From Gyrodactylus bullatarudis (Eukaryota; Platyhelminthes; Monogenea; Gyrodactylidea; Gyrodactylidae), in assembly GCA_012064415.1 (NCBI GenBank), contig SSNU01000051.1, positions 412,461 through 476,460 on the forward strand: DNA of 64,000 nt, in the 5' to 3' direction. Under the pieces are notes generated by a model. That model had not been told where the DNA came from and did not search any database. It saw only the letters and a program-made list of their open reading frames with translations. Made by a program: the position numbers and the translations under genes. Of the stretch, positions 1-64,000 are shown one piece after another (position 1 is the first letter of the stretch; each line of letters opens with the position of its first letter).

Positions 1-379
1 CTCATTAAGTTCTCAAAATGTTCTCGAAGACGTTCGGCGCTTTTTCCCCAACTAAAAATATTGGTCATTGGGCAACTTCTTGTTGTCCTTATTTTACAAT
101 CTGATTAAGAGTATCAACACAACCCTTAGTAGTAGTGATTGATTTTTTTCTGATTTAGACAAGTTGTTATCGAAATTTTCATGAAGAGAGTTGAAAAATT
201 TTTTTGTTTTTCGAAGCGTAGTAATGAGGGTTTCTATCTATATTCATTTATCTATATAGGAATATATCTATCTTTGATTAACAAAACTCATTAGAAAGAA
301 ATTTTCTAGGCTTTCGATGCATCCTTTGTCAGGATAGATAGTCACAAAGCAGGGTTTAATCATTAATTTAACTCTTCAG
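1..379. other. AT-rich non-coding stretch
   Basis: No open frame or transposon signature is visible. By position it would be intron or upstream flank of the exon proposed at 380. Confidence 0.4.
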
Positions 380-400
380 ATGCTTTTGGAATTGAAATAG
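380..400 (+). CDS. Candidate 21-nt micro-exon, symmetric phase 1
   Basis: A 21-nt segment lies between a pyrimidine-rich acceptor ending in CAG (377-379) and a GTGAGT donor (401-406). Read in phase 1 it encodes AFGIEI without a stop. Size, phase and signals match the other micro-exons on this strand. It is the leftmost exon candidate, so the gene probably starts outside the window. No transcript evidence; inferred from splice-site geometry only. Confidence 0.45.
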   Translation: MLLELK

Positions 401-1000
401 GTGAGTTGAACAACATATGCAAAAAAATATAATAATTTTTCCAAAATTTTAAGATAAGAAACTCAAAAAATGTGAGTCCTATATGAGATAAATATTCAAC
501 TTGAATAATTTTCAGTGCGATCAATAAAAATCGAAATAAGTAGCTAATTTACTGTTAATTAATCATAATCTTGCCAAATGAGTCAGTGGCTTTTAATCGA
601 GACTAGGAGGAAAACAGAGACAACTTGATATGTTAGTAATCCCGACATGTATGAACAAATAATCAACAGAATGAATAGTCATAGAGGGAGCGATAGGGTT
701 GGGAGAATGAATAATGATTTTTTTGTTTATTATTTTCAATCCCTCAACATTTGAGACTAATTTTTTTAGCCGTATATTTTTTATATAAATTTAAGCCTTA
801 ATGATAGCTGTTTTGATCATAAAAGAAAAAATTGGCTGAATAAGAGAACCTTTCTTATTTTCTATATGGTTAACCAACCGTGAAATTTCAATTAATAAGC
901 GTACTATTCCTAGCTATATATTTGTAAACTACTTCAAATTATCATAATGATATACATGGAAGCCGACCAAAAAATATACGAAAAACTTCCTTGCAAAGTG
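401..1000. other. AT-rich non-coding stretch
   Basis: Probable intron between the candidate exon at 380 and the foldback near 1000. I see no coding or repeat structure. Confidence 0.35.
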
Positions 1001-1290
1001 TGGTCACTGGTAATTAATATATCCATATGAATCTAACTTGATGGAGATTGTCTTCTTCAACTCACGATGGCAGATGTAGAAGCTTTTCGTTATTATTGGG
1101 ACTGGTCCTGGCTATGGTATACTGACGAGTCCCAATAAGGACGAAACTCGTCTACATCTGCCATCGTGGGTTGAATATTGTTCAACTCTCTTATGGAATT
1201 GACATTTACTTATCCGAATTCTAATATCTAAGTGTGGGAAGACAGTCAAATTAGATACATATGGATATTGTTGTTAACATTGGCCCCACT
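1000..1290 (+). ncRNA. Foldback carrying a hammerhead-ribozyme-like core
   Basis: The segment is an inverted repeat with an 18-nt perfect arm pair (1063-1080 with 1151-1168) and weaker outer pairing around 1017 and 1260. Inside is CTGACGAG at 1122-1129, then a CCC/GGAC stem-II arm and GAAAC at 1143-1147. These are hammerhead core boxes, and the 18-nt arms would form stem I. The minus-strand half looks like a decayed second copy head to head with the first. The stem III loop is only about 2 nt, so activity is doubtful. Part of the outer arm (about 996-1050) recurs at about 51985-52060 inside a PLE, which ties it to that element class. Confidence 0.5.
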
Positions 1291-1716
1291 TTGCTAGTGG
1301 GTAAAATGCATAAAAACACTTTAATTTCTAAATTTTTATTATTAGTGCAACTTCGTTCTTTCAGACTCATAAAATTCTCAGGGATTAAGTCAAAATTTAA
1401 GATATAGAGTCCTAACTTTTTCCATTTTTGAGAAGATTAATAGTAGCACTTTGGAGTAGTCGATGAGGTATGAGAAGTCTTCGTGCAAACATTCTCAAAT
1501 TGTTAGCGCGTGAGCTCCCATCAAAGAACAAATTCTTTGCGAATTTACGATGAGCATATTTCTTACAAACCAAAAGTTATGAAAATCATATTGGATGTCG
1601 CTTCTATGAATTAGTCAAGGCAACACCCAGGGAATTGAATCAATTTAAGGCACAATGCAATTGCAATGCAGCTATCATAAAAATGAAATTATTTTTCGAA
1701 AGTGATATTTTTTCAG

Positions 1717-1944
1717 ATTTCAGCTTTGATGGTGAACAACAGAGAGAGTTCGAAGCAGTTATAATTGAAAAAAATAAATTTTTGTTCCACGATGGAAATG
1801 GATATTTGTTTGGGCTGTCTTTAGCTGATATCGAAATCGAATATAATTCCATGATGATCACTATTAGTTCTAAAAAAGACAAACGTGCGGTGTTCATTCA
1901 AGGAGAACATCTCATAAATATGTATGAGCTTTTATGTGAAAAGA
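1717..1944 (+). CDS. Module exon A (228 nt) of a modular micro-exon gene
   Basis: The exon runs from a TTTTTTCAG acceptor (ends 1716) to a GTGAGT donor at 1945 and is exactly 228 nt, phase 1 at both ends. It encodes about 76 residues, starting FSFDGEQQREFEAVI and ending GEHLINMYELLCEK. The pattern is several short alternating hydrophobic/polar strands followed by one amphipathic C-terminal helix. No signal peptide, transmembrane segment or cysteine framework is present. Four other exons on this strand have the same 228-nt length and strand-then-helix pattern despite little identity. I do not recognise the family. A small beta-rich fold closed by a helix (PH-like, for example) is a guess. Confidence 0.75.
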
Positions 1945-2023
1945 GTGAGTAAAATATTCTACCGCATAAAGTCTCTATTTTTTGCTGATTCAGGTTAATG
2001 AATAATTGCGAATATTTCACCAG

Positions 2024-2035
2024 TAAAACCGGCTA
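2024..2035 (+). CDS. Candidate 12-nt micro-exon
   Basis: Twelve bases between TTTCACCAG (ends 2023) and GTAAGT (2036) read in phase 1 as KPA. It lies 79 nt after module exon A. Splice signals are good, but the segment is short enough to arise by chance. Confidence 0.4.
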
Positions 2036-2113
2036 GTAAGTTTTTTTTCAATATCCTAGCTTTCTTGACGTTCTATAATTTTTGATAATGAATCCAAAAT
2101 TCATAATTGTACC

Positions 2114-2373
2114 AGGGCTTTGCCTTTGGGCAGGCCATTTTGCACCCGACTGGCTTTTGCGTAAACTAGCCAATAAAATTGAGAGATAGAAAGGCCGTTC
2201 TGATTGTCCAATAGAAAATTTTCTATTATAAAATTAATTTAATTAACGAAAATATTCTAATAAATAAGAATTATATTTTATTTTTTAACTTTGTTTAAAT
2301 TCATTATTCTTGACTGGCCTTAGAGAAAATCGATAATCTCACAGTGGCCTTTTTCGACCAAAGGCAAAGCCCT
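2114..2373. mobile_element. 260-bp MITE-like element with 16-bp perfect TIRs
   Basis: Positions 2114-2129 (AGGGCTTTGCCTTTGG) are the exact reverse complement of 2358-2373. The inside is non-coding and carries further GGCC/TGGCTTT sub-repeats next to the ends. Short length, no ORF and perfect terminal inverted repeats fit a non-autonomous DNA transposon; the superfamily is not evident. It lies in the intron after exon A. Confidence 0.6.
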
Positions 2374-2639
2374 AAATTATACCTGATTTGCCTCGAACAA
2401 TTTAAAGTATCTGAAAACGATTGATATGCATATAAACTTAAAACTTTTAAACTTGTAATAACTTTGCATATTGGAGGTCAGAACATCAGTATAAGCTTCA
2501 GTATCACACTAGATACCTTTGGCATTATTTCACCTTGCAACTTCTCAAAATGATACCAGAATTTACTTCTTTTTATTATATTCATATTTTCGAATTGTGA
2601 TTTAAATTAATAATTATTAATAATATTAAAAGTTGCATA

Positions 2640-3010
2640 TTCTTACTATCTTTATCAAGATGGATATAGCAACTAGAGCACAAGATGAAGTCCTTTCACT
2701 TAATTATGGAACAGATCTCGCAATGAACGAAAATGTTGTAAAATATGTTGTGAATTAGGCCAATAATGCATTACCGAAATGCCTTGTTGGTAAATCAAAT
2801 TCTGATCTTAATACGAGCTGAAGAAATGTAATTTACTGTAAAATAAAATTCTTATTCTTGAAATAATTATTCGGCCCAATTCTATCACCCTGGAGATCAG
2901 ATCCATGATAAAGTGAAAGGACTTCCTCTTTTGCTCTAGTTGCTATATCCATTTTAAATTTTATCATGATAGTTTTGGCAAAGTGATGAAGATAGTAAGA
3001 ACATGTCAAT
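2640..3010. repeat. Inverted duplication with matching short ORFs (MDIATRA)
   Basis: About 100 bp at 2640-2745 recur in inverse orientation at about 2890-3010 with substitutions. Each copy contains, on its own strand, an ATG frame beginning MDIATRA and continuing to EVLSL (+ from 2660; minus from about 2954). The frames diverge downstream and are short, so these may be exon copies or transposon debris. No family recognised. Confidence 0.45.
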
Positions 3011-3315
3011 TTTGGTATCAATGGAAATTTTCAGGGTAATTTTGAAAAAATTCTCTTCTTGGGGTTATTTTTTGAATTAACCCTTAATAGTTTTTAATAC
3101 TTATGATAAATCTAATAAGATTTATTCATTCAAAAAATATAGAATTAGTCAATCAGAAGAAAGTATTACTAATTACTTGCAATTCATTGGCCAATTACAA
3201 TTAATTGTTAGTAAAATTATAGCAACTAAGCCTGGATTGGTACAATGCAATAAAATTTGGTTCATATTCATAATTCATAATATAATTAGCAAAATTTATT
3301 ATAAATTTTCTCTAG

Positions 3316-3327
3316 AGTCAGCGATGA
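3316..3327 (+). CDS. Weak 12-nt micro-exon candidate
   Basis: Between TTTTCTCTAG (ends 3315) and GTAAAT (3328), reading SAM in phase 1. A competing AG two bases on would break the frame. It is listed because it follows the rule of its neighbours. Confidence 0.25.
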   Translation, partial: SQR

Positions 3328-4066
3328 GTAAATAAATTCATGAAGCAATGATGTCTTAGTGATAACATTGAGATATTATAGCCAAAATATATATTTAAAC
3401 TATAATATTGCTGATCCTCATTATTTTCAAAATCTTATTTTGTACTATAATATGATTTAGTCTATAAGAAGGCAATATCATTCAATTTTGCCATAATATC
3501 TTAATGAATTGAATGAATTCTTTTGTTTGAATCTAATTCGTATTTTTACAATTTCAGATGGTGTAAATCCGATTGAAATACACGTCATAAGTCCACGTAA
3601 TCAAATTAATTATATTTCGTCACGCATAACCATTCTGTTTCTGAAATAATTGAAAGCTAGCCCATCAAAGCATCATGCGATAGAGAATTTCTGCTTTTTC
3701 AAATGCACCGAAAATCACCACTTTGTCTTTAGTAATAATTTAAATAAAATAACTGTTTTATCTTAGGGCTTACAGAAAAAAATTACACCGTTCAATAGGC
3801 AACTTAATATTTCATATTATCTTCGAATATTATTGAGAAACTGCGACTCAGCTAACAAAACTATGAACTAGTAAATTGTTAATTATGATAAAACATTAAA
3901 AAATCTAAAACAAGATAGAGAGAATACTACCAATCCTGAAGATTCTTTTTCACTAAAATGCCTATACAATACAGACGTTTTTATACTAATTTTTCTGAGA
4001 ATTACATCACATCAAGCATATGATTCATATATATTTGTCGATATTGAAAAGTATTTTTTTATTTAG
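3328..4066. other. Intronic AT-rich stretch
   Basis: No coding or repeat structure noticed; it ends in the pyrimidine-rich acceptor of the exon at 4067. Confidence 0.4.
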
Positions 4067-4294
4067 TTATCTATGAAAAATATGAGGATAGAATTCAATT
4101 TAATAAAATTGGATTCGCACATGGGTATTTACATATTCTGGACAACAATGATTACATTTTACTTCGAATACCTATCAAAAATTGTCATATAGAGTGTTGC
4201 GAGAAATGTTATAATTTTGTACTGAATGATGGAACTGTTTATGAAATAAAAGGAGAGGATTTAACAGAGTTTGGAAAAAAGTTAAAAGAACTAG
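4067..4294 (+). CDS. Module exon B (228 nt)
   Basis: Acceptor TTTTTTTATTTAG ends at 4066 and donor GTAATT starts at 4295. The 228-nt exon is phase 1 at both ends and encodes about 75 residues without a stop, from IYEKYEDRIQFNKIGF to YEIKGEDLTEFGKKLKEL. The alternating strand pattern and final helix match exons A, C, H and K, and its last segment aligns in spacing with exon A. Two adjacent cysteines (ECCEKC) occur mid-module. No ATG is needed: this is an internal exon. Confidence 0.75.
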
Positions 4295-4474
4295 GTAATT
4301 AATTTAGAAGATTTTCTAATTATTAACATGAGAATATAAAATTACTAATAAAATTAATTTAGTTTATAATCAGATAATAGCTCAAGGTTTAATGTTCTCT
4401 ATAAGAATAAAAAACTGACAAATTTTTTTAAAAGATTTTATTCACAGTAATATGATTAAATTAATTAAACTTAG

Positions 4475-4492
4475 CTGACTTCAAATACAAAA
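4475..4492 (+). CDS. Candidate 18-nt micro-exon
   Basis: Eighteen bases after TAAACTTAG (ends 4474) and before GTAAGT (4493) read DFKYK in phase 1. It comes 180 nt after module exon B. Donor consensus is full. Confidence 0.5.
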
Positions 4493-4547
4493 GTAAGTTA
4501 CTCTGGAAAAATAGTTTAAATAATTAATGAAAGCTGATCAAATAAGC

Positions 4548-4680
4548 CCAAGCACCTTTTAGCATGTTGAAGTTGTTTCCGTTTGGTTTGTAGATGATTT
4601 CAAAGTTTTTATGGGAAACGTCTGCCTTACAGGTGGCTAGGTGTTCTTTTATTGCCGTCAAATTGTTGACAAGCTGTAAG
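4548..4680 (-). pseudogene. PLE C-terminal (endonuclease-region) fragment
   Basis: On the minus strand the segment reads AIKEHLATCKAD, then FEIIYKPNGNNFNMLKGAW, resembling the region downstream of the GIY-YIG catalytic motif in Penelope-like proteins. There is no start, the frame is short, and it abuts an oppositely oriented RT fragment, so it is a relic. Assignment rests on pattern only. Confidence 0.4.
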
Positions 4681-4685
4681 AATGT

Positions 4686-4830
4686 CGTTTTACAGTTTCA
4701 ACGGTAAAATGTATATCCAAAAAGATGGAGTCACAATGGGTTCGCCATTCGGTCCAATGCCAGACATTTTCCTCGCAAAACTTTTTCAAAAACATCCGAA
4801 TATCCACCTAAGTTCATTATTTGGAAATAT
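4686..4830 (+). pseudogene. PLE reverse transcriptase fragment
   Basis: The frame from 4686 contains FNGKMYIQKDGVTMGSPFGP and then DIFLAKLF. This is the RT motif that precedes the catalytic YxDD box in Penelope-like elements (consensus QxDGVAMGSPLGPxLADIF). The YxDD motif itself is missing and stops follow. The RT relic lies head to head with an endonuclease relic at 4548-4680. Confidence 0.6.
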
Positions 4831-5172
4831 ATAAAGAAGACATTATTATTTGAAAAATTGCTAACATCGTATGCTCTAAAATTGTTATAATTTTTTTTTA
4901 ATTCATAAATAAATTAATATTTTATCTAAATTATATTTATCAAAACCATTGAAGGATACCATGAAATTCTATTTGACAGTAAGAAAAATATAATATCTTT
5001 AAAATGCACCAATGTTTACACTGCATTTGAGGTCAGTTTTTTGTATTTTTCTGATTCTCACAGCACTGATTTCTGTGCGCTGATTTGAAACGTGCAAACG
5101 GTTTTTCGCTTGGTTTAGAATGTCTTCAGAATTTTCGATCTGATTTTTTATGGTTTTTGTGATTTTTTCCGT

Positions 5173-6042
5173 TACAGTACGACCTGTGTACTTTATGTGG
5201 AAAATTACCCTCTCCTCTCTCCCTTTTTTAAAATGTATTGTAAAATATCGCGACTACTTGGATGCGACATTTCAGTGTTTTTGGTCGAGAAAATTTGTTT
5301 TATTGAAATTTATACGATTTAAAAGAGCTGTTTTTTCTCTTCCCAACCAACTAGTATATCATGCGATTTCAATCTAACGCATTAGTTTTATTTAAAATCT
5401 ATCTTTTTTGATAAAAAATAAATCTCAATATTTTGATTTTTGCTTCCTACATTGAGGGCTTGATGTTTACCGCCAAAACAAACAATGAGTCATATGCTGT
5501 AATGTATGATCAAATACAAGAATTTCTTGATAAAATTAGCAGTAACCTTTAAAACTCTCCATTCAATGCTACGGAAAAATGCAGAGAATTTAAAAATATT
5601 CCCCACATATAGGTTTTTGCGAATTTAGGTGAAGCCTTAGCTTTAAGAAGTATACTTCTATTAGCTGAAAATGTTGTTATTCATGTTCCTTTCTTTCATT
5701 CTATTCAGCCTATACTAACATTTGACTCATTGTTTGTTTTGGCGGTAAACATCAAGCCCTCAATGTAGGAAGCAAAAATCAAAATATTGAGATTTATTTT
5801 TTATCAAAAAAGATAGATTTTAAATAAAACTAATGCGTTAGATTGAAATCGCATGATATACTAGTTGGTTGGGAAGAGAAAAAACAGCTCTTTTAAATCG
5901 TATAAATTTCAATAAAACAAATTTTCTCGACCAAAAACACTGAAATGTCGCATCCAAGTAGTCGCGATATTTTACAATACATTTTAAAAAAGGGAGAGAG
6001 GAGAGGGTAATTTTCCACATAAAGTACACAGGTCGTACTGTA
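5173..6042. repeat. Foldback: 320-bp inverted repeat arms, 230-bp spacer
   Basis: 5173-5492 pairs with 5723-6042 as a perfect or near-perfect inverted repeat. The spacer 5493-5722 has no ORF. Apparent ORFs of about 75 residues appear twice, once per strand, simply because the arms are copies, so they are not annotated as genes. Degraded homology continues outward: 5020-5172 matches 6490-6640 in inverse, with a second foldback inserted between. Confidence 0.8.
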
Positions 6043-6495
6043 CGACGAAAAATTATCACTCATATGATGCATCAAACTGCTGGTATTACTGTTGAATGCT
6101 GAAACTGAATCTATTCTTACATTTTTTCTCCGAAATTTTTCTAGCAAGGTTTTAGCATTCAAATGTAAATTTGAATACACTCCATATACCTATCTGGAGG
6201 GAGATGGGTTTACTCTTTAAACAAGAGAATTAAGAAACTACCTTGGGTGTTTAACCCCCCCCCCTATTCGTTGCTTTTCTCAATAGTAAAGATTTAAAGT
6301 AGGCTTTTGATAAAATCAGGATTGATATTAGTCATTTAAACATGTTTCAAGAGTAAGCCCATCCCCTCCAGATATTCATTTTTACATTTTAATGCTAACA
6401 TATTGCTAAAAAAAGATGGGAGAAATTTCTGAGTTTATGATTATAGAACAGTCTAATACAAACAGTTTGATGCATCATATGAGTGATAATTTTTC
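6043..6495. repeat. Second foldback nested against the first
   Basis: 6050-6075 (containing CATATGATGCATCAAACTG) is the reverse complement of about 6463-6490, and the flanking 150 bp pair imperfectly, including the GGAGGGGATGGG-like parts near 6195-6210 and 6355-6370. The element splits the outer arm of the 5173-6042 foldback, so it inserted later. Confidence 0.6.
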
Positions 6496-6659
6496 GTCAT
6501 AACGGAAATAATCACATAAACCATAAAAATTCAGATCAAAACTTCTAAAGACATTTCTAAACCAAAAGAAAAACCTTTTGCTCCATTGAAATCAGCGCAC
6601 CAAAATTTATCAGTGCTGTGAGGATCAGAAAAATACAAAATTTGCGTTGAACAGTGATA

Positions 6660-6960
6660 TTAGAAAATAACATAATAATCAAATAATTCAATTTGTTTCA
6701 TTCAAGATCTCCAACATTTAATGAACTAAACAATTATATACATGATAAAACGCAAGTTGAATATTTATCATATAATATGAAATGGAAATGTATTAAACAA
6801 TTAAAATGTTCTGCTTCGGTACCTCTCATCCTTGACCTAGATGCCCAATAGATATTGAGAATCAAAAGAACTAATCAAAATCGATTATTTCCACTTTTCC
6901 TTTTTCAAATTCCTCCTAATAAAGAAATTGTAACTGTTATGAAGTTGGAAATAATATATT
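6660..6960. other. AT-rich non-coding stretch
   Basis: Lies between the foldback and the PLE terminal repeat; I see nothing recognisable in it. Confidence 0.35.
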
Positions 6961-7190
6961 TATACTTCATGAATAAAGGCAATGCCAAGTTTTGTTAAAG
7001 AATAGCGCTTTATTTCTTGGCATACTCATCAGCTTTTACATGACAGATTTATATATAAAAAATTTTCATTAAGAATAAATGTATCTGATTAGCCTTTCTT
7101 CTTGTTCACCTCCTCTGAAGTGAGAGCGTGTGTGCATCAGTGGACATTACTCTGTATTACTTGTTTCGGTTTATGTTCAGTTTTTTAAGC
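6960..7190 (-). ncRNA. PLE terminal repeat with hammerhead-like core (minus)
   Basis: The minus strand carries CTGATGAG (7032-7025) and GAAA (7016-7013), then a short AU stem III with loop AAGCGC. The surrounding 200 bp match the reverse complement of 29700-29890, the 3' repeat of a PLE copy. It is oriented against the PLE coding remnant at 7720-8110, forming an inverted terminal repeat pair. Stem II is only 2 to 3 bp, so catalysis is uncertain. Hammerheads are known in PLE terminal repeats. Confidence 0.6.
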
Positions 7191-7384
7191 AGGTTTTTTT
7201 ATATGAAATAATCCTGTAATTACTTTAAAGAATCTTCAAGATTTTATTATTAAGAGTTAAACGATATTTATATTGATAAAAATAGAATATTTTTTAAATC
7301 AATCAGAAATACACAAATTTTATTGCCTTGAATGTTGCTGACAATATCCTCTTTTTATTCTTTCTTCAAAATTGATATTGGTTC

Positions 7385-7560
7385 AGCTAAGAATCAGTCA
7401 GGGCTTTTCTATTGTTCCGAATTGAATAACATTCACGCTTAACTACACCCCATATAGCTTCTATTCGGTTGTTCTATACAGGTGGGCTTCGTCTATCTGA
7501 ACATTGACATCTTTTCCACCGATAATGACATTCTCTCGTATTGTAAAACGTCGGCTGAAA
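7385..7560 (-). pseudogene. Merlin / ISXO2-like transposase fragment
   Basis: On the minus strand the frame reads IIGGKDVNVQIDEAHLYR, then after two stops VNVIQFGTIEKP. The order GG, then V-x-IDE, then xxFGxIER is the core of the ISXO2/IS1595-type DDE transposase domain used by animal Merlin transposons, where the D of IDE is catalytic. Only about 55 codons with stops remain. No TIRs were found. Confidence 0.42.
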
Positions 7561-7719
7561 ACATTTTGAACGAAATTTCTCCAATCAACAACGACTAAGC
7601 TTGATATATGAAGGTTTCACATAAGAGCCTTTTGTGCATCAGTATACAGAAACGATAATACTGAGGATCTCCCAAATCTTGAGATGCAATTTGCTGAAGA
7701 AAGTATATTAGATAAGAAC

Positions 7720-8110
7720 TTATGAATGCCTTTCGAATGCCTCTGTAACCCAGAATATATAGGACACACTTATCGACTCCTATAAACGAACATCTTTACA
7801 CTGGGACAAATTGAGTTAGAGAACATTTGAGAGCATGTTAAAACTTAATAGCTCTCAAGACAACAGAAGCTTTGTTCATTGAAAGTGAAAAGCCTAACCT
7901 CTGTGTACAAAAATCAACCGTCAAACCGCTAACCCTCCCCAGAGTAACAATAAGAACAACACCAAGTAACGAAGAAAAGAAAGACATCACAATCAATTTC
8001 CAACCTCAATTAGCAACCTCAATAGTTTTAAAACATAAAACAACATCAACGGGTCGGTACAAGAGTAGTGTAGCGACCAAGTTCCAATTTTTATTGTTGT
8101 TTCGGTAGAA
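7720..8110 (+). pseudogene. PLE GIY-YIG endonuclease and C-terminal tail, decayed
   Basis: The region near 7740 reads CNPEYIGHTYR, the second half of the GIY-YIG motif plus the following arginine. The frame then breaks, and resumes with SEKPNLCVQKS from 7880 as in the tails of PLE proteins. It is a diverged copy of 29190-29560, which reads CNSKYIGHTYRRLEERINEH. The open frame at 7872-8108 is a remnant of this tail and not an independent gene. Confidence 0.5.
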
Positions 8111-8329
8111 TACCAGCCTCTAATGAACTAATTACTTGATATCTTTCGAAATTCTTTAGTCAAGAGTTGTTCGATCTTTTACCGCTCATGAATCAATTTT
8201 ATAGTTTCATAAAGTTTAATTGATCCTTCTAAATTGTAAATATATGTAAAAAATGACATCTGAAAGCTATTCAAAGTAATGAATGAATTTAATAATCTTT
8301 AGTTTAATTAAAATTGTCTGAAAATATAC

Positions 8330-8693
8330 ACAAAGCATACTTAGTATATTCGATCTATTATCAATATACAATACAGACTATTCTTACGTTGTAGTGATTC
8401 ACGTAGTTGTTCAAAAACGTCCGGAAATCCACTTAAATACATAATTTAGGAATTATATAAGAAGATATATTTAAAACCAAATGCGCATTTCTCAAAGGAT
8501 CATCAGTGGTCTCTCTTTGAAAATGATGAAAGTTAAATTTGAATGAAAAATAATAATTTACAAAGTTTGAAAGAAATAGTAAATGTTAAAGAATATAAGA
8601 GTCATGAGTGGAAATAGAAATATAATGTAAGCTGAAAAAACACCAAAAACTCTTCAATAAATAGCAACAGTGAAGAGAAAAAGGTGAAAAAGC
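8330..8693 (-). repeat. PLE 3'-flanking repeat (copy 1)
   Basis: About 300 bp including the stretch near 8630-8690 (gctgaaaaaacaccaaaa, then aataaatagcaacag). Related copies are at about 30990-31100, 39895-40140 and, inverted, 53870-54150. It directly follows the stop of the PLE reading frame at 8694, so it is the 3' UTR/terminal region of one PLE family. Confidence 0.6.
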
Positions 8694-8984
8694 TCACATA
8701 GGCCACGGTAGTTGAAGATTAAACGAATAGTTCTTTTGAACACACAAATTAGGTTTATACCTGTTGATGAAGAATTTCTCCTTCACCCACACATCTGTGC
8801 TGTCATCCCCTGGGTTTTTGTATAAAATAGAAAAATTAGAAATTGAAGCAGCATGGTTTTCCTGTTTTAGATGTCTGGTCACCGCGGTATCTTTATTGAG
8901 ATGATCATGACATCTTGTTGACAATTTCCTAATAGTACGTCCTATGTACGAAGCCCCACAGTCACATTGAAACTTGTAAATCAA
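8694..8984 (-). pseudogene. PLE GIY-YIG endonuclease domain
   Basis: A 96-residue minus-strand frame begins IYKFQCDCGASYIGRTIRKL and continues through RCHDHLNKD and KPNLCVQKN. The IY...YIG pair, followed by the catalytic-type Arg and the Cys-x-Cys before YIG, identify the GIY-YIG nuclease of Penelope-like retroelements, which nicks target DNA for insertion. Only the C-terminal end of the polyprotein is present; no RT lies upstream. It is 5'-truncated and continues into its typical 3' repeat. Confidence 0.65.
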
Positions 8985-8999
8985 TCCTCGTCTTTGTTA

Positions 9000-9594
9000 G
9001 ATTTTCTGAAAGATATTACAGACTATTCTTTTTATTCAGAGTAAATTATTAAACGAATTCAAGTGTATTTTAATAAAAAAAGTAAAAGAATTTCTCTCTA
9101 AATAACTTAGATCCTGATGCAGTACCTATTTTGAAGACTGTTTTCGTCATAGAGGCTAGTACGAGAAGAGGTGTCAAGGAAATGAATGCACTCACCAAGC
9201 AATAATAAATCAATCCTACCAAGACGAACAAGCTCAGTTATTAAACGGTAATATTTAATTCATCGTATTTACTTTGAATGAAAAAAAGTGCAAACGAATT
9301 CTGAAGCTTATGAGTGGCTTAAAAATTTAAATCTGTATATCCTCTGATAGTTAATTAAATTATACACAATTTGATATGAAATTTGTCCCATGATGACTTA
9401 TAATACCCGAGTGATGGCCAAATTTGAGTGGTCACAACTATATTACCTAAGCACCCGAATAATATAAGCACCTAAGCAACGAAATAATTCTATATAAGAT
9501 TTTTATTGGTTGTTATGATTCTTGGTATCAAGGTGAAGGAAGAGAGGTAACTCTGATGTGAAAAATATTCAACTTGCGTATATTATTTTCAAAG
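9000..9594. other. Intronic stretch with repeat scraps
   Basis: About 30 bp at 8985-9010 recur at about 10870-10905, and 9445-9490 contains CCTAAGCACC-like scraps of the hairpin family seen at 30111. No coding sequence is recognised. Confidence 0.35.
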
Positions 9595-9779
9595 AAAAAA
9601 CTTCTCTGCAAAAGTTCATACAATATGAAATGAATAGAGTAACTGCATACTTTTCTAGTTATCCGCAACAAAATGCTTCGAGGGATCTTCTAGAGAAATA
9701 TAATTTTTTAAAACGAGAAATATATGAAACGTTAATTTCTGCTCAAATTTTTATCTTAATCTTTATCATTTTTACATAA
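9595..9779 (+). CDS. Candidate terminal exon with C-terminal hydrophobic segment
   Basis: After an acceptor TATTATTTTCAAAG (ends 9594) the phase-1 frame encodes about 61 residues to a TAA at 9777-9779. It opens KTSLQKFIQYEMNRVTAYF, passes through a helical, charged stretch, and ends AQIFILIFIIFT, a hydrophobic segment of about 12 to 15 residues at the extreme C-terminus. Phase 1 agrees with exons upstream, so it could terminate a gene containing exons 1717 and 4067. The C-terminus suggests a tail anchor or a signal for lipid replacement (inference). The exon at 47789 has a similar design. Confidence 0.5.
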
Positions 9780-10069
9780 TTTTATAGCACAAGATAGTAT
9801 GTTTAATATCAAATAGAAAATTTTTTATAATTACAAGGGCATATTTCTCAGAAAAATTAGCAAAAATTTTAGTATTTAGTATTAGCAAAACTTTTACGAT
9901 ATTTAGCAAAAATTGTTCTTGGTATAAAAGTAGTAATTTATTCAACTTCTATTTGCATACAATATAAAATTTTTTTTCTCGTTTGAAATTTTAATTTTTT
10001 GACTAAAATATTTCATTTCGAGAGAGAAACTCTTTGATCTCTGTTTTTAGTTGAGCTACAGGTAATTCC
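9780..10069. other. AT-rich stretch, nothing recognised
   Basis: Contains runs around 9830-9910 in which TTAGCAAAA recurs several times; no ORF or element ends. Confidence 0.3.
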
Positions 10070-10197
10070 ATGAGTAAAAAGGGGTTGATGCCAGTTATAA
10101 GAATATAGCGCTGAATCTGGCGTGTAAAAGCTGATGAGTATACCACGAAATAAAAGCGCTATATTCTTATAACTGGCATCAACCCCTTTTTACTCAT
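10070..10197 (+). ncRNA. Hairpin with hammerhead-like core, 43-bp perfect arms
   Basis: 10070-10112 and 10155-10197 are exact reverse complements. The 42-nt region between and bordering them carries CTGATGAG (10131-10138) and GAAA (10147-10150), followed by an AU stem III over AAAGCGC. The long arm would extend stem I. The core matches that at 29840. It is a PLE terminal repeat reduced to its ribozyme and hairpin. Confidence 0.6.
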
Positions 10198-10539
10198 AAA
10201 ATATTTCATCCTTGAGAAAACTCTATTCACTAAGGAAAGATTCACAAAGTCTTATTATGATTTCTTCCGAAAAGAAAGAAGAATTATAAATCTAAGCATT
10301 ATCTATCGTAGGCTTGCGAGAAAGGATTAGCAATAAATGGGCATGGCATATCTTAATAGCAAAAAAATTGGCAAAATTATCTCGATTATCATTAGGCTAA
10401 GAGGAGCGAAATTCGGTGGCTAATTCATATTAAAATTCTATCCATCATATCCAAAATAGAAAAATTAGCAAAGTTACTGCTATAATAATTACTAACAATA
10501 GTTTTAGTTCGAGAAAAATATTTTGAGCATTTATGTTAA

Positions 10540-10735
10540 GTTTTGAGGCTACAGCTTACTTAACCTAAGCACCTAGACCAAAGATGTATACTTGGATTAT
10601 TTCTAAATGCTCTGCAAGTTTCTTTCATACTAGTCAAGATGGAATCTATCAGTAAGCTGTTACATTTGGTGATAATCCATGACCAAATACAACGAACCTG
10701 TGGGATATATTACCTAAGCACATAGAGTGATTAAT
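10540..10735 (+). repeat. Diverged copy of the 30111-30497 hairpin arm
   Basis: The segment repeats, with substitutions, the order of the right arm at 30320-30480: the motif TATTTCTAAATGCT, the stretch near CAAGTTTCTTTCATAC, then GTAAGCTGTTACATT, and finally ACCTAAGCAC. Only one arm is present. No coding content. Confidence 0.6.
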
Positions 10736-11064
10736 TAAAAGAAAACTACGATTTTCCGCAAGCGGTTAAAAGGTAATTTTTATTAAACTTTCTTGAAACG
10801 AGACAAGAATACGCCTTAAGAGGTTATGAATTTTTTCAGACCAGATTCTTTTTTCCTAAAACAGTACCTAGCAGGTATCCTCATCTTTGTTAGATTTTCT
10901 GAAAGTTATTAAGAAGAGAGCTGCCGTTTATAAATAATAAAGAATTATTCAATAATTTTATAAATTAAAAAAAATTAAAACAATGGTAAGAATTTTTGAT
11001 AACTGTGTAACTTTAAAAAAGTTAGTTCTTTAAGCATAGAATAAAGAAAACTTTTAACTTCCAG

Positions 11065-11292
11065 TCCAATTAATCGACGGAATTGAAACATTTTCGGTAC
11101 AGAGGATAAATTTGTTTGAAGATATGATTGTTTTGTTTGGATATGATTATGAATACAAACTCATGGAGATCAAATACCCGGCAATTAAGATAGATAATTC
11201 AAAACTCATTGTATCAAATCATCGAGAAGAAAAATTTACTTTCAGTGGAAAGAAGATCACCTTTCTATATGAAAAACTCAATCATGTTCTTG
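11065..11292 (+). CDS. Module exon C (228 nt)
   Basis: Acceptor CTTTTAACTTCCAG ends at 11064; donor GTGAGT begins 11293. The exon is 228 nt, phase 1-1 and stop-free. It encodes about 75 residues running from QLIDGIETFSVQRINLFED to FTFSGKKITFLYEKLNHVL. It has the same alternating strand pattern and closing helix as A, B, H and K, with negligible identity. It may begin a new gene after the terminal exon at 9595, or both may be alternative parts of one locus; the sequence does not decide. Confidence 0.75.
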
Positions 11293-11639
11293 GTGAGTTG
11301 ATATATAGCATAATTATTCGCCCAGTCTCATTATCAAAATCATATGTTGTGTGAAATTTTCATTTTATACACATATTATCTTTTACATGACTGTGTGGAT
11401 ACAGATGGGGGAGGGGAAACAACTCCCATGTTAAAGTCTACACTAGACATATTGTGAAAGAATGAATCATCATGACTTTTTGTCAGATTGAGGTTTAAAT
11501 GAGCATGAAAGAACTTTGAACATGTATGAGTTCCTTGTAATGATAAAATGAGCATTGTAAATTTCCAAGATGAATCAGTTTTTCATCAGCTTTCTAATGG
11601 TATGACTTCTACTCCAATATTTTATCAATTTTTTTTCAG

Positions 11640-11668
11640 GTTATTTCACTAAAAGAATTATATCATAA
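11640..11668 (+). CDS. Candidate short terminal exon
   Basis: After a strong TTTTTTTTCAG acceptor (ends 11639) the phase-1 frame reads YFTKRIIS and then TAA (11666-11668). If joined to exon C it would end the protein. The acceptor is excellent, but a 29-nt terminal exon is weak evidence alone. Confidence 0.35.
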
Positions 11669-12114
11669 GATATAGAAAATTGATATCTATTGAAATCAAA
11701 TATATGAAAAACTCATTTCTTGAGCGTTCTTAGGCGTTCTTGTAGGACAGGACAAAAAAATAACATCTAATTTTCCCCATGAGAAATCCTCGATTCTGAT
11801 TGATCTTTACAGGGAGCCAATAATATTCAAGTGAAATTTGTCCTATATATACGGGGAAGACTTGGATTTTAGTTTATCTCTTTTCACTCTACAGGACTTT
11901 CATCTTTAAAAAGATTTAGAATTCATAAAATTAAATTAATGAAAATTTAAAAAAAATTAATGAAATTAATCAATCATTAGTTTTCATTCTATGATATTCT
12001 CAATCGTTTATTAAATAGATAAATAAACTACGACCATCCTTAAAATCTGTTAATGATGCTAAATTTTTATTTTGAGAATCAAGAAAAATAAGTACATTGA
12101 TTTCTAAAAACCAG

Positions 12115-12132
12115 ATACGAAACAATTTCCAA
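12115..12132 (+). CDS. 18-nt micro-exon (TKQFP type)
   Basis: Between CTAAAAACCAG (ends 12114) and GTGAGT (12133), 18 nt read TKQFP in phase 1. It resembles the 18-nt exon at 17216 (TTDFP): same length, same phase, and shared ATAC at the start with TTTCCAA at the end. That supports both as duplicated exons. Confidence 0.55.
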
Positions 12133-12229
12133 GTGAGTAATTAACAAATTCGAAATTAGATACGTTATTCCGTTCCGATAACAGCTCTAGTTATTCATAT
12201 AATTCATTCATATGTGAGTACTGTAGTTG

Positions 12230-12275
12230 AAAGGATTTAGTGATAAAGCTTATTTATTTCGCCGGAAAACCTAAT
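12230..12275 (-). repeat. Decayed hammerhead half-site
   Basis: The minus strand has GGCGAAATAAATAAGCTTTATCAC, matching the 3' half (GAAA, stem III, cleavage region) of the cores at 31314 and 51029, but the CTGANGAG box is lost. A relic of a PLE terminal repeat (only 46 bp assessed). Confidence 0.4.
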
Positions 12276-13179
12276 CGAACTGTTCAAAGAAAAATCTCCC
12301 AATATAATTCAGAAATTGGGAAATACCTCCATTTCTGTCCTTTAAGTTTCAAGTCAAGTTTAACAATACGCTTCAAGAGAACCAGAAGAATTGTTAGCTA
12401 GGAGAAAGTCTTGAATGAGATATATGAAACAAAGCTGAATTTAAAAGAAGAATTCCAGACAATTTTTTCCAAAATAAATTGATTAAACCCAAACTATAGC
12501 AAGAACAAAATTATTCAAATCTACGTCAAACTCACGTTTAAGGAAAATGGCTTTAACCATAATCAAGAATAAACTGAACAAACTAAAGAATGAAAATTAT
12601 AATGATACACAGTTAAACGATAATATTGTATTCATCACAATTTATACCTTCAGATTCCAACTTGAACCAAAGGAGTAGTCAAATCTCATATATTGTTTTC
12701 AAGCTAGATGTGGTGCCAAGTATATATGAAGAACAGAAAGAAGACTTGCAATCAGAATACAAGGAAAACTTAACAGGAAAAGTTCTTCTATTCAAAGACA
12801 CCTAAAACAATGTGGTTGACAAGCTAATGACGAAAATTTTAGAATTTTTTTCGAATTCCCGGATAACAAACAAATGTTTCTTATAAACCGATAAAAGTTC
12901 TTAATCATGAAATAATTTCTTAATTTATGCATACAAATGACGACTTGCAACGACCTTTTTAAAAAAATTTTCTTTTCTATACTAATTCACAAATTCATCA
13001 ACAATTTTTCGTTAAAATTTGCACCATAAAAATATATCAGATCAGGATAAGAGATTGATAAATCAAAGCAATATGATATAATGCATTAAGTTTTTGGTTT
13101 ATTTAATTAAAGAAGAATATTTTCTTATACCCCATTTGATGAATGAATACGTGGTTTATTAAGTCGAGATATTTTTCAG

Positions 13180-13310
13180 CTCAACACTTCATTTTTAAAA
13201 TTTTATTCATCACTGATCACAGATCAGAGCAACTCGCATCAGTAATCCTTGAGTATTTATTTATTCAATGTTATGAGATAAAATTCTATGATGACAACTG
13301 TTGCCTTTAA
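13180..13310 (+). CDS. Weak candidate terminal exon
   Basis: After TATTTTTCAG (ends 13179) the phase-1 frame stays open for 42 codons to TAA at 13308-13310, opening QHFIFKILFITDHRSEQL. It has no helix-ending module pattern. It is listed because acceptor and phase fit; it could be chance. Confidence 0.25.
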
Positions 13311-13804
13311 TATACTAGTTGACTCTTGCTTTGGATTTTTATGAAGAAAAATTCATGATAAATTTGATTTCTAGTAAAAAGTGGCCTTCAATGTAAGATA
13401 TTTGTTCAATGATTATTCTCTATTGCCGTAATTAAATTTAAATCATATTAAAGCTTAATAAAAATAACAGAGTGGGAGAAAATTCTTCCTATAATCATCA
13501 GGTTTGAAAAAGAAGACAGTAAACAAACGTTATTGATCTAAGAAAGAAGTAAAATAAAACAGGTCGTATTTTTTTCTGCCAGAAATATTAAATATAAATC
13601 GGTCTTGATTTTATTTGTTAAAATATTTGAGGAATTAAAATTCCTTGTTTTTACACAAGAAAATAAATTTGAAAAAAAACAATTGAGGATCTCAAATATA
13701 GCAATATTTTGATTATTTTCACATAAAGAAGGTTGAAAAGATTTTTAATTATTGAATATGAAGAGATTTTTCAAGTTCAAGATTAAAAAGAATATTTTTT
13801 TTAG

Positions 13805-14055
13805 TAATTGTGGGACAGAAAAAGCTATCACTCGAATATATTTTGCATAAAAGAGCAATGATAATTTTCAAATCACATTGCGATACGGAACATATTTTAA
13901 ACTTGGAAAGTATTAATTTGAAAAAGAAAGATAACACATTTGCAATTATGGATGGTAAAAATGAATTTCATCTTGATAACTTCGATGAACAAACAAGAAT
14001 TCAATTCTTTGAATTCATGGGTGAATTAGAATTTAGGATAATTTGTCCAAATTAA
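13805..14055 (+). CDS. Module exon D, possibly terminal
   Basis: Acceptor TTTTTTTTAG ends at 13804. The phase-1 frame runs about 82 codons from IVGQKKLSLEYILHKRAMII to a TAA at 14053-14055. A GTGAAT donor at 14021 would give a 216-nt symmetric phase-1 exon ending FDEQTRIQFFEFM, which matches where the closing helix of other modules ends. I therefore prefer an internal exon 13805-14020 but give the longer end. The frame is longer than surrounding non-coding DNA allows by chance. Confidence 0.65.
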
Positions 14056-14287
14056 TCTTATAAAAATGACATAGTTTACAGTTTAAATTCATCAGATTTA
14101 TTTATGAATCTTGCCTTCTAATGGAGAAATAAGTATTGAAATATTACAAATAAATTTTTTATCCTCGAAATAATATTCAGCATAAGCTAGCATGATACAT
14201 TTGGAAAGAACCTGTTGAAAATAATCATATTTTGATAAAAAAATGTCCAGCTACGTATTAAGAGATAAGCAGTATATATGTTGTACG

Positions 14288-14830
14288 AAATTAAGGAAGT
14301 TCCACAATACTGGAAGATTTCACTCTCTTTCTATTTTGGTTGATCGATTTAGAAAGATACTTTTTTGTGTATGCTAGTTTGACCTTTTGAATATATCAAA
14401 AACCATGGTGCACACATTCATACTAGAGTAGGCTTATTTTCTCTCTTTCTCTCTCTCTCTCTGTCCCCTCCCTACTTTCATACGCACACATTTTTTTAAC
14501 TTTACAAGGAACAAATGTATAATACAAGTCTTCTCCTATTGAGTCAAATACATAAAAAAAAGAATATTTTTGGTATCTAAAGATCATAAAATGAATGACA
14601 AACTTATACGATCTCAAGGTTCAAAGCAATCCAAAAATGATCGACAAGATTAAAAACCCGGGAAACTAAAATCTAAACGATTCTCTAAGGACTCCTGATG
14701 GAGAGTACAAATTTACCATGTTTTTGATGTATTCGAAAGGTCAAACTAGCATATACAAAATAGAATCTTCCGATTGGTCGACATATACAAAATAGGAAGA
14801 GAAATCATCAACTTCCTTAATTGCTTAAAA
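14288..14830. repeat. Imperfect foldback around a TC microsatellite
   Basis: 14290-14410 pairs with 14705-14830 in inverse. Matching islands are AATTAAGGAAGTT / AACTTCCTTAATT and TATGCTAGTTTGACCTTT / the reverse complement near 14740. The centre holds a TC-rich run (14438-14465). No coding sequence: the 64-residue minus ORF over the TC run has low complexity. Probably an old MITE or foldback. Confidence 0.55.
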
Positions 14831-14835
14831 CATAT

Positions 14836-15385
14836 GTAATATGGAACTTTCGTCTTTCTTCCAACTTCGTCACAACATATATAATATATATGTCAATGTG
14901 GGTCCTACATTCTGATAGTGAATGATCCGTCAACATTTTTGATGCCAACTCTTTAAACAATCATTAAGAATAGAACTAATTATCTTAGTTCTTAAAAAGG
15001 TCTTTCTTTCTTAGTTCTCAAAATGTCTTTTATTGAGAAAATCGCATCAAAATTCTTAAAAACCTGAAATTTTAGCGAATTCTTTTGAGTGGATTTGAAA
15101 ATATTTGAAAAGTATAGCAATTGAAGCTAAATTTAATTATCTTTCCAATGAGTGAATGCTTCAAGTATATTCAGACTGTTTAAACTAAAAATTACGGTAT
15201 TATATTTCATTTACTACAACGAGAAGACTTTTCATCCAGCTTGATTCCAAATTTCTACTTCATTTTCTGCGTAGCATACACCAAGCTTACATAAGCTTAT
15301 TTATTCCTCTTAAAATGAGGAAAAAATTAAAATACACGTTTTTTCTATAGTATATATTTTTGAATAAATTGAATTTATTATATAG
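14836..15385. other. Intronic AT-rich stretch
   Basis: No structure noticed; it ends at the acceptor of the exon at 15386. Confidence 0.35.
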
Positions 15386-15637
15386 CCAGCTCAGTGAAAA
15401 AATGTTCAATAATAATTGAGGAAAAATCTGAAACAACTTACAGTTTTATAAATGACTGGATAATTTTAGAGAATAAATTGAAGGTTACTCTAAATAATGG
15501 TCATGCCATCACAGAAGATCTTAGAGATATTGAAGATATTAATGAGAATACTAAAGGCTATGTAGATATTAAAATAAAGGATAAACTTTATTCAATAAAA
15601 TTCGACGATACTTTGATAAAGTTTATTGCCGAGCTAA
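15386..15637 (+). CDS. Module exon E (252 or 243 nt)
   Basis: Acceptors at 15385 (TATATAG) or 15394 (GCTCAG) both preserve phase 1; donor GTGAGT begins at 15638. The frame encodes about 81 to 84 residues, from KKCSIIIEEKSETTYSFIND to KLYSIKFDDTLIKFIAEL. It is slightly longer than the 228-nt modules, with the same final pattern of strand, FDD and helix. The two in-phase acceptors nine bases apart could give alternative isoforms. Confidence 0.7.
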
Positions 15638-15776
15638 GTGAGTAAATCATTCAATGCATGCTAAAATTTTTTGACCTCTTATATATTATAGAGAAATTTT
15701 ATAAAAAAACTTTTTATAATACCAATGCATCAATTTATTTATTTGCAATGATGCTATTTGGGATTTTCTATTTGAG

Positions 15777-15791
15777 AACTAAAAATTGAAA
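15777..15791 (+). CDS. Weak 15-nt micro-exon candidate
   Basis: Between TTTTCTATTTGAG (ends 15776) and GTGAGT (15792), reading LKIE in phase 1. The acceptor is GAG, which is less favoured. Confidence 0.3.
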
Positions 15792-16168
15792 GTGAGTAAA
15801 ATATTTGGTTTCAATATTAGCAAAATTTATTTATCTCGACAACACAAATGTTTTTCATTGTAAATTTGAGTTAAATATATGTTACAGTTAATTAATGAAC
15901 TACACTAAGCATATTTGGGGGAAGCTTTTTCCTAACGCCATACTCAAGCATTATTCAGGATTGTATGATAGCAAAAATATTTTAGTCGAATAAAGTTTGA
16001 TTTTATTCAACTTCATTGTTAAAAATACACCTGGAATTTTTTTATCATATGCTCTGAGTTAAAAGAGTAGTCTCTATTGTACTTTGAGAACGAATATACT
16101 AAATACACATTACTTAAACTAAAAATTCACGGTTTATCAACTTTTAAATAAAGATAAAATATGTTTAG

Positions 16169-16180
16169 GATCTTATAAAA
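16169..16180 (+). CDS. Weak 12-nt micro-exon candidate
   Basis: Between TATGTTTAG (ends 16168) and GTAATT (16181), reading SYK in phase 1. Same donor type as exon B. Confidence 0.3.
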
Positions 16181-17114
16181 GTAATTTCTGAGAAAATCAA
16201 CTTGTTCCATCAGTTTTAATTTTTAATGACTTTTCAAGAAAACAGAACGATACTTTTATATGAGAGTGAGCTACAGAATGTATACTCTTAACAGATTATA
16301 CATTTAACTGACATATTATATTTGACCATATATAGTGGTCGAAGTGATATGGTTCTAGTCTAAATATCTTATTAATCAACTTTATTAAATCATATATTTT
16401 TTAATTTTCAAGTTATTTTTTCATAGCAATATTTATTTGACATGAGAAAAGTTGATTATGAAGATGTTTAGACGAGAAATGAAGAGTGAAAAACCATACT
16501 ACCACGACCACTATGAATAAGTATATCCCATTATAAATTAATAATTCTCTACCCCAAATACTAATCATATCCCAATTGTTTTTGAATATACCTCGAATAT
16601 CCCCTGTTATACTCCACCTATTTTTTACCATTTTTCTTACTATAACTAGTGTTTTTGTAAATACCCCTAGATTTTATCAAACATTTTTGCTTGTAGGGTT
16701 AATGCCTAATTAACAGAAAAGCTTCAAGCTTTGCATTTAATTGCTTTTCTACTAAGACAATGATTATCAAGATTATTAAAATTTAGCAACAATTTTTGGA
16801 CATAGAGAATAGTATTTTTGACTATAAATATAATGATCCACTTAATTTTCCTATGATAAAAATTATTACAGGTTTGGCCATAGTGTTGTTTGCAAAAAAT
16901 TTTGACTTCTCGTTAATTTCATTCAACTATTTAGCTGTTTTAACTAGAACAAATTTTAAAAATGTGATGCATATATAAATTTTGAGTTCATCTTCAGTTC
17001 ATGACCATACAAAAGGAGTTTCAATCATAATCTTTATACAATTTCTTTTCAATTCTTTGATAGTATTTTGATAAAAATACATACTATCGATTAATGTTAA
17101 ATTATATTTTTTAG
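16181..17114. other. Intronic stretch without convincing exons
   Basis: An open frame at 16787-16980 follows a plausible acceptor but in phase 0 and without a good donor, so I do not call it. The rest has no visible structure. Confidence 0.35.
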
Positions 17115-17138
17115 ATAAAGGATATACACTTTACACAA
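17115..17138 (+). CDS. 24-nt micro-exon
   Basis: Between ATATTTTTTAG (ends 17114) and GTGAAT (17139), reading KGYTLYT in phase 1. The pyrimidine tract is strong. It heads a closely spaced set with the exons at 17216 and 17293. Confidence 0.5.
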
Positions 17139-17215
17139 GTGAATTTAAAATATTTACCCTTATATAGCTGAGTATAATATATTAACTTGATTTATAATAA
17201 TTTAAATAATAATAG

Positions 17216-17233
17216 ATACAACTGACTTTCCAA
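17216..17233 (+). CDS. 18-nt micro-exon (TTDFP)
   Basis: Between TAATAATAG (ends 17215) and GTAAGA (17234), reading TTDFP in phase 1. It aligns with the 18-nt exon at 12115. The downstream intron to module exon F would be only 59 nt, similar to the short introns of transposases in this window. Confidence 0.55.
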
Positions 17234-17292
17234 GTAAGAAATTCTTATATATTAAAAAATATTAACGCAACTACATTTTTATTTTTATCAAG

Positions 17293-17514
17293 TTACCTTG
17301 AGAATGGACGGAAATGAAATAAAATATGAAAATATTCTCTTGCATGAAGGAATAATCTGTTTCAAGAACAAGAGTACCAATGATATTTATATTATGTTGC
17401 ATTCACTGAATATCAAGGCAGAAGGAAAATGTTTTGATATTATTACCAACGATAAAAAAATTTCAATCAAGTGTGAAAATGAACTGTTTTTGTTAAATTT
17501 ACTAGATGCTTTAA
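17293..17514 (+). CDS. Module exon F (222 nt)
   Basis: Acceptor TTTTTATCAAG ends at 17292 and donor GTAGGT starts at 17515; 74 codons, phase 1-1. It encodes TLRMDGNEIKYENILLHEG through ISIKCENELFLLNLLDAL. The strand-rich body and closing helix match the other modules at two codons fewer. The ATG inside the exon (17304) is not taken as a start, because the upstream frame and acceptor are open. Confidence 0.7.
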
Positions 17515-17777
17515 GTAGGTTTAGATGCATTCACCATGCAGATCTCGAAATTCTCATATATATAATCCTATAGTTAATATCGGGTAATCTAACCTGTCTT
17601 GATGATTTTAAATATCAAAGAATTTCGACACAATCGAAAAAACGAATGAATAAATTTTCAATATAAATTATTAGCTCTGTAGAATAATATCACTTGAATA
17701 TGTAAACAGTTTGGATTTTCTAGTCTTTTATTAACATTTTTCTAAGATTTATAATTAATTCATTTTCATTTCAACAG

Positions 17778-18041
17778 AACCATTCACCCAATCAGATTTT
17801 CTGCTCTCCGTTGAAGGAAAATTCACTGGCGCTCAAGTCATAAAGAACATCTTTTTTGCAGATAAATATTTCAAAGTAACCACGGTGGAATATACGTTTG
17901 AGATAAAATACGAAAACCTTGAGGCATCTTACACAGATAATTCAAAACTAGAAATATCGTTCAAATCAAACTCCAATGACCTTAGGAAATTCTCAATAAA
18001 AATATTGGGACCAAACTGGAAATCTTCATATGAAAAATTAA
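17778..18041 (+). CDS. Module exon G (264 nt)
   Basis: Acceptor TTTCATTTCAACAG ends at 17777, donor GTAAAT starts at 18042; 88 codons, phase 1-1, no stop. It starts PFTQSDFLLSVEGKFTGAQV and ends ISFKSNSNDL, then a linker with GPNWKSSYEKL. It is the longest module, about 12 codons over the standard, extended before the closing helix. Codon use is AT-biased like its neighbours. Confidence 0.7.
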
Positions 18042-18452
18042 GTAAATCTAATATAATATATATAAAGGACTTTCAAAAATATAATAGGGAATTCAAAGAC
18101 TGAATAAACGAAAAAAATTTTTCAATAGAGATTCAAATTCAAAACTTTTATTATATATTTATAAGAATTCCAAAATTTTCTAGAAATTTATGAAATAAAT
18201 TATCGGGAATTTTAATATCAATATTTTCGATACTCGCATTCACTATCTTTTCTTTTACTTTCAAGATATTTTAAATGAGGCAGACCTAATATTAATCTAG
18301 ATATTTCAATTATTTAAATTCAATAAAATATTTCTAGTGAGAATAATCAACTCTAGTAAGCCAAGAAAATTAAGGTTCATATTTAAAATTCATTGACCAA
18401 CTCATAAAAGTTATCTTTAATCCACGAAATTTACATACATTTATTATTCTAG

Positions 18453-18488
18453 ATACAGATATGATAATTGGCAAGGGAGTTATGAAAG
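18453..18488 (+). CDS. 36-nt micro-exon
   Basis: Between TTATTATTCTAG (ends 18452) and GTATGT (18489), reading TDMIIGKGVMK in phase 1. Good acceptor and donor. The 36-nt exon at 30644 has the same length and phase. Confidence 0.6.
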
Positions 18489-18594
18489 GTATGTATTTTT
18501 CTTTTTTTGCATTAGTTCTCGGGAGTCCTTTTCAAAAATTCTATAAAAGATAGAATCTCAGTTTTAAAAATAACTTTAATTATTTCGTCCATAG

Positions 18595-18612
18595 GTGATG
18601 AGGCTATTGAAT
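18595..18612 (+). CDS. 18-nt micro-exon (DEAIE)
   Basis: Between TATTTCGTCCATAG (ends 18594) and GTAAGC (18613), reading DEAIE in phase 1. A decayed look-alike is at about 50190-50213, where the sequence ends in the same GAATGTAAG but has a 20-nt, frame-breaking length. Confidence 0.6.
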
Positions 18613-18717
18613 GTAAGCGTATTATCTAAACTTAATTTCAACTATCTGCTATGAGAGTATTTAAGTAATCATATCATATTTAATTCAAACTTGAAGCAAT
18701 ATTTTTTTAAATCTCAG

Positions 18718-18945
18718 ATTACCTTTATTGCAATGATTCATATTATAAATTCAACAAATTGGGACTTGTCAAGAATAATTTAGTATTCCTAATGGATAAT
18801 GAAGTTAAATTTGATTTTTTTACTGGATATTTACATCTTGTTGTTTGTAAACACAAGTTCAGAATAAGTGATGAGACAACTAGAGAATGCTATGAGATAT
18901 CTGGAGATTTTATTCAAGATTTATTATCATTGATGAAAAGTCTGT
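18718..18945 (+). CDS. Module exon H (228 nt)
   Basis: Acceptor TTTAAATCTCAG ends at 18717, donor GTAAGT starts at 18946; exactly 228 nt, phase 1-1. It encodes YLYCNDSYYKFNKLGLVKNN to CYEISGDFIQDLLSLMKSL. The closing YEISGD plus helix is spaced like YEIKGEDLTEF in exon B, the clearest sequence-level link between modules. It sits at the 3' end of the compact cluster 17115-19126. Confidence 0.8.
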
Positions 18946-19114
18946 GTAAGTTTCAATTTCTTTATTAATTTTGAATGATGGATTTTCGAAGGTCTTGAGA
19001 TGATTTAAAACTAAATTTTGAATTGGTTCTTATTTGCCCTGATTATTTAAAGCTTTTCATACGTATCCTAGAATATACTAATATGATTTTTTGAATTGAA
19101 ATATCCTTTTATAG

Positions 19115-19126
19115 TTACATTCAAAT
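19115..19126 (+). CDS. 12-nt micro-exon
   Basis: Between TATCCTTTTATAG (ends 19114) and GTGAGT (19127), reading TFK in phase 1. Both signals are strong. It follows module exon H by 169 nt. Confidence 0.5.
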
Positions 19127-19208
19127 GTGAGTCTTAACTGGTACATCTTACTCGGCCTTACTTGTTATAAAATATAAGTTTTATTTGATAAATAAATATT
19201 ATTCATAG

Positions 19209-19229
19209 CTGAATGTCAGTTGAAAACAG
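19209..19229 (+). CDS. Weak 21-nt micro-exon candidate
   Basis: Between TATTATTCATAG (ends 19208) and GTTCGT (19230), reading ECQLKT in phase 1. The donor lacks the usual A or G at position +3. Confidence 0.3.
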
Positions 19230-19460
19230 GTTCGTATTAATTTTAATTTGCTTAACTGATTATGATGGTATTTAAACATTATGAGAAAAAATCTTACAAT
19301 TAAAGAAATGAATTAGGGAATATCAAAACTCCCTAGTTAATATTCATAAGTCGTGAGTTTTAAGTTAAAGTAATGGAGGTGCATAGGAAACATATTCAAA
19401 GATTCGTCTTGTTTGGTAATAATTTAGCCCATTTCGCTGAATGTTACAGCTATCTCTTTT

Positions 19461-19545
19461 ACGTCCGCTTTTGGACTCATCAGTATCCAGATTGTGGCAT
19501 ACTGATGAGTCCAAAAGCGGACGAAACGCGCGTACAAGTCTACCA
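19461..19545 (+). ncRNA. Two-way hammerhead palindrome
   Basis: 19462-19486 is the reverse complement of 19499-19523, so a hammerhead core lies on each strand: plus CTGATGAG 19502-19509 with GAAAC 19523-19527; minus CTGATGAG 19483-19476. The plus copy has stem II TCC/GGA with loop AAAAGC, then GAAAC-GCGC-GTA, a minimal stem III with cleavage expected after the A. This is the best core of its type here. The flank 19373-19440 matches the hairpin family at 30111. Confidence 0.7.
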
Positions 19546-20284
19546 TATTTGTAATTAATTACACTTTGGACGACTAAAGTGTAACGAAAATATTTTACCT
19601 CTCTGCCCCTTTTCGGTATATATCTGTTGCAGATACGATCTTTGCCAATTCAATATACCAGTGACTTGTCTAAAGTGTAATGAAAATATTAAACCTCTCT
19701 GCTTTTTTAGGAAAGCCTGAAAAACAGTGCATAATTCATAAACAGTCACTTCTCAGGTATGAATCATTAATACAAAAAATTCAACATAAAAAATGAACTA
19801 TGGTTTTATGCAATTATAATGTAACATGAGAAACTATACTTACAAATTGCGTTTTATCAAAACTGTATTTTACAGAATTAAGTCTTAGACAAAAAAAGTA
19901 TTAAAGCTATATCAAATAATAGAATATCTAGAGTCAAGTAAAATAAAAACCAAATTTTTATTTGAGAAATGTCAAATATACAGATTAAAATAAATAAAAG
20001 TTGCTGAACTAGCTAATAGAAAACGACTAAGTTTTTATAAGAATGAATTCGATTTATTTGATGTGAAAGATTAAATATAATTAGAGCGGAAATGTTGCCG
20101 AACTTCATCAAGTATATTAGTACTCGATTCTAGACTCAGGTGGAAGGTTTGAGAACAAGCAAATAATAATTGATAAACGTTTTATTTAAATATAATGTTA
20201 AGCACAATATGCTGAACAGAATAGAACTCTCCATGTGACGATTATAACATCCGTAACTTTCTCTCATACTCTCAATTCTTCAAC

Positions 20285-21716
20285 ATGATTTCCAAACTCA
20301 AATTCAAAATTCGACGAGACATATTTAATATAAGTAAAAACATACTGTTGAATGGACACCACACCTTCTTAAGTAAAATGTTTAATCTATTTGAAAAGTC
20401 ATTTGACAACAACTCAATTCCTAAAGAATTCCTAATCACAAAAGTCATACCACTTCCGAAAAAAGAATCCAATGAATTCAGACCAATTTCACTGCAATAT
20501 ACATTCATTAGAATCATTGACTCCTTCCTCTTTCTGCAGATAAGTAAAATAAACAATATTGCAACTATTGACCCTAATCAACATGGCTTTTGTAGAGGAA
20601 GGTCGTGCGAATCCAATATCTATCAATTCCTTAGCTATGTCTCATATTTGAAAAGCAAGAATCAAAAATTGTTGTTGTATATATTGATCTTAGCAAAGCA
20701 TTTGATAAAGTATACTTTGCCACAATTCTTGAAGCCTGCCACAAGCAAGGAGTCCAAAATTCCTTAAATATCTAGAGAACTATCTCACTAATAGACAACA
20801 ATTTGTGGAGTATAATACGCAACGGTCAGATTACCAAAAGATCTCATCTGGAGTTCCTCAAAGATCAAGAATTGGACCTTTACTTTTTAACATAGTCCTT
20901 GCTGAAATTAATTCCTCGACATACAAAATCTTCAAATATGCTGACGAATTTAAGATTTTCTTTCATTTCAACAATACCTATGATGGTAGTATTATCAACT
21001 CAGAACTATCCATCATAATTAACACACTGAAAACATTTGAATTAACGCCCAATATAGACAAGTCATTTTGCATCATACCAGATGATATAGATATTTTTGA
21101 CTTAAACATTTACATAAACGAAGACAAAATCCTAACCAAAGAGTTAGTCAAAGATCTTGGTGTTACTTATTCATGGAAATTTGACTTCACTGATCACTAC
21201 AATGATGTAATTAATAAATTCATTAGGAGACTCATTCATATTCACAAATGTATCAAAATTGACAGCATGAAGGTTCTCCTCTTCAAATTATATGCTCGAC
21301 CAATAATTGAATACTGCTCTGCAGTATGGAATCCAGAATGTGATTTTAAGCTACATTAAAAGACATTCTTAGATAAGGAAAATATTTGTATTTGGAAAAA
21401 GTTTTTGTATATCATCTATTGAGCTACATGGAATAATATTTTTGGTTTTAAACGAAAGAGAAATTTTTTTTTAAAAATAGTGTAAATTTATCTGCGTGGT
21501 CATATAAATTTGGTTACATATTCGACCTATATTCATTGGTCTAGAAAATACTCGAATTTTATTGGTCAACGAAAACGAGCAGAGAGACATATATCTAGAA
21601 ATCATTTCGGAGTAAAGTTATCTCGAACCATTATCTATCCAATTGACTGGAGACTGAATATTCCAACTATGCTATTTTTCAACTATGTGAAAAATTCATG
21701 GCAATTTTCAGTTTGA
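20285..21716 (+). pseudogene. Non-LTR (LINE) reverse transcriptase, broken
   Basis: From 20285 the frame reads FRPISLQYTF, then DPNQHGFCRGRSCESNIY, then after a frameshift near 20690 DLSKAFDKVYF, and from 20805 SSGVPQRSRIGPLLFNIVL and YADEFKIFF. These are the ordered motifs of LINE RTs (FRPIS, QxGFxxxxS, DxxKAFD, SGVPQGSxLGPLLF, YADD). The catalytic box is YADE not YADD, and QGS is QRS, so it is inactive. Endonuclease and 5' part are absent. The related copy at 44120 shares the DPNQHGFCRG and AFDK boxes. A frame at 21510-21716 may be the C-terminus. Confidence 0.75.
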
Positions 21717-21939
21717 CTAATTGATGCTTCATCATCATCCTGCTTATTTATGGTAATTAAATTTAAGAGTAACAACAAATACCAAATGTGGAAGGAATAG
21801 GAGAATGTGTTCATTGTTGAATGTACAATCATTTTATACTTAATTAAGACATCTAATCACATACTAAGCCATATTTAGTTCATTCATTACTTTAATTAAA
21901 ATCTTATCGAAATTAACTAGGGAGTTTTGATATTCCGTA

Positions 21940-22470
21940 AATCATTACTTTTTTCTGAGCATTGAATGAATAATAATAAGTTGATAAAATGATATGTGAT
22001 AGAAATAACTCAGTTGGTTCTTTATGGGTTAAGAAACTTTTAGAAGTTATTATGTTCACTACCATAAATAATGTATTAAACCTTTTAATCAGAGCTAAGT
22101 TGTAAGTCATAATCTAAAAATTCATTCATTATAACTAATTATTATTAGTCATGAACGCCGATTTTATCATAAAATTACTTCATTTTTTAATGAAGATCAT
22201 TTATTTTCCGAGATATTTGAAATTCTTAATCCCTTTGAACTCATAAAAGCATAGATGTATCCTAAAAAAAGTGAAGATATTATATGCGACCTTTGGGTTC
22301 AAAGAGGTTAAAGCCCTCGAAACTAAAGTAAATTCATCAAAAGATATCTACATCTCTTATAGTCTTATGTTAATTATTTTTATGATTAATTATTAATATG
22401 ATCATTTTAACATCATTAAAAGCTCTTTCACACTCATTATCCCATTTACTATCATCTTGTTCAAAGATTG
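21940..22470. other. AT-rich stretch, nothing recognised
   Basis: Lies between the LINE frame and the Gypsy fragment; no open frame or repeat noted. Confidence 0.35.
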
Positions 22471-23210
22471 TCAGAGTTTATGTATATTTGGGATATATGG
22501 TGGATAGTAAGTATCGCAACCTAAAAATGATTGAAGTTCCTTCTTGCATTTCGATGGGCGCATCTTTATCAAATCTTCTACCTTGGCCAGGTCAGGTTTT
22601 CGCCCCTCGGCAGTAACGATTGACCCGAAGAATTTTATTTCAGTCTTGAAAAATTCACATTTTTCGATGTTTATCTTAAGACCAAATTTAGTAAGTTTTG
22701 TATCCACGACGATAGTTTTCTCTTTCAAAACTTCTTTGAATGATGCAGTAATGAAAATTTCGTCAAGATAACAGATTGTGTCAGTAAATTCATTCAAAAT
22801 TTCATCCATAAGTTGTTGAAGAATACCTGGAGCTGTTTTGATGCCAAATGGAAGTCTTGAACATTTGTAAAGACCCCACGGAGTTTTTATAGACAACAAT
22901 TCTCGACTAGCAGGAAATGTTAGTATAAGCATATTTCAAATCCAATGTGGTAAAATACTTTTGGGGTTTCAGTTTAAAAAATAATTTTTCCATATTTGTA
23001 ATTTTGTTGATGATTCAATCGCCTCATTCAGACCAGTTGAATAATCAGCAAAAACCCGGATTGCCCCATTTTTTGATAGACCCATTCTTTACCATTTTCT
23101 CTATGGCCATGCGTACATCTTCTTCTATAGCAATTGGAATTTTTCGAGCCTTCCTAAATATTGGTATCATCTCGTCTTTTATTTTTACTGTAGCCTGCCC
23201 GTAGTTTGAT
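22471..23210 (-). pseudogene. Gypsy/Ty3-type reverse transcriptase fragment
   Basis: On the minus strand RT begins with KARKIPIAIEEDVRMAIEKM and NGSIKKW, breaks near 22950, then continues as SIKTPWGLYKCSRLPFGIKT and AAPGILQQLMDEIL-type motifs to CYLDEIFITA. Those are the classic Ty3/Gypsy RT boxes (LPFGLKNAPxxFQ, YxDD). The catalytic box reads YLDE. Just after comes KCEFFKTEIKFFGSIVTAEG, also typical. RNase H and integrase are absent, the strand ends at LGCDTYYP, and no LTRs were found, so it is an inactive internal fragment. Confidence 0.75.
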
Positions 23211-23485
23211 CATTCAAAATTTTCAGTTTTGAGATGAAATCTTCAGTTCTAATACTGGCACAGATTTTTGTAATGGGAATTTCTTCTAGTTTGAATGATT
23301 GTATCCCCGTTATCCCACATAAATTCATGAGTTTTTCGCTTTTAATAGGAATTTTGTAATTCCCAAATTATCGATATCAACATTGTCTGAGGAACTTCAT
23401 CTGTTGATCTTTCGTGGTTAATTCTCTGAGTGAGTTCCTTGGTTCTTCCTTTTAAGCTCCTTGTATGTCTCTTTCTGCCCTCTTT

Positions 23486-23752
23486 TTACATTAAGGAATT
23501 TATATCGGTAGTTGAATATAATTTCAATGTTTTGAGTAGATTTTCAAGGTTGCTAATATTTTCATTAAAAGATGATTCTTCTGTTAGTTTTGGAAGAAAT
23601 TCTTTTCTATAGTATTCGTTTTCACGATCTCCTAATTTTGCGAGTACAGTCAATTTCACACATAATGTCTCGAGATAAATTAAACTAGCATGAACATCTT
23701 TATTTATACCTCTCTGTCCCAAATTATCGACCAATGAGCGTTGATTATTCAT
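23486..23752 (-). pseudogene. Probable Gag-region fragment upstream of the Gypsy RT
   Basis: An 88-codon minus frame reads NQRSLVDNLGQRGINKDVHA and later YYRKEFLPKLTEES. It lies about 280 bp upstream of the RT in the same orientation. The pattern recalls retrotransposon Gag (long helices, LxxLGxxxxxW-like spacing), but similarity is weak. It is called by position. No zinc knuckle is visible. Confidence 0.4.
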
Positions 23753-23784
23753 TGACCGATCAGAACCAAGGATCAGAAACCGAA

Positions 23785-24630
23785 TTCTTTTTATCTGAAA
23801 CGCATTAATATTCTCTTAAGATAATTTTTTTTGAATGATATCAATACACCATTGGAAAGAGTATTTTTTCCTTTTTCGAATGAACTAAGAATCAATATTG
23901 TTAAAAACTGAGATATAATATCTCTTAAACCAAGAGGAATTTTTAAAAACGAATAGTACCATTTGAAATACTTTTTTCTCTTCCTTTATAATTTTTACAA
24001 CCATGGCTCGACTTACTGATTCTCAAATTTCGAGATAATCGAATTTCTCTCTCGGTTATTTATTATTATCTCGGACTTTTGAGAATCAGTAAGTCGAGCC
24101 ATGGTCGTAAAAATTATGAATGAAGAGAAAAAAATATTACTATTATTCGAAAGTTAGACAATAGGAATGAAAAAAGGAGGGAAATTGGATCGGATAGACA
24201 CATATTAATGACGTCAATCATTGTGATTGTTCATTCAAAAATTTGTATGTTTTTTTGACTTTCTCATGTTAGAAGAGGGGACTGTCTAGATTCCTCTTAA
24301 TTTTTTAGCCGGAATTATATTTTTTCGAATTTATCATCTATTTCTCGTACTAGTTTAATTCAACAAATAATAGTGACGATTTTGAAATTCTTAACTGAAA
24401 CTTAGAAAATACCCGTAAAATTTAACGCTCTTTCGAATGGTGCTATTCGTTTTTAAAAATTCCTCATGGTTTAATACATATTATATCTCAGTTATTAACA
24501 AAGGTACAATATTGATTCTTAGTTCATTCGAAAAAGGAAAAAATACTCTTTTCAATGGTGTATTAAACTTGATATCATTCAAAAAAACAATTATCTTAAG
24601 AGAATATTAATGCGTTTCAGATAAAAAGAA
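23785..24630. repeat. Foldback with a nested 40-bp palindrome
   Basis: About 23785-23980 pairs with 24420-24630 in inverse, with small indels. Inside, 23988-24027 pairs with 24078-24117 (one mismatch) around CCATGGCTCGACTTACTGAT. The middle is non-coding. It directly abuts the Gypsy fragment, so it may be a foldback element that inserted next to or truncated it. Confidence 0.7.
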
Positions 24631-25541
24631 CCAATGAACCTCCCAAAACCAAAACCACATCTACAATCATCCTCTCAACCCCCTTCAAGGAAAAGAATGA
24701 GAGCAGAAGTGGAAGTGAACAGACAAATTACAGATTTCTATCCTCCTACACAATGAAGTGCAAATCTAATTTCAAAATGATTACTTATCAGAACATTCCA
24801 AAACCATTAATTATAATGATCAATGTAATTTATATCGTAGTTTTAATTATCTAGAACTCAAATTACTAAGAACTAAAAACTAAAGGAGCCAGCCCTTAAA
24901 AAAAGGACTGATCAACCACGATTTCAATAAATTTGAGCCAATGATTTTACATCATTATCTTTGCGAATTTGAGTATGCCCAAAATAAAGGCCTAATTTTT
25001 GAAATAACTGGCATCATCTTTTTACCTTATTCAATAAACTTTCATCATCTGATATGTTTTTATGCACGATGGTTATCAATATTCTGAATAAGTACAGGTT
25101 TAATAGATACTCTTATTTCTTTGTTTTATGTTACTTTTTCCATTACATAAAATAAATTTACATATTTACTTCCATATTAAATAGCCATAACTTATTTAAA
25201 ATTCATCAGAAATAATGAACATATAATAGCTCAATTTTCATTTGAATAAAATCTTTTTCTTCTAAACCTACAAATAATAGCTATGATGTCCAAAAAAATA
25301 ATAATAAATTTTCAAAATTATTTATAAGTATTTTCAAAAGTATATAATAATGATACTTTAAATTTAATCTTTTTCAGAATTCTAGATTCGTTGATTATTA
25401 ATAACTTTTTTGAACGATTATGACATTAAAAAATCAGTATATTCTTTTGCATTGACCACTGACGCAGCAATTAATAAGCATGTTTTGTCAATTTCTTAAT
25501 TTAATAGATACCAATAAATATAATGCTTAAATTTTATTTAG
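24631..25541. other. Intronic stretch without clear exons
   Basis: Two acceptor-like sites (25380 and 25507) lead to early stops in phase 1 and are not called. 24650-24760 is less AT-rich and may be repeat debris. Confidence 0.35.
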
Positions 25542-25781
25542 GCGATATAGAATATAGGAAAGTCAAATATACACTTGACAATATTGTGTCCGATGGAAAG
25601 AAATTGTCCTTTATGTTTGGAGATAAAGAAATATGTAGCCTGGAAATGGATAACATTCACTTGATTTATTACTTCATGCGTATATATTTAACTGATGTTG
25701 AGAATTCAACCACAGAAAACACTGTAATTATATCTGGTGGAGACCAATGGAAAAATTTTTACTTTTCATTACCTAAAATAG
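25542..25781 (+). CDS. Module exon I (240 nt)
   Basis: Acceptor AAATTTTATTTAG ends at 25541, donor GTAAGA starts at 25782; 80 codons, phase 1-1. It encodes DIEYRKVKYTLDNIVSDGK to DQWKNFYFSLPKI. Strands resemble other modules up to CSLEMDNIHLIYYFMRIYL, but the end is NFYFSLPKI and not the usual long helix. The upstream ATG frame is ignored because its phase-1 reading hits a stop. Confidence 0.65.
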
Positions 25782-25869
25782 GTAAGATTGGATGAATAAT
25801 GAATATGTGGTTTATTTTTTTATTCATAAAAAACATAGTACATGTTAAATCCTGTCTTGTAAAAGAATT

Positions 25870-26600
25870 CATATATCCTCTATAAAAACAACCTTATTAT
25901 TGCAGTCAATTTCACACATGATGACTCGAGATGTATTAAATATATCATGGAGGTTTACTTTTATATCTTTCTGCACCAAAATTCCAACCAATCAGCGTTG
26001 AGCCCTCAGTAGCTAATAAGGAACGAGCAGTTTTTCACCTCATCGTAAATTTTAAACCTCCTTAATGTACTTTAACTTGGTTATGCTCATCATATATCCT
26101 TCGAAAGAGAATTTTCTCCTCTCTTAATGCATTGACAAAATTTGGTTTAGCATTTTTTTAGAAATACTGGAGCCTCCCCCCTGATGCTTTAAGTCAGAGT
26201 TTAAAATAATTATAACATTCCTAATGTGTGAAGATTTTCCCACTACAAACCTCATGACTCATAATCACTATTACAATCTGTCAATCAATGTCACAGTGAG
26301 AAACCTCCTATCCCTTCTGTGCCATCATTTACTGTGATTCAACGTTAGAATTTCGAGCGTTTTACACTAGTCGGAAGTCTTGATTTGAATCTCATTGAAA
26401 ATCAATGGGGAATTTTATCGTAAACAGGTACGATTTCAACTTGATAAACAATTTGATGATGAATGTGCATAACAATAATAAATAATCTTGAATCGGAATT
26501 TTTATCGTAAACATTTTGTATTCCTAACAGAATTTCAATCGATAAACAAACTCATTCTACATATCTAATTGAGATTTCATGGAAAACAAACAAGCCTTAA
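25870..26600. other. Intronic stretch with retroelement-like scraps
   Basis: 25900-26010 resembles 23640-23760 (GTCAATTTCACACATAATG-like, then ACCAATCAGCGTTGA-like), so it is a decayed copy of the Gag-region fragment. Nothing else is recognised. Confidence 0.35.
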
Positions 26601-26683
26601 CCCTAGAACGACATTTTAATTTTTCCAAATGGGAGTTTTAATACAAATGGGGGCGTCAAAAACCCCCATATTTCGTTCTAGGG
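26601..26683. mobile_element. 83-bp piggyBac-type MITE with TTAA target site
   Basis: The element begins CCCTAGAACGA and ends TCGTTCTAGGG, perfect terminal inverted repeats flanked on both sides by TTAA (26597-26600 and 26684-26687). piggyBac transposons use TTAA targets and have CCCTAGAA-like ends. At 83 bp it is non-coding and among the shortest such elements. It could be moved by a full piggyBac, but the decayed transposase at 38-39 kb need not be its source. Confidence 0.75.
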
Positions 26684-27404
26684 TTAACTACAAGCTTAAT
26701 CAATCAACGTCGATAGTTATGATAAAGATTCGAAACTACTAATTATTATCACATCACACCTGTCCGTGTAACATCTGGACTCTTCATGTCAACATAGAAA
26801 AAATTTTTTATAAGAAGTTTGATTTAATCAGTTGAAAATTTAGGGATTATTTTTTTGAAAAATATGAGTTTCTCACTTATTTAAGTTTACTTTTCTATAT
26901 TTATCAGAGATTTTCTCTACACCATATTGAATTGCAAAAAATAAAGCCCAGTGACAGAATCCTTACTAAACCATGTACTTTTTACAAGATTTCAAAAGTT
27001 AGTTTTAATTTTAATTCATTTTTATATAGTTTTTTTTATTTTATAGCATATTTTTTCCACTTAAGGTTTAGCATAATACACTTTAAAAAAATTTTTATAT
27101 TTCCAATTTATATTATTATTCAAGTCTCATTTTCTCAAGACAAGAAACTATTTTTATTTCTTCTATTTCTCCTAATTTTGTTTTGACTTCAAGAAATTTT
27201 TCGAATAGATTTTGGGAAATTTGGAAAATATGAGAAAATAATTGAAATCGCCTTTCTTTCATAGCGAGATATTGTAAATATTGTGAGGTTCAAAAAAATT
27301 TTTATACCATGTAAAATATTTTAAATACCAATATTATTGATTTTGGTAAATTGATTTAAAATATTCACTATTTATGATTTTCAATAAATATGATTTTCTT
27401 GCAG
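26684..27404. other. Intronic stretch; T-rich
   Basis: The ORF at 26932-27186 is low-complexity Phe/Ile-rich translation of T-rich DNA and is not called. No repeats seen. Confidence 0.35.
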
Positions 27405-27638
27405 TTTATATTTACTATAATGGAAGATACAAAGAAGTAAACTTTATAAACATGAATGAACCTCGGACTCAAATTCAATTCATGTCAGGAAAAGATAATG
27501 TATTTAATTTCGATTTGAATGAGACTGAAATGCGATACTCTAAAGACGTTTTAATGTTGAAAAATAAAAACGAGGAAGTTATCTGCAGAATCTACAGCAC
27601 TATTCTCAAGGAAATGCGTGAATATTTACCTAACTCCT
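27405..27638 (+). CDS. Module exon J (234 nt)
   Basis: Acceptor GATTTTCTTGCAG ends at 27404, donor GTAAGC starts at 27639; 78 codons, phase 1-1. It encodes YIYYNGRYKEVNFINMNEPR to ICRIYSTILKEMREYLPNS. The strand pattern followed by ICRIYSTILKEMREYL as a helix fits the module plan. It lies between the piggyBac MITE and the 28-kb repeat. Confidence 0.7.
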
Positions 27639-28016
27639 GTAAGCTATATACATAAAATCCAAAAGGAAATTAACTCAATATTTAAAAATAAGTAAAAATT
27701 AAATTCGCGTGTGAGTAAAATTCCGTAAAATATCAGCAAATCGGTAGTAACGTGTTAGGAAATAATCGAAAATAGATAAATTAGTTAGATAGATTGATAA
27801 AATTTCTAGAAAAACAATATACAAGTAGGGATTATGAAATATGAAATTATAAATTAATAGAGAAATGAATCGTCAATCTGCGTAATTTTTTTCATTCATA
27901 GCCTTTAAAATTCCGATTTACCTTTTTTTATTGATTTCTAAAATGACAAACCAACACTTTTATTTAATTTTTTAAACTTAGATAAACATAGTTTCTCAAA
28001 TTAAATGTGTCCTTTT

Positions 28017-28948
28017 TGAAATGAAATGAAAAATTTATTGAACATCACATATGTTCTGCTTGAAAATTTTCATTTTCATATAAAAAAGTTGATAGAAATT
28101 AATCTTGTCACAAAAAATGTATAATAATTAAATTTTTATAACTCTTTGTTTTTATACAAGAATAATAATATAAATGCATCTTGTTAATATGTTTTTTTTC
28201 TTCTTTTACTTTCGTTCGTTGACAAAGAGTTGGTACATATATGATAACTAGTATCAAAGCATTTGTAATTTATGGTCAGGCATTATACCTTATGAAGATA
28301 ATTAGTATTTTGTAACAATCTGTTCATTACTTTCTCTTCATTTATATTGTTTCTCTTCCTGAAACAATCACTTTATATTAGTTAATCGTTCATTATGAAT
28401 TACATTTAATCTACATGTCTCTTTTTTTAATTTGTTGATAATAATAATAACTCAGTTTGTTTTTATTTTAGAAATATTTTCACAAGCTGATGGTGAAGAT
28501 TCCCACAGCAATAGATAGCCTTTTATCCTGTGTATTTGATTTTTTATTTGTAATTAATTATGGGCTGAAAAATATCATGAGGAGAGCAGTTTATTATTAT
28601 TATTTTTTTGTCTTTGCAATGGCTCTAGATACATGCTATTTCAAGCTACTTTCAACAAATTAGTTTGTGACTGGTAAATTTAATCTTTTTAATTCTAATT
28701 ATCAGTGAAGACTTTGATATTTATGAAGAGTCAGTTGAGAAGAATAAAAAGGAATGAATATGAAAAATGATTAGCAAAACAATAAATATCTTCACAAGAC
28801 ATATTTTGAGTATATGTTGTTTTACTAAATATTAGTATATATACTAGTATAATACTAGTATATATATATTTTTTCGTCTTTAAAATATACTTCAAGAAGA
28901 ATCTGGTATTGTATATAAATTTAATAATAATAACTTCTTTTCTTTTTT
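28017..28948 (-). repeat. 0.93-kb segment duplicated in inverse at 45303-46244
   Basis: The reverse complement of this segment matches 45303-46244 almost base for base over its length. In the 45-kb copy it begins exactly at the stop codon of a LINE frame and ends about 25 nt after AATAAA, so it could be the LINE 3' UTR with this a 5'-truncated insertion. It also contains the exon candidate 28472-28518, which would instead make it host DNA carried by a LINE. A CTTTTT repeat borders both sides. Confidence 0.8.
28472..28518 (+). CDS. Candidate terminal exon (47 nt) inside the duplicated segment
   Basis: After TTTTTATTTTAG (ends 28471) the phase-1 frame reads IFSQADGEDSHSNR and then TAG. It resembles the exon at 34993 (LFSEITNQDS), which argues it is real host exon sequence. 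The same exon lies inverted at 45787-45741. If the segment is a LINE 3' UTR, this is spurious. Confidence 0.4.
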
Positions 28949-29169
28949 TTCTTTTTAACTAAATCTCCAACGTTTCGATTAAATTATAGACAAATTGTAG
29001 GTGAATGGTAGTTGAGACTTTCAATTGAGATATCCAATTATTCTATTTTATGTCCACTCTTGCCCGGTAATATATCAGGCTTAGGAATTTTTTAGATCTT
29101 ATCTTGAATACTTAAGAAATTTATAAAGAAATGATTTCAGAAAATTTTTTGAATGGTCCTTCACATTCG

Positions 29170-29640
29170 TAGAGTTTTTTTTGGGAGAATGCTTCTGTAA
29201 CTCAAAATATATAGGACACACTTATCGTCGCCTTGAAGAAAGGATAAACGAACATCCTTACACTGGGACAACTTGAGTAAGAGAAAATTTGAGAGCATGT
29301 CAAGAAAAGCCGCCCCACCAAACTTTTAAATTCTTTACAAGCAACCAAGGAAAAACTTAACAGCTCTCAAGACAGCAGGAGCTTTGTTCATTGAAAGTGA
29401 AAAGCCTAACCACTTTGTACAAAAATCAGCCGTCAAACCGCTAACCCTCTCCAGAGCAACAATAAGAACAACAACAAGGAACGAAGAAAAGAAAGATTTC
29501 ACAATCAATTCCCAACCTCAAACCAAAAAAACACCGAAGAAAAAGAAATATGGCTGAAGGTAACCAAGATCAAAAGAAGATAACGAAATACTTCTCGAAT
29601 ATGAAGGACCACACAAATCTATTCAAAAACTCACACAACC
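29170..29640 (+). pseudogene. PLE GIY-YIG endonuclease and basic tail, decayed
   Basis: From 29190 the frame reads ECFCNSKYIGHTYRRLEERI followed by NEHPYTG: the YIG half of GIY-YIG and the catalytic arginine helix. After stops come GTKKRKISQSIP, KPKKHRRKRN and KKITKYFSNMKDH, a lysine-rich tail as in other PLE copies. No RT lies upstream. It is the better preserved copy of the remnant at 7720. Confidence 0.6.
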
Positions 29641-29689
29641 CACATACAAATATACAAGTTTCACTCATCCCTTATCCCATGTACACGAT

Positions 29690-29890
29690 GAACACTTAAT
29701 ATCAGAAACAAGTAATACAGAGTAATGTCTACTGATGCACACCCGCACTCACCTCAGAGGAGGTGAACAAGAAGAAGAGCCAATCAGATCCATTCTTTTT
29801 TAATGAAAATTTTTTGTATATAAATATGGCATGTAAAAGCTGATGAGTATGCCACGAAATAAAGCGCTATTCCTTAACAAACTTGACATC
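29690..29890 (+). ncRNA. PLE terminal repeat with hammerhead-like core
   Basis: CTGATGAG (29840-29847), a short GTAT..CCAC stem-II region, GAAA (29856-29859), then AU stem III over AAAGCGC and cleavage-site UAUU. It follows directly on the PLE tail, as expected for the 3' terminal repeat. The inverse copy is at 6960-7190. The core agrees with the consensus; the weak stem II makes self-cleavage uncertain. Confidence 0.6.
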
Positions 29891-30110
29891 ACATTTCTTC
29901 ATGAATCTCACTATTGCTCATGTTTAATCAGAGGTGACCTAACACCTCTCTGACAATAAATTCTAATCCTAAAATACTTAAAATAAAATTTTTTTTATAT
30001 CTTTCTGAGTATATCTTATTTGAAAAAGCTTCCATTTAAATCTTCTTTCATGTTGAAAAATGTCATTCATATATTTATGAATTGTACAGCACCTATACTT
30101 ACAAAGGTTA

Positions 30111-30497
30111 ACTAGAAATATTTCGTTCTAGGTGCTTAGGTCGTATATCCCACAGGAACGTATTATTTGGTAATGGATTAGCCCATGTCGCTGAATGTTA
30201 CAGCTTACTAATGGATCCCACCGAGACTGGTACGAAAGAAACTTACAAAGCATTTAGAAATAATTTAAGTATACATATATGGTAGACATATACGCGCGTT
30301 TCGTCCTTTTTCTGGACTATGTCTACCATATATGTATACTTAAATTATTTCTAAATGCTTTGTAAGTTTCTTTCGTACCAGTCTCGGTGGGATCCATTAG
30401 TAAGCTGTAACATTCAGCGACATGGGCTAATCCATTACCAAATAATACGTTCCTGTGGGATATACGACCTAAGCACCTAGAACGAAATATTTCTAGT
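30111..30497 (-). repeat. Perfect 180-bp inverted repeat with hammerhead remnant at its centre
   Basis: 30111-30290 is the exact reverse complement of 30318-30497, with 27 nt between. The centre on the minus strand carries TCCAGAAAAAGGA then CGAAACGCGCGTA, the stem II, GAAAC and stem III of the 19461-type hammerhead, but CTGATGA is absent. The ends begin ACTAGAAATATTTCG. Perfect arms mean a recent origin or ongoing gene conversion. No ORF. Confidence 0.85.
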
Positions 30498-30643
30498 CAT
30501 TCATATAGTTTTTAGTTTCCCGAATTCTAACTAAGTTCATGAGCTCATAGGAATATTCTACATCACAAAAACTTTATTGCACGAAATTTATTCTTTAATA
30601 GCCTTAAATGAAATAACAATCGTTTTGAATCATTACTTTGCAG

Positions 30644-30679
30644 CGGAAACGGAGCTAAAGAAGGAATTTTTGATTGATG
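30644..30679 (+). CDS. 36-nt micro-exon
   Basis: Between CATTACTTTGCAG (ends 30643) and GTAAGT (30680), reading ETELKKEFLID in phase 1. Acceptor and donor are near consensus. One of the most convincing micro-exons. Confidence 0.6.
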
Positions 30680-30849
30680 GTAAGTATATAAGACTGATTG
30701 ATAACCTAAATCCAATTAAAATATTAAAATAAACTTGAACAACATTTAAGGATATGAGGGTTAGTTATTTAATTTAATTGATTTCAAATTATTTGAATGT
30801 TCAAAATAGAGCAGATTAGACAGATAATAAACTTTTTATATATTTCCAG

Positions 30850-30902
30850 ATTATACAAAACTTCAAGCTAGAATTGCATTTTTGCTATTAAGGCACACGT
30901 GA
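30850..30902 (+). CDS. Candidate short terminal exon
   Basis: After TATATATTTCCAG (ends 30849) the phase-1 frame reads YTKLQARIAFLLLRHT then TGA. It lies 170 nt after the 36-nt exon at 30644. There is no suitable internal donor in phase. Confidence 0.35.
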
Positions 30903-30989
30903 AAATACTTTTTTATTCACATTTATGTTTCATCACTAGTAAAACATATATAAGGATTAAAGTTTAAAATTGATTGAAACAAATTTAGA

Positions 30990-31100
30990 AAGAAATATAG
31001 TAAAAGCTGAAAAATTAGAATATAATGTAAACTGAAAAACATCAAAACTCTTCAATAAATAGCAACAGTGAAGAGAAAGGTGAAAAAGCTTTCACGATTG
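30990..31100 (-). repeat. PLE 3'-flanking repeat (copy 2)
   Basis: Matches 8580-8690 and 40040-40130, including the aataaatagcaacagtga stretch. No coding part is attached. Confidence 0.55.
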
Positions 31101-31139
31101 CGTAATTGGATGTCCGCTCTACCCTAAAATTTATTAATA

Positions 31140-31185
31140 TTCATAATCCGAAGAGACCCGGCGAAATGTAACGTTTATCACTAAA
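31140..31185 (+). ncRNA. Hammerhead-like core, slightly altered
   Basis: CCGAAGAG (31148-31155; consensus CTGAAGAG), ACCCGG stem II, GAAA (31163-31166), and AU stem III with ACGTT loop. The first box has T to C at an invariant position, so it is probably inactive. The intact relative is at 31857-31875 on the minus strand. Confidence 0.5.
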
Positions 31186-31308
31186 ATATATTTTTTCGTT
31201 TTCTCCAAACAACCTTATGAGTTTAGAATCAAATAATAATTATTTTCTGATTCAAATGAACTATTCAACAGGGGATTTAGACGACGAGTGAATATTTAGT
31301 TATAAAGC

Positions 31309-31345
31309 TTATATTTCACCGGTTCTCATCAGATTATTACCCTAG
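31309..31345 (-). ncRNA. Hammerhead-like core (minus)
   Basis: On the minus strand: CTGATGAG (31332-31325), AACCGGT stem II, GAAA (31317-31314), then AU stem III over AAGCTT. Same subfamily as 51029-51047. It borders PLE tail remnants. Confidence 0.55.
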
Positions 31346-31419
31346 CTATATACAAATAGCAAACTTTATGAAAAAACGAAATCCTCTGATTGATTCTTTC
31401 AATTTAGATTAATGAAGAT

Positions 31420-31570
31420 AAGGTCAGGGTTGAGATCATTGCTTTCTTTTTATGTATCCGTACAATGTTGGTTGCCCACCAAGACTTTTACGTTTTCTAC
31501 CTCTTTTACAATTTGCAGGTGTAGCCGATACTGCAAATTATAGATTGAGAACTTATTCGATCACTAACTA
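31420..31570 (-). pseudogene. PLE basic C-terminal tail remnant
   Basis: The minus frame reads CKRGRKRKSLGGQPTLYGYI then KRKQ, closely matching the tail at 51166-51250 (KRGRKRKSPSGQPTMDRYV). Stops precede it. It is an isolated end of a PLE polyprotein, with a nuclear-localisation-like KRGRKRK. Confidence 0.55.
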
Positions 31571-31718
31571 CCGTTAAATTATTTTATTATTAATTATATA
31601 TCCCCAGAATATGGATGTATGATGTACTTTTTGAGACTCTTACTCTGATCTAATTATTCAATGAAAAAAGGGTTGAAGAAGTATAAAAATATAATTAATT
31701 TCGGGGTAAAGTTATCCC

Positions 31719-32105
31719 AAGCCAATATCTACCTAATTGACTTTATTTTATTATTCGAAAAGTTTGATGTTAATCTTACTTAATTTTTTCGTTTGGTTCT
31801 AAACTCATAAGGAAGGTTAGAGAAGACAGACGTATATTATAGTGATAAACGTTATATTTCGCCGGGTCTCTTCAGACTCTACCCCGGTAACATTTAAATA
31901 CTATTACAATGCAAAATATTCTCTGGCTTCCATTGGTCCATTTCGTGATTGTATTTGGGAGGGGTAAAGAATTTTCAACGTGAAAAACTCTGCTCACAAC
32001 TAATTATCTATTTCTGCCTTTTCATAAACTGATCAATTTTCTGCCAATATCTAGCTAATTGACTTTATTTTATTATTCGAAAAGTTTGATGTTAATCTTA
32101 CTTGT
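31719..32105. repeat. 63-bp direct repeat flanking a hammerhead remnant
   Basis: 31719-31781 and 32043-32105 are near-identical direct repeats (GCCAATATCTA-CTAATTGAC and onward). Between them lies a PLE terminal-repeat fragment with a hammerhead core at 31857-31875. This looks like a terminal duplication around an inserted or tandemly arranged repeat unit. No ORF. Confidence 0.65.
31850..31885 (-). ncRNA. Hammerhead-like core (minus)
   Basis: On the minus strand: CTGAAGAG (31875-31868), ACCCGG, CGAAA ending at 31857, then TATAACGTTTATC giving a 3-bp AU stem III and a UAUC cleavage site. All invariant boxes are present. Confidence 0.55.
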
Positions 32106-32121
32106 TAATTTTTTGTTTCAG

Positions 32122-32148
32122 ATGTTATTACTAATCAGCTGTTCATTA
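32122..32148 (+). CDS. 27-nt micro-exon
   Basis: Between TTTTTTGTTTCAG (ends 32121) and GTAAGT (32149), reading VITNQLFI in phase 1. It starts 17 bp after the end of the direct repeat, so repeat insertion came close to, but did not break, the exon. Confidence 0.6.
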
Positions 32149-32242
32149 GTAAGTTGAATCAGTTTAAAATTTCAGATAAGAAGATAAAAAGATCATCTAG
32201 AAATCTAAGTGTTATTGAATTCAATTTTAATTACTTTTGCAG

Positions 32243-32260
32243 ATCAGGAATTGATCACGT
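32243..32260 (+). CDS. 18-nt micro-exon (QELIT)
   Basis: Between ATTACTTTTGCAG (ends 32242) and GTAAGT (32261), reading QELIT in phase 1. The intron from the preceding micro-exon is 94 nt. Both signals are near consensus. Confidence 0.6.
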
Positions 32261-32673
32261 GTAAGTTGATCTCTAGATGAGAAACTAATCTTTTGATTTT
32301 GGTAATTTCTTTACTCTTTACTATTTGATGAAATTGAGCCAAACTAATCAAAAATCAGAAATGTGCATGAAAGATATATTATAAGTTTTAAGTATTAATA
32401 AAAACAGGAATTTTTAGATTGATAGAAGTTTTAATTAAATCAAAATTTAAAAATAAATTGAATATTAGCAGGATTAATTTAGTAGCTGCCTAATCTATAC
32501 CTTTTCAAAGTCTATGTTGGAGAAAGGTAATTCTATGTGGAAGTTGAAATATTCCTTTTTGATGGTTTGATAATACTATCTGAATGGACGTAGTAAATTG
32601 CATTTAAATATATTGAAGGGGAAATTCTATTTGAAATAGAGCTTAACCAAAGTTGTTATTCATTCACAAAATT

Positions 32674-32913
32674 GTCACAGTTTAGAGGAATAGAGATAAT
32701 TCAATGTGATAGAATAAAAATACTAATTTTATTTTATTATCTTAAAACTCTTAAAAATATATATGGTATAATTAATCTTCAACCTATAGGATGGAAGAAG
32801 ATAAAAATTCATTGATAAATTCCCTCTCAACAAATAGGTCAAACTAACAAGTTAATTGAATTAGTATTTTTATTCTATCATATTGAATTATCTCTATTCC
32901 TCTAAACTGTGAC
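32674..32913. mobile_element. 240-bp MITE-like element, 55-bp inverted ends
   Basis: 32674-32728 pairs with 32859-32913 with one or two mismatches (GTCACAGTTTAGAGGAATAG at the left end). The 130-bp centre has no ORF. It lies in the intron before module exon K. The superfamily is not identifiable. Confidence 0.65.
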
Positions 32914-33569
32914 GATCTGCTATTGATAATAGCACTAGGGAAAGTTTTGAAATGTATATTTTTCTGATTCTTGAGACCAATAAATAATATCCTATTCGGA
33001 AGCTGATTAAGTAATCTAGAGATCTAACTTGAGTTGCTTATATTAAAATCAATCAAGCGTAAAAGAGAAAAATTACCCCTTAGATATTATGAAAAGTTTC
33101 AAATTTTAATTGTTCAAGGAGCCCTCCTGACTTAAAAATGTCAGATCAGATCCAAATTTTGAACATAAGTGGAGAAACTATCTGTTAATATTTTTTGTGA
33201 AGATCAAGTTCTCTACTTTAATTCTTGAGTCGATATTTGAGTTTGAGTACACTAAGTTGCTATCTAAATGGTTAAATCAAATAAACTCGTATAACTTTTT
33301 TATTCCATGAGAAAAATATATGTTCTTGGTTTATTTGGAATCAGCGTAAAATTTTACTTCAGTAAAACTGATCTGAAAAATTTACATCTTTTGACTTTCC
33401 CCAGTGTAATTGTACATTTTTTCCTTCTCTACTTAACATTTGTGCTCAACCGAAACGATCTGTTGAATATCTTAAGCTTGTATTAGATCTAGTGACTTCT
33501 AATTTATTTTGTAACCTTTATGTTTCGACACCTTCAGATTTTGAATTAATTACCATACTTATTTTTCAG

Positions 33570-33797
33570 TTGACCTGCAAATCACAAATGATTTTGCTTT
33601 GAAATTCAATAAATTTGGAAAGAGCACTGATAAATTTCATTTTCTCCTTGATGATACTGAAGTATACAGTTTTGATGATACCAATGTACTTCTAAGCGCT
33701 TCAGAAGAGACATTCATGTTCCAATTTGGTGAAGGATCTTTTGCTGTAATATTCTCATACTTTATCAAATCCTTCAAAGAAATGTTACTGGATATTG
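33570..33797 (+). CDS. Module exon K (228 nt)
   Basis: Acceptor TACTTATTTTTCAG ends at 33569, donor GTAAGT starts at 33798; exactly 228 nt, phase 1-1. It encodes DLQITNDFALKFNKFGKST to FSYFIKSFKEMLLDI. FNKFG parallels FNKIGF in exon B and FNKLGL in exon H at similar positions, a second weak but repeated link between modules. The closing helix is clear. Confidence 0.8.
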
Positions 33798-34839
33798 GTA
33801 AGTATTCTGTATTATATTTGTATAAATATCAAAAGTGTATCTAGATTGAAATTGGTTAAATAGTCAAAGAAGCCTTTTTTATGGTGGGACTACAAATAAC
33901 CATTTGAGTTAAATACATGAAAATATCTGCATTTTACTTTTTATTTCTTTTTGAAACAGCAGATCCATGATCAAAGTTTATTCTTGCACTTTCCCGGAAA
34001 AAAATCATTTATGCTATACAAATAATTTTCGAAGGGTAGAAAAATTATCCTTTCTGTTCTCATTCCCTTAAAAAATATCAAATTATTCGAAAAATTAATT
34101 TATCATACAAAGAGAAAATTATTTTATTTAAAATTGTAGAACTTTTTGAAAAATTTTAAGGAAAAAATTGAATAATTTGATAACACCCCACATCTTAGAA
34201 CTTTTTCTTTGATTAAACTAATTCTTGACATAATTTCTTTTGGTTTTAATATAAAAAAGCTCTATATAATATTTTTTGTCAGTGAAAAAGAAAAATGGAA
34301 CTGAATTGAGTATGTTGACCATTGATTTTGGTATTTAGATTGTTCTTGGTGGTTACGTTGTTGAAACTTGACTAATTTCAAATAAAAGAGATTAAAACCC
34401 CCATGACATGAGTTATAATCCTCAACTGAGTAATAATTCTTTTTTCTTTTACAATAAAATATGATTCTGAAGTAAATCTTCAGAAATACATTTCTCTTTC
34501 TTTTCTTTTTTTTATAGATAGGTCCATAGAAGCCAGAAGATGTTTTCATAGACAACTTTATATTCATGACTAAAACCTTTTCAAATAAACCTATTGGTAT
34601 AATCGAATAATGTATACTCAAAAATTAATATTTTTTTCAAAAAGCTGTGAAAACTGGTAATGTTCAAGGTTTAAATATAAATTTATGAAGTAAAGTAAAT
34701 TAGAGTATTCGTGCCCTTATGAATTAAATTTTAATCAAATTCTACTCACTAGTTAAATCTTTTTGTTAAAATCTCTGTGTCTAATTATTAGTTAGAGGAA
34801 CGAAATGTTGGAGAGGTATAAAAATAAAAAAGAAGATGC

Positions 34840-34920
34840 TTACCACTTACGAATAAAGCCTTTATTTCGAGCCTAACAACAATCATTATGTCAGCTTTAG
34901 GTCAACGGTTGGACGATTTC
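34840..34920 (-). repeat. Half hammerhead/PLE terminal repeat relic
   Basis: The minus strand has GGCTCGAAATAAAGGCTTTATTCG, the 3' half of a PLE-type core, with no CTGANGAG box. The rest is unrecognisable. Confidence 0.4.
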
Positions 34921-34992
34921 AGTCTTCTATTGTGACTAGTTAAACATATATTGTAATAGCGTTTTAAAATATAATTTTTTATGATATTTCAG

Positions 34993-35031
34993 TTCTGAAA
35001 CTCTTTTCAGAAATTACCAATCAGGATTCAG
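34993..35031 (+). CDS. 39-nt micro-exon or terminal exon
   Basis: After TATGATATTTCAG (ends 34992), phase 1 reads LKLFSEITNQDS to a GTGTAA donor at 35032 (39 nt). Without splicing it would end GVI-stop at 35041-35043. It resembles the exon at 28472 (IFSQADGEDS). The donor is not ideal. Confidence 0.5.
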
Positions 35032-35225
35032 GTGTAATTTAGAAAAAGTAATAAAGGAAAATTTTATATAATAAATAAATCAGATATATTAGTTTTATTA
35101 TTTAGATTCTAACAGTTTAAATAAATATGATAAAATTTAATTTAATCATAATAGTTTTATCGATTTAGCGACTCAAAATTTTCTTATTTTCTTTAATGTT
35201 TTGCATTAATTTCATTATTTTTCAG

Positions 35226-35258
35226 CTGGAAGACTTCAACTTACTCCAGTACTGAAAG
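35226..35258 (+). CDS. 33-nt micro-exon
   Basis: Between CATTATTTTTCAG (ends 35225) and GTAACT (35259), reading GRLQLTPVLK in phase 1. The Tc1 element begins 40 bp downstream, inside the following intron. Confidence 0.55.
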
Positions 35259-35298
35259 GTAACTTATCTCCAAAATGATAATTTAATTCAATGTTATA

Positions 35299-37507
35299 CA
35301 GTTGTATCGGAAAGTAAAGTCCTGCTCAAAAAAGTGCCTTCACAAAAGTTTTTATAACATTGCTATTTCATGAGATTTTGTTAAAAATTTTTTTGATTAT
35401 TGAAATTTATTTATTCCTTCGATAAATTATCCATTTAGAATTCATCCAAGACTTGTTAATGTTACGTTAATTAAATTTAAAAAATCTGTCTAAAATCAAC
35501 AAAATTGCAAATTACAATTACAAATTATTTAGTGGTGAAAATTTTTTCATATCAATTTTTTATCATTTTTAATTATATTAAGTTTATTAATTAAAAAAAA
35601 TTTTATATATATTTCAACTTTATTTTAGTATTTTTGCAATATTTCATATTTTAACACTCAAATATTTCAAATATCTTCTTTTTTTATCGTGAATTTCAAC
35701 CAATAGAATTCAAGGTCATTTCAAGGTTAAATATGAGACCATATGTCATAAAAATGTTAACTTAAAATGATATAACCGTTTGGTAATCAAGAATATTACT
35801 AAACTGTGAATGTGTTGGTGATTTAATATTAAGCCTAGTTATTAATGTCTCATTAATTATGAGTAAATTAGAGTTACTATTCACACCTAGTGATTGTTTT
35901 ATTAATGGACTTATTTAATAATTGTTGGGTCTGTTCAATAATTATTTTATTTACAAATATTTTCAATACAATATGGTTCATTAATAATCTATGATTTTTC
36001 CTCTACTCTCTATAATTTTCTGAAGTCTTCGTGGAATGGACTCAATGCATTTGTCCACAGCAGCATTTACTTCTGGAAAGTTGGCCAAACGCTGAACTTT
36101 TTCATTTATGTCGTTAGAGGAATCATCACCAGAAACCAAGTACCTAAAAATGTGATAATAAATTTTCAATAATTCTTTTGTATTCAAGCTTACCAATATC
36201 TCTTCATAATGCCAAATATATTCTCAATGACATTGATATCAGGACTTTTTGCTGGAAAATCGACAACTCTTATTCTCGATCGGCTTAAACATCCTCTGAC
36301 ATAAGCTGAGTCGTGAACTGGGGCATGATCCATGAGTACATATAAATGTTCCCTGCGATATCCTTCGTAATGTCGGAAATTTTGGGTCACGAGACTCAGG
36401 AAAGCTCTACCATTAATATTGCCAGATGCTGGAGTGAGAGTAATACCTTGCCCGTATTTGATGCTAGCAAAAAACATGACTTTCTTTGGGAATTTTTCTC
36501 TTCTTATAGGCTTCGTTTTGTCATAAGTCAAGTCGTCACAAGTTAAAACTCTTCCCCATCCAGAATACTTTTGGTTAGAGAATGTCACTTCATCAGCAAA
36601 GATAAGACTTTTCCAATACTCAAGTGGTTTGTTTACATTTTCCTGTGCAAAACTTAGGCGATCTTTCCTGTGCTTTTCTGTCAAATTTGGTACATTACGA
36701 GCATCTTTCTATTCGATACCAAACCTTGCCATCGTGTTGTGTAGAGTCCTGTTTAACGAATGTAAATATATTAACTTTTCAAGTTGTAAATTCCTTCTTA
36801 TTTATGAGAACTTACGAATAAGTGACGTTGGGATAGAAATTCTTTTGAATCTCTCTGATCGTCCTTGTATGATTCCTTTTCGCGATTGTTTTGAGTCTTA
36901 AGGCTTCATGTAATGTAAACTTTCTCGGTCTACCGGAAACAGGAGTACGTATCGTATGGTTGTCATTCTTGATACGACTAACAGTTTTTATAGATACTCC
37001 TGTGTGTTGAGCTATCTCTCTCAAAGTCAAATATGATTGGAGCAAACTTTGAATAACACGTTTTTCGTCTTCATTAATTCTTTTCATATTGGTTCAAAAG
37101 ATAATTGGGATTTTCACACATAATTAAAACAAATTACTATTCTATCCTTGATACTTGTTTGAAAATTGTTGGCATTTTTTGCTTTTGTGTAAAATTATTA
37201 CTACTTCATATTTCTTTTTAAAGCCGAATTTCACACTTAATTGGTGTTATTTTTAACTGGCAACTCTTATCAACTTAATTGTATATGTTTTTGTAAAGTT
37301 AATACGAAGAATGACTGAAGAATGAATGCGTGAATAAATAAGCATATTTTACAAGGCAATCTTTTATTCGAATCCTAAGATTCAGTTATAAATCTATGTA
37401 AAAATTATATATTTAGATGTTATTCATTCTAATTTGATGAAAATGGAACTCAAGAGTTTTATAATAATCGAGATATCATATAAGGACTTTACTTTCCGAT
37501 ACAACTG
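35299..37507 (-). mobile_element. Tc1/mariner transposon, 2209 bp, nearly complete
   Basis: Terminal inverted repeats of 25 bp are perfect (35299-35323 with 37483-37507, starting CAGTTGTATCGGAAAG). The element is flanked by TA on both sides, the target duplication of this superfamily. A single transposase gene on the minus strand fills its centre. Perfect ends suggest fairly recent insertion, in the intron right after the micro-exon at 35226. Confidence 0.9.
35981..37087 (-). pseudogene. Tc1-like DD34E transposase with two short introns
   Basis: Exon 1 starts MKRINEDEKRVIQSLL at 37087, has two helix-turn-helix segments (LREIAQHTGVSIKTVSRIK and a GRPRK hook), and ends at a GTAAGT donor near 36815. 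Exon 2 (about 36749-36190) has LIFADEVTF (first D), LMDHAPVH (second D), and SPDINVIENIFG, with 34 residues between the second D and E: DD34E. A second intron (about 36194-36136) has GTAAGC and TTTTTAG signals; exon 3 ends GKIIDY. One in-frame stop (GIE-stop-KDA, about 36705) interrupts exon 2, so the copy is probably dead unless read through. Confidence 0.85.
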
Positions 37508-38224
37508 TACCTATACCGAATTATAATCATAACGATTTTAGTTTCAAGGTTGTAGACAAATATACTTTACAGACAGAAAAGAAGAAGTCGTTTTTCTAAA
37601 TAGTAAACAATAGTATGTTCGGATTTATAACTCAGTTTTGTACTAAATATTTATTTAGACGTTAATATTTTTCTTATGGGTTTATTCCTCTTAGGCTTAT
37701 CAACAGATGGTAGAAGGGTGTAGATTAGAATACCATGAACATGAGCATTGAGAAATATCCAATAGATCTGCAACTAAAATTTTTTCTGAAACTGCCTCCT
37801 TAGTTTTTTTAATAATTTAACCTTTAACCATTCAAAGAAAGAACAATTGTACGGACAATAACAATATTTCTAGGATGATATATTACCTTCAACCAGGAGT
37901 TTCAACAATTTATATCACAATAGATATCGGTTATCGAATAGCTGCTAGTGTGCAGTTATCCAAATCGAATGACCAAGTATTTCTATGATAAATGACTATA
38001 ATCAGAAAATTTTTTTATAATTCTCACATCATAAGTCGAATCATTACTAGATTCTTATTCGTCGACGCTCAAATAATTTAATTCGACCAATAAGATAAAA
38101 TATTAACATTTATTTGTTGAGAAATAAAAATTCGATATTAATTTAATATCAAACTTTATTTATCTTATCATAAGTAATCTTACACAGTGCGGCACTAAAT
38201 TTTGTAATTTTTTCATAATTTCAG
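37508..38224. other. Flank between Tc1 and piggyBac relics
   Basis: AT-rich; no exon candidates with good signals and no piggyBac end were found. Confidence 0.35.
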
Positions 38225-39485
38225 TTATATTGTGCTATTGGTTTTTTTTACTGTCAAAGGCTCATCTTGAGAAATTTCCATAAGTTTCCTTGAAAGACAT
38301 TTCAAAAATTCTCTTCTAGAATATTTTTTCACATTCAAGCTATCTGGCCATTTCAGACTAGATAAGACATAAGCATTGTATGCTGCGATTTCCAGAATAT
38401 TCCAGAACACTGTTAAGGGCCTTCTACATGAATAATTCTCGATGAGTAAATCCAAAGTATCAACTCCTCCCTTTGTGCTGTTATAGTATTTTATCATCTC
38501 CGGTTTTACTTCTTCATCTTTAGCGTAAGTATGGAGCGTTGACAGAAGAAGAACAGGTTTGTTCTTCTTTTGACCAAATCTTAGAATTGTAACTCCATTG
38601 CTGTAGATGTATTCTTTTTTCCTTCTTCTATGGTGTTTACTTGAAAAGAAATGGGCAGAAAAGATTTAGTCTTTCGACATGTTCCGACAAGGGCAGTTTT
38701 ATTATTCTTCAAATACATAGCAAGATCATAAGTAGTGAAGAAATTATCACAGGTGAGCGTACTTCCTGAGTTGAGCATTTTATGCATTAATTGTCTTACT
38801 ACTCTGGATCCTTGTCCAACTTCTGGCTGACAATTTTCTTTACCAATGTAAATATCCGCATTCACTAAATAGGAGTTTTTGGCATCGCATGCAGCCCAAA
38901 TCTTTATCCCATATTTACCGGGCTTAGAAGGCATGTAAACTTTAAAAGGACACCTTCCTCTAAAAATAATGAGTTGTTCATCAATAGTAATTTGTTCGGA
39001 AGGAATGTAAGATTTTTGACAGTTTTCCAAGAATTTCTGGAACATCATTCTTACGGGAGCCAACTTATCTCGATCATCTCCAGTATTTCTATTTAGCTTA
39101 TCGAAACGTATAAATTGTTTGATAACACAATATCTGGAATATGAAATGACTCTGTGAATAGGGTATTATTTTCATCCCAAAGCTCTGACAGATCCATATT
39201 TCTTTGTTTACTGAATCCGAAGTAGAGTGAAATACCTATCCATTGCTGGTTTGGGAGTTCATGGGGGGTAAAGATGAATACTTGATAGCTCCACACAATT
39301 GTATTATAATAATTATGATCCAAATTATGGTCGAATCCATCATCTGTTGGTCCTTCTTCTTCTGGATCTGGTAAAATTTCATCTTCTTCTGATGAGTTGG
39401 AGAAATCATCAGCTGCTTCAAGATTTCTGAATAAATCCTCCTAAAGACCGAGACCAAGAGCACCGTGACTTTTCGCTGGGTCCAT
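38225..39485 (-). pseudogene. piggyBac transposase, broken
   Basis: The minus frame starts MDPAKSHGALGLGL near 39485, hits a stop, then shows an acidic N-terminus (SSEEDEILPDPEEEG), WSYQVFIFTP and, after a frameshift near 39110, the catalytic region. ITIDEQLIIFRGRCPFKVYM carries the first Asp, STLTCDNFFTTYDLA the second, and KGGVDTLD near 38455 the third. Another frameshift lies near 38580. The Cys-rich C-terminal domain is absent. The DDD residues are kept, but with at least one stop and two frameshifts it cannot encode a transposase. No TTAA-flanked ends were located. Confidence 0.8.
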
Positions 39486-39894
39486 TGATGTAATAATGAA
39501 TGATTACAAGAGGATTCTTTTATTTTGAAGTCAATCCAATGGACCCATTTCTGTTTGGGTCCAACATTGGAGCAGTTTTGATTTTTGATATGAAAAAAAT
39601 GATTTTTCTCTTTTTTTGTCTTTTCACACTTTGACTTTTACCCCTCCCCTTTCTTACACCCACAATTGGTGACCAACATTAATTAAAGCTTACGTCAATC
39701 TCTCCCCTATAATCACACTGAGTTATTCAACATTTAACTTCACTCGAAATCAATCCTCACAAATAATTAGCGTTTATAAGATAACCAATGATTTTAGCCA
39801 TTCAATAATGGCTAAAACGATTCTTGAAATTTTTCATAGTAGCTATACATTTTTTTCTCATCTCAGAGGAGAGGAATAGGCTTGTTACATTTTT

Positions 39895-40140
39895 TATAGA
39901 GGTACAACTGTATTTAGAAAATTGAAAGAAGATATATTAAATGTACATTTCTTGAAGTATCATCAGTGGTAATTCTTCATAAATGATATGAGTTAAAAGT
40001 TCATTCAAAATAATAATTTACAAATCATGAAAGAAATAGTAAAAGTCAAAGAAAATAAGAATAAAATGCAAGCTGAAAAAACACCAAAACTCTCCAATAA
40101 ATAGCAACAGTGGAGAGAAAAGTGAAAAAGCTTACATTGG
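39895..40140 (-). repeat. PLE 3'-flanking repeat (copy 3)
   Basis: 40010-40140 matches 8550-8690, including the tail before the endonuclease stop. No endonuclease frame follows here; the junction at 40140 is a truncation. Confidence 0.6.
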
Positions 40141-40679
40141 ATAAATTTTTTTTATCATAAATTTCCCAATCTAACACAAAAAATCTCTTTTTGTTTTCTC
40201 ACAAGCTTTTATTTTGGAAAAAAAGAATTTTTCTTTCTGTCTATTAGTAGTATAGATTAATTTCTACTTTTAAATTCAATGAGCATTCAATTTTGAGATG
40301 AAATCTATAAGAATTACATATAAATATATTTAAATAAATTTTTATTAGTAAATATTCTCATTATAAAATATATTCTTTGAATAATCCAATATTTTCACAA
40401 AAGACATAAATTTGAAACCAATCCGTGAGTTTTCTTTGGATGAATAAATTTACTTGCTTAAAAACTGATAAGAATATTTTTCATTTATTAGTTTGTTCTC
40501 TGAGTATATCCATCTAAATTAGAAGAAAAGGTCTTAGTTTAGAAAGCAATATCCCTATGCAATACATGCCATTTACTAGTTTCAATTTAATCAAAACAAA
40601 AATAAGTTTAGTGAGAAGTGCATTTCTAAAAATACAGCGAGTAGTCTCCACACACCTTCAGGAATAGGAGCGTAAATAG

Positions 40680-41610
40680 ACCATCTGCAGATTTGAGCAA
40701 TGTGGCTACCCGAAAGAATTTATTCGAAAACATGCTAAGGTGAAAGAGAAGGACAACGCAATTGACGAAACCTAAACTAAACAACTCTTGCTCAAACTCC
40801 AATTCAATTCAGGAGATGTTCCCAATTCCGTATTGAGAAACAAGTTCACTAAAATCACAACAGAAACCTTCCCTGGACACAAGGTACAGTTCTTGTCGAA
40901 GACAACGAAGTTACTCAACGACTACAACAAGGATCCGGTTAATTGCCCCAATAGGATTGGCCAGGTTCCAGTAAAACAATATTTAGTATTAATTAGATGT
41001 TTCCGTAATTAATGAAAAGAATAGTGAGCGAATTTTTTGGAGAAAAATGGAAAAATTGAAGTTGTGATTAATTTGGCATCAAATGACTGGACTCACTATT
41101 TCGAATGGCTTAAACAATCAACCTTGTAATAGAAGACCTCAAAGTAGACCAACTGAAGGGAAATTAATATCATATTGCAAAGCATTGAAGAGGATCAAAA
41201 GGAACGAAAATGTACTTCTCACGCAACCAAACAAAGGCATGGTTCTCCTAAGAAAAAACAGATATGACTAAAAAATGAATAAATTCATCTCATACCGAAC
41301 CAAATTTTTCAAGACCAGAACGAAACTCGAGAATCATCTGCTCAAAATATTTGAAGGGAAGTGAACAAAGAGCTAAAATTAATGCTGCAGTACAAACTGA
41401 ATTTTAGGACCGCAGCCATCATAGAACTACATCTTGAACACTCAGGCAAGTCTAGATCTCCCCATAAAACTCGTATTAACTATCGTTACTCGATTCTGAA
41501 AATGACTATCAGCACAGTCAAATTGAAGCACCTTATCAACCTCAACTCTTTCAGGCATCAATCCACAAAAAATGATGCCAGTTTCCTTTTTGAAAAAAAT
41601 CCAAGATGAT
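40680..41610 (+). pseudogene. PLE N-terminal region fragment
   Basis: Broken plus frames contain KLQFNSGDVPNSVLRNKFTK (40794 on) and then ALKRIKRNENVLLTQPNKGM followed by VLLRKNRYD and KMNKFISYRTKFFK. The latter resembles the segment upstream of RT in Penelope-like proteins (RPDKGNGVVVMxxxDYxxKMxxILSDxxKF). Several stops. RT motifs are not found downstream, so this is a 5' piece. Confidence 0.5.
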
Positions 41611-42204
41611 CAACATATTTTTAAAAACTACTCCTAATAATTTCAAGATTAATTCTGTATATAATTATTTTTTCACTTCGATATAAATCAAATAACATTT
41701 TCAAAAACAATGCAACAAACAGACTGAGTGGAAGACCAAAATTACACAAAGAAAACTAAAATAAAAATGATCCAGAATTCCATATGAGACCAATTCTAGA
41801 TATGAATAAGGCAGCAACCAACAGAGTAGCAGAATAGCTTGTAGAGATCCTCAAACTAATGAAGAGTGCAATATGCCGTCATTCACTTTCAGACACATCT
41901 TAATTAAATTTACTGTACTTTTTAATTATAATTTTAATCAACCTATCTACTTTATGGTAGATGGTCAATTATTTTCTATCAAGTTAGTCTTTTTTGAATA
42001 ACATTATTAAAAAATTCCCTGTACATTTAAGCGACATGGACTTATTCATTACCGAAAAAATGAAACTTAAGAAAATATTACTAGCAACAAATATTTGTAG
42101 ATAAAAATCTATTAGTGATGCAATTTTATATTCGATAATTATTTCTTGCTATCGCTGACGTAATGTCTTACTTTTAAAATATTATTTAATAATTTTTCTT
42201 CAAG
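41611..42204. other. AT-rich stretch; nothing recognised
   Basis: The first part may continue the PLE remnant, but no motif is visible. Confidence 0.3.
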
Positions 42205-42228
42205 TGACTGGCGATGCTACTTATAAAT
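42205..42228 (+). CDS. 24-nt micro-exon
   Basis: Between AATTTTTCTTCAAG (ends 42204) and GTGAGG (42229), reading TGDATYK in phase 1. It is the first of three closely spaced exons with 42311 and 42415. Confidence 0.5.
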
Positions 42229-42310
42229 GTGAGGAATTATTACGTTTTGGTGAAAATTGGTTATCTAAATAAATCAATCTTTATCCTGAGTTATGTTATT
42301 TTTTCAAGAT

Positions 42311-42328
42311 GCTGAGTATTTAGAATGT
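42311..42328 (+). CDS. 18-nt micro-exon (AEYLE)
   Basis: Between TATTTTTTCAAG (ends 42310) and GTTAGT (42329), reading AEYLE in phase 1. The donor has T at +3. Length, phase and acidic content match DEAIE at 18595. Confidence 0.45.
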
Positions 42329-42414
42329 TAGTTGCATTTTAACATAAATATGAAAATATTTTTTTTGAGATATTTTTGAATTTTTTCTTTAATTTTAATG
42401 AAATTACAAATTAG

Positions 42415-42638
42415 ATACAATTTGGGATGAAGATGTTAGTCAAGTGTTTCATGGCACTGCCAGGGATTCAGTTCAAACTTATTTCATGGACAAACATGGA
42501 TTTTCTAAGTTTGCCTTTCGGTCGGAAACTGAAGAAGATAAGAAGAACAATAAAATTGAGGTAAAAGATGATCACATTTTGTTGAGTATCGGTACGAAAA
42601 AATATAAAATTACCGGTGAGAGATTCAATGAACTATAG
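42415..42638 (+). CDS. Module exon L, terminal or 201-nt internal
   Basis: Acceptor AAATTACAAATTAG ends at 42414. The phase-1 frame runs 73 codons from TIWDEDVSQVFHGTARDSVQ to KKYKITGERFNEL and TAG at 42636-42638. KYKITGE then a helix start aligns with YEIKGED (B) and YEISGD (H), but the helix is cut by the stop. Alternatively a GTGAGA donor at 42616 makes a 201-nt symmetric exon. It lies about 170 bp before the composite PLE. Confidence 0.65.
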
Positions 42639-43329
42639 AACATAAGCGGTGTGAGTGATTAACTAAAAAGTTATTAGTAATAACCAAATCATCAGAAAAA
42701 TTTAAATAATTTTCGAATATTTATGTTAATTTTTTTATATCAATATAAATCAATTATTTAGAAAACCTTTTATTATCTATGAGAAAGGCGAAGCCTGTTA
42801 ACTTGGAGAAATAAGTACTTTATTTCAGGCATACTCCTCAGTCTTTACATACATATTAGAATTACAACAAGAAAATCACAATACCTATTGATTGGCCTTC
42901 CACAGATCATGTACAATATATTTAATTACAGGTACCCGGTTGACTCATACGTTACATGTATTTTGTGGGGAGTGTAGATAGACATTCTTCTCAGTTAAAG
43001 AATATACCAATTAGATACAGAAACTGTAATTAATACATAGAAAAGTGTTCAATTAATATACTGTACAATTATGATTGATTAATCGATCAAGAGTAATCGA
43101 TTATTAAATATGTGATGTTATACTTTACTTTCATTGTGATAGGAATGATTTGATTGAAGTTTGTATTAGGCCTCTATTTGCCGAAAGAGCTCTAGGTTTG
43201 ACTTCAGTATTGGTTCGATTTTAACATTGTTTTAAAGGCTATACTTCTTCTGTACTCATAAGATATGCTTTTCTTTTTGATTTAATAATGCTTTGGTAGT
43301 TTTCAATGCTGTATCGTTTTTTTTCTGTA

Positions 43330-43510
43330 AATTATTTGAAAGTTTTTAGGGCAAACTTTTTCGTCACATCATTCACATGCTGCCTCGCTGCTGTGGAATC
43401 CGTGTACAAATGTTCAGCTAATCTATCTCGGAGCCTCCTCGTGCTGTGCCAAATATATTCAGTCTGGTGAATACATTTGAACTTAAATAGTACGAAAGGG
43501 GATTTGGTTT
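43330..43510 (-). pseudogene. PLE GIY-YIG remnant
   Basis: The minus frame reads LFKFKCIHQTEYIWHSTRRL followed by RDRLAEHLY and DSTAARQHVND. YIW stands where YIG is expected, but the following STRRLRDRLAEHL is the conserved arginine helix. It lies just inside the left terminal repeat, in the correct order after the RT remnant. Confidence 0.6.
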
Positions 43511-43899
43511 TTCTTTGGTTTTATTAGAGACGAATTTTGGAAAGCGTTTTGGCACACTATTGTCTGATTCTCGATTTCGTAATGTTAGCCAGCACATTAC
43601 CTTTGAAGGGCAGCATGGCCGTAATACTATTTTCCATTTCTTTCTCGACAGCTTTTCTCTTTTCAACACATTCTCAATGAAGTCTCTTGGCTTGTTATTG
43701 GCTAGACCTGCTTCAGGAAGTCATTTTCTTTCTAAAGGCATTCAGGAGAGACAATATTTCAATTCTGCTTTTGTTGATTTTGGACAAAATGAAATTCAGA
43801 AGTTTTCCAGTGAATATAGACTTTTTATGAATTTTCAATGATTCAATTTCTATACAAAAAGAATTCTAATAAGGGCATTTGATAATTTTCTTCCTTTTA

Positions 43900-44115
43900 T
43901 ATGGTTAATTATAGATTGAACTTTGTCACAATCTCATTCGAGTCAATACTCTTGTTCAGAAAAATGAAATTATCATCTACATATCTCCTATAAATTTTGC
44001 TTTTCGTACATCTTTAGTGGGTAGACCTGATTCCAATTTGCTCATGAAGATCTCAGCCATGATAGGACCCAAAAGGTAGCGCATCGCTACTCCTTCAGTT
44101 TTATGATAACCTTTT
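43900..44115 (-). pseudogene. PLE reverse transcriptase remnant
   Basis: The minus frame reads KTEGVAMRYLLGPIMAEIFM then SKLESG, followed by DVRKAKFIGDM, a stop, and DNFIF in another frame. This is the PLE GVAMGSPLGPxxAEIFM box and the region of YVDD. Substitutions and a frameshift break it. Upstream sequence is replaced by a LINE at 44120. Confidence 0.6.
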
Positions 44116-44119
44116 AACT

Positions 44120-45304
44120 GCCGATAACTTTCTACGACATTATTCTTACATCTACTCGCCTAATAGTAATGAATTTAGACCAATAAAATTACAAAATACT
44201 CTTATGAAGATTATTGACTCAATTCTATTTATCAAGATTCTCAACATAATTAATTTAAATAAAATTGATCCAAATCAGCATGGTTTTTGTCGAGGAAAAT
44301 CATGCGAAACAAATATATTTGATTTTCTAAACTAGGTCTCACTTCTCGAGAAAGAAAAAAAGAAATCCATTGTCATCTACATTGATCTATCTAAAGCTTT
44401 CGACAAGATTTATATTCATAAAATCATTGAAAAATGTCATGAATATGGCATATGCTCATATCTTCTTAATATGTTAATACCTTACTAAACGTAGGCAATT
44501 TGTTTCTCATGAAAATAAAGATTCTACTCCCAAACTAATTAGTTCTGGAGTTCCACAAGGCTCTAGAGTTGGACCTCTACTGTTCAATATTGTATTCTCA
44601 AAAATCAATGTTGACGGAGCTAAGATTTTTAAATATGCTTATGATATGAAAATAGTTTTCAGTTTTGATGATTTTATGGATATAAATTTTATAAACTCAT
44701 CATTAAAATCCCTTACTAATGATCTGTTAACTCTGGGGCTTAGCATAAATGAAAGTAAAACATTCTACATGACTCCTTTCACAACAACTCCTATCAATAA
44801 TAATATATGTATTAATGATAAAATAATAAACCCCAAATTCACGGTTCGTGATTTAGGAGTTAAATACAATAATTTTCTTCATTTTACAGAACATTTTTTT
44901 AGAAGGTATTACAGAAGGTATTCTTATACAAAATGGTGGCCCAAACTGTTGTCGAGTTCTGCTCTGGATGTTGGAACCCAGAAAAAATTGAATGGTCCAA
45001 GAAGTTTCAGTGAGTCGCCAGAACTTTTCGAAACAAACTGTCTGCCCAGTACAGAAAACAACTTGGTCAACCCTCAGAGTCTATCAAAATTCGAAGAGAT
45101 ATAAAAAGTCTCATACTTATTAGAAAATCCCTGAGGCCCCAGAGAATCTCTAGACTTAGAGAACGCTACAGAATTGAAGGACATGTAAAAAATCTAGCTA
45201 TATTTAATCGATGTAAAAAACACTTTGATAAACTACCTAACTCTTTGAAGAGAAAAAACTTGGAAGAGTTCTCTCAAGAAATTAAAACCAGATTTATAAA
45301 CTAA
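44120..45304 (+). pseudogene. Non-LTR (LINE) reverse transcriptase, broken
   Basis: Plus-strand frames contain NEFRPIKLQNTL, DPNQHGFCRGKSCETN, IVIYIDLSKAFDKIY and SSGVPQGSRVGPLLFNIVF, then YAYDMKI in place of YADD, and the LINE C-terminal region from 44646 to a TAA at 45302-45304. It is the same family as 20285-21716. It is 5'-truncated, with frameshifts near 44340 and 44480. It lies within the PLE in opposite orientation. Confidence 0.75.
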
Positions 45305-46244
45305 AAAAAAGAAAAGAAGTTATTATTATTAAATTTATATACAATACCAGATTCTTCTTGAAGTATATTTTAAAGACGAAGATATATATATATACTAGTA
45401 TTATACTAGTATATATACTAATATTTAGTAAATCAACATCAAATTACTCAAAATATGTCTTGTGAAGATATTTATTGTTTTGCAAATCATTTTTCATATT
45501 CATTCCTTTTTATTCATCTCAACTGACTCTTCGTAAATATCAAAGTCTTCACTGATCATTAAAATTAAAAAGATAAAATTTACCAGTCACAAACTAATTT
45601 GTTGAAAGTAGCTTGAAATAGCATGTATCTAGAGCCATTGCAAAGACAAAAAAAATAATAATAATAAACTGCTCTCCTCATGATATTTTCAGCCCATAAT
45701 TAATTACAAATAAAAAAAATCAAATACACAGGATAAAAGGCTATCTATTGCTGTGGGAATCTTCACCATCAGCTTGTGAAAATATTTCTAAAATAAAAAC
45801 AAACTGAGTTATTATTATTATCAACAAATTAAAAAAAGAGACATGTAGATTAAATGTAATTCATAATGAACGATTAACTGATATAAAGTGATTGTTTCAG
45901 GAAGAGAAACAATATAAATGAAGAGAAAGTAATGAACAGATTGTTACAAAATACTAATTATCTTCATAAGGTATAATGCCTGACCGTAAATTACAAATGC
46001 TTTGATACTAGTTATCATATATGTACCAACTCTTTGTCAACGAACGAAAGTAAAAGAAGAAAAAAAAACATATTAACAAGATGCATTTATATTATTATTC
46101 TTGTATAAAAACAAAGAGCTATAAAAATTTAATTATTATACATTTTTTGTGACAAGATTAATTTCTATCAACTTTTTAATATGAAAATGAAAATTTTCAA
46201 GCAGAACATATGTGTTGTTCAATAAATTTTTCATTTCATTTCAA
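45303..46244 (+). repeat. 0.94-kb copy of the 28-kb segment, adjoining the LINE stop
   Basis: Reverse complement of 28017-28948 with few differences. It begins at the LINE stop codon, has AATAAA near 46221, and ends TTTCATTTCATTTCAA. It carries the inverted exon-like piece 45787-45741. Best read as LINE 3' UTR or as a 3'-transduced host segment. Confidence 0.75.
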
Positions 46245-46656
46245 TTTGTATACAAATACTTTTACCAAATGAGAAAGCACGTCACATATTTAATAATCGA
46301 TTACTCTTGATCGATTAATCAATCATAATTGTACAGTATATTAATTGAACACTTTTCTATGTATTAATTACAGTTTCTGTATCTAATTGGTATATTCTTT
46401 AACTGAGAAGAATGTCTATCTACACTCCCCACAAAATACATGTAACGTATGAGTCAACCGGGTACCTGTAATTAAATATATTGTACATGATCTGTGGAAG
46501 GCCAATCAATAGGTATTGTGATTTTCTTATTGTAATTCTAATATGTATGTAAAGACTGACGAGTATGCCTGAAATAAAGTACTCACTTCTCTTATTTTTC
46601 TCAAGTTTTCAAGAGGAAATTGAAAATCCCCTTAAATAACAAAATTTTATTTTCAG

Positions 46657-46688
46657 AAACTGTGAAGAAAGTTAATAAAATAATTTAA
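46657..46688 (+). CDS. Weak terminal-exon candidate
   Basis: After TTTATTTTCAG (ends 46656), phase 1 reads TVKKVNKII then TAA. Strong acceptor, little else. Confidence 0.25.
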
Positions 46689-46789
46689 TTTTGTTGAATT
46701 GTTTATCCACATTAAAACCCAAATTGAAAACCCTGAATTTGGAAAATTCTAATAAAACAAATATCATTGATTTTTGTTTTGTTCAATAG

Positions 46790-46798
46790 AATTTACAG
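46790..46798 (+). CDS. Weak 9-nt micro-exon candidate
   Basis: Between TTTTGTTCAATAG (ends 46789) and GTATAT (46799), reading FT in phase 1. The intron to the next candidate (46853) would be 54 nt, at the lower limit. Confidence 0.25.
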
Positions 46799-46852
46799 GT
46801 ATATAAGCGAAAGTTTTTTTTTATAAATTTACATTTATTTATGTTTCATCAG

Positions 46853-46947
46853 TTGTGAAATTCGAAGTCAATGTTTGGTACCATAATCATTTCCTTGGAA
46901 GACATAAGATCGCCTCAGAACTTCCTATATGGGAAATAATCGAGTAA
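46853..46947 (+). CDS. Candidate partial module exon
   Basis: After TTATGTTTCATCAG (ends 46852), phase 1 gives 30 codons, VKFEVNVWYHNHFLGRHKI to WEIIE, then TAA (46945-46947). It resembles the opening strands of a module that lost its remainder. Could be a decayed or alternative terminal exon. Confidence 0.35.
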
Positions 46948-47279
46948 ATGATCAATTTGTCAATGGGTTTCTAATGATCTCTATAAAGCCCCAGAATCCT
47001 AATGGTTTCGTACACAAATCCGAACCTTTTTCAATATAAAACATTTAGAATTCTTGAACTCTTACAATTATAAATAATCTTCAGTATCTCATTTTGCGAT
47101 TTCGCATCTGAAATTATTGATTTCTAATAATAATAAATATGGAAGCACTATTTATTAGTTCAGTTTTTATTTGGCCTGTGGAATAGAGTTTCAATAAAAG
47201 AATTTCTTGAAGAGTTTTAAATTTATAAATTCTTAAATGATTCTCCTCTATGAATTACTTTTGGTTACCTTAGCCTTAG

Positions 47280-47580
47280 TTACCACACCCAATATTGCTG
47301 CAAAAGCTGTCTTTGCAGAAGAACTGACATGCGAAGATGGATTTCTAAGCCCAGTGGACTTTAGCAAACCGCAGGTCAGCTAGCGGTCCGATACGTTCGG
47401 AAAGGTTCCCCGGGGACCGTCGGAGCTTGTGTTAGCAGCGACAGGAAAGCTATTGTAACTCCCATAAAATTTTTTAATACTAAATCGAACAACTTTGTTA
47501 GAACATATTTTGTAAAAGAAATTCCGAACTTTTAAATTCCCGTTTATAAAAATTGGGCTGTTTCTTTTTGGCTGCAAATA
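47280..47580 (-). other. Less AT-rich segment, possible exon or transposon scrap
   Basis: The minus frame 47577-47380 (from CCAAAAAGAAACAGCCC after a TTTGCAG) gives about 60 codons ending NTSSDGPRGTFPNVSDR. Local GC content is clearly above its surroundings. No family recognised on either strand. Confidence 0.3.
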
Positions 47581-47788
47581 TATACTGGTATATATAAAAT
47601 ATATTATGATTTCATATTCAAAATATGCTGCTTTTATGTCCTCTTACTCGATAGTCTAGAGAAAGGAAGCATTTTGTATAATACGAGCTCAAATAGGGTC
47701 TCAACATTGAACTAAATCGCAACAGAAAAGATTCATCCTGAATTTGTCTATAGAGCAAACTTGTTTCATTTATAATTATTATATTTAG

Positions 47789-47985
47789 TGTTGAATAGCC
47801 TTGAATTGTTAATCATGAGTTGGTTAGAAGAAAAAAAACTCAAGAATTCTTCATATAACAAGGTTCGTGTAATTTTTATTTTCTTCAAAAATTACGCACA
47901 AATCTCTAGTCTGATTGCTGATGGTTATTTCAAGTATCTTTTTTTGGGAATTATCGAAAACATGTTAATTTTAAATATTTTCTGA
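47789..47985 (+). CDS. Candidate terminal exon with hydrophobic C-terminus
   Basis: After an ATTATTATATTTAG acceptor (ends 47788), phase 1 encodes 64 residues, LNSLELLIMSWLEEKKLKNS to FKYLFLGIIENMLILNIF, then TGA. Like the exon at 9595 it joins a charged helical stretch to a hydrophobic end. The phase fits the upstream modules. No reliable internal donor. Confidence 0.45.
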
Positions 47986-48068
47986 ACAATGTACACACTC
48001 AGTTCATTTCTGAACAAGGAAAGACATGTTTGATATTGAATTAGCTCTATGATATTTGGCTTTGGTGT

Positions 48069-48359
48069 TTAAGTTTCTTGAGCGGTAATACTTTTAATTT
48101 CGCCACAAGTCTTCTCATTACTAGGTGAGCAGTCGAGAGAATTGGTTGTGGTCTTAACGGATGAGCATCCGATTCCTTTAATCCGGAAAGATCTCAAATA
48201 TTGCAGGCTTAGTTTCGTGGGCTTGAGTGAGGTTTTTTCGCTCGGCTGCTCTTTGAATGCACTTGCTGTATTTGATCTACTGCTATTGCTTAAGGAATAA
48301 TATTTTGTCAATTCATCTGATTTGGAAACTTTATTTTGGAAACGGCTCTTTTTGTCCTA
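48069..48359 (-). CDS. Unidentified Ser/Lys-rich minus-strand exon candidate
   Basis: The minus frame opens after TAATTTTTTCTAG (48360 side) and runs about 96 codons, with KSDELTKYYSLSNSSRSNTA, TSLKPTKLSLQYLRSF and CGEIKSITAQET before a stop at 48069. It is in phase 0, unlike the modular genes, and is less AT-rich. No domain recognised. It may be a host exon or a transposon-derived ORF. Confidence 0.35.
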
Positions 48360-48624
48360 GAAAAAATTATACTTTTATCAATATGTCTTTTACTCAAAAC
48401 AAACACAATTGTGAATTCAAAATAATTTTGGGGTGAGGGTTAAAAAGTAGTTGAACTGACTAATCAGAATCGTTATTACTAAGACAATCACGTCATCCTA
48501 TATGATATTCAAATTGCCAACGCCACCAAAGGTTATTTCAAAATGTCAAATTATACTAATTACATATTTTCACACATGTCTGATTAAGAGATATATCAGA
48601 AAAATAGTAATGTTTAAAAAGTAG

Positions 48625-49343
48625 TACAGGTAAAAGCTCTGTAAAGTGACGAGAGTTGTGTGAATTTGGAAGTACACGTTACTTATATACCATTTCTACA
48701 CCAAAACTCATGAATTATAGACCAATTGAAATTGAGCATTTGTCGGCCAATCAGAATCTAGCAATATTCCTCCCACAAAATTCCTACGGTTCCAAATATA
48801 TTTTGCTACTAGAATCTCAAATTTTACGATAGGTTACGGGGAGGGGTATGGGATTGGGAAAACGAAAAATGACTTTTTTGATTATTCATCTAAAATCATT
48901 CAAGATCTGAGACCGATTTAAAAATCGAATTTTAGCCATATTTCAGAATAGAAGCTTGAAAATTTCCAAGTTTACTCAAAATTTTATGCTGAATATAATG
49001 ATACTAAATTTAAGTATGACTGACCATTGCTTAAGCTATTTTTGCTACAGCCTCTTCCTGATATGATAGAGAGAAAATTCGAAGTGGAAATTAATCAAAA
49101 TAAAAGACTGAGACTATCTACAATATTTCATCAACCTATCGTAAAATTTGAGATTCTAGTAGCAAAATATATTTGGAACCGTAGGGATTTTGTGGGAGGA
49201 ATATTGCTAGATTTTGATTGGCCGACAAATGCTCAATTTCTATTGGTCTATAATTCATGAGTTTTGGTGTAGAAATGGTATATAAGTAACGTGTACTTCC
49301 AAATTCACACAACTCTCGTCACTTTACAGAGCTTTTACCTGTA
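48625..49343. mobile_element. 719-bp element with 211-bp inverted repeats
   Basis: 48625-48835 pairs with 49133-49343 with about three mismatches. Ends read TACAGGTAAAAGCTCTGTAA. Each arm contains TATATAAG-like sequence about 60 bp from the end (for example 49278-49286). The 297-bp centre has no protein motif; the frame at 49027-49260 is a by-product of the arm. Non-autonomous DNA transposon or solo foldback. Confidence 0.75.
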
Positions 49344-49736
49344 GAAAATTATTTAAATTTATAAACATTTAAAAGGTCGTTAAAAGATGATCGAAATAAA
49401 AACATAGACTTAGGTAGGAATATTGTATTTGATAATGCTATCTTTTTTCTTTATTTTAGGTCTCAGCCCGCAGTTTCTATCAAGTTTATTTCAAACTTTT
49501 CCTTTTAGCTTTCCCTTTCCTGAATAAAAATTATGAATCAACATGTAATTATTAATTTGATCAATCTAACTTTCCACCTTTCAAGCAAATAGATACCATT
49601 AATAAAACGAGTACTCAAGATTTTTAATTTCTTTCAAAACAGAAATTTTCACAATATCAAGTTTATTTTCAAAAAGACGAATTGCCTTCATTGTATGAAT
49701 CAAATGAGATATATTTAACGATCTTATTCTAAACAC

Positions 49737-49904
49737 TGAGGTGAATTATAATTTTTAAAATTTCTAAATAACAAATATCTAAAGAGATTTTTAAATCAAA
49801 CAATCTGCGATTCTCTTTATTGAATTGAGCACTAAAAATATATCTAATAATCAGTTTTTTAATATCTTCTAAATGATCTGAGTAATTTACTTCATAAATG
49901 AATT
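49737..49904 (-). CDS. Possible decayed module exon (minus)
   Basis: The minus frame around 49941-49729 reads EFIYEVNYSDHLEDIKKL to RRLFDLKISLDICYLEILKI then IIHL. LFDLKISLDICYLEILKII fits the closing strand-plus-helix of the modules. A phase-1 exon 49904-49737 (168 nt) is possible, but the acceptor lacks a pyrimidine tract and the donor GTGTTT is poor. Pseudo-exon or chance. Confidence 0.3.
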
Positions 49905-49989
49905 CTGTAGCTATACGATACCATTCCCATATCACCCTCATTCGAAAATTTGATGAAACTCACAGATGTTCAAACGAACTAATGGATAA

Positions 49990-51015
49990 ATGAATATATA
50001 TGAGATCGAGTATTTTATCGTTATGACCAGTCCCCCATCCCATCATTTATTTCAAGATGGATTTTTTAAATAAGATCATATAAATATGGGTTATAATTTT
50101 ATCAACTGAAGCATCTTTAGTCTCTAATACCGATGGTATTATTCATGTTTAATGCAATTAAATTGCATGGGAGTTTCTCTAAATTAGTGATGGTGAGGTC
50201 ATCGAATGTAAGAGTCATGTTGAATATTTGTGATTTGAATTGTTTTATAAAAATCTGAGTAAAACTCACTTTAGAACTTCATCGTAAAATCTTGAAAAAT
50301 ATAATTATTTTATTGCTTCTGTTCACAGTTAGAGGTCTTTCAGTTATCTATAAGGTCTCTAAATTATTTTAAGAGAAAGAGTAGAACAAATTTTTTTTTA
50401 AGTTGCTCATTTTCTTTCAAGGGGTTTTAACTAAGAGCCTTGATATAAATGTTTAAGTTCAAACAGTGTGAATTGGAGGGAATATTCCTAGATGTCTTAT
50501 GTTCCTTATTCTACCGCTTATCGTTGGGTTTGAACGGAAAGAGATACCAAGAAGAAGAGCAAATAAATTTAAGATGACTCCAATCAAGCTTCGTCTTATC
50601 GAAATTGGAAATTAGGGCTGAAAAAGCTATAGGACAACGATTTCTAAATGTTCGTTTCATATTGAAAAAAATTTTGTTATGTTATGAATAAACGAGATTT
50701 AATTGAATATTATTATCGAATTGAAAAATAAACCAAAGTCACAGTAGTGACAATATATCTATCATACCAGTAAGTTATAAATCAGATTAAAATTAATAAT
50801 TCCTCATTTTGTAAATCTTTGAAATGTGAACGATTATCAAGCATTTTTTTCTTTCTCTCAAAATAATATGCGCAATATGAATCAGGACAATTTTCCCACC
50901 CTAAAGATTACGGCATTTAAGTTTTAAAATAGCGAAGAAAACACGATCCATAATTTTTTTCAGTTTCAAATGAAAGACTCATTTAGAGGATTTGAAAGTC
51001 AAGTGGATATTTAGT
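49990..51015. other. AT-rich stretch with one decayed micro-exon look-alike
   Basis: 50190-50213 resembles the DEAIE micro-exon (GTGATG...GAAT then GTAAGA) but with a 20-nt length that would shift the frame. Nothing else recognised. Confidence 0.35.
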
Positions 51016-51070
51016 AATAAAGCTTATATTTCACCTGATCTCGTCAGACTATTACACCAGCTGGTTATAT
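51015..51070 (-). ncRNA. Hammerhead-like core (minus)
   Basis: On the minus strand: CTGACGAG (51047-51040), ATCAGGT, GAAA (51032-51029), AU stem III over AAGCTT. Upstream on that strand is the self-complementary ACCAGCTGGT, which could cap stem I. It sits 3' of the PLE ORF that ends at 51166, as expected for a terminal repeat. Confidence 0.6.
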
Positions 51071-51165
51071 ATAATAAATTCGATTATCAATAATATCCTC
51101 TGATTGGTTACATCATTCTAGGGCATAAAAGGGGAGGGTTTAAGGTTGGTTTAGAGTATCCATGG

Positions 51166-52830
51166 TCATTGTTTCTTTTTCACATATCTGTCCATCGTTG
51201 GTTGCCCACTTGGACTTTTACGTTTTCTACCTCTTTTGTCAACTGCATGTGCAGCCTTCTTTGTAGTGTGGAGACTGTTAATTACGGGCTGAGATTTAAT
51301 TAGATTATCAACTACCGTTGACTTCTCTGGATTTTCACTTTTATTCTCAGTTGTAATCGTAACTGGGGCAGAAGATTGGAGATCATTTGGGGGAGACGTA
51401 GTTGCAACTACTTGCTCATTTTGTTCAATTATCACTCTAACTTTGCTTGCATTGGATTTCTGGGTAGAACTGGGAAATTTTCAGGTAGCTTTGCAGCTCT
51501 ATCAAGCTTACTTTTGTTTGAAAACCTGCTTTTTCCCGTTAGGCCTAACTTAGTGGCCAGGACGTTTTGCTTACAAAGAATTGGGTTGGACTTTTTGATG
51601 AAATGGACTTCAGCTTTGTTCAAGGAATCTGTTTTCATCTTTGGAGGATCACTAAGGTTTGCTTGAAATAGGATGCTCAAGTTGTTCACATCAGCAGTGT
51701 GATTTGTATCCTTCAAGTGCTCTTGTAACGCAGAACCTTTGTTGCCGGGACATAAGTGTTCCTTGATCCTCGCCTTCACTGGTCTGACTGTTTGACCTAC
51801 ATAGGCTGAACCGCATTTGCATTTGAACAAGTAGATCACACATTTCTTCTCAAGCCATGGGACTGGATCTTTATTCAGGTCTGGAATGAGCTTCGTCGTT
51901 CTGGGATGAATTTGAAGTCTGTGTCCAGGAAATGCTTTCTTTGTTAATAATCACATGTAGAAATTACAGTGTTTTTAGACAATTAACCTACTAGCAAAGT
52001 GTGGTCACTGGTAATTACTATATCCATATGAACTCTAACTTGATGGAGATTGTTATTTCGAAGAGCTTGTTGTTTAATACCTGATTAGCAGCGTCGCCTT
52101 TAAACGGTACTCTTAGATAAATCGGTGTGAGCTCCTCGACCTCTTCATCTGCCTTGAAATTTTACATTTGAATGTTTATTAATGAAATCCTCAGGATACC
52201 CGTATTTTATTAATAACTCCTTCAATATTTCTTTGTCCTTCACTTTGTTCACCTCTGATGTTAATCTTTCAATTTTCAGAAACTAAGGAAAGGCATAAAT
52301 TGTACAGGGACTGATTTCTTCCTGAAGACCCTTGTCTGAGCGATTTCATTAAACTTAGTTACTAAAACATCGAGAAAATTTAATGAATTATCATCCTCGT
52401 CTTCTTTGATAAATTCGATTCCGCGATGCATAGAATTGAGATTTGAAAGAATTTTGTCGATGTCATAACTTTCATCAAGGACCAGAAAGGTATCATCAAG
52501 ATAACGCAAATACGGACAGGAAAAAATGATAAGGCCACTCTCTAAAAGATGATCTACCTTCTTTGAGATCGCCTTTTTGAAGCCTTTGATTCTTCTCAGA
52601 GCTGTTTCAGGTTCTCAAGTTATCCGATAGGAGTAATTTTACTTTCTGAACATAATCACTTTTGGATACGATTGCAATACCAGTGCCTTTATCCAAATGA
52701 CATAACAGGACTAGATTTTAACAGTTGAATTTTTTTTCTCTCGTAAAATTTCGTATTTATTTTATTGATCACCATTGAAACTTTTTCTTTGAGTTCGTCT
52801 GGGAGGGGATCCATTTTTGACAAGATTTAA
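51166..52830 (-). pseudogene. Penelope-like polyprotein, broken but fullest copy
   Basis: On the minus strand in order: near 52700, GTGIAIVSKSDYVQKVKLLL (pre-RT segment); at about 52509, RYLDDTFLVLDES (RT catalytic YxDD) and NSLNFLDVLV; near 52200, DKEILKELLIKYGYPEDF; at 51839-51432, IYLFKCKCGSAYVGQTVRPV (GIY-YIG with YVG) and RIKEHLCPG; and finally a basic tail KRGRKRKSPSGQPTMDRYV with an NLS-like motif. The RT motifs between the pre-RT part and YLDD are deleted, and frames shift at least three times. A 75-bp repeat shared with the foldback at 1000 interrupts it at 51985-52060. Confidence 0.75.
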
Positions 52831-53583
52831 TTTAGACTTTCATTATTCCAAGATTGATTCTAGCATTCGAAAAATGTTAACATACTGCAATACACTCACT
52901 TGCTGTATAATTCACTCCTGTTCATGCTTTTTCTAAAAAAATAATTTGAAATATAAAACAGAGGTTTATTGTACTTTTAATAGAATAAAATATTCATTTA
53001 ATTTAAATTCGTCCTAAAGTTCACTTAAAATCTTAACACAGAATGCAGAAATTTGCCATTGTTAGACTTGTCTATGATAAATTAAAATGATATGAGCTCA
53101 ATTCTTAGTCTTTCTTTGAAGTTGATTAGATTTCAATTAAATGTCCTGAAAAATTAACTGATTCATAGATGTTTAGATCTCAGGTTAGTTTTCATTCACT
53201 CAGGGTGCTAATTACTGGTTGAGAATTAATTCTATTATCAACTTTCGTTGACTTTTGCTCTCATTTGTAATAGAGTTGATTTGATTGAGACGTAAATTCT
53301 TATTCTAATTCAACTTTAAACTCTGATCAGTTTAACTTTTAAAAAATATATATTGTGTATAAATAATTATTTCATCGAATTTTAAAATAAAACTTTTTAT
53401 TAGTAAATCCTTACATATATAACTCAAATAGATCTTTTCTAGAAGAAGAATAAATATTGTATTTTGAGATTTGAAGAAATATGCAGAATCTTTCTTATTG
53501 TATTAACTTATTTGTTCAAAAATTTAATACTACTTAGAGCTGAATTCAACATCATAGAAATATTGCATCGTTAGTGATATGTT
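52831..53583. other. AT-rich stretch with PLE scraps
   Basis: 53195-53260 resembles the PLE linker/tail seen near 51285-51330 (TAATTACTGG.TGAGA, then ATCAACTTTCGTTGAC-like). No gene. Confidence 0.35.
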
Positions 53584-53862
53584 TTGCCTATAATGTTCTG
53601 TTTTAGTAATGCCATTAGAAGAAGACTTAACAATCTCATCAACCAACATTACAATAACATACGATTGAAAATTGTATATAAAACACAGAGACTGTTTAGT
53701 TCGATTCATAAAGATTTACTCAAACCGGAAGAGAAGACGCTACTAATTTATAAATTTCAAAGTGACTGTTGTGCTTCTTACATAGAACAATTAGGAAGCT
53801 GTCTACAATCTATGTCGTCAAAAAACTATTCTTATAACCTTCAACTCTCCTGGCCTATGTGA
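53584..53862 (+). pseudogene. PLE GIY-YIG endonuclease remnant
   Basis: The plus frame reads IRRRLNNLINQHYNNIRLKI, KDLLKPEEKTLLIYKFQSD and CCASYIEQLGSC, ending SFNLQ-like NYSYNLQLSWPM. IYKF...SYIE is GIY-YIG with G to E. Its last residues match the end of the 8694-8984 copy (NLQLPWPM). An internal deletion follows YIE. Confidence 0.6.
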
Positions 53863-54150
53863 GCTTTTTCACTTTTCTCTCCACTGTGCTATTTATTGAA
53901 GAGTTTTGGTGTTTTTTCAGCTTACATATTATTCTAATTTTATTCATCTTTTACTATTTCTTTCATTATTTGTAAATTATTATCTTGAATGAATCTTTTA
54001 ACTTTTATCATTTTTAAAGCAATGCCACTGATCATGCTCTAAGAAATACGTATATGGTTTTAAATATCTCTTTCTAATAATTTCCAAATTATGAATTTAA
54101 GTGGATTCTCGGACGTTTTTGATAAACAACGTGAATTACTCATTCATTAT
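53863..54150 (+). repeat. PLE 3'-flanking repeat (copy 4, plus)
   Basis: Reverse complement of 8330-8690, following directly on the endonuclease remnant; confirms that this repeat is the 3' end of that PLE family. Confidence 0.6.
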
Positions 54151-54164
54151 AATGTACTAATAAA

Positions 54165-54290
54165 TCCTAGGTTAAGGTATACTGAAGAGTCCAAAAGAGT
54201 ACGAAACATGTGTCTATAAAAGCTATATATATATATAATTGGATTATTTCTAAATGAAAATTTCTTTCATCCTAGTCACGGTAATATGAA
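54165..54290 (+). ncRNA. Hammerhead-like core, stem II damaged
   Basis: CTGAAGAG (54182-54189), TCCAAAAGAGTA in place of the TCC..GGA stem, GAAAC (54203-54207), ATGT loop, GTC cleavage site. The following sequence matches the 30111 hairpin arm. A relative of the 19461 type with a mutated stem II. Confidence 0.5.
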
Positions 54291-54419
54291 ATTTTCAGCC
54301 CAACTCAGAAAGAAGGTAACAGGGAGGAATATTCAACATTGGTGCACAATAACTATGACAATTCAACAGAGAAACAACTGATCAATGATGACCAAACCCT
54401 TCCCAATTTTGCTTAAGCC

Positions 54420-54820
54420 TAGCATAAAATGATAATGAGACAACTTTGGGGCCAAATAATAACGATAACTCCGCATCAGTAGAGGAAAAACTCACCAAGT
54501 AACAACTCTCCTAGCAACAGAACATAAGAAAAGATACTACTCCCAGTCCACAAGAAGAGCATCAAACCCCGGCTGAAAAAGATGTGCTTCGAATTCACCC
54601 GAGCAACAAAAATTTAAAGGGAAGAGTCGAAAAACTATCCCCAAGGGGTCCAAAGGAATAGAACTCTGCCAACTAACCTTCAGTCCGTTTACAAAAAATC
54701 CTCTGATTGGCCCTAACGAACTTCACAGATATCATTGAATAATATTCTGTATAAATATACATTTTGGTGTAGGGTCTGATGAGATCAGAAAATAAAAAGC
54801 TCATATTCAACTAGAATTTA
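54420..54820 (+). pseudogene. PLE tail and terminal repeat with decayed hammerhead
   Basis: 54500-54680 is rich in K/R codons, as in PLE C-terminal tails. It is followed by TGATTGGC and at 54776 CTGATGAG, ATCAG, then AAAATAAAAAGCTCAT. The G of GAAA context is displaced, so the core is degenerate. No motif-level proof for the tail. Confidence 0.4.
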
Positions 54821-55423
54821 TTTTCGTTTTCTACCTACAAAATGCAAGTCAGCGAAATGATGATAAGTTCTTGGAAATTAGGTATCTACACCAAGATAAA
54901 ATATTTTAATTGTCCAAAAGTTCGTTCTTACAGAGTGTTGGTTTTACTGAAATCGAAAGATTATAAATAAAAATCTCCAAATTATCATTGAAAATTGACA
55001 TAATTAAATCATCTTACGTCTGTATCTGATATTTTCTGTTTATTTTGAAATTTGCTTATTAATTTTGAAAAAAAATAACAAAAATATATTATTAAACTTT
55101 GATGGAAAAAGTTGTGCCCACTTAAGAAATTGTGATAAATTGTCAATCATAGACATCTTTTAGAATTAAAATTTGAAAGAAGAACCATATTTATATCTAC
55201 AATGATATATAAAGCCTTTCCTATGCCTTTAATGAGTAAACGAAAGTCCTTGTTTAGGAGAAAATTTTATACCTGAAAACTTGACTTTATTTTATCTTCG
55301 ATTTAGAATCTTTAATAGCTTAAAATTAACCACGATTCTTGATTAATTAGTGTATTCACTTTTTTATGAGATATATGTATGTATTGATATATATGACAAA
55401 AAATTAACATTTATGTAATAAAA
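54821..55423. other. AT-rich stretch; nothing recognised
   Basis: No exon candidate with a good donor and no repeat identified. Confidence 0.35.
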
Positions 55424-55680
55424 TTAATTAAAACTTAGGTCAATATTAGTATTCTCAGACATGGTCATCCAACACTTTTGGTAATTTGTCTTACAAATAT
55501 ATTCAACTTTTTTTTGTAAATAAGAAGAAAGTGATGCCAAAGATTTCACAAATAAGGCCTTTATTTCGGGCATTTTTATCAGTGAGATACATGCCATATA
55601 TATGACGAAAAAATTATAAAACAGAGGATGAAATGTTTTGTTACATTGTAATTGACTCAAACCTGTTACCAGGTGAGCAC
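55424..55680 (-). repeat. PLE terminal repeat, decayed hammerhead (minus)
   Basis: The minus strand has CTGATAAA (55582-55575; box damaged), GCCCGAAA, TAAAGGCCTTATT. The inner edge 55424-55480 matches the arm ends of the palindrome at 56292 (ACTTAGGTCAATATTAG and CATGGTCATCCAA). The 78-residue frame across it is not a gene. Confidence 0.5.
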
Positions 55681-56291
55681 AGTGTAGTTTTTCATATTGT
55701 TTAAATTAAAATTGGTGTTAATTTTTCATAATTATAAGTTCTTAACATTTTCATTATAAAATGTAACTGGATTCAATTTTTGTTAATTTTGCTTATGTTT
55801 TGGCAATTATCGAATACATCAGGGCATTTTTTGGAATAATATGTATGAAGATTGGAAATATATCGTGTATACCGTTACATTTTTTGGAAAAAACAAAACC
55901 AACGCATATATCACCGTAAATTTGCTTACTCGCGTATGTATGCTAACTTACGTTTTTTTTACTTAAAATTCCTTACCTAGTAAGCACTTTTACGTTTTTC
56001 GAATATTTCTATCCCCAGTAAGCATATTTACGGTAATTATGCTTACTTATCGTTAGTATACTAAATTACTTATTTTCAAATTTAAACCCTCAATAGTTTT
56101 ATCATAAGAATCTTCTAGCATAAATAAGACACTTTGTTATCACTCTTAGAGAATGTTAAAAAGTGGATAATCTTAGGGGGTAAACTTGGAACTTCTGTAA
56201 AACAAGATAAAAAATTTGAATTTTTCAAGTAATTGCACTTGATTTCTTGTGAAGTATCAAAAACAGACATTATCCATAATAAAATTTAATT

Positions 56292-56612
56292 AAACTTAGG
56301 TCAATATTAGGATTCTCAGCCATGGTCATCCAAACGTTTCGACGGTGATTGTCTTCACACGCCTTCTTCAGTGGTACGACAAGTTAATCAAAAACAAAAT
56401 ACTATTTATATATTTTCATGATCTCATACCTATCGATTTTGTCCAATCAGATGAGCGAAGAGAAAAATCGATAGGTATGAGATCATGAAAATATATAAAT
56501 AGTATTTTGTTTTTGATTAACTTGTCGTACCACTGAAGAAGGCGTGTGAAGACAATCACCGTCGAAACGTTTGGATGACCATGGCTGAGAATCCTAATAT
56601 TGACCTAAGTTT
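56292..56612. repeat. Perfect 149-bp inverted repeat inside the integrase transposon
   Basis: 56292-56440 is the exact reverse complement of 56464-56612, spacer 23 nt. The right arm contains ACTGAAGAAGGCG ... GTCGAAACGTTTGG, hammerhead-like spacing of CTGAAGA and CGAAAC boxes with a long middle segment. The same arm ends occur at 55424-55480, so the unit is repeated nearby. No ORF of its own. Confidence 0.8.
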
Positions 56613-56639
56613 TAATAAATTTTATTATAAAACTAATTT

Positions 56640-57700
56640 TAGATCATTTTTCACAGACATTATCCATTTTATTACAACATGGTTCATGTACAGGTGGATA
56701 ATAAAACCTCTAACTTTAAAATCTGCGATTGAAGTTCATGACAGCTTAATTCAAATATTTCTTTAAAGAGGAGCCCCTCAAATTCTCCAATCTGACAACG
56801 GGTGAGAATCCAGAAACTCTCTAATTTTAAGTCTCACCAAATGGCCAGAAATGAAATTTTGTCACGAAAAACCTCATTATTCTCAAAGTCAAGGCTCAGT
56901 CGAAAGAGCTAATGGTGAAATCAAGAAGATGCTCAGGAAATAGACCGAAGATAGCAATACAGCACTTTTTGCTTCAGGACTACCATTTGTAGAATACATG
57001 ACAAATGTTTCTAACCGTTCAACAATTTAAAAAAGTCTCTATGAGGCTGTTTTTGGAACTGATCCAAAAGTCGATCTTTCCTTAACAATGAGTTCACAAA
57101 TTTCTAAAAATAATATTCGAAATTGTTGATATCAATTTTAGATCAGGACTTGACCGAAGAAAAAATTATTTTGAGGTCTCAAGTGACGAAGTAGGTGAAT
57201 GTAAGTGAAATTTAACTTAACACATTTTATTTATCATAAAATTCTGTCTTGGTTGAAATTTTAGATCGAAGCATTGTAGATACATACTCAGATACATGAA
57301 AATATTGTCAAGGCTGCCGATAAAATGACCGAAAGATCTGAAAAATCATTCGAAGTTGGAACAAATGTCACCATCAAAATCTTTTAATTCGATAAAGGCC
57401 CATTGGACCATTCAAATCTCATTGGCGTGATATTGAAACGTAATGAGAATAACATGCATGAGATAAGAGTCGACGATGGAAATCTTGCTGGAATATATAG
57501 TTCAAACCAGTTCCAAGTTCTATCAAATAATTTTCTGACCCCGGATGCTATACCAGATAGGAAATTCTCCCTAATAACTGCTGTCAGAAACCAATCTTCG
57601 TCCAACGGACAAGAGTTTGTTAAATGCAATTGTGCCGGTCAGTGTCAATAAAATAAATATCGCTGTTTGAAAAATAATGTAAAATGCAATTCTAGATGCC
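56640..57700 (+). pseudogene. KRBA2/Ginger-like integrase, broken
   Basis: Plus frames read PLTLKSAIEVHDSLIQIFL, GAPQILQSDNG (second catalytic Asp), HYSQSQGSVERANGEIKKML (catalytic Glu in VERANG), PFVEYMTNVSNRST and EAVFGTDPKVDL. An intron at about 57201-57265 (GTAAGT ... TTTTAG) joins to RSIVDTYSD. The C-terminal part has GVILKRNENNMHEIRVDDG, LAGIYSSNQFQV and a Cys tail CNCAGQCQ ... CNSRCH broken by a stop. The order matches animal KRBA2-like integrases. Several stops (for example near 56942 and 57029). Confidence 0.75.
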
Positions 57701-58019
57701 ATAAGAGTCTTTTTTTTGTCGAAATAAATAAAAAAATTAATTTTGTTTTAATAGCCAATAATTCTTATTTATGCTAGAAGATTTTTATGATAAAACTATT
57801 GAGAGTTTAAATTTGAAAATAAGTAATTTAGTATACTAACGATAAGTAAGCATAATTACCGTAAATATGCTTACTGGGGATAGAAATATTCGAATGAATT
57901 TTAAGTAAAAAAAACGTAAGTTAACATACTAACCGTAAGTATGCTTAATTACGTGATTATACAAATTCACGGTGACGTATACACTTGTTGGCAATAACTC
58001 AATTCTTAAATGCCGAAAA

Positions 58020-58290
58020 ATGAGAAGTCAACTGGTATTGATTTCTCTAAATGATGAACAATTTTCAATGATATACTCACATTATTTTATCGATTCTAGA
58101 TAGATTAATTTAACTTTTAGAAATATTAACTTACGTTTTTCTAGTTTAATGACGGATCAGATTCTTTTTCGAACAATGAATTTCACAATAGTTTTATAAA
58201 GAAATATTGCTTGATTTTAAACATGATTTTCAGCCATGTGTGATGAGTTTCATTAGAATATTTAAGGAAAATAATTATAGACTCAACTTA
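58020..58290. other. Flank of the integrase transposon
   Basis: AT-rich; donor-like sites near 58079 and 58136 on the minus strand lead to stop-containing or 6-nt segments and are not called. Confidence 0.3.
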
Positions 58291-58291
58291 C

Positions 58292-58517
58292 ACTACTTCA
58301 CAGTTATTTCTACAGGTTTTATAATAAGAGTACTCAAACATCAATATAAATTTTTTAAATGCTGAAATTTCACTTATTAATTTTGAATAGAAGTGGAAGA
58401 TTGCGAATTTCGCATCCTCGCTAGAAATTAATTCAAATTTGACCACTGGGATTGAGAAAATATGAACTTTTTGGTTATTTTCTTTCGTGTCAAACAAATA
58501 GTAGTGATCGGTTACTG
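58292..58517 (-). CDS. Module exon of a minus-strand modular gene
   Basis: The acceptor on the minus strand (AATACACAG, before 58517) leads in phase 1 to VTDHYYLFDTKENNQKVHI through FELISSEDAKFAIFHFYSKL and SAFKKFILM. It resembles exon K (ASEETFMFQF ... FSYFIKSFKEM) in its last half. A full GTAAGT donor at 58291-58286 gives 226 nt, two short of 228 and out of phase; a GTAGAA donor at 58313 gives 204 nt in phase 1; otherwise it ends at TAA 58290-58288. NAGNAG acceptors allow a one-codon choice. Confidence 0.6.
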
Positions 58518-58754
58518 CTGTGTATTTTTCCTATCTGCTATGGAAATCGATAGAAATTTTGAGCCAAAAATTACAAATTACAAAGATGGCCAAATAATTT
58601 TGAAAATGCGATTCAAAAATTCACCATCCCAATGAAAAAAAATTATTGATATTTTTTCAATTTTGTATCTTTTTTCATCTATTTATACTTATAATATTGC
58701 AAAAAACGAGTCCCTTGACTTTTTTTCATTCAAGTTACTGGAAATTGTACTCAC

Positions 58755-58769
58755 ACAAGATATAAGCTC
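58755..58769 (-). CDS. 15-nt micro-exon (minus)
   Basis: On the minus strand between TTTGTAATCATTAG and GTGAGT, reading AYIL in phase 1. The next upstream exon is 78 nt away. Confidence 0.5.
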
Positions 58770-58847
58770 CTAATGATTACAAATGTGATTTTCTAGTATT
58801 TTTTCAGTCTCGAAAGAATTTAAAGTTGAATATATATTTATACTCAC

Positions 58848-58862
58848 GACTGATTTGCAGTG
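58848..58862 (-). CDS. 15-nt micro-exon (minus)
   Basis: On the minus strand between GATAATTTCATAG and GTGAGT, reading LQIS in phase 1. Same length, phase and donor as the exon at 58755. Confidence 0.5.
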
Positions 58863-59030
58863 CTATGAAATTATCCTTTAATGTCATCTGTGTAAGGTAG
58901 GGTAACGATGGAAAAATATTTTTTATTGGAATAATCCTCACAAGTGCAAATATATATTTCTAAAATAATATTTTGATTCATTTTACAATTTATATTAAAT
59001 TTTCATAAAATTTTCTGTCAGGAAACTCAC

Positions 59031-59042
59031 GATCTGTTATTC
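59031..59042 (-). CDS. 12-nt micro-exon (minus)
   Basis: On the minus strand between AAAATGTTCTCAG and GTGAGT, reading ITD in phase 1. It lies 168 nt upstream of the 58848 exon. Three consecutive GTGAGT donors in this group argue for one gene. Confidence 0.5.
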
Positions 59043-59655
59043 CTGAGAACATTTTTATCAAAAGAAGGATTTTAGGCGTACTTTATATGTTCATCGAGTC
59101 TGTTTTCATGAATACATAGTAGGGAGGAAACGTACTCGTTTTGACTGAAATATTAATCTAATTATGAAATCTTTGAAATTTTTTTTCGAATTTTCTTAAA
59201 CTAAACAACCTCAAAAATGAAATAAATGGATTCGATTAATTTCAACTCATTGGTACGTATTCGACTTTTAAAATTAAGTTTTTAGGTGTATACTTTACTA
59301 AATATCTCTTTAATATATTTCATTAATCATTGCTCAATTACTCTAGTATTACCTTGATTTAAGCAAGATTGAAGAGGAAAAGGGTGAGTTATATATCATT
59401 GCTTTCATCAAAAGACAGAAAAAATCATCAGATTACTAAATATGGTTCGCTAGCATAATTTTCATACCAAAATCATATTATAATTTATAATATAATAATA
59501 TTATTTAGTATAATATATGTTTATAAATCTCTATCCTGACCTTAATGAACAACAGATATCGAGAATCTTAACAACCAACCTATATCAAATTTTCGCTCTA
59601 CTCCGTTCTCAATTCCTCCCAAATGAGAAATCTTTCTTCTGACATGATTACATAT
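59043..59655. other. AT-rich stretch, no supported feature
   Basis: Presumed intron of the minus-strand gene. A plus-strand GTGAGT near 59383 has no convincing acceptor. Confidence 0.3.
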
Positions 59656-59659
59656 GAAA

Positions 59660-59896
59660 TTACAGAAAATTCTTCCCTTCGATACCTAATTGCGTTGCCA
59701 ATTCTTTCTGCTTGCAGAGGTCTGGTTTCAACGTTTTGATGGAATCGGCTTTGCACAAGAGTTGTTCTCTAACTGCTCGGGAAACACATGGATCGGCTTG
59801 GTACAAGATACTGAAATTGGTCACATCAGCAGTGTGACTTGTATTGCAAAGGTGCTCTTGGACCACTGAACCGACGTTATTTTCAAAATAATACAT
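59660..59896 (-). pseudogene. PLE endonuclease-region remnant
   Basis: The minus frame reads NNVGSVVQEHLCNTSHTADV, TNFSILYQADPC, KADSIKTLKPDLCKQKELAT and QLGIEGK. It parallels the 51839 copy: KGSALQEHLKDTNHTADV, NNLSILFQA, NPILCKQNVLATKLGL. The GIY-YIG motif itself is lost upstream. Same PLE family as 51166-52830. Confidence 0.6.
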
Positions 59897-60369
59897 TATA
59901 AGACTTTGAATCCTGAAGATATAGGAAAAAAATTATAAATTTAAATGGTTCTCAGAACAGAGAGAAAAGCTGGTTGAAAAGCTTGTGAAATCAAAGATTA
60001 TCCCTCCAAATCCTCCAAATATTTTTTGAAAGCTTTTCTTGCTCTTGCTTCTTCTGACTTTGACATGACTAAACGATAAAGTGATAAAACACAAAAAATG
60101 ATTTTCCCGAAGCCTGTCAAATTTCTATTTGATTGTTTGTTTTGATTTCGGAGGATTGTAAAAAGTAAATGTTACCAATTCCATAGTTATATTATCTTGA
60201 AACTTTTGATTAAGAAAAAAGACAAACTTGACAAGCCCAGTATGAGATTAGGATATTCTTAAAATTTTAATTATTTTAAGGATATACTATTTTTGTACTG
60301 GTTTTAAGATTATACTAGGATATTTAGAAAAAAACTAATTTTAAGAATACACTGTAAAATATATATACC

Positions 60370-60809
60370 AGCGATTAGACTGTTCACCTTACCGGATTCA
60401 AGAGAGGCAAAAAACAAGTCAGCAAGCAAAGGGCCAATTGGATTTTCCCATTGCGACACCATATATTTGTTTAGCATCCACCAAATCGAAAATCAATATT
60501 TCTCACCGTCATCATGAGAAGTTCCGAGACTAAGTTTGAAGGGATACTGCAAATAGACGGAAATTCATTAAGTTTCTCACCAATAAACTTAACGGTTTCC
60601 CCTAGCGGGACATTAGTAAACAGGGAGTTAACATCGAATGACACCATTTTGGACGATTCAAAATTGATCTCCCGGAGCTTTGATACGAATTCCATCGAGT
60701 ATATATGCAGGAATGACATAATTTTGGCGGTGAAAAGTGATTGTTTAATCTGAGAACTCTTTGGAAGTGGTCTCTTAACAGACTTTTTATGTTTAAAATA
60801 GAAAAACAA
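60370..60809 (-). pseudogene. PLE reverse transcriptase remnant
   Basis: The minus frame carries MEFVSKLREINFESSKMVSF then DVNSLFTNVPLGETVKFI (RT motif with the first catalytic Asp, consensus SFDVxSLFTNVPL), NIDFRFGGC and, after a shift, IYGVAMGK and ADLFFASLESGKV. The YxDD box is absent. It lies 0.6 kb upstream of the endonuclease remnant in the same orientation, so both come from one decayed element. Confidence 0.7.
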
Positions 60810-61550
60810 AAAATTTCAAAAAAAAGAAAAATATGAAATAAAAATATTCTTTAGCATATCTCACAACAGATTCAAGTTACTTCTTGGAGCATTGCTGAGC
60901 TTAGACAAGATTCAAATGCACCAAAAGTTTTTTAGTGAAAACTCAAATAAATTAGCTTCAATTTGATGTCTCTCCCACCTTAATTCGAGCGGTAGAAGTT
61001 TTATTTTATCTTCAGTAGTGTATAAAATGGGAAGATGACTATAACTGAGTGTGGGATTAAAAGGAGTAAAAGTATACTAGAACGTATACTAGCTTGTAAA
61101 ATAGAATAATCTATTTCTTTTTTTTTGATGTCCTATTTCATAGATTAACAATTAATTAGGGGGTGATGAATAATTTCTTCGATAAACTTCGTACTACACA
61201 TTTGTCAATTTTGTTTTAGTATTTTTCATTTTTGTAAATCTGGTCAATCTATTTCGTTTTTTTTATTTTCAATGAATTTTAAACAAAAAGCCGATCATTT
61301 ATACTTCTTCTTAAAATTTCCATATTATTATTAAACTGATGTAAATTGAAATTTTTTTCACTCTACATCGAATTTTTTTGTTGTATTAAGTTGGAAGAAA
61401 GGACAAAGTTGGACTAATTAGTGTCTAAATTAGAAATTTGAAGATATCCTGTGAGCAAATGTTTTAAAGCGAGAGGCCAACATGAAACATGTTGCTTTTT
61501 TCACTATCAGATAATGCAAAATAATAATTCTGATGTGCCTATTTGTGTAA
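60810..61550. other. AT-rich stretch; nothing recognised
   Basis: No motif or repeat found; possibly old PLE 5' region or intron. Confidence 0.3.
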
Positions 61551-61555
61551 AATAG

Positions 61556-61670
61556 CAAGCATGAAGCAGTCGAGGTTAACGAAATGTAATTGTACAACTG
61601 GATGTACGGCTCAATGATGCAAATGTAGAAAGCTGAATATACTTAGAAATTCTGAATGCCAAACAGCAAT
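61556..61670 (+). pseudogene. Cys-rich tail fragment of an integrase-type transposon
   Basis: The plus frame reads LTKCNCTTGCTAQ, a stop, then CKCRKLNILRNSECQ. The CNC..GC....CKCRK......C spacing matches the Cys tail near 57630 (CNCAGQCQ ... CLKNNVKCNSRCH) and KRBA2-like integrases. Only about 30 codons remain; no catalytic core nearby. Confidence 0.35.
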
Positions 61671-62095
61671 AGCTGTAAAAATATATGATGAAAGTTTCTC
61701 CGAATTTCTTGAATAATCATGGAAGAAATATATTTTTGAACCTTTACGACGAAATGCAAAATTAAATTGTGATTCTAAAGAGATGATTCATACATGATGA
61801 CTGAGTTTAATGAAATTATAAGTTCTTTCTAAAAATTATAAAGTCTTTATAAAAATAATAGGTACGGAAATTGCATTCCAACTGTATTTTCATACGGAGC
61901 ATACATCAAGTGTACAAAGAGTAGACAGGAAATGTATGTAAGAAATCAGAAAAATGCCCTCTTCTGATATTTCAGAAATTAGTTTTCGGTCGACAAAGAT
62001 TTGAACAATAAAAGTTTAGTATTATAAAAATGAAATATTTAGGGTATGAGAATGACTTTTAATATCATCAGTCAGTTTTGCAAACGGTGAGAGTA
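61670..62095. other. AT-rich stretch; nothing recognised
   Basis: No exon candidates or element ends noticed. Confidence 0.3.
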
Positions 62096-62097
62096 TT

Positions 62098-62748
62098 TAA
62101 ATAAATAAGAAAGGATGCCGAGAAAATTTTGAGGAATAAGCGCTTTATTTCAGGCATACTCTTCAGCCACTTACATGCCAAATATATAGTAAAAACAAAG
62201 AAAAATATAAATAAATCTGATTGGCTCTCATAATGAACAGGGTTGGAGGGCATTTGCATTGTCTGTCGAGGCGTTCAGATGTAGAAAATAACTCTAACAA
62301 AATTACCAAATACTTCAGTCAACAAAATTGAGAGTGAAATCTATAGTATCCCTGACTTATTACATGTGTTCCAACATTATTATTGTTATCATGATGATCA
62401 ATGTTATATACAATATATACTTTACACAGACCCCATATGTAAAGATTACACTACACTTTAAGTTTATGCCTGACCTTGTAAACTTTCATATCATATATGC
62501 ATGAGAAATGTGACCCACCCTAGGGTGGGTAGTGTCAATCATCTCAAAAGCCAAACAGTTATGACAATGTGATAACTCGACAGACAATGCAAATGCCCTC
62601 CAACCCTGATCATTATGAGAGCCAATCAGATTTATTTATATTTTTCTTTGATTTTACTATTTATTTGGCATGTAAGTGGCTGAAGAGTATGCCTGAAATA
62701 AAGCGCTTATTCCTCAAAATTTTCTCGGCATCCTTTCTTATTTATATA
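62098..62748. repeat. Head-to-head PLE terminal repeats, a hammerhead in each arm
   Basis: 62098-62270 pairs with 62576-62748 (about 171 bp, three mismatches), spacer 305 bp. The left arm on the minus strand has CTGAAGAG (62166-62159) and GAAA (62151-62148); the right arm on the plus strand has CTGAAGAG (62680-62687) and GAAA (62695-62698), both with a 4-bp AU stem III over AGCGC. The spacer has no PLE coding motif, so this is an empty, non-autonomous version of the 42810-46587 layout. The two 63-66 residue ORFs across the arms are by-products. Confidence 0.75.
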
Positions 62749-62879
62749 AAAATGAAAAAGTTACATTGATAATTTTGAAACGTACATATCTAAATTCCTA
62801 CAAAAAGAATGTTAAAATATGTGTATATTAAACTAGTTTTTTCAATTTGAGAGAATTTATATCAATATTAATTACTTAC

Positions 62880-62894
62880 AAATTATATGCAGCG
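62880..62894 (-). CDS. 15-nt micro-exon (minus)
   Basis: On the minus strand between TTATTCTAAATAG and GTAAGT, reading LHII in phase 1. It lies upstream of the 59031 exon, the intron holding PLE debris. Confidence 0.45.
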
Positions 62895-63794
62895 CTATTT
62901 AGAATAAATTGATATTTTTAATAAAAAGTCAAAAAGAAGGATCCCAATCTGTAACCAGCTAAAAAATAACCAACCTCTTAAAACTTTCACACATGACAAC
63001 ATGACTCATCATCACTTTTTACTATGGGTTCATCAAGTGCCTAGCTTTGATGTTATATGATCTCATCATGGGCACATCATATTTGTGTCAATATTGTCCA
63101 TTATAAAATGATATTTTTGAAAATATTGATGTAATATTCTATATCAAAGTTTTCATCAAATAGTTTTATTTCATGGTTATCTCTTGAATTGTTCCAAAGA
63201 TTAGCTTGGTACTTTGACATTTTTACTGCTGATTTATTTAAAATAATGTCCACACTGGTTAATGTGAAAAAAGGAAAGATCTCTAGTCAGTTATTTTTAT
63301 GCAGAACTGAGATCTATCATTACTGCCTGAAATAAATCACTCACTTGACTCCTTGTGTTGAAACATTTTCTCTTGAAAGATATTATAAAAATTTAGTAAT
63401 CAAGTAGATATTGGTTCATCAAGATAAAATTAAATTCTTGAACTCACGCAGCTATGAGTGCATTGAATTCAGTCCTATCAAATTGAAGTAATATTTTAAT
63501 AATATTTGGGATCTCAATATTTTTGTTCTATAATATAACTTTGAACTGATATTTTATATTTTTAAAAATAATTCTTAAGAATAATAGAAAATTAGATAAA
63601 AAATACAGAAATATGTGCTATAGTGATTCTGAAACCATAGTGAGTCTGTAGACCTCCCATTACCAGATTAAGGTCAGGGATGATCTCTTCACCAGCTTAA
63701 AGGAGTCTGTAAAATACCTGGCTAACAATTTTGTCGTATTTTTTAAAGAAAAAAGTAATTAATTTAATGTTTGGATTGTTTAAAAAAAACTTAC
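62895..63794. other. AT-rich stretch with a hammerhead scrap
   Basis: 63323-63350 (TGCCTGAAATAAATCACTC) is the 3' half of a PLE-type core without CTGANGAG. A minus GTGAGT near 63425 follows a frame with a stop and is not called. Confidence 0.35.
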
Positions 63795-63815
63795 CGCAAA
63801 ATTGCATATTGATTT
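63795..63815 (-). CDS. 21-nt micro-exon (minus)
   Basis: On the minus strand between AATTCTATTTTAAG and GTAAGT, reading INMQFC in phase 1. It is the most upstream minus-strand exon seen; earlier exons would lie beyond the window end. Confidence 0.5.
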
Positions 63816-64000
63816 CTTAAAATAGAATTATTAACTGAGTTATATTCGGTTTCAAGTCTTCCATTTTTGTAAAGAAAAGAATAAAGTGATGTCAAGGTTT
63901 GAGCCCTTATCACAAGAATAAGTTAAATATATCTTGAAGATATCTTATATAGAAGCATATATAATAAACTTTTCTCACTTGAAGGTAGCTCTTTAAGATT

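Follow-up and report, generated by a model that had tools for sequence, protein, structure and literature searches.

Results

Exon organization of the locus

The window, that is, the whole 64,000-nucleotide stretch analysed, carries on its + strand twelve domain-sized module exons interspersed with small exons. As the preliminary description had proposed, every one of these modules (12 of 12) opens after an AG acceptor and stays in an open phase-1 frame up to a phase-1 GT donor. The same description envisaged a strict 228-nt module, a length found exactly in only five of the twelve (1717–1944, 4067–4294, 11065–11292, 18718–18945 and 33570–33797); six others measure 216 (13805–14020), 252 (15386–15637), 222 (17293–17514), 264 (17778–18041), 240 (25542–25781) and 234 nt (27405–27638). 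The exon at 42415–42638, which is probably the last, ends with a stop at 42636–42638, where the end of the domain is expected, or alternatively at a donor after 42615, giving 201 nt.

Twelve micro-exons, against the roughly 15 of 9–39 nt originally suggested, were accepted in the window, all of them predictions on the + strand. The highest splice score (19.1) belongs to the 21-nt exon at 380–400, phase 1/1 and open in phase 1, followed by 34283–34309 (27 nt, 16.1), 35226–35258 (33 nt, 15.8), 32122–32148 (27 nt, 15.2), 32243–32260 (18 nt, 15.0), 17115–17138 (24 nt, 14.9) and 3316–3327 (12 nt, 14.5). Lower scores are found at 28472–28492 (21 nt, 13.9, with a weak donor of 3.6), 18338–18355 (18 nt, 13.7), 28706–28729 (24 nt, 13.4) and 30644–30679 (36 nt, 13.1, with a weak acceptor of 4.1), and the exon at 42205–42249 may be read as 45 nt (14.9) or, from the same acceptor, as 24 nt (13.1).

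The start of the array lies some 25 kb upstream of the window, and 3' of 42638 no convincing exon was found, the single weak micro-exon candidate being at 47789–47818 (score 13.8); the limits of 380–47985 first given to the system do not hold in that form. The predicted gene has 42 exons, 22 of them micro-exons, in the order MMMMuuuMuuuMuuMuuMuMuMMMMuMMuMMMuuuuuMuuuM (M, module; u, micro-exon), so that the alternation of modules and micro-exons described before is a loose one, with runs of several modules or of up to five micro-exons. Its 20 modules encode 71–87 amino acids each; the 19 internal ones all read in phase 1/1 with lengths that are multiples of three, and only in the last does an in-frame stop coincide with the end of the domain. 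Micro-exons make up 534 of the 5213 nt of predicted coding length (about 10%), and the predicted introns reach 6.9 kb.

Two hydrophobic start exon candidates lie 5' of the array, at C119:381256–381337 (C119 being the contig), with the strongest phase-1 donor (8.5), and at C119:384136–384253 (phase-1 donor 5.5). In a third, at C119:379935, the good donor is in phase 0. Inside the array, too, there are weak stretches resembling a start, with phase-1 donors of 4.2–5.6 (C119:392991, 422797, 445767, 451721 and 454333); the choice of the start exon is uncertain. The locus is AT-rich and crowded with transposon-like fragments, and one accepted upstream micro-exon, at C119:392463, overlaps a Penelope-like frame on the opposite strand. 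A scan of the window with Rfam gave no match at the gathering score, a strict DNA pattern for the hammerhead core matched nowhere (a looser one did in some places), and T at codon position 2 is not raised.

Exon signal compared with chance

Candidate exons of 180–300 nt were scanned over the 72 kb locus with splice matrices trained on 16 module exons. The sense strand gave 31 candidates, 21 of them phase 1/1 and corresponding to 19 distinct exons, a count that is partly circular because 16 of the 19 form the training set. The antisense strand gave three candidates, none in phase 1/1, and the flanks 27, with two in phase 1/1. Under generic, untrained splice rules, 21 of the 38 open sense candidates were phase 1/1, from 20 acceptors of which 10 are module starts, compared with none of 16 in antisense and 13 of 134 in the flanks. 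Chance open frames were rejected on these antisense and flank controls.

For the micro-exons, which lie outside the training modules, the length test is free of this circularity. At a summed score of 13, sense candidates with lengths of 0, 1 and 2 modulo 3 stood at 23:6:1, with 20 of the 23 open in phase 1, and antisense candidates at 5:7:10, with one open; at a score of 15 the figures were 13:1:0 (13 open) and 2:1:3 (none open). As the flanks also carry some excess of multiples of three at a score of 13 (56 of 111), the fair comparison is that of candidates whose length divides by three and whose phase-1 frame is open, namely 20 of 30 in sense against 32 of 111 in the flanks (binomial p about 2e-5). 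Generic rules gave the same trend, though weaker (66:37:33 in sense, 54:41:50 in antisense). As a set, the predicted micro-exons are more than chance would give; individual ones are uncertain, and a few are likely to be false.

Homology and predicted fold of the modules

Most modules are homologous, strongly diverged copies of one domain. Profiles built with each module left out recognized in particular those at 1717 (29.2 bits), 27405 (23.2), 33570 (18.2), 25542 (18.0), 18718 (17.1) and 4067 (13.8), none of 1000 shuffled sequences scoring as high, as well as those at 11065 (10.8 bits, 1/1000), 17293 (9.5, 7/1000), 17778 (8.9, 5/1000) and 42415 (8.2, 8/1000). At a threshold of 1%, five of the 20 were missed: 13805, a weak match of 4.6 bits (76/1000) whose reversed sequence scores higher, 15386, and the three at the 5' end (C119:387039, 387412 and 388817), which may be domains other than PH-like. 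Identity to the first module is just 10–28% in the other 15 aligned modules, and for this reason they must be either old or fast-evolving.

In the PH superfold, about seven strands form a barrel that a C-terminal helix closes, and this is the arrangement seen in the predicted model, so that the module is predicted to fold as a compact PH-like domain. AlphaFold was given an alignment of 12 sequences, with a second model built on the identical alignment; the module at 18718 is modelled as PH-like with a pLDDT of 90, and 15386 is PH-like in the structure model as well. Foldseek returned a best E-value of 0.19, in a list that includes some unrelated folds, and the viral structure library had no match at E≤0.001.

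By sequence, membership of a known family was rejected on the results of Pfam, PDB and protein searches. Sixteen of the 20 modules were scanned against Pfam and matched no PH model at E≤5, the best hits being unrelated (E of 0.0097 or worse), and the best E-value against PDB sequences was 0.081. A protein search limited to short proteins gave nothing at E≤1 among 223 candidates, and of the 7992 candidates scored in a collection including nr and UniRef none reached E≤10, both being weak negatives given their length limits and exact-word prefilter; the collection holds Gyrodactylus cox1, while gyrodactylid nuclear proteomes are possibly absent. With 10 of the 20 modules as queries, in a search that needs shared short words, no copy was found outside the locus at E≤10, and a transposon origin of the modules was rejected on this ground. 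There are 12 N-glycosylation sequons where shuffling predicts 14.5, cysteines are few and not fixed in number, and the summed net charge of the modules is -43, with 16 of the 20 negative.

Discussion

In this study, we have described a long array of phase-1 exons that probably represents (at about 0.72, in our estimate) one large modular protein-coding gene of a gyrodactylid monogenean, with some 20 mostly PH-like modules and micro-exon linkers. The gene would extend over about 68–74 kb of the + strand, from about 381–387 kb to 455.1 kb of contig C119, and all its exons would be joined in one transcript. The protein would consist of about 20 modules of domain size in a chain, each encoded by a single exon flanked by phase-1 introns, and between many of them one to five successive phase-1 micro-exons of 6–45 nt would supply a short linker. 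As all exons are in one phase, the gain, loss or skipping of any of them leaves the frame intact; exon duplication is the most likely way in which the array grew, and variation by exon skipping is possible. Our best guess at function is a lineage-specific scaffold offering many tandem PH-like surfaces for binding peptides or lipids, tuned via the linkers.

The abundance of transposon-like fragments and the AT-richness of the locus might suggest that the array is an artefact, either frames that happen to be open between chance splice-like sites or the remains of decayed transposons. Leave-one-out profiles nevertheless recognize held-out modules, the phase enrichment persists under untrained splice rules and no copies of the 10 modules searched were found elsewhere in the genome, which makes this explanation very improbable; it is already refuted for most modules, and single micro-exons could possibly still be artefacts. 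A division into several adjacent smaller genes, with few modules each, would accommodate the long introns, the unsettled start exon and the five weak start-like stretches within the array, but we consider it unlikely, since all 19 internal modules have phase-1 donors, the last alone has a domain-end stop and the strongest start candidate sits 5' of the array.

The odds are about even between action at the host interface and inside cells. A secreted or surface micro-exon-gene product, varied by combinatorial micro-exon skipping at the interface with the fish skin, which is the reading first put forward, has somewhat less than an even chance: the host of the array is a parasitic flatworm, micro-exon genes have been described in schistosomes and tapeworms (PMC4350168, PMC7653826), and the two hydrophobic candidates 5' of the array have phase-1 donors. 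The sequons and the few cysteines speak against export, as does the phase-0 donor of the third start candidate. Furthermore, the PH superfold is mostly intracellular, which is in line with a giant scaffold of titin- or obscurin-like layout in muscle, tegument cytoskeleton or membrane trafficking, a tentative proposal that draws also on the missing disulphide or glycan signature and on the similar layout of titin. Against such a scaffold, the modules are strongly diverged from each other, a conserved cytoskeletal protein would have been expected to find a relative among the 7992 candidates, and the modules, most of them negative, lack the basic charge of lipid binding. A more specific proposal, which we regard as rather speculative, is that a minimal domain of the PH superfold was turned into a class 1-1 exon cassette, present in about 20 tandem copies in an exported, monogenean-specific protein whose micro-exon linkers, combinatorially spliced, would make the string of binding domains facing the host differ between worms or tissues.

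If the single-gene interpretation is true, a parasitic flatworm carries a folded domain, and not only tiny peptides, in exon cassettes that leave the frame unchanged. We know of no PH-superfold array of such length with one domain per exon, and a full-text literature search, considered at the level of titles and abstract openings, returned no report of such an exon array. As the modules match no Pfam family and the exons are small and far apart, standard annotation could easily miss a gene of this kind. Hahn et al. 2014 is presumably the Gyrodactylus salaris genome paper; micro-exon gene organisation is listed, citing that work, among proposed parasitism-linked gains in a further source (PMC4398949), and micro-exon genes in monogeneans may thus already be published.

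The parallel first drawn with schistosome micro-exon genes stands as a comparison rather than an identity: modular phase-1 exons, a repeated domain, micro-exons and a flatworm parasite are all present. As in platyhelminth micro-exon genes generally, many small exons are divisible by three, which preserves the frame upon skipping. Under the tapeworm working definition, a micro-exon gene has seven or more exons, half or more of which are shorter than 70 nt with lengths divisible by 3, and four or more such exons occur in succession (PMC7653826); our predictions, a few of which are likely to be false, show 42 exons, 22 micro-exons and a run of 5. In schistosomes, the coding region lies mostly in very small symmetric exons and the product has a signal peptide (PMC4350168), whereas here micro-exons account for only about 10% of the predicted coding sequence and domain exons for the rest, and a signal peptide might be supplied by one of the start exon candidates at C119:381256 and 384136, each followed by a phase-1 donor. 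The array also resembles aphid bicycle genes, with their many small single-phase internal exons, and megacycle, a single huge aphid gene of about 2000 codons, but nearly all bicycle internal exons are phase 2, and exons for folded domains are not mentioned in the passages considered (PMC9168663); here the exons are phase 1 and the lineage is another.

As for fold, the proteins compared were PH, PTB, FERM F3, Ran-binding, Dcp1 and the tandem PH proteins SSRP1/Pob3/Rtt106, from which the modules differ in lacking a Pfam PH match in those scanned and in their length of 71–87 amino acids. To our knowledge, no PH protein has some 20 domains in tandem, one per exon, and titles and abstract openings from a literature search for PH arrays showed no comparable array. 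Titin-type genes have symmetric class 1-1 exons, one domain per exon, and small spacer exons; the present array recalls this layout in its symmetric one-domain exons and small spacers, and differs from it in fold and in organism.

Extent of the exon array

The twelve large exons of the preliminary description all carry an AG acceptor, a phase-1 open frame and a phase-1 donor. The 228-nt module proposed for them describes five of the twelve, the others spanning 216–264 nt (216, 222, 234, 240, 252 and 264 nt, beside the exon at 42415). In this last exon, the frame passes a possible donor at 201 nt and stays open until a stop codon, 42636–42638, placed at the expected end of the domain's helix; we take it as the terminal exon, and the end formerly set at 47985 is therefore not accepted.

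Nor does the array start at 380, as further modules lie upstream of the window, from C119:387039 on (C119 denotes contig SSNU01000051.1; numbers without this prefix are positions in the window, which covers C119:412461–476460). A profile made from the 12 window modules only, and run across 244 kb around the window, matched C119:400107 (E 2e-8), C119:408923 (1.8e-5) and C119:401947 (0.013) at iteration 0, the best E values being 0.049 on the opposite strand and 0.6 in reversed sequence; a fourth module, C119:393858, was recovered after iteration. These matches correspond to exact phase 1/1 exons, flanked on both sides by phase-1 introns, of 228 nt (start C119:400087), 228 nt (C119:408909), 225 nt (C119:401909) and, for the fourth module, 231 nt, respectively. 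A domain-blind exon scan provided C119:387039–387254, C119:388817–389074 and part of C119:388412–388648, whose limits were set by reading the sequence, as was done for C119:387412–387675. The array thus totals 20 domain-sized exons, with lengths that are multiples of three in 19/19 internal ones and 228 nt in seven of these 19.

Controls on the module exons

Splice matrices from 16 modules were used to scan 72 kb of the locus for acceptor-open-donor candidates of 180–300 nt. The sense strand gave 31, of which 21 were phase 1/1, representing 19 distinct exons, a count that is partly circular because 16 of the 19 form the training set; the antisense strand gave three, none phase 1/1, and four flank sets gave 8, 10, 6 and 3 (phase 1/1 in 1, 1, 0 and 0). 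The scan was therefore repeated with generic splice rules, which hold no knowledge of the array's exons: 38 open sense candidates included 21 phase 1/1 from 20 acceptors, half of them (10/20) module starts, compared with none of 16 antisense candidates and 4, 2, 5 and 2 of the 53, 28, 25 and 28 in the flanks. With leave-one-out profiles, 11 of the 20 modules outscore all 1000 shuffles and 15 outscore at least 992, the level at which C119:387039, C119:387412, C119:388817, 13805 and 15386 were not recognised; with the profile from the 12 window modules alone, 7/12 outscore their 60 shuffles.

Micro-exons and exon order

The module-trained matrices were also applied to micro-exons, and this length test is not circular because the scan covers sequence outside the modules. 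At a summed score of at least 13, sense lengths fall 23:6:1 in classes 0:1:2 modulo 3, with 20 of the 23 open in phase 1, against 5:7:10 and a single open candidate in antisense; at a score of 15 the figures are 13:1:0 (13 open) versus 2:1:3 (none open). The flanks, too, are enriched in multiples of three, though less strongly (56/111 at score 13), and the sense candidates were therefore compared with these too: 20/30 are both multiples of three and open in phase 1, versus 32/111 (p ~2e-5). Generic rules show a weaker trend (sense 66:37:33, 45 open in phase 1; antisense 54:41:50, 23 open; flanks 52:51:46, 37:41:44, 91:70:73 and 97:74:72).

A slightly wider list comprises 22 predicted micro-exons in the array, among which a few false members are to be expected; C119:392463 sits opposite a Penelope-like frame. 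Twelve lie in the window, fewer than the 15 or so proposed, and the alternation with modules is loose rather than strict, since the predicted order, MMMMuuuMuuuMuuMuuMuMuMMMMuMMuMMMuuuuuMuuuM (M, module; u, micro-exon), has runs of both. Predicted introns range from 94 to 6946 nt. Downstream, on both strands of C119:460000–566400, multiples of three are modestly over-represented among candidates of micro-exon size (18/29 and 21/42 at score 13), without phase-1 preference, and this region may hold further genes that have small symmetric exons.

Other elements in and around the locus

Hammerhead-ribozyme-like cores occur in introns at 1120–1154 (Rfam hammerhead type I, 21.9 bits, under the gathering score of 34), 10131–10150, 19502–19526 and 29840–29859, with similar motifs in the flanks, and probably derive from Penelope-like elements or retrozymes. 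Transposon-like fragments, many in array introns, lie at 8694–8984, 20285–21359, 22471–22932, 36190–37087, 38225–39063, 44646–45104 and 51432–51839; they resemble Penelope-like (GIY-YIG), LINE and Gypsy-type reverse transcriptase, Tc1/mariner and piggyBac frames. Inverted copies apparent by eye (~28000–28400 with 45900–46250; 42760–43100 with 46290–46580) are probably transposable elements. By eye, 47238–47377 resembles C119:363474–363687, both being putative secreted-protein starts in which a hydrophobic leader precedes V-F-A and a short stretch containing cysteine; the latter is followed by a large frame, at C119:364553, that carries repeats rich in threonine. The two seem to represent a gene family that flanks the array but is not related to it, and the one in the window is perhaps a fragment.

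Proposed origin and function

As the internal modules all lie between phase-1 introns, modules and micro-exon linkers can duplicate, drop out or be skipped in frame. Exon duplication followed by divergence is the most likely origin of the array, module identity to the first of the set being 10–28%. Its product would be a chain of mostly PH-like domains (predicted fold), with modules summing to 1539 residues and linkers on top. Known proteins with PH-superfold domains use them to bind lipids or peptides, and our best guess is therefore a multivalent binding scaffold. Simple phosphoinositide binding is argued against by the net negative charge of 16/20 modules (sum -43). Whether such a scaffold would be exported is about an even matter: the parallel with flatworm micro-exon genes favours export, as do the candidate start exons at C119:381256 and C119:384136, each with a hydrophobic leader; against it count the sequons, which are not enriched, and the cysteines, which follow no pattern.

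Comparison with known systems

The host is a gyrodactylid monogenean flatworm, parasite of fish: its mitochondrial cox1 shares 89% identity with that of Gyrodactylus albolacustris and 84% with that of Macrogyrodactylus karibae. Its assembly (77.3 Mb, 471 contigs) compares with 67 to 91 Mb for published gyrodactylid assemblies (PMC12677651). A whole-genome search with 10 of the 20 modules as queries gave five non-self matches at E <=10 (3.6e-4 to 0.28), all within the locus and none outside it; shared short words were required first, so that distant copies elsewhere could be missed. In a 5.8-billion-protein collection, behind an exact-word prefilter, no relatives appeared at E <=1 among 223 candidates (short proteins) or at E <=10 among 7992 scored (within length limits).

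Micro-exon genes are described in schistosomes and tapeworms (PMC4350168, PMC7653826), and PMC4398949 suggests their organisation, with a 2014 citation, as an earlier-proposed trait tied to flatworm parasitism. We therefore do not claim micro-exon genes as new to monogeneans. The 2014 paper is reportedly that on the Gyrodactylus salaris genome. What is new here is the domain-exon array. Our sequence tests support the exon system, subject to the weaknesses given above, and in our model it is a novel form of symmetric-exon gene, with a predicted PH-like domain as its cassette.
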